29,581 nt of DNA from a virus, in IMG/VR virus record IMGVR_UViG_3300005613_000309, positions 1-29,581 of that record; one strand, written 5' to 3'. The translations under genes and the position numbers were made by a program. The notes beneath the pieces are model-generated. The model ran no database searches. It was not told the DNA's origin and saw only the letters and a list, made by a program, of their open reading frames with translations. This document shows, one piece after another, positions 1 to 29,581 of this stretch (position 1 is its first letter; each line of letters starts with the position of its first letter).

Positions 1-123
1 CCTTATGAAATTGTTTGGCTCTGTTCTGCCTGTCATAGAAAAGAACATCAAACAGGACACATTGGTAAAGGAGGAACAAAAGTCCGAACAGAACAAATCA
101 ACTTATAGGTTCGTATATCAAGC
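1..123. repeat. Direct terminal repeat, left copy
   Basis: Bases 1-123 match 29459-29581 exactly. A methyltransferase frame and a nested HNH gene both continue across the join, so this is best read as the overlap of a circular assembly (a circular or circularly permuted genome) and not as a functional repeat. The left copy carries the last 108 bases of the second HNH gene, with its TAG stop at 106-108. The non-redundant genome length is 29,458 bp. Confidence 0.95.
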
Positions 124-487
124 CAAAGTAAGTAAGAAAGAAAGAAACTTAGGTTTAGATGGATTTGAGGAAAAGAAAAAAGAGTTTGAAACTACAACAC
201 GCACAAATAAAGAGACGGCTGATAAGTTTGGTTGTGAAAGAAAAGGAACAGCCAAGAACACTCATCCAACCTTAAAACCAATCAACCTAATGACTTATCT
301 ATGTCGCCTCATAACACCAGAAGGTGGTATAGTCCTTGACCCGTTTATGGGTTCTGGTTCAACAGGTATCGCAGCCTTACTTGAAGGATTTAGATTTGTT
401 GGTATGGAACTTGACCCTGATTACTTTAAGATTGCTGAGGCGAGAATAAATAACTGGGAACAATATAGAAAATTATTAAAAAAATAA
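1..487 (+). CDS. DNA methyltransferase, C-terminal part (continues from the right end of the window)
   Basis: This is the 3' part of a beta-class DNA methyltransferase whose 5' part starts at 27573. The frame enters at base 2 across the circular join, so the ATG at base 5 is not the true start. Visible here are RFVYQAKVSKKERN, a conserved stretch of phage methyltransferases, then HPTLKP, and the S-adenosylmethionine-binding motif I as LDPFMGSGSTG, followed by GMELDPDYF. Motif I lying after the catalytic DPPY motif, which is in the right-hand part, is the order of beta-class N6-adenine or N4-cytosine enzymes. The full protein would be 790 residues, far longer than the roughly 250-450 usual for such phage enzymes, because two HNH genes are nested within it. 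The likely role is self-methylation of phage DNA against host restriction. Confidence 0.9.
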   Translation, partial: LMKLFGSVLPVIEKNIKQDTLVKEEQKSEQNKSTYRFVYQAKVSKKERNLGLDGFEEKKKEFETTTRTNKETADKFGCERKGTAKNTHPTLKPINLMTYLCRLITPEGGIVLDPFMGSGSTGIAALLEGFRFVGMELDPDYFKIAEARINNWEQYRKLLKK

Positions 488-543
488 TAAAGATAATTAC
501 AAACATGACAATTGAATAAAAAATAAAATAAAAAAGAAAGAAT

Positions 544-894
544 ATGAAGATTGAAAAAGTAAAAATTGAGGATATTAAATCAAATCCAAACAATCCAAGA
601 GTTATTAAAGATGACAAGTATAAGAAACTTGTTAGAAGTATTAAAGAATTTCCTGAGATGTTAGAAATCAGACCAATAGTGGTTGATGAAGATATGATTG
701 TATTAGGAGGTAATATGAGATTGAAGGCGTGTAAAGAAGCCGCGCTAAAAGAAGTCCATATTATTAAAGCATCAGAATTAACAGAAAATAAAATAAAGAC
801 AAACAATGGCAAAGAAACACGACCCAGAATGGCACAAAGAGAAGTTGTTAGAGGCTTTAGAAAGAAGTTTAGGAATAGTTACACCAGCATGTAA
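544..894 (+). CDS. ParB/Srx-like N-terminal domain protein, truncated
   Basis: The first ~82 residues have the ParB N-terminal fold pattern: a start resembling KIEDIKSNPNNPR, then a helix ending LVRSIKEFPEM, IRPIVVDEDMIVLGGNMR (the GGNxR box) and LKACKEA. Such proteins often sit beside methyltransferases in phages and are annotated as ParB-like nucleases; no activity can be read from sequence. Family members usually continue another 40-100 residues, with a tail rich in acidic and aromatic residues. Here the recognisable domain stops near residue 82. The last ~30 residues are simply the terminase small-subunit gene read in another frame, over an 89-nt overlap. I infer a truncated but possibly functional protein. 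It lies 56 nt after the methyltransferase with an A-rich leader, so it is probably co-transcribed. Confidence 0.75.
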   Translation: MKIEKVKIEDIKSNPNNPRVIKDDKYKKLVRSIKEFPEMLEIRPIVVDEDMIVLGGNMRLKACKEAALKEVHIIKASELTENKIKTNNGKETRPRMAQREVVRGFRKKFRNSYTSM

Positions 895-1186
895 AGAAGT
901 CGGTATATCGAGAAATACCTTTTATGAGTATTATAAGACAGACGCAGAGTTCAAAGCAAAAGTAGATGATATAAATGAAATCACTTTAGATTTTGTAGAG
1001 AATAATTTATTGAAAAAGATTAAAGAAGGCTCAGAGCGTTCAATTCTTTTCTATATGAAATATAAAGCCAGAAAAAGAGGATACACAGATAGTTTAGATA
1101 TAACATCTGGTGGTGATAAGATTACAGAGATTAGATTAATACAGGTAAAAAATAATGATGATACAGATGGCAACACTGGACATTAA
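806..1186 (+). CDS. terS: Terminase small subunit (DNA-recognition, helix-turn-helix)
   Basis: This 126-residue protein begins with WHKEKLLEAL, then GIVTPACKEVGISRNTFYEYYKTD, a helix-turn-helix typical of phage small terminases that bind the packaging site. After it come an acidic helical segment (FKAKVDDINEITLDFVENNLLKKI) and a SILFYMKYKARKRGY element, which in this family is the oligomerisation region. It lies directly before and overlaps the large subunit by 32 nt, as in most tailed phages. The start overlaps the end of the ParB-like gene. Family recognition is by pattern; the identification is strengthened by the next gene. Confidence 0.85.
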   Translation: MAKKHDPEWHKEKLLEALERSLGIVTPACKEVGISRNTFYEYYKTDAEFKAKVDDINEITLDFVENNLLKKIKEGSERSILFYMKYKARKRGYTDSLDITSGGDKITEIRLIQVKNNDDTDGNTGH

Positions 1187-2339
1187 ACACACAACCGTAT
1201 TTGAGAAGAACTATCAAGCATTACAAACTGAAGATTTAAGATTTATTATTAATCAAGGTGGCTCTCGTTCGTCAAAAACATATTCTATATGTCAATTACT
1301 TATAATATATTGTTTAACAAATAAAAATAAAGTTGTTAGTATAGTTAGAAAATCATTTCCTTCACTCAGAGGTTCGGTTATGAGAGATTTTTTTGAGGTT
1401 ATGAGAGAACTTAACCTTTACAATCAGAACGAGCACCACAAGACAGAAAACACATATAATTTTAGTAATGGTTCATTAGTAGAATTCTTCGCAGTAGATG
1501 ATGAACAAAAGTTAAGAGGTAGAAAAAGAGATGTTCTATGGGCCAATGAAGCCAATCAATTAAACTTTGAGGAGTTTAACCAATTAAATATGAGAACATC
1601 AGAGAAACTTATATTTGACTTTAATCCATCAGACAACTTCCACTGGTTATATGACCTTATAGTAAGAGACACATCAAAACTTATTCACTCAACATACAAA
1701 GATAATCCTTTTCTTCCAAAGGCACAAGTAAAAGAGATAGAAGAATTAATAAAAGTTGATGAAGGTTACTACAGAATATACGCATTAGGTGAGAAATCAA
1801 CAGGAAAGACAACAATCTTTACACACTGGAAGTATTATGAAGGTGAAATAGATGTTAAAGAAACTTTATATGGACTTGACTTTGGTTATAATCACCCATG
1901 TTCTTTAATTGAAGTTAGTTTTATTGAGAACCAGGCATATGTAAGAGAACTTATATATGAAAGTGGTTTAACCGTAAATGATTTAATAAAAAGAATGGAA
2001 GAATTAAACATTTCTAAAAAGACAGAGATGATATGTGATTGGGCAAGACCAGAAATAATAGAAGAATTAAGAAGAAGTAAGTATAATGCTAAAAATGCAA
2101 TGAAAGCTGTTAAGGAAGGTATTGATAGTGTTAAATCAACAGAACTTTATATTCATAAAGAAAGTTTAAATATACTAAAAGAAGTTTCATCTTATAAATG
2201 GAAAACAAATGGTGATGTTGTGTTAGATGAACCAGTTAAGATATATGATGATGCGATGGATGCGATGCGATATGCTATTCACTGGTGGAAGAAGAAAGGT
2301 AAGAAGACAGATACAAATTATTTTAGAATACATTATTAA
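1155..2339 (+). CDS. terL: Terminase large subunit (packaging ATPase and nuclease)
   Basis: This is the motor that translocates DNA into the prohead and cuts the concatemer. The ATPase half shows Walker A as GGSRSSKT (residues 35-42), an adenine-binding or arginine region VRKSFPSLRGS, and a Walker B-like DVLWANEAN (126-134, catalytic glutamate E132). The nuclease half shows acidic residues in LYGLDFG (D242), CDWARPE (D295) and YDDAMDAMRY (D365, D366, D369), the RNase H-like pattern of the PBSX/Terminase_3 family. Its 394 residues fit that family. It overlaps terS; a second ATG at 1167 (MATLDIKH) would also suit the family and may be the real start. A 105-bp gap with a repeat and a promoter follows. 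Confidence 0.95.
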   Translation: MMIQMATLDIKHTTVFEKNYQALQTEDLRFIINQGGSRSSKTYSICQLLIIYCLTNKNKVVSIVRKSFPSLRGSVMRDFFEVMRELNLYNQNEHHKTENTYNFSNGSLVEFFAVDDEQKLRGRKRDVLWANEANQLNFEEFNQLNMRTSEKLIFDFNPSDNFHWLYDLIVRDTSKLIHSTYKDNPFLPKAQVKEIEELIKVDEGYYRIYALGEKSTGKTTIFTHWKYYEGEIDVKETLYGLDFGYNHPCSLIEVSFIENQAYVRELIYESGLTVNDLIKRMEELNISKKTEMICDWARPEIIEELRRSKYNAKNAMKAVKEGIDSVKSTELYIHKESLNILKEVSSYKWKTNGDVVLDEPVKIYDDAMDAMRYAIHWWKKKGKKTDTNYFRIHY

Positions 2340-2366
2340 AGTAAGAAACAGATGTATGATATATAT
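2338..2366 (+). repeat. 29-bp dispersed repeat, copy 1
   Basis: A 29-bp stretch starting at the terL stop and containing GTAAGAAACAGATGTATG is identical to 23260-23288. Both copies lie in non-coding DNA, in the same orientation, and run into AT-only sequence. This copy is about 30 nt upstream of the promoter-like motif at 2395. A shared binding site for a phage regulator or replication protein is the simplest guess. Confidence 0.85.
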
Positions 2367-2394
2367 TATATAATTATATTATTATATCTTTTAG

Positions 2395-2425
2395 TTAGAA
2401 AAAAAAGTAGTTTATCTATTATATA
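2395..2425 (+). promoter_or_regulatory. Phage promoter-like motif (class I) before the tail operon
   Basis: TTAGAAAA is followed by TCTATTATATA starting exactly 20 nt after the first T, 20 nt upstream of the ATG at 2445. The same two boxes with the same spacing occur at 12016, 16645, 18969 and 27493, and on the minus strand at 23239, always just before a gene. The spacing and position point to a promoter, although the boxes differ from the usual Bacteroidota consensus (TTG and TAnnTTTG). Confidence 0.7.
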
Positions 2426-2444
2426 AAAAAACAAAAAAGAATAT

Positions 2445-3014
2445 ATGAAGTTATTTAACTTAAATGAAAAAGAGTATCAAGTTCCAGAAAGCTGGGAAGA
2501 GATGACACTTAAACTATATGTTAATGTAGCAAAACTTGAAGAGAAGAGAGCAGAATACTTTTTAGGTGAGTTATATTTACTTAAAATTATTGAGGCAATA
2601 TGTGATGCTGAAGATGGTGAATTAGATGAATTAACTTTAGAAGTAGTTAATGATATATCATCTTCACTCCATTTCTTACAAGAACACACAGAATGGCCAA
2701 ATGTAAAGACATTAGAGATTGAAGGAATAACATATGTTTTTCCACAGGATTTAAATAAACTGACAATGGGTGAGTATATTTCTATGAAGACATTTCAAGA
2801 GAACGCAAAATCACAATCAGAAGCAATACCTTATATATTGGCAATTATATTAAGACCAGGTAAATTGGTTCAAGATGGTGAGACAGGAGAAGAGAAATGG
2901 ATACAAGATAAATTCACAGCTAATAATATAGATTATAGAAAAGAGTTATTCTTAAATCAACCTGTTATGGAACTTATGGGGCCAATAGGTTTTTTTTTAG
3001 GTGGGAAGCAATAA
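2445..3014 (+). CDS. Tail assembly chaperone, short form (gpG-like)
   Basis: This is an acidic 189-residue protein starting KLFNLNEKEYQVPESWEEMTL, which resembles the tail-assembly proteins of Bacteroidota phages. Such chaperones coat the tape measure during tail building and usually come in a short form and a frameshifted long form. The gene ends with GFFLGGKQ over a run of nine T (2990-2998), where the -1 frame opens into the next 86 codons. It is the first gene after a class I promoter and heads the tail operon. The chaperone call rests on position, size, acidity and above all the frameshift layout. Confidence 0.75.
   Translation: MKLFNLNEKEYQVPESWEEMTLKLYVNVAKLEEKRAEYFLGELYLLKIIEAICDAEDGELDELTLEVVNDISSSLHFLQEHTEWPNVKTLEIEGITYVFPQDLNKLTMGEYISMKTFQENAKSQSEAIPYILAIILRPGKLVQDGETGEEKWIQDKFTANNIDYRKELFLNQPVMELMGPIGFFLGGKQ
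2990..2999 (+). promoter_or_regulatory. Predicted -1 ribosomal frameshift site
   Basis: In the chaperone frame the codons read GGT TTT TTT TTA GGT. T TTT TTA (2993-2999) is a canonical X XXY YYZ slippery heptamer. The zero-frame stop TAA follows at 3012-3014. The -1 frame is open through the site and on to 3259. The layout matches the conserved G/G-T frameshift of tailed-phage tail chaperones. Confidence 0.85.
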
Positions 3015-3259
3015 TATACAAACAATTTAAAGGATTGTTTAGTAAGAGCTCAAAAGAAGACAACCTGGCTTTAGGTCAAGTAAGTATAGACAAAAGATGG
3101 GGATGGCTGGCAATGGTGGATAGATTAAGTAATGGTGATATAACAAAACACGATGAAATTTATGAAAGAAATTATATAGAATGTTTAAATTTACTTTCAT
3201 ATTGGTATGAAAGAGATAAGTATTTTGAACAACAAAATGAAATAAGAAATAGAAAATAA
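2999..3259 (+). CDS. Tail assembly chaperone, -1 frameshift extension (T part of the G-T fusion)
   Basis: After slippage at TTA (2997-2999) the ribosome would continue with AGG at 2999, reading RWEAIIYKQFKGLFSKSS and so on to a TAA at 3257-3259. That adds 86 residues to 185 from the upstream frame, a fusion of 271. The region has no good independent start: no ATG lies near its beginning and the first usable codon is a TTG at 3035 with no suitable leader. The long form would bridge the tape measure and tail tube subunits during tail polymerisation. The added part is rich in Trp, Tyr and charged residues and looks soluble. Confidence 0.85.
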   Translation, partial: RWEAIIYKQFKGLFSKSSKEDNLALGQVSIDKRWGWLAMVDRLSNGDITKHDEIYERNYIECLNLLSYWYERDKYFEQQNEIRNRK

Positions 3260-3269
3260 ATTCTAAAAA

Positions 3270-4904
3270 ATGGCTAACAACACAGTAAGTATAAATAAAA
3301 TAGTTTCAATATTCCAAGATTTATCTATTAGACAAGAAATGGTTTATGACTTTGGTTATGGACCAGCATATAATATAGGTGCATCAAAGGAAATGAAATT
3401 TCCTTATATATGGATTGAAAACAATAATACAACCACACAGAAATCTGATAATGGTTATAAAGTTAATTTATATACATTTACGATATATTGTATGGATAAA
3501 ATTAACTTCGGAGAGGACAATTATAATGAAATAATATCAGATACTCATTACATTTTAGACACTATGGTTGCTGAAATATCACAACATAAATACTATGTTG
3601 ATATGAATTTATCTATTGATGGTGATATAAACTTTCTGCCAGTAGTAGAAGCAACAGATGACAATGTGAATGGATGGCAATGTGATATAACTATTAAACA
3701 TCCTATTAGATATACTTATTGTAATTCACCGATAGAACCAATTACAGGTTATATTACACAACTAAATAATTCATTTGATGAATATAAATTAGTTGGAGCA
3801 ACGGGACCAACAGGGCCAGCAGGACCAACGGGTGCAACAGGACCAGCGGGTGTTAATGGCGCAACAGGACCAACAGGACCAATTGGCGCAACTGGAAATG
3901 ATGGACCAATAGGACCAACGGGCGCAACTGGACCAGCGGGTGTTAATGGCGCAACAGGACCAACAGAAGGATTATGGAAAACATTAGATATTGGAAATAC
4001 TGCCTCTACATTCATAGATATGATGGATTTTGGTATAACGAATTTAGGTTATAATGATTTTGATTTAAATAATACAATTACAAATACAACAGGTAGATTA
4101 AATTGGAATGATACAGATGGAACATTAGATTTAGGTTTAAAAGGTGGTAATGTGACATTACAAATAGGACAAGAAGAAGTTATAAGAGTAGTTAATAAAA
4201 CTGGTTCAAATTTACTTGAAAGTCAATATAATGTTGTTAGAATAAGAACACAAGCAGAAGGTGGGGCACAAGGACAAAGGTTAGCAGTTTTATTAGCACA
4301 AGCAGATACCAAACCCAACCATTCAGGTATATTGGGTGTTGTTACTGAAAATATTAACAACAATCAAGAAGGTTTTATTACATCATTCGGTGCTGTAAGA
4401 AAAATAAATACAACAGGTTCACTTCAAGGTGAAACTTGGTTAGATGGTGATGACTTATGGTTATCAGATACAGTTGCTGGTGGTTTAACCAATATAGAAC
4501 CAACAACCCACCCAGTAAGAATTGGTTATGTATTGTATTCACATGCAGTAAATGGTAAAATATTTGTATCGTTAGATAATGGTGTTGATGAATTAAATGA
4601 ATTACACGATGTAACAATTACATCACCAATTGGGGGTGATACATTACAATATAATTCAACATTATCTTTATGGGAAAACACAAATCCATTTTTTATAATT
4701 GATTTAATGGATAATTCATCGGTTGAATTTTATGTTGTTCAAGACACTAAAATAAATACAATAACAAATGTTGTTAATTCACCAACTATAACGATAGCTG
4801 ATGATGGAGCACCCTATACTTTAACAAATACTATTTTGACTGGAAGTAAAATAACTGTAACATCTGACATACCAAGTGTTATAAAATTAAATATTGAAGA
4901 GTAA
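3270..4904 (+). CDS. Neck/tail-type N-domain fused to a collagen-like stalk and fibre domain
   Basis: This 544-residue protein has three parts. Residues 1-170 ([41 protein letters not shown]) match a small structural family I know from Bacteroidota phages, probably a tail completion or neck component. Residues 176-232 are 19 uninterrupted Gly-X-Y triplets ([12 protein letters not shown]), a collagen-like trimeric rod. Residues 234-544 are rich in Asn, Thr, Gly and Ile, with beta-type repeats as in phage fibres. I infer a virion protein anchored by its N-terminal domain that projects a fibre through the collagen stalk. Its stop codon overlaps the ATG of the adhesin downstream by one base, so the two are translationally coupled. 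Function is by family resemblance and composition. Confidence 0.65.
3795..3965 (+). repeat. Collagen-type Gly-X-Y coding repeat
   Basis: Nineteen consecutive GGN-containing triplet codon units are built mostly from GGA CCA ACA and GGC GCA ACA. A longer block encoding [15 protein letters not shown] occurs twice (from about 3831 and 3921), which suggests expansion by internal duplication. Such tracts change length by recombination or slippage. Confidence 0.9.
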
Positions 4905-6073
4905 TGGAAAAAAGATATATCAAAGCAATAGACCCAAATAAATGGATAAGACCAGCTGGCTGGTTACAAATGCCAAATATAACCTCTGCTGATAATAAAA
5001 TTGCGATATTACACGCAGTATATGATAATAAAGAAAATACATTCGCATTAAATCAAGGACAAGGAACTTGTAACTGGAATATAGATTGGGGTGACGGAAC
5101 TAATAATAATTATAACGGAACAGGAGTTCAACAAAAATCATATGTTTACTCCGCAACAACATCACCAATATTAGTTGATGAATGGGGTGAAAACTATAAA
5201 CAAGTTTTAATTGTTATAACATATATTTCTGGACCTTTAACTGGTAATTGGAATTTTAGTCCAACTGCGGCTGTTCGTCCAGGAACACCTCAACTTTTAG
5301 AAATTGTATTTAGTTGGAACTCGTTATTTACTAGTAATAGATATATGCCACTACTAAAATCAATTAATATTGTAAAAGGTATTAGTAGTGGTAGTGCAAT
5401 AAATGGTTTTTCTTTTTTTCCAGCATTAGATAATATAAATTTAGATAATATTATTACAAATACAAATACTCAATCTCAAGCATTTCTATCAAATTCAGGT
5501 AAACTTAGTTTAGGTGATTTAAATTGGGATACAACAGGTATTATTACATCATTTTTTAGTGGTTCTAATATTAGAAAAATTGGGGATATAAATTGTCCAA
5601 CAACAACACAAATGGGTTCAATGTTTTTGAATTGTTCTAACTTAACAGAAATAGGGGATATAAATTGCCCTTTATCTACTAATTTAAGTGTAACATTTCA
5701 GAATTGTAAAGAACTAATTTCAATTGGTGATATAACTTTAAGTGCTGGATTAACAACATTATCCTCTGCATTTAGTGGTTGTTATAAATTAAGAAGAATT
5801 GTTTTTTTAAGTGATTTAAGTTCATTAACTACTATCACTTCTACATTTTTAAGTTGTCAATCTTTAGAATATGTTAGATTACCAAATCTTATTATATCGG
5901 TTGTTTTATCAAATGGTAATCTTGAGAGACCAGCAATAATAGATTTATTTAATGATTTAGGAACACCTGGAACAACAAGGATAATAAATATATCAGGTAA
6001 TCCAGGCACTCCTGATTTAACTGCTGCTGATTTATTAATTGCAACATCAAAAAATTGGACGGTTACCTTATAA
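4904..6073 (+). CDS. PKD-like plus BspA-type leucine-rich-repeat tail adhesin
   Basis: Residues ~55-85 hold WNIDWGDGTNNNY and a downstream KSYVYS, the signature of a PKD-type beta-sandwich (WGDGT). Residues ~145-330 hold about five imperfect 23-25-residue units of the kind IGDINCPTTTQMGSMFLNC then SNLTE, typical of BspA/DUF285-like leucine-rich repeats. Both modules are common in surface adhesins of Bacteroidota and their phages. Placed just after a collagen-stalked fibre protein and inside the tail operon, this is a good candidate for the receptor-binding tip. No signal peptide is visible, consistent with a virion protein. The ATG overlaps the preceding TAA in a TAATG arrangement. Confidence 0.65.
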   Translation: MEKRYIKAIDPNKWIRPAGWLQMPNITSADNKIAILHAVYDNKENTFALNQGQGTCNWNIDWGDGTNNNYNGTGVQQKSYVYSATTSPILVDEWGENYKQVLIVITYISGPLTGNWNFSPTAAVRPGTPQLLEIVFSWNSLFTSNRYMPLLKSINIVKGISSGSAINGFSFFPALDNINLDNIITNTNTQSQAFLSNSGKLSLGDLNWDTTGIITSFFSGSNIRKIGDINCPTTTQMGSMFLNCSNLTEIGDINCPLSTNLSVTFQNCKELISIGDITLSAGLTTLSSAFSGCYKLRRIVFLSDLSSLTTITSTFLSCQSLEYVRLPNLIISVVLSNGNLERPAIIDLFNDLGTPGTTRIINISGNPGTPDLTAADLLIATSKNWTVTL

Positions 6074-6091
6074 ATATAAAATAAAAAAAAT

Positions 6092-6250
6092 ATGGAAAAT
6101 ACAAGTGGGTTTTATAAGTGGGATGAAGAGCAATGGTTTTATGCACCAAATGCTGTTTATGCACCAACATACACATTACTGAAAGAATTAAAAGATACTT
6201 ATGAATATCCAGTTGATGGATGGAGTTGGTATGACGAACAACCTGGATAA
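6092..6250 (+). CDS. Small aromatic-rich protein in the tail operon
   Basis: This is a 52-residue reading frame from ATG 6092 to TAA 6250 with an A-rich leader. It is rich in Trp and Tyr: GFYKWDEEQWFYAPN near the start and GWSWYDEQPG at the end. It fills the gap between the adhesin and the next structural gene, and coding-like composition supports a real gene. WYD-type small proteins of this kind accompany fibre genes in Bacteroidota phages. I know no function. Confidence 0.6.
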   Translation: MENTSGFYKWDEEQWFYAPNAVYAPTYTLLKELKDTYEYPVDGWSWYDEQPG

Positions 6251-6265
6251 AAAAATATTTAAATT

Positions 6266-6706
6266 ATGCCATTAAAAAAATGTAATCAAGACGGAAAGTT
6301 AGGATGGAAATGGGGTGATGAAGGTTACTGTTATGTTGGGCCTAACTCTAAACAAGATGCTATTAAACAAGGTATAGCAATTGAAGGTGATAAGTTCGCT
6401 GATAGTTATAATGATTACCCAAAACAAGCATCGGAAAATGCAAAAATAGCATTAAGATGGGCTGAGAAAAATGGATGGGGTAGTTGCGGAACACCAGTAG
6501 GAAAAGCCAGAGCAAATCAATTAGCAAAAGGAGAAGCAATTTCAAGAGAAACAATAGCAAGAATGGCAGCATTTGAAAGACACAGACAAAATAGTCAGAA
6601 AGATTTAGGAGATGGATGTGGTAGATTGATGTGGTTAGCGTGGGGTGGTGATGCTGGTATAGAATGGGCGCAAAGAAAACTAAAACAAATAGATGAAAGA
6701 AAATAG
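6266..6706 (+). CDS. Conserved phage structural-module protein (GWKWGDEGYCY / NGWGSCGT domains)
   Basis: This 146-residue protein has two recognisable elements. Residues ~10-30 (GKLGWKWGDEGYCYVG) resemble a short domain often found at the ends of phage head proteins. Residues ~50-146 (YPKQASENAKIALRWAEKNG, SCGTPVGKARANQL, GCGRLMWLAWGGDAGIEWA) match a domain I recall at the C-terminus of prohead proteases and other head proteins in Bacteroidota phages. Here it stands alone in the tail operon. Three Cys and several buried-looking Trp suggest a compact fold. The enzymatic role is unknown; I would not call it a lysin. It overlaps the next gene by 14 nt. Confidence 0.55.
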   Translation: MPLKKCNQDGKLGWKWGDEGYCYVGPNSKQDAIKQGIAIEGDKFADSYNDYPKQASENAKIALRWAEKNGWGSCGTPVGKARANQLAKGEAISRETIARMAAFERHRQNSQKDLGDGCGRLMWLAWGGDAGIEWAQRKLKQIDERK

Positions 6707-7175
6707 CAACCTTATAAAAACATTAGATGAGTTAGGTGAAGATTTAGTTAAGACATTAGTTAAAAACCTACTTAAAGCAGATAAAAAAGCAACAGGAACA
6801 CTTATAAAGAGTATTGATTATAAATTAGTTGAGAAAGCAAATGGATTAATGGTTCAATTATTAGCGGCTGATTATTTGACTAATGTTGATGAGGGTAGAA
6901 AAGCGGGTTCAAAACAACCACCTTTAAAATCTTTAGACAGATGGGTTGTAGCTAGAAAAATAGCACCAAGAGATAAGAAAGGTAAATTTATATCAAGAAA
7001 GAGTATTAAGTTTTTAATAGCCAGAAGTATCGCAAAAAGGGGTATTAAACCAACAAATGTAATACAAAAGACAATTGATGAGGTTTATTCTAAAAAGAAA
7101 ACTTTAATTGAGAAAGCAGCAATTGAAGATATAAATGCTTTGATTGATAAGATAATTATCAATGATAAAAAATAA
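6693..7175 (+). CDS. HK97 gp10-like tail-completion/neck protein
   Basis: This is a basic 160-residue protein. A helical start (LDELGEDLVKTLVKNLLKADKKATGTLIKS) is followed by beta segments, then VDEGRKAGSKQPPLKSLDRWV and a C-terminal IARSIAKRGIKPTNVIQKTIDEV. This is the pattern of HK97 gp10-like proteins in Bacteroidota phages, thought to sit at the head-tail interface or tail terminator. It overlaps the upstream gene by 14 nt and is followed after 8 nt by the next tail gene. Confidence 0.65.
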   Translation: MKENSNLIKTLDELGEDLVKTLVKNLLKADKKATGTLIKSIDYKLVEKANGLMVQLLAADYLTNVDEGRKAGSKQPPLKSLDRWVVARKIAPRDKKGKFISRKSIKFLIARSIAKRGIKPTNVIQKTIDEVYSKKKTLIEKAAIEDINALIDKIIINDKK

Positions 7176-7183
7176 AAAATTAA

Positions 7184-8698
7184 ATGGCAGCAACAGTATC
7201 AATAGTAATAGAACCAGATGAGTGGGCACCAGTAAATAAAGAATTATGGTATAAGTTGGATAGTGGTTCTTCATCAGTATCTGATTTTAAGTATTTATTT
7301 AGAATACAGAAAAAAAATGAGCCATTCGCAACGACAAATTATTCTGTTCTTTCTACATATAAAGTTCCGCCATCACCAAATGGATATGCGCTTTTTTCAC
7401 CTCATCAATTACTTAAATCTTTTTTTGATTATAATATAAATCCATTTCAATCTGGATGGATAAGTAATTTTGTAGGAGGTGCTGCTTCTGGAATTCCTGA
7501 AGGTTTAGTTCAATATACAATTAATTATGGATATGAGTATAATCCAAGTCAAGATTATTATGATGTTTTTTATGTAAGTCCAACAAATGTAGGTTTAACA
7601 TTTTCAACACCACACGGATTAACAGCTGGTGATATAATTACAATTAATAAAGCAAATAAGCAAGTCAATACGGTTTATGATGGAACAGCATCAGTTGTAT
7701 CGGTAACTGATGCTACTTTTGTAGTTATAGATAAAGAGTGGTCTGGTATAAACACACCAAATGGAACTGATGGTGGAATTATTACAAATATATTTAGATT
7801 GAATGCTACGGCTTCAACAAGATGGGCGTTTAACGGAACAAGACAATATAGAGAAAGAACTAAAAACTTTAACGAATATATTTTAGGTCTAACGAACAAT
7901 AATAAGTTTTTGAGGAATTACCCTTCGGAATATAAACCGATTAACTACGGACCAATTAATGAGACACACGAGTATGAAACGGTGTCTTTAATTATAGCAA
8001 CACCATCTGGATTTACATCATCAGTCCAATTCGCAATGTATAATTCAGCTGGAGTTCAACAAGTAACATATTCATATAACTTACCATCAAACAATTTATA
8101 TAAAAGATTAGATATTGGCGTTGGAACACAGAATTTATCAAATTCATTTGGTATAAACTGGGCTTCATCAAATTATTCATATTACACAATGACTTATTTA
8201 CAAAATGGAGTTACAGCATCAGAGACATTAAAATGGAAATTAATAAATGAGTGTTCGCCTTACTCGGCAAATGAGTGGGTTAGAGTTTTATGGTTAAATA
8301 GACAAGGTGGTTGGGATTACTTTACATTTACTAGAGATGTTAAAAAATCATTATCAATAACAAGAAGTGAATATAATAGAATACTTGACTGGGATTATGA
8401 AGTAGGAGATAGAGGAAAAACAATATTCGCAACAAAGGCGGAGGAGCAATTTACTATTCAATCAAATTGGATTACAGAAATTCAATCAAAATGGTTAGAA
8501 GAATTAATGACATCACCAGAAGTTTATATTATTGGAAATGATAATACGACACTTTATTCAGCATCAGCGTCAGCATATAAACTACCGATTATAGTTACAC
8601 AGAATAATTATGAGGTTAAAACTACTATGAGGGATAAGATGTTTAATTTTGTTCTTTCATATAAAATGGCTTACAATATAAATTTACAGAACGATTAA
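7184..8698 (+). CDS. Tail/baseplate structural protein
   Basis: A 504-residue protein rich in Tyr, Asn, Ser and Thr with alternating beta-type sequence and no membrane segment. The start (VSIVIEPDEWAPVNKELWYKL) and the C-terminal part (EYNRILDWDYEVGDRGKTIFATKAEEQFTIQSN, with TSPEVYII shortly after) follow a pattern I recall for large structural proteins upstream of the baseplate hub in Bacteroidota siphophages. A distal-tail or baseplate role is inferred from size, composition and position between the gp10-like gene and the large hub-like gene. Confidence 0.55.
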   Translation: MAATVSIVIEPDEWAPVNKELWYKLDSGSSSVSDFKYLFRIQKKNEPFATTNYSVLSTYKVPPSPNGYALFSPHQLLKSFFDYNINPFQSGWISNFVGGAASGIPEGLVQYTINYGYEYNPSQDYYDVFYVSPTNVGLTFSTPHGLTAGDIITINKANKQVNTVYDGTASVVSVTDATFVVIDKEWSGINTPNGTDGGIITNIFRLNATASTRWAFNGTRQYRERTKNFNEYILGLTNNNKFLRNYPSEYKPINYGPINETHEYETVSLIIATPSGFTSSVQFAMYNSAGVQQVTYSYNLPSNNLYKRLDIGVGTQNLSNSFGINWASSNYSYYTMTYLQNGVTASETLKWKLINECSPYSANEWVRVLWLNRQGGWDYFTFTRDVKKSLSITRSEYNRILDWDYEVGDRGKTIFATKAEEQFTIQSNWITEIQSKWLEELMTSPEVYIIGNDNTTLYSASASAYKLPIIVTQNNYEVKTTMRDKMFNFVLSYKMAYNINLQND

Positions 8699-8736
8699 AA
8701 CATGAAACATCATGATATAAATAACAATAATATAAT

Positions 8737-11700
8737 ATGAGTAGATTTGAACTTTTAGTAGAACTTAATGGAGTAAGAAGATGGTTAGATACTTATGAAA
8801 GTGAGCCAATTAGTTTAACCTACAATGTAGCAGATATTATTAATATAGATAAGATTAATTCTTCTTATTCAAAAACAATTAAATTACCTGAAACAAAAAA
8901 TAATAGAGAAATATTTGGTGATATATCTGATTTAGGTGTTTTATCAACATTCAATCCGAATAAAAAAACGAGAGCATGGATATTAGTTGATACAACAATG
9001 GTTTTTGAAGGTCATTTACAATTAAGAAAGGTTATTTTAGATGCAGATGTAGATAAAAGAGAGTATGAAATAGTAATATATGCTGATAATGATAATTTTT
9101 TCAAGCAAATTGGTGAAAATTTCCTCACAGATTTAGATTTTAGTGAATTAAACCACGACTGGACAGCAAATAACATAAGACAATCTTGGACAGCATCTTG
9201 GGAAACTGGATATTTTTATCCACTTATAGATTATGGGTATAATTGGAATTTAGGTTCAATAAATGGATGGACAACGGCATATAATACTGAAGTTAAAACA
9301 ACACAAATGTATCCATCAACTAATGTTAAATATATATGGGATAAAATATTTAATATCGCTGGTTATTCATATCAGTCAAATTTTATAAATAGTGAAGTTT
9401 TTGAAAGTTTATATATTCCTTTTAACAAAAAAGAAATATTAAGAGTTGTAAATTCAATTTCAAATAAATTTACGATTGGAATGCTTAATCCAAGCACATT
9501 TTCAACTACAGCAACATATAGCATACCTCAAGATTATATAAGTGTTTCTGGTGGTAGTAATGTTGCTAATAACATACCAATAAACTTTGGTAAATTTAAG
9601 CTACCATTTAATAATGAGAATGCGCCGAATGGAGACCCTGATGGATTATACAATACAACAACATATGAATATACAGCACCATCAAACTTTGTTTCAGGAA
9701 GATTTGTATGTGATTTTGATATAACATGGGCCTTTACTAGTAATTTAAATACAAATATTCCTGGCTCAATAAATCCATTAACTTCAATTTGTTTTAGAAG
9801 AAGTAAAAATCCAGCAACTGGTTTAGATGTAGTAGGTGGAGTTGTAATTCCTGTTAATGGAGCAACAATTCCTTTAAGATTTACACAATCACAAATACCT
9901 GGATTACAATATGATTTAATACAACCACTAGTTCCTGGAACATCACCAGCACCTTCACTTAATTCTGTGATTATATTTCCTGGACCAAGAAGAGTATATG
10001 GTCAAATATCAACAGATATATTGGATGATAGCACACCATCAAGAAAGAAATTATATCCAGGAGAAAAAGTATGGGTTGAATTAAACTATGGTGCGATGAA
10101 CTCACAAATTAGAAAACAATTTGGAAACGCAAACTTACTACCACCAACAGCAACATATGGTTCAACCGTATATAATACAAGCCTTCCAGCTGGAACTCAA
10201 CTAGGAACATTTAGTGCGGCAAATAAGTTTTTTAATATACTTACGACTAATGTATTAGTTAATGAACCAATTGATTATAATGCTGTAATTCCAGAAAACT
10301 TTAAACAAAAAGATTTTATAACATCAATTATAAAAATGTTTAACTTAATAGTTGAGCCATCAAAGGTAAATCAAAATACATTAATAATTGAACCAAGAGA
10401 TGATTATTACGCATCTGGACGAATTAAAGATTGGACAAGAAAACTGAATATAAATGAGCCTATTGAAGAGCAGATACTCGCAGAAACTCAAAATAGACAG
10501 ACAAACTTTAAATATAAAGATGATAAAGACATTTACAATGAAGATTACAAAAACAACAGAGGAGGCCTTGCGTATGGTGAGTATCAATATTTTATTAATA
10601 ATGATTTTATTACAGGAGAGAAAAAAGTAGAGATACAATTTTCACCAACACCATTAATTCCTCTTGAAAGTTCAGTTCAACTAGTTATTCCAGTTATAGC
10701 TAAGGTTAATAATAATATTTTAAGTAAGACAGAGCATAATCCAAGAATTTTAACAAGGTTTAACTCATCAACAAAATCAACATGGGTTTATTCTGATTAT
10801 CAATTTCATAGTGGTGGGGTATATAACTCATATACTAAATTAACAACAGATGGATTTACAAATTTAATACACCCAAACTACCAAGTTGGTGATTGGATTT
10901 CAATTAATCAATCAGATGGTGGATTATTAAAACCATCACTTGAAGGTCAATTTAAAATATTAGAAATTGTAGATACAAAAACAATTGTTATTAATATACC
11001 ATTTTCATCAGTAGGTTCAGGGACACCAATTTCAGGAACAATTACGCCATTAAATGGTTTATTACCAACAGCATCAGATAATGATACATGGCAATTTGAA
11101 GGTGTTAGATATAAAGCATATCCATATTTAGGACATTTTGATAATCCACAACAACCTTCATATGACTTAAACTGGGGTCAAACAACGGGATTATATTATC
11201 CAGAAGATACGGTTACAAATAATAATTTATTTACTTCATATTGGGAAAATACAATAAATGAAATTACTGATAGAGATAGTAGAATTATAACAGCCAGTTT
11301 TTATTTAAATCCATTTGATATATCAGATTTTAGATTTAATGATAATATATTTATTAATAATCAATATTATAAAGTAAATAAAATAATTAATTATGACCCG
11401 ACTAAAGAAGCACTAGTTAAAGTAGAATTAATTAAGTCAATTTATATTACAATACCTAGACCATTTGTAAGAACAACTATACAAAGACCAGAAAATAGTA
11501 TTGCTGTATTATCAACAGGAACAGGGAAACCATTTACAACAACTGGTGTTATATCAGCGGGAAAAGATATAGTACTCGGAAGGCCATTAGGAAAACCAGG
11601 TAATTTATCAGGTGCTTTAAAAACAAACACAACGAATTTAACCACAACTTCAGATATAGTAATATCAGGTAGAGATAATCAGATATATGGTAATAATGTT

Positions 11701-12012
11701 ATTATTTCTGGTAATTCAAATATAGTTTCATCGGACAAAAACTTTATTCAAGGTGATAATAATATAATAGAAGGGGGAGTTGAAGGAGCATTTGTAATAG
11801 CTTCAAATTTAAAAATAACAAATAGTGGTTTTTATATTGAGGGACCAGTTATATCAGTAGCGAATGCGGTTAGGGCTGGAAGAAATGAAGTGCTTGGTGC
11901 ATTTTCATTTATATCAACAAATTATATTTCAGCCTCAAGAAATGTTGTTAGAAATTTAGGTTCATCGGTGCCGATATTTTTATTATCAGGAGGTAGATAT
12001 AATATTTCATAG
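8737..12012 (+). CDS. Large tail-tip/baseplate hub-like protein with a C-terminal left-handed beta-roll
   Basis: At 1,091 residues this is the largest gene. The N-terminal ~230 residues (SRFELLVELNGVRRWLDTYE, NIDKINSSYSKTIKLPET, VKYIWDKIFNIAGYSYQSNF) follow the pattern of Bacteroidota phage tail-tip proteins. The middle is beta-rich. Near residues 970-1070 there are short repeats (ISGRDNQIYG, NNVIISGNSNIV, NFIQGDNNIIEGG), the YadA-head-like left-handed beta-roll that forms trimeric fibre heads. I infer a hub or central-fibre protein contacting the host. A class I promoter starts 4 nt after the stop, dividing the tail region into two transcription units. Confidence 0.6.
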   Translation: MSRFELLVELNGVRRWLDTYESEPISLTYNVADIINIDKINSSYSKTIKLPETKNNREIFGDISDLGVLSTFNPNKKTRAWILVDTTMVFEGHLQLRKVILDADVDKREYEIVIYADNDNFFKQIGENFLTDLDFSELNHDWTANNIRQSWTASWETGYFYPLIDYGYNWNLGSINGWTTAYNTEVKTTQMYPSTNVKYIWDKIFNIAGYSYQSNFINSEVFESLYIPFNKKEILRVVNSISNKFTIGMLNPSTFSTTATYSIPQDYISVSGGSNVANNIPINFGKFKLPFNNENAPNGDPDGLYNTTTYEYTAPSNFVSGRFVCDFDITWAFTSNLNTNIPGSINPLTSICFRRSKNPATGLDVVGGVVIPVNGATIPLRFTQSQIPGLQYDLIQPLVPGTSPAPSLNSVIIFPGPRRVYGQISTDILDDSTPSRKKLYPGEKVWVELNYGAMNSQIRKQFGNANLLPPTATYGSTVYNTSLPAGTQLGTFSAANKFFNILTTNVLVNEPIDYNAVIPENFKQKDFITSIIKMFNLIVEPSKVNQNTLIIEPRDDYYASGRIKDWTRKLNINEPIEEQILAETQNRQTNFKYKDDKDIYNEDYKNNRGGLAYGEYQYFINNDFITGEKKVEIQFSPTPLIPLESSVQLVIPVIAKVNNNILSKTEHNPRILTRFNSSTKSTWVYSDYQFHSGGVYNSYTKLTTDGFTNLIHPNYQVGDWISINQSDGGLLKPSLEGQFKILEIVDTKTIVINIPFSSVGSGTPISGTITPLNGLLPTASDNDTWQFEGVRYKAYPYLGHFDNPQQPSYDLNWGQTTGLYYPEDTVTNNNLFTSYWENTINEITDRDSRIITASFYLNPFDISDFRFNDNIFINNQYYKVNKIINYDPTKEALVKVELIKSIYITIPRPFVRTTIQRPENSIAVLSTGTGKPFTTTGVISAGKDIVLGRPLGKPGNLSGALKTNTTNLTTTSDIVISGRDNQIYGNNVIISGNSNIVSSDKNFIQGDNNIIEGGVEGAFVIASNLKITNSGFYIEGPVISVANAVRAGRNEVLGAFSFISTNYISASRNVVRNLGSSVPIFLLSGGRYNIS

Positions 12013-12015
12013 CAG

Positions 12016-12046
12016 TTAGAAAAAATAATAGTTTATCTATTATATA
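12016..12046 (+). promoter_or_regulatory. Phage promoter-like motif (class I) before fibre and tape measure
   Basis: TTAGAAAA with TCTATTATATA beginning exactly 20 nt after it, 17 nt upstream of ATG 12063. The sequence is nearly identical to 2395-2425, including the flanking AGTTTA and trailing AAAAAA. Confidence 0.7.
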
Positions 12047-12062
12047 AAAAAATAGAATTTAA

Positions 12063-13196
12063 ATGCCGTTAATTACACAAGAAAGTAGAATATCACATCA
12101 CACATTATATGGTTCAGCATCAGCAACTTTTTCAATACCACCATCAGAAGATTTCACAGATGGTTCATGGAATATAAACGGAACAGAACTTGCTTTAAGT
12201 GAGATTGGTGTTAATGAGGATGCTGGACTAGCTTATATTAGAATAGGTAGTGATATAAAACAATTTCAATTATACGGTTCCACATCATCAGCAAATACGC
12301 TATTTGATACTTTAGTTGCTGGTAATACAACAGGACCTAATTTTATTGATGTAGATAGTGGATATGGATTACAAGCAATAGATACTATTAATAATATAAC
12401 AGATACTATAATACTTGACCCAGAAGTATTATCAAATGGAACAGGTATATTTTCAACTGATGGAACTGATATTGGACAAGTAATAGTAAATAAAACATCA
12501 GTAGGTCTTGAAGCAAATGATGGAAGTGGTTATGCCGCTGCTAGTTTAAAAACAAGTCCATCATACCAATTCGCTGTTGAAGTAACAGATGGAACTGATA
12601 TAACAACTGAAACAATAACTACAACACAATGGAATGCACAGGCATTTGATGGTATAAGTAACGCATCAAACATTTTTATACAACCTACACAAATTAACCT
12701 ACAAACAACTGATACAATTGAAAATGCAAATGTTGTTATTAATTCAAATCAGTTGTATTTAGAGGCGACTGATGGAACAGACCAGGGTTTAATACAGATA
12801 TCAAAAAACAGTGTATTGATACAAACAATTAATGATAATCCAGTAACAATTCAAGAGTTACAAATTTACACAACAAATATTACAACAACAAACAATACGG
12901 TAACAACAGTATTTACTTATCCAGTAGGAGGAACAAATGGAGGAATAAATGTTAATTGTAGAATTCAATGTTCAAATTCTACATTCACACAGGCGTATAT
13001 TGCTAACTTATTCGCTGGATTTTTATATGACGGAACATCAATAACTCAAATATCAACGACCGATAAGGTAGAAAAGACAACATTAGTAGGGGCTACTTCG
13101 GATATAACATTTACAGGAACGGACTTAATTGTAACCGTAACAGGTTTAGTAGCAACTACAATTAAGTGGAAAATAAATATAGAAATATTATCATAA
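12063..13196 (+). CDS. Tail fibre-like structural protein with beta repeats
   Basis: A 377-residue protein made of short beta-type units rich in Thr, Asn, Ile and Gly, for example VDSGYGLQAIDT, NGTGIFSTDGTDIGQ, ATDGTDQGLIQISKNSV. DGTD recurs at least four times. A C-terminal segment (NCRIQCSNSTFTQAYIANLFAGFLYDG) looks like a globular tip. Phage fibres have this composition. It comes directly after a promoter and one base before the tape measure start, so it is probably expressed with it. The fibre call rests on composition and position. Confidence 0.55.
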   Translation: MPLITQESRISHHTLYGSASATFSIPPSEDFTDGSWNINGTELALSEIGVNEDAGLAYIRIGSDIKQFQLYGSTSSANTLFDTLVAGNTTGPNFIDVDSGYGLQAIDTINNITDTIILDPEVLSNGTGIFSTDGTDIGQVIVNKTSVGLEANDGSGYAAASLKTSPSYQFAVEVTDGTDITTETITTTQWNAQAFDGISNASNIFIQPTQINLQTTDTIENANVVINSNQLYLEATDGTDQGLIQISKNSVLIQTINDNPVTIQELQIYTTNITTTNNTVTTVFTYPVGGTNGGINVNCRIQCSNSTFTQAYIANLFAGFLYDGTSITQISTTDKVEKTTLVGATSDITFTGTDLIVTVTGLVATTIKWKINIEILS

Positions 13197-13197
13197 G

Positions 13198-15831
13198 ATG
13201 GCTGAAAAAGATATAAAACTTAAAATAGATGCGGCTGTAGATAGTGCTGACGCGGCAAAATCGTTAGGGCAATTAAAAAGAGCTTTACTTGAAATACAGG
13301 AATTACAAGCGCAACTTGGTGATACATCTGGTGAAAACTTTGATAAATTATCACAAGCATCAACAAATGCATCAAGAAGGTTAGCTGAAACAAGAGATGC
13401 TATTGGTGATATTCAGGATAAAACAAAAACATTAGAAGGAACACCAGTAGAAAGATTAACAGGTTCATTTGGTTTATTAAAAGAAAGTATATTTAATTTA
13501 GATTTTGATAAGGCAAAAATTGGTGCTGAAGGTTTATTGAATACATTTACACCTGTAGTTGATGGTAAATTAGTAACTGGATTTAGTGGAATAGGAGGAG
13601 CGGTTGGAAATATCAGTGGAGCCGTTAAGAATTTAGGTTCAACATTTTTATCTTTAGGAAAAGCATTACTTACAAATCCAATATTTTTATTAGCAACCGT
13701 AATTACTTTAATTGTAGTAGCGGTTGTTAAGTTATTAGATAGTTTAGGTCTTCTTAAACCAGTTTTAGATGCTATTAAAGCAGCAATTGGATTTGTAGTA
13801 GATGCTTTCAAAGCACTGACCGATTGGTTGGGTTTAACAACAAACGCACAAAATGATTATGCTGAACAAACGCTTAAAAATGGTGATGATATTAAAAAAG
13901 CAATACAAGATGAAGGTGCTGAGAGAGAAAAGTTATTAGGTTTAGTAGAAGGTTTAACAGATAAGGAAATAAGAGCAATTGAAAAAAAGACGGGCGTTCA
14001 AATAGCAAACGAGAAAAGTGTTTTTGATGTTAAACAAGATACATTAATGGCTACACAGGAACAACTTAATACTGAAATTGATGCATTAAGAGCAATTGAA
14101 GAAGCAGGTGGTGAATTAACAGAAGAACAACAGAAAGAACTTGATAAAAGATTAGATGATTATAAGAAGAACAATGCCGCAATTAGAGAAAATGAAATTG
14201 CTAAAAATGCGGCAATAGTTCAAATGAATAAGACATCAGCAAAAACATTAAGAGATTTACAATTAAGAAATGTAACAGATGAAATTGAAAAGAATAATAA
14301 ACTTATTGAAATTAATAAAAATAAAGAGATTGCTGATATAGAGGCACAAATAGTTAAGGCTAAAAAATTAGGAGCATCAACAAAAGACCTTGAGGCGGCA
14401 AAAGCTGAGATTGAAAAGTTCTATAATAATGAGGCTAAAAAGGTTCAAGCGGCAAAGGCTAAGGAAGATGCTGATAGAGCAAAAGAAAACTATGATAATT
14501 ATAAATCAGGCAAAGGTAAGGAATTAAAAGCTTTAATTGATAGTGAAAAAGCAAAAGTTGTTTCAACAGAAGAAGGCTCAAAAGCAAGATTAGATGCTGA
14601 GATAGCTGCTATTAATAAAGTTGAAGACTTCCAAAAGAAAAATAGAAAGGCATTAGAATTATCAGAAGCACAATTAACTATTATTATACAAGAGAATATA
14701 GATAAGAGAGAAAAATTAAATGAAACATATAATAAAAATGTATTAGATGCTGCTAATAAAGTTAAATTAACAGAGGCTGAAATTGAAGTATTAAGAGCTA
14801 CAACAGAAGAACAAAGATTAAATGCTACACTTAAACAAGTTGAAGCTGAAAGAGATATAAAATTATCAAATACTGAATTAACAGCAGATGAAAGAACTAA
14901 AATTGAATTAGAAGCATCAAATCAAATAAAAGAAATTAACACACAATTAACTGATTTAGAAGTTGCTAATAATCAAAAGAGATTAGATAGTGCAACTACG
15001 GTAGCAAATACAAAACTTTCACAAGCTGAATTTGATGCGGCAAGAACAGAAGGAACATTTGAGGCAGAAGCAGCAGAGATTGAAAATATAAAGAATTTAC
15101 AATTAGAAGCTTTAGAAGCTGAGAGACTTGCTAAAATAAATAACACAGAACTTACAGAAGCTGAAATAGCAGCAATTGAAGAAGAGTATAGACAGAAGAA
15201 GAAAGAGGCTGACGATACAGCTTTTGAGGCAACAAAAGAACTTACAGAGAAGACAAGACTACTTAAGATAAAAGAATTTCAAGACGCACTTGAATGGGCC
15301 GAAAAAGGACTAAATGCCGTTCAACAAATAACAGATGTTCTATTTTTATTTAAAAAAAATAAAGCTGAAAAGGGTTCGCAAGAGGAAGAGCAAATAGCAA
15401 GAAAACAATTTAAAGTTAATAAAGCATTACAATTAGGATTGGCGACTATTGATGCGTTTAAAGCAATTACTTCATCATTATCACAATCACCAGTAGCAAT
15501 AGGTCCAATTCCAAATCCAGCGGGTATTGCTTCATTAGCATTCGCTGCTATAACATCAGCAACAAACATAGCAAAAATCGCAGCATCTAAATTTGAGAGT
15601 AGTTCAACACCACCAACACCACCAGGAACACCAGATGTAGCAGGTGGTGGTGGAGAAGGTGGAACTGCAGCATCATCATTTTCACCAACACAATTCTTTG
15701 GTTTAGGTCAAGGTTCTGGACAATTTGGTGGTGGTGGTAATGGGGCTACAAAAGTATATGTAACTGAAGGAGATATAACATCAAGTCAAAATAGAGTTAG
15801 AGTTATTGAAGATAGAGCCGTGATTGGTTAA
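13198..15831 (+). CDS. Tail tape measure protein
   Basis: This 877-residue protein sets tail length by running through the tail tube during assembly. Residues 1-80 are charged helix, 125-150 a Gly-rich linker, and ~161-180 a hydrophobic segment (PIFLLATVITLIVVAVV). About 235-730 is a long Ala/Lys/Glu coiled coil with repeated phrases such as ELTEAEIAAIEEEYRQK. Residues ~765-798 are a second hydrophobic stretch (GIASLAFAAITSATNIAKIAA), before a Gly/Ser/Pro tail. This is the classic layout of a siphophage tape measure. At about 1.5 angstrom per residue it predicts a tail near 130 nm. Unusually, it lies after the fibre genes and far from the chaperone that should bind it. Confidence 0.9.
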   Translation: MAEKDIKLKIDAAVDSADAAKSLGQLKRALLEIQELQAQLGDTSGENFDKLSQASTNASRRLAETRDAIGDIQDKTKTLEGTPVERLTGSFGLLKESIFNLDFDKAKIGAEGLLNTFTPVVDGKLVTGFSGIGGAVGNISGAVKNLGSTFLSLGKALLTNPIFLLATVITLIVVAVVKLLDSLGLLKPVLDAIKAAIGFVVDAFKALTDWLGLTTNAQNDYAEQTLKNGDDIKKAIQDEGAEREKLLGLVEGLTDKEIRAIEKKTGVQIANEKSVFDVKQDTLMATQEQLNTEIDALRAIEEAGGELTEEQQKELDKRLDDYKKNNAAIRENEIAKNAAIVQMNKTSAKTLRDLQLRNVTDEIEKNNKLIEINKNKEIADIEAQIVKAKKLGASTKDLEAAKAEIEKFYNNEAKKVQAAKAKEDADRAKENYDNYKSGKGKELKALIDSEKAKVVSTEEGSKARLDAEIAAINKVEDFQKKNRKALELSEAQLTIIIQENIDKREKLNETYNKNVLDAANKVKLTEAEIEVLRATTEEQRLNATLKQVEAERDIKLSNTELTADERTKIELEASNQIKEINTQLTDLEVANNQKRLDSATTVANTKLSQAEFDAARTEGTFEAEAAEIENIKNLQLEALEAERLAKINNTELTEAEIAAIEEEYRQKKKEADDTAFEATKELTEKTRLLKIKEFQDALEWAEKGLNAVQQITDVLFLFKKNKAEKGSQEEEQIARKQFKVNKALQLGLATIDAFKAITSSLSQSPVAIGPIPNPAGIASLAFAAITSATNIAKIAASKFESSSTPPTPPGTPDVAGGGGEGGTAASSFSPTQFFGLGQGSGQFGGGGNGATKVYVTEGDITSSQNRVRVIEDRAVIG

Positions 15832-15847
15832 AAAATATAAATAAATT

Positions 15848-16636
15848 ATGAAAGGAAAATTAAAAAAAATTGATGAAGATAAACTACCATTATATGAAAT
15901 AATAATTGATGATAGTGATGAAAATGGTATATCACTTATATCATTAGTAGATGAACCAGCAATTATAATGAAGGGTATGACTTTTAATGAAAATACAATA
16001 ATGAGCTTTAAAGAAGTTGATGATAAACAAATAATAATCGGACCAGCTTTAATTCCAAATATGAGAATTTATAGAGAAGATGAAAAGTATGGTAGATATT
16101 TTGTTAAATTTACAGCAGAAACTATTGAAAAGATGGTTGAAAAGTTCAACCAATGGGGTTCTAATAGAAAGATTAATATAGACCATTCTAATCAAATGGT
16201 AGATGCTTTTATTATGGAAGATTGGATTGTAGAAGATGAAGTTTATGATAAGAGTAGAAAATATGGATTTGAGGTTCCAAAAGGAACTTATATGATTAAA
16301 GTTAAAATAGAGAATAAAGATTTCTGGGAAACGGAAGTAAAAGGTAATGGTAAATTTGGATTTTCTATTGAGGGTATGTTAGGGCAGCGACTTATATCAC
16401 TTTCTAAAGAAGAATTAACTATTGATGATTTAGATTTAGAGGATTTATTACAAATATTTAATGAATTAGAAGAATATGAAAAAGGGGTGCCTCATTATAC
16501 AGCTGATGGTAAATTATACACAGGACCGACACATAAAGATGCATCAGGTAGATTAATGACTGGTGATACACATACAGAAGATAGTGAATATTTATATCAC
16601 AAAGATGAATTATTAAATTTAATTAAAAAAAATTGA
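15848..16636 (+). CDS. Prohead protease, XkdF-like (serine)
   Basis: The 262-residue protein matches the XkdF-like phage serine protease pattern: GISLISLVDEPAI (~27-39), IIIGPALIPNMRIYR (~62-76), KINIDHSN with candidate catalytic H113, DWIVEDEVYDKSRKYGF, and GKFGFSIEGM with candidate catalytic S173. Such enzymes trim scaffold and capsid proteins during head maturation. After residue ~215 there is a separate tail (GVPHYTADGKLYTGPTHKD, GRLMTGDTHTEDSEYLYHKDEL) with regular His and Gly that occurs in other phage head proteins; its role is unknown to me. The scaffold-like and capsid genes follow, as expected. The stop is 9 nt before a class I promoter. Confidence 0.85.
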   Translation: MKGKLKKIDEDKLPLYEIIIDDSDENGISLISLVDEPAIIMKGMTFNENTIMSFKEVDDKQIIIGPALIPNMRIYREDEKYGRYFVKFTAETIEKMVEKFNQWGSNRKINIDHSNQMVDAFIMEDWIVEDEVYDKSRKYGFEVPKGTYMIKVKIENKDFWETEVKGNGKFGFSIEGMLGQRLISLSKEELTIDDLDLEDLLQIFNELEEYEKGVPHYTADGKLYTGPTHKDASGRLMTGDTHTEDSEYLYHKDELLNLIKKN

Positions 16637-16644
16637 ATTTAATT

Positions 16645-16675
16645 TTAGAAAAGTTAATACTATATCTATTATAGT
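16645..16675 (+). promoter_or_regulatory. Phage promoter-like motif (class I) before scaffold and capsid
   Basis: TTAGAAAA with TCTATTATAGT starting exactly 20 nt after it, 23 nt upstream of ATG 16698. It would give the scaffold, capsid and tail-tube genes their own strong start, ending at the terminator at 18933. Confidence 0.65.
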
Positions 16676-16697
16676 ATAGAAAAAAATAAATAATACA

Positions 16698-17285
16698 ATG
16701 AATAAAAAAGAGTTAATTGATAAAATCAAGACACAATTAAAATCATTAGTAACATCGGAGTTTAAATTCGCTGAAAAAAAATCTGGTGATAAATTAATAA
16801 TCACACCAGATGAAGAATTTGTAATCAATTCTGAAGTATTCTACAGAGATGAAGAAGGAAATAATATTCCACTTTTAGATGGAGATTATACATTTGATGA
16901 TGGTGTTAAGATAGTTGTAGTAGCTGGTAAAATTAAAGAAATGGTTGAACCAAGTGCTGAATTAGAAGAAGAGGAAAAAATTGATGATGTTGAAGTAGAA
17001 GCGGCTGAGGAAGAAGTAGAGGATGAAAAAGATGAAATGAAAAAAGTAATGGAACGATTAGTTAAATGTGAAGAGATGATTTCTAAAATGGAAAAAAGAT
17101 TTGGTGAAGTTATGGAAGAAAATCAGAAAATGAAGCAAGAATTTTCTAAAATATCTGAACAACCATCAACAACAAAAATTGAAGCATCAGTTACAGAGTT
17201 CAAATCATTAGAAGATAAAACAAGTTCAATTAATAGTGTAGATATTATAGCTATTAGAGAAAAGGCAAGAAAAAACAATAGGTAA
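16698..17285 (+). CDS. Capsid scaffold-like protein
   Basis: The 195-residue protein has a small N-terminal beta domain (about 20-75, KLIITPDEEFVINSEVFYRDE), a very acidic stretch (~85-115, rich in Glu), then a coiled coil (~112-150, MKKVMERLVKCEEMISKMEKRF). Such acidic, helical proteins between a protease and the major capsid gene are usually scaffolds, removed by the protease during maturation. No catalytic motif is visible. The assignment rests on composition and gene order. Confidence 0.65.
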   Translation: MNKKELIDKIKTQLKSLVTSEFKFAEKKSGDKLIITPDEEFVINSEVFYRDEEGNNIPLLDGDYTFDDGVKIVVVAGKIKEMVEPSAELEEEEKIDDVEVEAAEEEVEDEKDEMKKVMERLVKCEEMISKMEKRFGEVMEENQKMKQEFSKISEQPSTTKIEASVTEFKSLEDKTSSINSVDIIAIREKARKNNR

Positions 17286-17312
17286 TAAACCACAAAAAAT
17301 AAAATAACAAAA

Positions 17313-18266
17313 ATGGCAACATTAAATTTAGGAAGTTTAACAAAATATACAGACCAATTATCTGGAATTTTATTAAAAGAAGCAGTTTTAGTTGGAAATA
17401 CTTTTGATTACATTTCAGTTCAATCTGGAATTAAATTCGCAGATAGTATTAATATACTAAACAATACATTAACAGCAGTAGCTGGTGGATGTGGCGCAAT
17501 ATCACCAACGGGTTCAACAACTCTTACACAAAGAAATATTACGGTATGTCCAATTAAAATAGAGGAGAGCATCTGTGTAGATGAATTTGAACAGTATTGG
17601 ATTGGACAATTAGCAAAAGAAGGTTCTTACAACGAATTCGCACCAGAAGCATTTAACCAATTATACTTAGCTAATAAAGTTGAAAAAGTAGGACAATTAG
17701 TAGAAGACCTTTTCTGGAAAGGCGACACAGGTGGTAATTATGGTTCAGGTAATTTATTATTATGTGATGGAATTTTAGAAATTCTTGAAAACACATCAGC
17801 AACATCTTCAGTAATCAGCACAACTTATTCAGGAGCATTCACAACAGCGAACGCATTAGACATCGTTGATGATATGATTTCTTTAATACCTAATGATGTA
17901 TTAGATACAAATGATTTAACGCTTTTTGTTTCACATACAAACTTTAGAGTGTTGATGAATGCTTTAAGAAACAATAACTATTTCTTTGGATATGATGGAG
18001 TTCAAGGACACACTTGGGTTTTAGATAATTATACTAACACTAATGTTAGAATTGTAGCAACAAGAGGTCTTAACGGAAGAAACGAAGCGGTTTTAACACC
18101 AGCTTCTAACTTATTCTTTGGAACAGATAGCTTTGGTGAAGCAAGAAATGGAGATGGGTTCCAATTCTGGTATGATATTAGAGACAACATTACTTACTTT
18201 AGAGCTAAGTTAAAAGTTGGTGCTCAAGTAGCATTTCCACAATATGTAGTTATTAAAAACTCATAA
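17313..18266 (+). CDS. Major capsid protein
   Basis: The 317-residue protein starts ATLNLGSLTKYTDQLSGILLKEAVL and contains CPIKIEESICVDEFEQYW, VEDLFWKGDT and a C-terminal FRAKLKVGAQVAFPQYVV. This is the pattern of HK97-fold major capsid proteins in Bacteroidota siphophages. Its place right after protease and scaffold and its own promoter fit. Codon choice here includes more C-ending codons (AAC, TTC, GAC) than in neighbouring genes, as for a highly expressed gene. The structured hairpin at 18278-18320 separates it from the tail-tube gene. Confidence 0.88.
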   Translation: MATLNLGSLTKYTDQLSGILLKEAVLVGNTFDYISVQSGIKFADSINILNNTLTAVAGGCGAISPTGSTTLTQRNITVCPIKIEESICVDEFEQYWIGQLAKEGSYNEFAPEAFNQLYLANKVEKVGQLVEDLFWKGDTGGNYGSGNLLLCDGILEILENTSATSSVISTTYSGAFTTANALDIVDDMISLIPNDVLDTNDLTLFVSHTNFRVLMNALRNNNYFFGYDGVQGHTWVLDNYTNTNVRIVATRGLNGRNEAVLTPASNLFFGTDSFGEARNGDGFQFWYDIRDNITYFRAKLKVGAQVAFPQYVVIKNS

Positions 18267-18277
18267 TAATTAAATTA

Positions 18278-18320
18278 AAGTTAATTGGGGTGAAACGCTG
18301 AGGACTAGCCCCTTTAACTT
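18278..18320 (+). other. GC-rich stem-loop between capsid and tail-tube genes
   Basis: AAGTTAA (18278-18284) pairs with TTAACTT (18314-18320) and GGGG (18287-18290) with CCCC (18309-18312), with a small asymmetric internal loop. The 18-base apical loop TGAAACGCTGAGGACTAG is far richer in G and C than the surroundings. No T-run follows on either strand, so it is not an ordinary terminator. It ends 21 nt before the ATG of the tail-tube gene. It may act in mRNA processing, stability or translation control. Confidence 0.65.
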
Positions 18321-18341
18321 ACAAAAAAAAATATTAAAAAA

Positions 18342-18857
18342 ATGGCATGTGTATTAACAACAGGATATACTTTAGGATGTAGAGACAACATCGGTGGAGT
18401 TCAAGCCGTATATATAGGTGAATATAATGGGGATGACCTTACATATTCATTAACAGCATCAAATGTAATAGACGCTTTCGGTGGAGCAACTGTATCATTC
18501 TATACATTTGAACAAGAAATAGAAACTGGTTCATATACAGAAAATGGTGTTTTTTCTACAGAAAACGGAACTTCTTTTTATGAACAAACTTTAACAATAT
18601 CTTTACATAAATTAGATGCTGCTTTAAGAAATCAGATTTTAGTTTTAGGTCAAGGTAAGTGGAGAATTATTGTAAAAGACCAGAGAGGTTTATATCACCT
18701 TATTGGTTATCAAAACCCAGTAAGAGTTTCGGCATCAACACCTGGAGTTGGAAAAGCTTATGGGGACCTTAATGGTGCTGTAATTACTTTTTTAGGAAAA
18801 GAACCTGAACCAGCGCATATAGTAGCAACGGCGGCAGCTTTAAGTGTTATTGTTTAA
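18342..18857 (+). CDS. Major tail (tube) protein
   Basis: The 171-residue protein begins ACVLTTGYTLGCRDNIGGV and includes ENGTSFYEQTLTISLHKLDA, LRNQILVLGQGKWRIIVKDQ and YGDLNGAVITFLGKEPEPAH. This closely follows the tail-tube proteins of Bacteroidota siphophages that I recall. Many copies polymerise into the tail tube around the tape measure. It shares a transcription unit with the major capsid gene and is followed by a strong terminator, fitting two abundant virion proteins made together. Confidence 0.82.
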   Translation: MACVLTTGYTLGCRDNIGGVQAVYIGEYNGDDLTYSLTASNVIDAFGGATVSFYTFEQEIETGSYTENGVFSTENGTSFYEQTLTISLHKLDAALRNQILVLGQGKWRIIVKDQRGLYHLIGYQNPVRVSASTPGVGKAYGDLNGAVITFLGKEPEPAHIVATAAALSVIV

Positions 18858-18864
18858 ATAACAC

Positions 18865-18891
18865 TTATATTTATATTTATATTTATATTTA
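18865..18891. repeat. TTATAT short tandem repeat
   Basis: Four and a half copies of the hexamer TTATAT lie just after the tail-tube stop and before the terminator. Low-complexity AT sequence; no function visible. Confidence 0.8.
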
Positions 18892-18932
18892 AATAAAAAA
18901 AAAGGTTTTTCATATTCTTCTATCCTTTTTAT

Positions 18933-18962
18933 CCCTATCGTCCTGATGGGGTTTTTTTTTAT
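18933..18962 (+). terminator. Rho-independent terminator after the capsid/tail-tube genes
   Basis: CCCTATC (18933-18939) pairs with GATGGGG (18945-18951), including one G-T pair, around the 5-base loop GTCCT. A run of nine T follows directly. It is the clearest intrinsic terminator in the window and ends 7 nt before the next class I promoter, so transcription stops and restarts here. Confidence 0.88.
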
Positions 18963-18968
18963 TTAAGT

Positions 18969-18999
18969 TTAGAAAAAATACAAAAATGTCTATTATATA
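18969..18999 (+). promoter_or_regulatory. Phage promoter-like motif (class I) before the portal unit
   Basis: TTAGAAAA with TCTATTATATA beginning exactly 20 nt after it, 15 nt upstream of ATG 19014 and directly after the terminator. It should drive the unit from 19014 through the portal to the holin-like gene. Confidence 0.68.
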
Positions 19000-19013
19000 A
19001 AAAAGATTTTATT

Positions 19014-19271
19014 ATGAATATAAAATTAAAAAAACAATATATCAACACAGAAATATATGTTCCATTTGAAAATAGAAATATATTAGGTAAATTTATTGAT
19101 GCAAGATTATATGTGTATATGTATAAAAAATACCCAGATTTTTTTGATTTAACATGTGATAGATGTTTAGAAACAAAATGTAAATGTAAAAAAAATAAAC
19201 AAACTGATGATATATATATCAACAACGCAAAGTCAAAAAGTGGTTCTGACTTTATCGGAGAAGGTAAGTAA
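19014..19271 (+). CDS. Small Cys-containing protein of the head module
   Basis: An 85-residue basic protein, MNIKLKKQYINTEIYVPFENRN, with a C-terminal Cys cluster, CDRCLETKCKCKK, that could bind a metal ion. Small proteins with the same IKLKKQYI start occur beside head-tail genes in Bacteroidota phages as I recall, with no known role. It is the first gene after a promoter and overlaps the next gene by 65 nt. That long overlap suggests either coupling or a later start for the next gene. Confidence 0.65.
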   Translation: MNIKLKKQYINTEIYVPFENRNILGKFIDARLYVYMYKKYPDFFDLTCDRCLETKCKCKKNKQTDDIYINNAKSKSGSDFIGEGK

Positions 19272-19608
19272 TCCAATTAATCCACATTATACTTGGACTT
19301 TATCTAACAGAGATACTTTAATTACAGCTACAATATCACCTGATAATTTTTCAATATCGCCTTACTATGATGCCTTTACACTTTCAATAGGAACCGCAGT
19401 TAGTTTAACTTCATCTGTGGTGGTTAATTTAACAGCGGGTGAATATCATTATCAAGTTTATGAAATGCCGACGGCATATGACTTAAATATACAAAATGCA
19501 ATAGGTTTAGTTGAAACTGGTTTATTAATGGTTACTGGAACATCAACACCATTTATATCATTTACATCATCAGAAGGATTTACATTTACATCTTTTGAAA
19601 ACTATTAA
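19207..19608 (+). CDS. Predicted beta-sandwich structural protein
   Basis: The 133-residue protein begins IYISTTQSQKVVLTLSEKV and continues as alternating beta strands (TWTLSNRDTLITATISPDN, GEYHYQVYE, ETGLLMVTG). The layout resembles small immunoglobulin-like structural proteins encoded beside the portal in Bacteroidota phages. YQVYE and VETGLLMV are typical of that family by my recollection. The ATG at 19207 is inside the preceding gene, but the first 16 residues fit the family, so I keep it. Virion location is inferred. Confidence 0.6.
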   Translation: MIYISTTQSQKVVLTLSEKVSNPINPHYTWTLSNRDTLITATISPDNFSISPYYDAFTLSIGTAVSLTSSVVVNLTAGEYHYQVYEMPTAYDLNIQNAIGLVETGLLMVTGTSTPFISFTSSEGFTFTSFENY

Positions 19609-19625
19609 AAAATAAAATAAAATAA

Positions 19626-20750
19626 ATGGAAAAAGAAGACAAAAATAAAATACAATTTTTAATTCAAAACTTTAGTTCGTCTAACGCGCCTCAATATGTA
19701 GAAAAAGTATCAAGAGCTGGTTATATATTTTATGGAGAGGATAATTTATATCCAGATTATTTAATTTCATTAATGAATAGAAGTGCTAAACACAATGCTA
19801 TTCTTAAAAGAAAGGCAATGATGATTGGTGGAAATGGATGGAATTTAGATGGATTAGATGGAATAGCAAATCAATTTATAGCAAATCCTTATAATGAATT
19901 ATCATTAAATGATATAGTTTTTAGAACATCATATGATTTAGAATTATTTGGAGCATTCGCCATAGAAATAATTTATTCAAAAGATAGAACTAAAATAGCA
20001 GAGATTAATTATTTACCAGCAAATAAAATAAGAGTTTCTGATTGTAAAAAATATATTTATTATTCAGATGACTGGTCAAATACTAGAAAATATACACCAG
20101 TTAAAAAACCAATTTATAATCCTAAAAATCCAATAGCATCACAAATACTTTATATTAAAGAATATAGACCAGGTTCTGAAACTTACGGACAACCAGAATA
20201 TCTACCATGTGTAAATTATATTGATTTAGAATATTCAATTTCTTTATTTCATAAAAATCAAGTTGATAATGGCTTCGCACCATCTATGACTATTACATTT
20301 AATAATGGTATTCCTTCTGATGATGAAATGCGTAATGTTATTAGACAATTACAAACAGATTATGAAGGAGCTACAAAGGCGGGTAAAGTTATGTTTTTAT
20401 TCGCAGATGGTAAAGATAGTGCCCCTGAAATTACACCAGTTCAATTGGGTGATACAGATGAAAGGTTTATTGAATTAAATAAAGAAATTACACAAGGTAT
20501 TTTAACAGGACATTCTGTAACAAATCCTGGTATATTCGGTGTGAATACACCAGGAGAAATGGGTCAAAAAAGTATTATATTGGAAAGTTTAGAGATGTTC
20601 CAATCAATGTATATAAATCCAAAACAACAATTAGTAGAAGCAGTTTATAATAAATTATTAAGATTTAATAATTCTTCTACAAAATTAGTGTTAAATAAAT
20701 ATAAATTAGATATAGAAAAAATAACTGAAGGCGATGGCGATGGATTATAA
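19626..20750 (+). CDS. Portal protein
   Basis: The 374-residue protein has features of PBSX/HK97-type portals: YGEDNLYPDYLISLMNRSAKH (~36-56), AMMIGGNGW, a central FRTSYDLELFGAFAIEIIY, YLPANKIRVSD, a helical stem region (SIILESLEMFQSMYINPKQQ) and a C-terminal wing. It would form the ring through which DNA passes and to which terminase docks. The portal normally follows terL; here it is about 17 kb away and downstream of the capsid gene. It overlaps the connector gene by 17 nt. Confidence 0.83.
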   Translation: MEKEDKNKIQFLIQNFSSSNAPQYVEKVSRAGYIFYGEDNLYPDYLISLMNRSAKHNAILKRKAMMIGGNGWNLDGLDGIANQFIANPYNELSLNDIVFRTSYDLELFGAFAIEIIYSKDRTKIAEINYLPANKIRVSDCKKYIYYSDDWSNTRKYTPVKKPIYNPKNPIASQILYIKEYRPGSETYGQPEYLPCVNYIDLEYSISLFHKNQVDNGFAPSMTITFNNGIPSDDEMRNVIRQLQTDYEGATKAGKVMFLFADGKDSAPEITPVQLGDTDERFIELNKEITQGILTGHSVTNPGIFGVNTPGEMGQKSIILESLEMFQSMYINPKQQLVEAVYNKLLRFNNSSTKLVLNKYKLDIEKITEGDGDGL

Positions 20751-21303
20751 ATTATTCATAACAAGTAATTATGTGTTTAAAATGAGTGTTATTGAAAGCA
20801 ATGTTGATGTTGATTTGATACAAAAATTCATTTGGAAAGCACAAGACCTTAATATACAATCAGTATTAGGTCAAAATTTATATCAAAAATTGATAAATGA
20901 CTGTCCGAATTTCACAGGTTTTTATCAACAGCTGATGATACAATATGTTCAACCAGCATTATGTGAATGGGTTGTATATCATTCACTACCATTTATAAAC
21001 TTTAGATTAACAAATAAAGCTGTAAGTCAAAAGTCATCTGATAATTCACAACCTACAGCAACAGATGATATAAAGTGGTTAAGAGACCAAGTTAGAAATA
21101 ATGCTGAATTTTATAATGAAAGAACTAGAGATTTTATTAAAAACAATCCAACAGAATTTCCAGAGTTTTATCAAAATTCACTTTCATTTGAGATTAAACC
21201 AAATAAATCAAATTATTTTTCAGGTATTGCTACAACAGGTAGAAAGTTTAAAGGTCCATTACCTCCACTTGGTAACATAGACCCATGTGAGTTCTGTGAT
21301 TAA
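20734..21303 (+). CDS. Head-tail connector (DUF6712-like)
   Basis: A 189-residue helical protein: LFITSNYVFKMSVIESNVD, then IWKAQDLNIQSVLGQNLYQKL, YVQPALCEWVVYHSLPFINFRLTNKAV and a C-terminal Pro-rich CEFCD. It matches the head-tail connector family that follows portals in Bacteroidota phages. It would attach under the portal ring. It overlaps the portal gene and is followed by the small membrane-protein genes. Confidence 0.72.
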   Translation: MAMDYKLFITSNYVFKMSVIESNVDVDLIQKFIWKAQDLNIQSVLGQNLYQKLINDCPNFTGFYQQLMIQYVQPALCEWVVYHSLPFINFRLTNKAVSQKSSDNSQPTATDDIKWLRDQVRNNAEFYNERTRDFIKNNPTEFPEFYQNSLSFEIKPNKSNYFSGIATTGRKFKGPLPPLGNIDPCEFCD

Positions 21304-21317
21304 AAAATATAATTCAT

Positions 21318-21443
21318 ATGAATAAGAAGAAAAGAGGAAACTACAAAACTAAAAATGTTATACTATTATCTAAAATCATTAAGGATGATAAATTAGAAGA
21401 AGATAAAGATAAAAAAGATAAAGATAAAAATGGAAATGATTAA
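21318..21443 (+). CDS. Small very basic/acidic charged protein
   Basis: A 41-codon frame from ATG 21318 to TAA 21443: a basic start (NKKKRGNYKTKNVI) and a Lys/Asp-rich tail (EEDKDKKDKDKNGND). It has an A-rich leader, fills the gap after the connector and overlaps the next gene by 14 nt, the same linkage as other pairs here. Function unknown; low complexity makes the call uncertain. Confidence 0.45.
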   Translation: MNKKKRGNYKTKNVILLSKIIKDDKLEEDKDKKDKDKNGND

Positions 21444-21693
21444 TTTATTAACTTTAATTGGTGCAGTAATGTTAGGTATAATAACATTTTTTCTAAAAAG
21501 AACAATGGATGAACTTAAAGAGGTTAAAGATGTGGCATACACGGCTAAAAATGATTTAAATGTATTGAAGAATGACTATATAAATAAGTATGAGCATTTA
21601 ACAGAAAAATTTGATACTTTATGTGAAAGTGTTAGAGACCTTACAAAAGAGATAAAAGAACTTAATAAAGAATTAAATAAAAAAAAAGATTAA
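21430..21693 (+). CDS. Membrane-anchored coiled-coil protein (holin/lysis-associated candidate)
   Basis: An 87-residue protein with one N-terminal membrane segment (~5-22, LLTLIGAVMLGIITFFL). A long helical coiled coil follows (MDELKEVKDVAYTAKNDLNVL and VRDLTKEIKELNKELNKKKD). Such short anchored coils sit near holins at the end of head genes in many phages. It could help lysis or membrane-associated assembly. No lysin motif is present. Confidence 0.6.
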   Translation: MEMINLLTLIGAVMLGIITFFLKRTMDELKEVKDVAYTAKNDLNVLKNDYINKYEHLTEKFDTLCESVRDLTKEIKELNKELNKKKD

Positions 21694-21696
21694 TCT

Positions 21697-21873
21697 ATGA
21701 AGAGAATTTACAAAGAAGGATTGATAACAACAATATTAGGATTAGGAATAATAATTTTTTCAGGAGCATTAATATGGACAGGTAAATCTGATGCTTCAAG
21801 TCTTAGTGGATGGCTTGCTTTAGGTATTTTATTTTTAAGAAGTAAAGATAGTTTAATTGGACTTGGGAATTAA
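21697..21873 (+). CDS. Small two-helix membrane protein (holin-like)
   Basis: A 58-residue frame from ATG 21697 to TAA 21873. Two hydrophobic helices (~8-28, LITTILGLGIIIFSGALIW; ~39-51, LSGWLALGILFLR) are joined by a short polar turn, ending RSKDSLIGLGN. Small proteins with this RSKDSLIGL ending are common in Bacteroidota phages in my recollection and are usually called holin-like. It starts three bases after the previous stop and ends the rightward head unit, where it faces the convergent minus-strand nuclease gene. Confidence 0.62.
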   Translation: MKRIYKEGLITTILGLGIIIFSGALIWTGKSDASSLSGWLALGILFLRSKDSLIGLGN

Positions 21874-21913
21874 CACATCTATATTAAGGATAAAATATTC
21901 TTAACTAAAGAGA

Positions 21914-22408
21914 TTAAACTTTTATATTCCAACATTTAAGTTTAGGTATTTTATATAACTTAAACAAATGTTTATATTTATATCTATTTATTAAATAACC
22001 TTTAACTTTTCCAGCATCACCACTCTGTGTGGTATATCTAAAATATTCTTGATTAGTTATTAATAATTCTTTAAGTTTTTTAACTGAAATCAGGTAAGCT
22101 TCTTCAAAATCAGGTAAAAAATAAACAAAAACATCAGCTTCAGTTCTTGAAATACCAGAAGGTTTATTATTACAACTAGTTTCAATAAACATATTATTTG
22201 TTTTAACACCTTTAAAATGTTCATATCTATCAGTTTTAACTTCAAAAGTAATCCTCTTACAATATATCTCACTTATAATATCATATTTATAATCATTATT
22301 AAAACCAATTATATCAAAATTCTTTGTTTCTTTTAAGTAGAAAGCAAATACTCTTTCACCTAATTCGCCATCTTTCAGGTCTTTCTTAAACTTTTCGTAA
22401 TAATCCAT
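21914..22408 (-). CDS. PD-(D/E)XK-type nuclease
   Basis: The 164-residue protein has the layout of a PD-(D/E)XK endonuclease. An N-terminal helix has GELGERVFAFYL (E15/E18). KYDIISE gives the active-site Asp (D43), and TFEVKTDRYEHF gives the E-x-K pair (E56, K58). The following NNMFIETSCNNKPSGISRTEADVFVYF is typical of small RecB-like or Holliday-junction-resolvase-like phage nucleases. Likely roles are in phage DNA recombination, replication or degradation of host DNA. It is transcribed leftward behind a promoter element shared with 24530-24577. Confidence 0.7.
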   Translation of the reverse strand: MDYYEKFKKDLKDGELGERVFAFYLKETKNFDIIGFNNDYKYDIISEIYCKRITFEVKTDRYEHFKGVKTNNMFIETSCNNKPSGISRTEADVFVYFLPDFEEAYLISVKKLKELLITNQEYFRYTTQSGDAGKVKGYLINRYKYKHLFKLYKIPKLKCWNIKV

Positions 22409-22436
22409 AAACTTTTATCTTTTTTTTTATATAACT

Positions 22437-22484
22437 TATATATAAATGTAAAAAATTAACTTTTTATAAAGGTGGATTTTTTAT
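22437..22484 (-). promoter_or_regulatory. Class II promoter/operator before the nuclease gene
   Basis: On the minus strand, ATAAAAAATCCACCTTT (22484-22468) is followed 18 nt later by ACATTTATATATA (22449-22437), about 30 nt before the ATG. The same 17-nt element and a similar ACATAATATATA box precede the gene at 24603. I infer a shared promoter with an operator or activator site. Confidence 0.55.
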
Positions 22485-22494
22485 GGTGCTTTAG

Positions 22495-23193
22495 TTAAGA
22501 ATATTTTATCCTTAATATAGATGTGTTAAATTCTATATTATTTTCAATAAATACAGATTTTATTTTTTCAACAAAAGTATTAGCTTGAGGTGTTCCTTTT
22601 TTATATGGAACTTGTTTAGGTAATAATTTTCTAGTGAAACCATCATTACTTTTTAACCAGAAAACATATTCATCAAATGAATAAGAACCAAAATGATTAT
22701 ATCTTTTATAACCATCAATATATCCAGATGTAATAGCTTGGTCTATTACATATATTTCTTCATCAATAACTACAGGTGGTTTTTGTATAGATATTAATTG
22801 AGCCTGCCTTATTGGTGTTTTTCTTATTGGTTGAGTTATTGGTTTTTCAATAACTATTTGACGGACAAATACCATATCATTTACTCTTTTTTCTATACGA
22901 TTAAGTCGTCCAATTAAATCAGCACAACATTTCATAAAGAAATTATAAAGTAAATTATATTGATTAAATAATTGATTAAAATTATTATCATTTTTAGATT
23001 GATAAATTTGTATAAAATCATATACATTCATAACAAGTTCATTTAGTGAAACAAGATGAGGTCCAATATAAACCATTAACTCTTCATAATCTATTTGAGG
23101 TGATTGGTTTATAATTTGACTTATAGTAGAGCAATAACCATTTACTTCAACACTTATACTATCATCTTGGATGCAATTATTTCTAACAATCAT
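22495..23193 (-). CDS. Unknown protein, 232 residues
   Basis: I do not recognise this protein. The N-terminal ~110 residues are helical and hydrophobic in pattern (SQIINQSPQIDYEELMVYI, LVMNVYDFIQIYQSK, LYNFFMKCCADLIGRLNRIEKRV). A Pro/Gln linker follows (~115-140, EKPITQPIRKTPIRQAQLIS), then a mixed C-terminal domain (IDEEIYVIDQAITSGYIDGY, FDEYVFWLKSNDGFTRKLLP). No membrane segment or catalytic motif is clear. It is the only gene on the minus strand with a class I promoter, so it should be expressed with the structural genes. The linker between helical and mixed domains would suit an adaptor or DNA-binding protein. Confidence 0.6.
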   Translation of the reverse strand: MIVRNNCIQDDSISVEVNGYCSTISQIINQSPQIDYEELMVYIGPHLVSLNELVMNVYDFIQIYQSKNDNNFNQLFNQYNLLYNFFMKCCADLIGRLNRIEKRVNDMVFVRQIVIEKPITQPIRKTPIRQAQLISIQKPPVVIDEEIYVIDQAITSGYIDGYKRYNHFGSYSFDEYVFWLKSNDGFTRKLLPKQVPYKKGTPQANTFVEKIKSVFIENNIEFNTSILRIKYS

Positions 23194-23208
23194 ATTCTTT
23201 CTTTTTTT

Positions 23209-23239
23209 TATATAATAGATAAATTAGTAATTTTTCTAA
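23209..23239 (-). promoter_or_regulatory. Phage promoter-like motif (class I) on the minus strand
   Basis: Reading the minus strand from 23239: TTAGAAAA, with TCTATTATATA beginning exactly 20 nt later (23219-23209), 16 nt before the ATG at 23193. Its presence in the opposite orientation, still pointing at a gene, is strong support that the motif is a promoter. Confidence 0.7.
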
Positions 23240-23259
23240 ATATAATAAATTAGTTTATC

Positions 23260-23288
23260 AAAGTAAGAAACAGATGTATGATATATAT
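23260..23288 (+). repeat. 29-bp dispersed repeat, copy 2
   Basis: Identical to 2338-2366 over 29 bases, same orientation, also leading into AT-only sequence. It includes one TAAGAAAC unit (23264-23271), the same 8-mer found at 23443 and 23466. Confidence 0.85.
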
Positions 23289-23351
23289 ATAATATAATAT
23301 AATATTTATAAAATAAAAATCATTAACCTTAACGAAAATTTTGAAATGGTG

Positions 23352-23372
23352 TATTGTCTGCAAAAGACAATA
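23352..23372. other. Perfect 8-bp hairpin in the control region
   Basis: TATTGTCT and AGACAATA are exact inverted repeats around the 5-base loop GCAAA. No T-run follows, so it is not a terminator. It could be an operator, an origin hairpin or an RNA stem in the polymerase leader. Confidence 0.7.
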
Positions 23373-23442
23373 ATAAAAACATTTGTTATTTATTATGATA
23401 AACTTTTTTTAATTTATTTTATATAAAAGACAAAAGGGGAAG

Positions 23443-23492
23443 TAAGAAACTTTATATATAGAATATAAGAAACTTAATTAAAAGTCAGAAAC
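23443..23492 (+). repeat. Iteron-like direct repeats TAAGAAAC
   Basis: TAAGAAAC lies at 23443-23450 and 23466-23473 and a variant, TCAGAAAC, at 23485-23492, spaced 23 and 19 nt apart (about two helical turns). A fourth copy is in the 29-bp repeat at 23264 and a fifth at 2342. Regular spacing suggests sites for a protein binding one face of the DNA. Confidence 0.5.
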
Positions 23493-23510
23493 ATTAAAAA
23501 AATAAAGAAT

Positions 23511-24533
23511 ATGATTATACCAAAAGAATTACATTATCTTTTGAATTTACAAAAGAGAAAAGACGCAAAGAATAAAATAAAGAAAGTATATAATGCACTT
23601 TTATATAAAAGGGGTAATAATAAAAATTATTTTGACTGCCCATCTTCTTATTTAAAGAAAGTTTCAGGACAATATAATTCTGTTACTAAATTATTATTAG
23701 AACATAAAATAATAGATTTTCAATCATTTAATTATGATGAAAAAGATTTATTTAATATAAGAAGAAAGAAATATTATAATACAGAAACTGGAAATTGTAT
23801 CAGATATAAGTTTTTAATAGACACAGAGGATGGTTATGAAGATAATTTAAATTTAAATTTTAATAACTTATATGATAATGAAAAATGGTATATGAAAACT
23901 AGATATTCATTATTACAATTAGGATTTCAACCTGATGAATTAAATATTAAAAGAGATAATTTTTCAAGAAGATTACACACTAACATAACAGGTAATATAG
24001 GAGATGGTGGTTCTTACAGAGACCTTTTATTTGGTGGTGAATACTGGACTATTGATGCGAAAACATGCCAACCCAGATTATTATGGTTACATCTTAAAGA
24101 TATTGGATTACAAGATGATAAACTAAATGAAATATTTGAAGGTGGGTTGGATTTTTATGATTACATTATAAAAAGAATACCAGCAATTAATAATAGAGAT
24201 GAAGCAAAAGAATTATTTACATCTTGGGTTAATGGCACAGGTTATTTAGATGGTGATAAAACATCAATAAGAGATATATTTTCAACAGCAAATACATTTT
24301 TAAGAAAGTATAAAACAAATAATTATAAAAATGTATGTAGATTATTACAATATAAAGAAGCAAGCATATTTATTGATGACTTACTTAATAATGTTCCAGT
24401 TGATTTTTGTTTAACTATTCACGATAGTTTAGTTGTTAAAAAAAATGATTTAGAATTAGTTTATAATTGGTGTATAGAAAAATACCCAGAACTTATATTT
24501 GATAAAGAAGAGATAAGCAGAAAAGTTCTATAA
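23511..24533 (+). CDS. Minimal family-A DNA polymerase-like (palm) protein
   Basis: The 340-residue protein shows the core motifs of family-A polymerases in the right order. Motif A is YWTIDAKTCQPRLLWL (D182), next to RRLHTNITGN (~153-162). A motif B-like helix is RDEAKELFTSWVNG (R229, K233). Then comes CRLLQYKEASIFIDDLL (Q280), like the QGTAAD helix, and motif C is LTIHDSLVV (H304, D305). There is no exonuclease domain and the N-terminal ~150 residues are unrelated to Pol I; part (SSYLKKVSGQYNSVTKLLLEHKIID) could be a winged helix. It is the only recognisable replication gene and lies beside the candidate origin. It could be a small polymerase, a primase-polymerase-like enzyme or a replication initiator. 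The motifs are clear; activity is inferred. Confidence 0.65.
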   Translation: MIIPKELHYLLNLQKRKDAKNKIKKVYNALLYKRGNNKNYFDCPSSYLKKVSGQYNSVTKLLLEHKIIDFQSFNYDEKDLFNIRRKKYYNTETGNCIRYKFLIDTEDGYEDNLNLNFNNLYDNEKWYMKTRYSLLQLGFQPDELNIKRDNFSRRLHTNITGNIGDGGSYRDLLFGGEYWTIDAKTCQPRLLWLHLKDIGLQDDKLNEIFEGGLDFYDYIIKRIPAINNRDEAKELFTSWVNGTGYLDGDKTSIRDIFSTANTFLRKYKTNNYKNVCRLLQYKEASIFIDDLLNNVPVDFCLTIHDSLVVKKNDLELVYNWCIEKYPELIFDKEEISRKVL

Positions 24534-24577
24534 AAAATCCACCTTTGAGAAAAATGATTTTTAGAACATAATATATA
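24530..24577 (+). promoter_or_regulatory. Class II promoter/operator before the small-gene cluster
   Basis: ATAAAAAATCCACCTTT (24530-24546) overlaps the polymerase stop codon. It is followed by GAGAAAAATGA, then TTTTTAGAACATAATATATA ending at 24577, 25 nt before ATG 24603. The second half recurs with one mismatch in 27 at 26514-26540, and the 17-nt first half recurs inverted at 22468-22484. Confidence 0.65.
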
Positions 24578-24582
24578 TAGTA

Positions 24583-24617
24583 TAAAAAAAAAAGAAAAGA
24601 ATATGGTAAAAGAAAAA
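24583..24617 (+). repeat. 35-bp leader-and-start repeat, copy 1
   Basis: A-rich leader plus ATG GTA AAA GAA AAA; identical to 24816-24850. It covers the ribosome-binding leader and the first five codons of two consecutive small genes, so a small gene or its leader has been duplicated. Confidence 0.85.
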
Positions 24618-24815
24618 AACAAACTAGAATTAATTAATTTTATTGATAATTTGAAAGATACATTTTTCAAAAAATTAGATAAAAATCAAGAATTAAAACT
24701 AAAAAATTTAAGAAAAAAATATATTTATAAAGATATATCAGTAGCAGATTTTATTGAAGATGTAAAGTATTTAAAGAAAGTTGATGATGACATAAAATGG
24801 AGTTATTATTATTAA
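24603..24815 (+). CDS. Small charged helical protein
   Basis: A 70-residue Lys-rich protein (VKEKNKLELINFIDNLKDTF, SVADFIEDVKYLKKVDDDI) predicted to be helical and cytosolic. It is the first gene of the cluster after a class II promoter. It shares its leader and first five codons with the next gene. Function unknown. Confidence 0.6.
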   Translation: MVKEKNKLELINFIDNLKDTFFKKLDKNQELKLKNLRKKYIYKDISVADFIEDVKYLKKVDDDIKWSYYY

Positions 24816-24850
24816 TAAAAAAAAAAGAAAAGAATATGGTAAAAGAAAAA
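24816..24850 (+). repeat. 35-bp leader-and-start repeat, copy 2
   Basis: Identical to 24583-24617; it sets the start of the following gene at ATG 24836. Confidence 0.85.
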
Positions 24851-24988
24851 GACAAATTAAAAATTAAAGAAAAAATATTACAATTAAATTTCTATATGGT
24901 GACAGCGATAGATATTCATGATGAGATGAGTGTTCAAGAGATAAGAAAAGAAATATCGGAATTAATAAAATTATATTTTGAAAGATGA
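24836..24988 (+). CDS. Small charged helical protein, paralogue-like start
   Basis: A 50-residue helical protein (VKEKDKLKIKEKILQLNFYM, SVQEIRKEISELIKLYFER). I choose ATG 24836 over the in-frame ATG 24797 because 24836 has the same A-rich leader and first five codons as the gene before it, while 24797 lies inside that gene. Its stop overlaps the next ATG by 4 nt. Function unknown. Confidence 0.6.
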   Translation: MVKEKDKLKIKEKILQLNFYMVTAIDIHDEMSVQEIRKEISELIKLYFER

Positions 24989-25338
24989 TAAAATGTAAAA
25001 AATGTTTAGATTTAAAAGAAGAAAAGTATTTTTATAAAAATAAAGATAATACTTATAAAAAAACTTGTAAATGGTGTTTAGGAGTTAAAAATCCAGATAA
25101 AAAAAATAAAAAAAGGATTATAAAATATACAATTGATACAAAAAAACCATCAAAAAAAGAATTAGTTTCATTTATTAATGAAATGAATTATAAATGTGGA
25201 TATTTTGACTTTTTAGATTGCTTAAGATTAGTAGATATATTTACAAGAAAAAATGGAATTATATCTACAAAACTTTCTATGGAGGATGAATTAATGTATA
25301 TGTGGTTAGAATTAAAAAAGAGTAGTTTATCTATATAA
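24985..25338 (+). CDS. Zinc-ribbon-like small protein
   Basis: The 117-residue basic protein starts with KCKKCLDLKEEKYFYKN and TCKWCLG, two CxxC pairs about 24 residues apart that would bind one zinc ion. The rest is helical (KKELVSFINEMNYKCGYFDFLDCLRLVD, LSMEDELMYMWLELK). Short proteins with this CxxC-LxxKxxxxFYK pattern are frequent in phages, with a presumed nucleic-acid-binding role. The ATG overlaps the preceding TGA. Confidence 0.65.
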   Translation: MIKCKKCLDLKEEKYFYKNKDNTYKKTCKWCLGVKNPDKKNKKRIIKYTIDTKKPSKKELVSFINEMNYKCGYFDFLDCLRLVDIFTRKNGIISTKLSMEDELMYMWLELKKSSLSI

Positions 25339-25340
25339 AA
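25326..25340 (+). promoter_or_regulatory. Weak class I-like box before 25353
   Basis: AGTTTATCTATATAAAAAA resembles the class I downstream box but lacks two bases, and there is no TTAG box at the 20-nt spacing. It overlaps the end of the previous gene. Possibly a weak internal promoter. Confidence 0.3.
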
Positions 25341-25352
25341 AAAATAATCATT

Positions 25353-25733
25353 ATGAAATTATTAGAAGTTAGAGAAGAAATAAATATTCGTTTAAAATAT
25401 TTACCAGATTGGATAGACAATAAAAGTCCGAAACATAAGAAAGTATGGAATTTAATAGAAAGTTGTCATGATGCACTTTTTCTTTTGATAGTTAATGTAA
25501 TTTTAACAGATAAATCAATATACAAAATAATTGATTTATTTGATGAATATATTGAAAATATGTGCTTATTAATGGATAATGAATTACAAATACTAACTAA
25601 TTTATATTTTTTATCAGTATTAGAATATATGATTTTAATTTGTTTAGAAAATGAAGAGTATGAGGCAGCAAATAATCTAAAAATATTTAAAAATATATAT
25701 TTTGAAAACATAAATTCTAAAAATGAATACTAA
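25353..25733 (+). CDS. Unknown helical protein
   Basis: A 126-residue acidic, strongly helical protein (EVREEINIRLKYLPDWIDNK, SCHDALFLLIVNVILTDKSI, LTNLYFLSVLEYMILICLEN). Hydrophobic stretches are interrupted by charges and look like buried helices, not membrane spans. It overlaps the sigma-like gene by 11 nt. I do not recognise a family. Confidence 0.55.
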   Translation: MKLLEVREEINIRLKYLPDWIDNKSPKHKKVWNLIESCHDALFLLIVNVILTDKSIYKIIDLFDEYIENMCLLMDNELQILTNLYFLSVLEYMILICLENEEYEAANNLKIFKNIYFENINSKNEY

Positions 25734-26250
25734 AAATGATTTAATACTTTATATATGGAATAAAAAAGAAATAATATTATATTGTAAATCAGTTGGTAAA
25801 AATAAATGGGAAGAATTAAGAAGCGATTTAATTATGCAATTATATAAAATGGATTTTAATAAATTACTTATGGCATATAATAATAATTATTTAGAATATA
25901 CATGCTTTACAATATGTAGTAGAATAAAAAAGGGTAAAGTTCCAGACACAGGATTATTTTATCAACAGCGTTCAGTTAATTTAGAGATAGATGAAGAATA
26001 TAAATATGATATAGAAGATAAAAACCAAGATATTACAGAATTATATAATAAATTCCTAACTTTAGTTGATGAGCAACACTGGTATAATAAAACATTATTT
26101 AAACATTATTATATTGAAGGACTTAAATTAAGAGAAATAAGTGAATTATATAATATAAATATTAAAAGCATTCATTACGCAATTGAGAAGGTTAAGTGTG
26201 AAATAAAAAAACAAATAGAAGATGATAACAATACTTTTTTCTGGGATTAA
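25723..26250 (+). CDS. Sigma-factor-like helix-turn-helix protein (transcription regulator candidate)
   Basis: A 175-residue protein. The N-terminal ~70 residues (NKKEIILYCKSVGKNKWEELRSDLIMQLYKM, with YLEYTCFTICSRIK further on) have the arrangement of sigma region 2. A linker follows, then ~130-165 (WYNKTLFKHYYIEGLKLREISELYNINIKSIHYAIEKVK) is a clear region-4-type helix-turn-helix. Similar proteins are common in Bacteroidota phages and are annotated as sigma-like or RNA polymerase-associated. It may direct host RNA polymerase to the phage promoters repeated in this genome. It overlaps the next gene by 29 nt. The fold call is good; the role is inferred. Confidence 0.65.
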   Translation: MNTKNDLILYIWNKKEIILYCKSVGKNKWEELRSDLIMQLYKMDFNKLLMAYNNNYLEYTCFTICSRIKKGKVPDTGLFYQQRSVNLEIDEEYKYDIEDKNQDITELYNKFLTLVDEQHWYNKTLFKHYYIEGLKLREISELYNINIKSIHYAIEKVKCEIKKQIEDDNNTFFWD

Positions 26251-26491
26251 AATATTCCTTTTAAGTTGGATGATTACAAGATTTCAACCAATACAAATGT
26301 TAATGGAGATATTACCAGATAAATTAATATACAACCTTATTAAATTATTACTAACCTGTTTAATGTGTGTTAGTTTCTGGAGTAGTTTATTGATAACTGG
26401 TAATATATTTGTAGCATCAGGAGTGGCCTTCGTAGGTTTCTGGTATGATAAGATAATCGGATTTTATGAGAATAGAGTTAGATTAAGATAA
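26222..26491 (+). CDS. Small integral membrane protein
   Basis: An 89-residue protein with two or three hydrophobic helices (IKLLLTCLMCVSFWSSLLI and NIFVASGVAFVGFWYDKIIGF) and a basic C-terminus. An in-frame ATG at 26270 gives ITRFQPIQMLMEILPDKL, a start I associate with similar small proteins in Bacteroidota phages, and may be the true one. Role unknown; holin or superinfection exclusion are possible. Confidence 0.6.
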   Translation: MITILFSGIKIFLLSWMITRFQPIQMLMEILPDKLIYNLIKLLLTCLMCVSFWSSLLITGNIFVASGVAFVGFWYDKIIGFYENRVRLR

Positions 26492-26504
26492 CCATAAAAA
26501 ACCG

Positions 26505-26540
26505 GAGTAGAAAAAAATGACTTTTAGAACATAATATATA
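26505..26540 (+). promoter_or_regulatory. Class II promoter before 26559
   Basis: GAGTAGAAAAAAATGA followed by CTTTTAGAACATAATATATA, matching 24551-24577 with one mismatch over 27 bases (26514-26540), 18 nt before the ATG. The 17-nt ATAAAAAATCCACCTTT element is replaced here by CATAAAAAACCGGAGTAG. Confidence 0.62.
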
Positions 26541-26558
26541 AAAGAAAAACAAAAGAAT

Positions 26559-26756
26559 ATGGGAGAAAAAGAAGTTTATTTAGAGAGTGGTTTTAGTTAT
26601 ACGGTTAAACTAAAGCAAATCAAAGGAAAGAATTACACAGAATTTACGGTGTTTTATCATGATATAGAAATATATTGCTCTACAATTACATGGAGAGTAA
26701 ATACTGAAATACTATTTGTAAAAATATGTGTTGAATTTTCACAAAATAGTTATTAA
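26559..26756 (+). CDS. Small predicted beta-rich protein
   Basis: A 65-residue protein (EVYLESGFSYTVKLKQIKGK, YTEFTVFYHDIEIYC, WRVNTEILFVKICVEF) that looks like a small beta barrel or sheet. It follows a class II promoter with an A-rich leader. No family recognised. Confidence 0.55.
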   Translation: MGEKEVYLESGFSYTVKLKQIKGKNYTEFTVFYHDIEIYCSTITWRVNTEILFVKICVEFSQNSY

Positions 26757-26759
26757 GAT

Positions 26760-27035
26760 ATGAAAGACATAAGAGAACTTATGAAGAAACAATTAGTGAT
26801 TGACCCTTCAATAGAATTAGAAAACACATTAGATGAATTAGTAAGAAACTTTAAGATTAAGATTATATCTTTTTCTGACGATGAAACTATACTTACAAAT
26901 TTATATTACACAATGAAGATATATTTTTCTGACGCAATAGTAGATGATATATTAAAAAGTTGTTTAGATAAAGCAGCTGAACCTATTTTAATCGCAGGAC
27001 TTAGAAACAAAAAAATAAAAAAATTAGGATTATGA
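26760..27035 (+). CDS. Small helical protein, unknown
   Basis: A 91-residue mostly helical protein (DIRELMKKQLVIDPSIELEN, LTNLYYTMKIYFSDAIVDDI) with a basic C-terminus. It starts 3 nt after the previous stop and overlaps the next gene by 4 nt, so it belongs to the same unit. No family recognised. Confidence 0.55.
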   Translation: MKDIRELMKKQLVIDPSIELENTLDELVRNFKIKIISFSDDETILTNLYYTMKIYFSDAIVDDILKSCLDKAAEPILIAGLRNKKIKKLGL

Positions 27036-27247
27036 CAGAAGATTTTAAGAAATGGTGGATACACTATGTAACAAGTCAAACACCAGAAGGTTATTTTTAT
27101 CTACCTTTAGAACCAAAAAACATTAATGATATGACACCAGAAGAATTTGATTTATTAGATGCTTCTGAATGGACAATGGAATGTGAAAATCCATATGGTA
27201 TAACATATTTTATATGTAAAAAAATAGAAAAAAAAGAATATGAGTAA
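27032..27247 (+). CDS. Small acidic protein, unknown
   Basis: A 71-residue acidic protein (EDFKKWWIHYVTSQTPEGYF, MTPEEFDLLDASEWTMECEN). The MTPEEFDLLDASEW segment is a short helical signature I cannot assign. It overlaps both neighbours (4 and 8 nt), indicating tight translational coupling. An early host-takeover role would suit size and place but is only a guess. Confidence 0.55.
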   Translation: MTEDFKKWWIHYVTSQTPEGYFYLPLEPKNINDMTPEEFDLLDASEWTMECENPYGITYFICKKIEKKEYE

Positions 27248-27491
27248 GAAAAAACAATTAGACCCAGATAGAATGTTTAGTGTAGAAGATAAAAATGAGA
27301 TTTTAAGATTGTTTAGAGTGGCTGTGGCGACACAAACAGATATGGATAGTATATATCACCTTTACAAGAAATATATTAACCCACGAGCAATTATGTATCA
27401 AATAAATTGTAAATGCCATACATCAATATCAAATTATTATCAAACACTTTTAGATTATTATAGTGATAACGGGGAAAAATTTGAGAATTGA
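27240..27491 (+). CDS. Small regulatory-type protein, unknown
   Basis: An 83-residue protein (SKKKQLDPDRMFSVEDKNEILRLFRVAVA, YHLYKKYINPRAIMYQINC, KCHTSISNYYQTLLDYY). Helical, with a stretch resembling a small DNA-binding helical bundle but no certain helix-turn-helix. It ends the small-gene cluster one base before the promoter motif of the methyltransferase. Confidence 0.55.
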   Translation: MSKKKQLDPDRMFSVEDKNEILRLFRVAVATQTDMDSIYHLYKKYINPRAIMYQINCKCHTSISNYYQTLLDYYSDNGEKFEN

Positions 27492-27492
27492 T

Positions 27493-27523
27493 TTGGAAAA
27501 ATAGATTATTAATCTATTATAGT
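27493..27523 (+). promoter_or_regulatory. Phage promoter-like motif (class I variant) before the methyltransferase
   Basis: TTGGAAAA (one change from TTAGAAAA) with TCTATTATAGT beginning exactly 20 nt after it. The gene starts 50 nt further on, a longer leader than at the other sites (15-23 nt). The leader contains GTAATACCGGTGTAAAATAC, with a small ACCGGT palindrome. Confidence 0.6.
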
Positions 27524-27572
27524 GTAATACCGGTGTAAAATACGGAATGTATATACAAAAAAGTAAAAGAAT

Positions 27573-29581
27573 ATGAAAAGTAAAATGAAGTTAATGTTAG
27601 GTGATAATATGTTATCACTAAAAAAACTACCAGATAATAGTGTAGATAGTATTGTTACAGACCCGCCATACGGATTATCATTTATGGGTAAGAAGTGGGA
27701 TTATGATGTGCCATCTGTTGAGTTCTGGAAAGAAGTTTATAGAGTTCTAAAACCTGGCGGTCATATCTTATCGTTCGGGGGAACAAGAACATATCACAGA
27801 ATGGTTGTGAATATAGAAGATGCTGGCTTTGAGATAAGAGACCAAGTGATGTGGTTGTATGGAAGTGGTTTTCCTAAAAGTCATAACATCGGTAAGGCTG
27901 TTGATAAAATTGAAGGTAATGAGCGTGAGGTTGTTGGAACAAAAAAACAACATAATATAAAAGGTGACAAATTGAACTATTCAACCATACACGACAAACC
28001 TGAATATGAAGAACTTCAAGTTACAAAAGGCACCTCACAATATGAAGGTTGGGGAACTGCTCTGAAGCCCGCACAAGAAATTATAGCCGTGGCTCAGAAG
28101 CCAGAAGATTTAGAGGGAACGGCGTTAAACTTGATATATATAATAAAAAGTGAATTATGGAAATTATATGTGAAAATTGTGGAGAGCAGTTCCGAGTTAA
28201 ACCAAGTAGAGCAAAAAGAGGTGTTAGATACTGCTCTATGTCTTGTAGAGAAAAACACCAATATACAGGTCGCTTTACAAGGGCTGATGGATATGTCGCA
28301 ATTAAGATTGATGGAAAATATATGTTGGAACACCGTTGGATTATGGAGCAACATATTGGAAGACCTTTATCAAAAGATGAGCAGATACACCACATCAACG
28401 AAATTAAATCTGATAATAGACTTGAAAACCTTAAAATCGTTGGAGTGGCAGAACATATTAGAGAACATCATCCAAGTCAAAAACAACCAGATAGATGGTG
28501 TGAATGTAAATGTCTTAACTGCGGAGGTTCTTTTCAACGCCTTAAACTTGAAGTTGAAAGACATCCAACGACATTCTGTGGAAGACAATGTTATATACAA
28601 GGAAGACAAAATGGATTGTCTAAATGAACCAATCTGTCTGGCGAGAAAACCACTATCAGAAAAGTCAGTCGCCGAAAATGTCTTAAAGTGGGGAACTGGT
28701 GGTATAAATATAGATGGTTGTAGGGTTGCAACAACAGATACTTATCATTATAAAAATGGACCACAAGGTAATAGTTTTAGTGTTGGTAAAGAACCAGATG
28801 GTAAAAGAACTGAACCAGTTGAGATGAATAGTGAAGGAAGATTTCCAGCCAACCTTATTTTAGAGTGTATATGTGATGAGGTGATAAAAGGTGAGAAAGG
28901 TGAGGTTAAAAGAATAAAAAGTGATGGTGGTAATACAGAAAATAGAAGATTTGGTAATGGAAAAGGTTTGGGACCTTGTGAGACAAATGCTTATAACGAC
29001 AAAGGTGATATTCACACTAATCCGATGTGTCCTTGTAGATTGTTGGACGAACAGAGTGGTTCTGGTGCCTCACGCTTCTTTTTTAAGGCATCTTACAACT
29101 TTTTAGAGCAAAAGGAATATAAAAAGAAAAACGAATGTCAGCAAAACAACTACAAACTTGTCCAGTATGTGGAACAAAGTGGCTTGAGTATATCTCAAAT
29201 AACAGAACTTATTGCTCAAACAAATGTAGAGGATTGGATAAAAGAAAAACTCGTCCTTCTTGTAAAATCTGCTCTAAACCTGTCCGAAAAATGCACAATG
29301 TATATTGTAGCAAACATTGTAGCAATAGCGACAGAGAATATGGCGTCACCTCTTATTCAGGACTTTATCACAGAGTTAGAAAATTATATCCTAATCCAGA
29401 ACCTTGCTCACATTGTGGAGATACAGGACAACATAGACACCACCCCGACTACACAAAGCCTTATGAAATTGTTTGGCTCTGTTCTGCCTGTCATAGAAAA
29501 GAACATCAAACAGGACACATTGGTAAAGGAGGAACAAAAGTCCGAACAGAACAAATCAACTTATAGGTTCGTATATCAAGC
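27573..29581 (+). CDS. DNA methyltransferase, beta class, N-terminal and middle part (continues at base 1)
   Basis: From ATG 27573 the frame is open to the window end and on to 487 across the circular join (790 residues). It begins KLMLGDNMLSLKKLPDNSVD, then motif IV SIVTDPPYG (D30-Y33) for amino-methyl transfer, LKPGGHILSFGG, and WGTALKPAQE near 168. The phage methyltransferase core resumes at ARKPLSEKSVAENVLKWGTG (~357) and continues to SGSGASRFFF (~500); motif I is near residues 742-752. Between these pieces the frame passes through two complete HNH genes without a stop, adding two peptides of about 160 residues with no methyltransferase similarity. Codon use here has more C- and G-ending codons than elsewhere, suggesting transfer. 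Whether the long protein folds, or is joined in some other way, is open. Confidence 0.85.
   Translation, partial: MKSKMKLMLGDNMLSLKKLPDNSVDSIVTDPPYGLSFMGKKWDYDVPSVEFWKEVYRVLKPGGHILSFGGTRTYHRMVVNIEDAGFEIRDQVMWLYGSGFPKSHNIGKAVDKIEGNEREVVGTKKQHNIKGDKLNYSTIHDKPEYEELQVTKGTSQYEGWGTALKPAQEIIAVAQKPEDLEGTALNLIYIIKSELWKLYVKIVESSSELNQVEQKEVLDTALCLVEKNTNIQVALQGLMDMSQLRLMENICWNTVGLWSNILEDLYQKMSRYTTSTKLNLIIDLKTLKSLEWQNILENIIQVKNNQIDGVNVNVLTAEVLFNALNLKLKDIQRHSVEDNVIYKEDKMDCLNEPICLARKPLSEKSVAENVLKWGTGGINIDGCRVATTDTYHYKNGPQGNSFSVGKEPDGKRTEPVEMNSEGRFPANLILECICDEVIKGEKGEVKRIKSDGGNTENRRFGNGKGLGPCETNAYNDKGDIHTNPMCPCRLLDEQSGSGASRFFFKASYNFLEQKEYKKKNECQQNNYKLVQYVEQSGLSISQITELIAQTNVEDWIKEKLVLLVKSALNLSEKCTMYIVANIVAIATENMASPLIQDFITELENYILIQNLAHIVEIQDNIDTTPTTQSLMKLFGSVLPVIEKNIKQDTLVKEEQKSEQNKSTYRFVYQ
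28157..28627 (+). CDS. HNH homing endonuclease 1, nested in the methyltransferase in another frame
   Basis: The 156-residue protein has a zinc finger (C5, C8, C26, C30: CENCGEQF then YCSMSC). A YTGRFTRADGYVAI beta element and an HNH nuclease core follow (EHRWIMEQHIG with H59, IHHINEIKSDNRLENL with H78-H79 and N87/N91, EHIREHH). A second zinc finger (CKCLNCGGSF, FCGRQC) ends the protein. Finger-HNH-finger is typical of phage free-standing homing endonucleases. It lies wholly within the methyltransferase gene, one base out of phase. Its TGA (28625-28627) overlaps the GAA (28626-28628) where the methyltransferase motif resumes. It has no dedicated promoter. It probably cuts uninterrupted alleles of the same gene. 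Confidence 0.85.
   Translation: MEIICENCGEQFRVKPSRAKRGVRYCSMSCREKHQYTGRFTRADGYVAIKIDGKYMLEHRWIMEQHIGRPLSKDEQIHHINEIKSDNRLENLKIVGVAEHIREHHPSQKQPDRWCECKCLNCGGSFQRLKLEVERHPTTFCGRQCYIQGRQNGLSK
29135..29566 (+). CDS. HNH homing endonuclease 2, nested in the methyltransferase in another frame
   Basis: The 143-residue protein has two N-terminal zinc fingers (C9, C12, C27, C31 and C43, C46, C58, C62), a linker VTSYSGLYHRVRKLYPNPEP, then the HNH core: CSHCGDTGQHRHHPDY (C91, C94, H102, H103) and IVWLCSACHRKEH (C116, C119, H120, H124). It is the same frame relative to the methyltransferase as the first HNH gene but belongs to a different HNH subgroup, so it is not a simple duplicate. Its TAG (29564-29566) overlaps AGG (29565-29567), where the methyltransferase core resumes as RFVYQAK. 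The last 108 bases lie in the terminal repeat. Confidence 0.85.
   Translation: MSAKQLQTCPVCGTKWLEYISNNRTYCSNKCRGLDKRKTRPSCKICSKPVRKMHNVYCSKHCSNSDREYGVTSYSGLYHRVRKLYPNPEPCSHCGDTGQHRHHPDYTKPYEIVWLCSACHRKEHQTGHIGKGGTKVRTEQINL
29459..29581. repeat. Direct terminal repeat, right copy
   Basis: Exact copy of bases 1-123; see the left copy. It contains the end of HNH gene 2 and the point where the methyltransferase core resumes. Confidence 0.95.

Follow-up and report, generated by a model that had tools for sequence, protein, structure and literature searches.

A sigma-like protein and six putative bipartite late promoters in a phage that probably infects Bacteroidota

The enterobacterial phage 7-11 encodes a sigma factor, SaPh711_gp47, that redirects the host's RNA polymerase to a two-part consensus ahead of late genes; its early promoters use the host's sigma factor (PMC8948821). 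Phage 7-11 and its diverged relative phiEco32 have promoters at similar genome positions, with a different consensus (PMC8948821). The sigma factor of phiEco32, gp36, has six middle or late promoters, and their consensus (tAATGTAtA) is a single element with no -35 box, which was attributed to the missing homology to sigma region 4 (PMC8948821). In the Bacteroidota, the housekeeping consensus is TTTG/TAnnTTTG, and the TTTG of the -7 box is nearly invariant in Flavobacterium johnsoniae (PMC6847099).

In a partial search of the literature, we found no phage-encoded late sigma factor in Bacteroidota. Phage transcription in Bacteroidota is poorly known, and E. coli promoters fail in these bacteria. 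Here we describe a candidate late sigma/promoter pair from IMG/VR record IMGVR_UViG_3300005613_000309. (The window, which is the whole stretch of DNA that we analyzed, is 29,581 nt.) Like phage 7-11, this phage has a sigma-like protein and a bipartite motif ahead of late genes, and the positions of the motif are kept across diverged relatives. Unlike phage 7-11, it is of Bacteroidota type, is about 30 kb, uses other sequences, has relatives with three related motif types, and is known from sequence alone. Six promoters per phage sigma factor would match phiEco32, but our phage has both boxes and a sigma4-like domain. Most likely, the logic of 7-11 and phiEco32 also operates in this new lineage, whose sigma/promoter pairs have diverged into a natural series.

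The window ends with an exact 123-nt terminal repeat, so the record is very likely complete and circular, with 29,458 bp. The gene set is that of a tailed phage, with an MTase across the circular junction, a ParB-like protein, TerS, TerL, a maturation-protease-like protein (15848), a capsid-like protein (17313), and a portal protein (19626). By its length and place, 13198 is presumed to be the tape measure gene. The host is probably a member of the Bacteroidota, for three reasons. On bacterial contigs, almost every one of the nearest TerL relatives carries the label Bacteroidota; among phage records, TerL is best matched by phages of Parabacteroides, Bacteroides, and Flavobacterium; and one relative (G006) has host-type promoter sites, which are described below.

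The original prediction was that a two-box motif with an invariant 20-nt spacing occurs at 2395, 12016, 16645, 18969, and 27493 on the plus strand and at 23239 on the minus strand. We found all six sites, at these coordinates and on these strands. The motif is TT[AG]GAAAA followed by TCTATTATA. The predicted spacing holds exactly if it is counted from start to start, that is, with 12 nt between the boxes; a pattern search with a gap of 18-22 nt between the boxes gave no match in the window. The upstream box is TTAGAAAA at five of the six sites and TTGGAAAA only at 27493. The sites were predicted to lie 15-50 nt ahead of start codons, and we measured 14-49 nt at all six, counting from where the 11-nt second box ends to start codons at 2445, 12063, 16698, 19014, and 27573 (plus strand) and 23193 (minus strand). 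The features that we discuss are:

2395..2423, plus strand: proposed late promoter 1, TTAGAAAA-N12-TCTATTATA, ahead of 2445-3014 and just past TerL; it has orthologues in G001, G002, L002, and group B
12016..12044, plus strand: proposed late promoter 2, ahead of 12063-13196 and the presumed tape measure gene
16645..16673, plus strand: proposed late promoter 3, ahead of 16698-17285 and the presumed major capsid gene (17313-18266)
18969..18997, plus strand: proposed late promoter 4, ahead of 19014-19271 and the portal gene (19626-20750)
23211..23239, minus strand: proposed late promoter 5, ahead of the minus-strand gene 23193-22495
27493..27521, plus strand: proposed late promoter 6, with TTGGAAAA, ahead of the MTase/ParB/TerS/TerL block that spans the circular junction
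25723..26250, plus strand: sigma-70/ECF-like protein of 175 amino acids, sigma2-like at residues 4-69 and sigma4-like at 104-168, proposed reader of the six promoters
23511..27491, plus strand: presumed early/middle block, which contains the sigma gene, with no late motif ahead of it or inside it
24556..24577, plus strand: candidate early/middle promoter motif, copy 1, GA[CT]TTTTAGAAC[AT]TAATATATA, ahead of 24603
26519..26540, plus strand: candidate early/middle promoter motif, copy 2, ahead of 26559

The motif is far beyond chance: in order-2 shuffles, 0.01 matches per genome are expected, versus 6 observed. A matrix built from the six sites gives them scores of 32.4-41.2 bits, and the seventh-best place in the window scores 5.7. 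In 100 Markov shuffles, the maximum score averaged 5.5, and the highest was 18.0. Of the eight occurrences of CTATTATA in the window, six have the upstream box. For pairs of TTRGAAA and CTATTAT, we examined start-to-start spacings of 10-31 and found a single spacing (21). The original prediction was to be given up if the motif were equally frequent inside coding sequence; instead, all six sites are intergenic, and none lies in coding sequence on its own strand. (The site at 27493 starts immediately after the stop codon of 27240-27491.)

A motif scan of related phages, as the original prediction proposed, found the sites again at the orthologous places, and both the boxes and their spacing are preserved. 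For the two genomes with near-full coverage, G001 has six sites, all orthologous, and G002 has seven, namely one at each of these six places and one ahead of its 15848 orthologue. (G009 has this extra site as well.) All fragments together contain 40 distinct related sites, not counting one site in L014, which we omitted because it is only distantly related and single. The sequence is TCTATTAT at 33 of these sites and TATATTAT at the other 7, the gap is 12 nt in every case, and 38 of the 40 were assigned to the same seven genes. Proposed late promoter 5 travels with its minus-strand gene: in L102, that gene is on the same strand as the portal gene. We also scanned viral contigs beyond the relatives for the exact pattern and found matches at 73 unrelated loci. 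We rejected these as true sites because all 73 are single copies and 64 are inside ORFs, so they look like chance matches.

The two boxes could also be RNA-level signals, such as hairpins, processing sites, or terminator elements. At 16645 and 27493, the spacer and second box pair over 8 bp, which is beyond what is seen for shuffled spacers (P = 0.018 and 0.006). We rejected a hairpin reading since four of the six sites have no significant pairing. Furthermore, in relatives, the letters of the spacer vary freely while its length is fixed, and a search of Rfam gave no match. We consider RNA-level signals to be extremely unlikely.

The motif is common to the late genes and absent ahead of the early genes, where lateness was judged from gene content. 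We infer the words "late" and "promoter" from position, gene content, and conservation. That the sites would form a dedicated late-promoter set, as originally proposed, is well supported by their conservation at orthologous late genes, by their absence from the regulatory/replication cluster, and by their covariation with the phage-encoded sigma-like protein, which the original prediction did not mention.

The proposed reader, 25723-26250, matches the sigma70-ECF model TIGR02937 over residues 21-164 (E = 4e-5). We call it sigma-like because its 23.3 bits are under the curated cut-off of 42.9. All 12 homologues that we examined match TIGR02937. The window's protein scores under the curated cut-offs of single sigma families; for instance, 6 of 7 members match Pfam's Sigma70_r4_2, and the window's protein is under the cut-off. 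For several homologues, the closest named cellular families by profile are ECF sigma factors of Bacteroidota (TIGR02985 and the GFO_1088 family), with matches under the family cut-offs; SM6 is a motif ascribed to ECF sigma factors.

AlphaFold models have two helical domains with a low-confidence linker between them (for 25723-26250, pLDDT 76 and pTM 0.46, which is moderate confidence). Foldseek's lists are headed by sigma factors, with ECF types first, and contain no match with E ≤ 0.001. By VIA-align, the sigma4 part aligns with sigma4 domains over 60-75 residues, with Z of 9-11 and rmsd of about 2 Å, so the protein has the sigma4 helix-turn-helix fold. The sigma2 region is spanned by the TIGR02937 alignment and is helical in the model, with no separate match to a Pfam region 2 family; rows from a second look with VIA-align mostly cover residues 96-174. 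The sigma2 assignment is weaker than the sigma4 assignment. We found no relatives of the sigma-like protein in the phage collection, and the sigma profile found no homologue in the stretches of bacterial contigs that carry the nearest relatives of TerL.

Another explanation is that a dimeric phage regulator, an activator or repressor that acts on nearby host promoters, uses the sites as operators. The boxes are separated by about two helical turns, which suits a dimer, and the early block encodes other conserved small proteins. However, the two boxes are neither repeats nor inverted repeats of one another, and the second box is TA-rich, -10-like, and at promoter distance from the start codons. 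Also, every sufficiently complete relative that we examined encodes the two-domain sigma-like protein. Operators are very unlikely, in our view. Small proteins that are present in all clades (26222-26491 and 27240-27491) could contribute too. The first of these has hydrophobic stretches, and its gene overlaps the end of the sigma gene; it is a candidate holin or sigma partner. We did not identify an anti-sigma partner.

We think that the six sites are very probably bipartite late promoters that are read by the host's core RNA polymerase together with the sigma-like protein. We infer transcription from these sites, its timing, and the binding of the sigma-like protein. In this model, the host's holoenzyme would first transcribe the 23511-27491 block, so that the sigma gene is expressed. 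The phage's sigma-like protein would then join the host's RNA polymerase core and bind the six sites, which would be promoters of the -35/-10 type: the helix-turn-helix of sigma4 would recognize TTAGAAAA, and sigma2 would recognize and melt TCTATTATA. This would turn on the packaging, head, and tail genes as well as the minus-strand unit. If transcripts start as close to the -10 box as they do in the host (4-5 nt below it), then they would be almost leaderless at several sites in relatives, such as G002 12604 and G006 28044.

Across relatives, the motif and the sigma-like protein covary. In clade A genomes, whose sigma-like proteins are 68-77% identical to the window's, the motif is TCTATTATA. 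In group B (45-55% identical), TATATTATA is found at the same genes, with four sites in G018, two in G020, and one in G004; G019, a group B fragment, has no exact site and one shifted near-match. In clade C (G006 and G021, 27-31% identical), the motif, defined with fixed gaps, is TGATAA-N13-TATATTTA, with three and four copies. These precede the equivalents of 2445, 16698, and 19014, and in G021, of 6693 as well. G005 and G022 (24-27% identical) have TATATTTA without a clear upstream box, and the motifs of clade D are poorly defined. No genome has another type's motif (shuffles predict about 0.03 per genome or less).

The portal proteins of G018 and G002 are equally close to the window's (81% each), and their TerL proteins are similarly close (73% and 76%). 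Yet G018's sigma-like protein is just 55% identical to the window's, instead of 68% for G002, and its motif is of the TA type. By this comparison, which includes few genomes per clade and few group B sites per genome and is uncorrected for kinship, the motif tracks the sigma-like protein more than it tracks the rest of the genome. Shared ancestry accounts for some of the covariation, because the motif and the sigma gene are both vertically inherited. A and B mostly share the recognition helix of sigma4 (IN[IL]KS[IV]), along with TTAGAAAA; in clade C, this helix is NAVSRSV, alongside TGATAA. In the tree of sigma-like proteins, clade A is weakly supported (0.68) and group B is a grade, so the TC form of the late motif is probably derived.

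Alternatively, the host's primary sigma factor (sigma-ABfr) might read the sites as variants of its -33/-7 promoters, and the phage's sigma-like protein might have another role. The boxes TTTA/G and TATTATA are spaced nearly as in the host's consensus, and clade C's second box, TATATTTA, is one base off TAnnTTTG (PMC6847099). A/T-rich leaders that lack a Shine-Dalgarno sequence are another resemblance to sigma-ABfr promoters. However, the second boxes of clade A (TCTATTATA) and group B (TATATTATA) lack TTTG, and the boxes of both groups depart from the housekeeping consensus TTTG/TAnnTTTG. As the original prediction noted, the motif differs from the usual consensus of the Bacteroidota. The motif type also follows the phage's sigma-like protein more closely than it follows other parts of the genome. 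Finally, G006 has separate host-type sites: six divergent TTTG/TTAG-N20-TATCTTTG/A sites, at about 19764-21350 (on the contig's reverse complement; loci L113/L114), are clustered apart from the late genes and fit the Bacteroidota housekeeping promoter well. Overall, reading by the host's sigma factor is unlikely.

Returning to the phage's sigma-like protein as the reader, we lean towards the view that in a family of small Bacteroidota phages, an ECF-like sigma factor and all of its late promoters shifted together, yielding at least three specificities, including the change of a single -10 letter (C/A) at every late site. This gives a concrete candidate sigma/promoter pair and a predicted temporal program for one lineage of Bacteroidota phages. 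Because related clades have diverged promoters at the same genes, how residues of the sigma factor read bases is directly testable. The pairs are possibly orthogonal, and if so, they could provide expression tools for Bacteroidota.

Within the 23511-27491 block, a second motif, GA[CT]TTTTAGAAC[AT]TAATATATA with small variants, is found ahead of genes. There are two copies in the window, four in G001, four in G002, and two in G018. Unlike the late motif, this motif does not change from clade A to G018 (group B); it may represent a class of early or middle promoters. A scan for host-type sites (TTG/TAnnTTTG) did not reveal the window's own early promoter, because all such sites are antisense within genes. 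A scan for sigma70-type promoters (TTGACA/TATAAT) found 93 matches, versus 74.5 ± 9 in shuffles, and is of little use because the DNA is AT-rich.

The block's first protein, 23511-24533, looks polymerase-like by eye, and single-subunit phage polymerases use promoters of fixed length, so a phage-encoded RNA polymerase might read the sites instead of the sigma-directed host enzyme. However, a family search with this protein gave no polymerase family, and it has no BLAST-detectable homologue in G002, although G002 keeps the motif. We give this idea hardly any credence.

We also noticed other features of the genome. The MTase gene (27573-29579 and 1-487, across the circular junction) has two extra stretches, at 28157-28627 and 29135-29566, that by eye contain HNH-like ORFs in another frame and do not interrupt the MTase frame. 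In relatives, the MTase matches omit the first of these stretches (query about 200 to 351). Just past proposed late promoter 6, at 27525-27545, is TAATACCGG[CT]G, which is conserved in G001, G002, and L002 and also precedes the MTase of G005, a genome without late promoter 6. This is a candidate packaging site or RNA element. A perfect 41-nt inverted repeat (21870-21910 and 22489-22529), which we did not find in G001 or G002, brackets the minus-strand gene 21914-22408 and extends into the end of 22495-23193; the segment between the repeats is possibly invertible or mobile. Lastly, the repeat AAAGTAAGAAACAGATGTATGATATATAT lies upstream of proposed late promoter 1 (2337-2366) and upstream of the early block (23259-23288), and GTAAGAAAC recurs shortly ahead of gene 23511.
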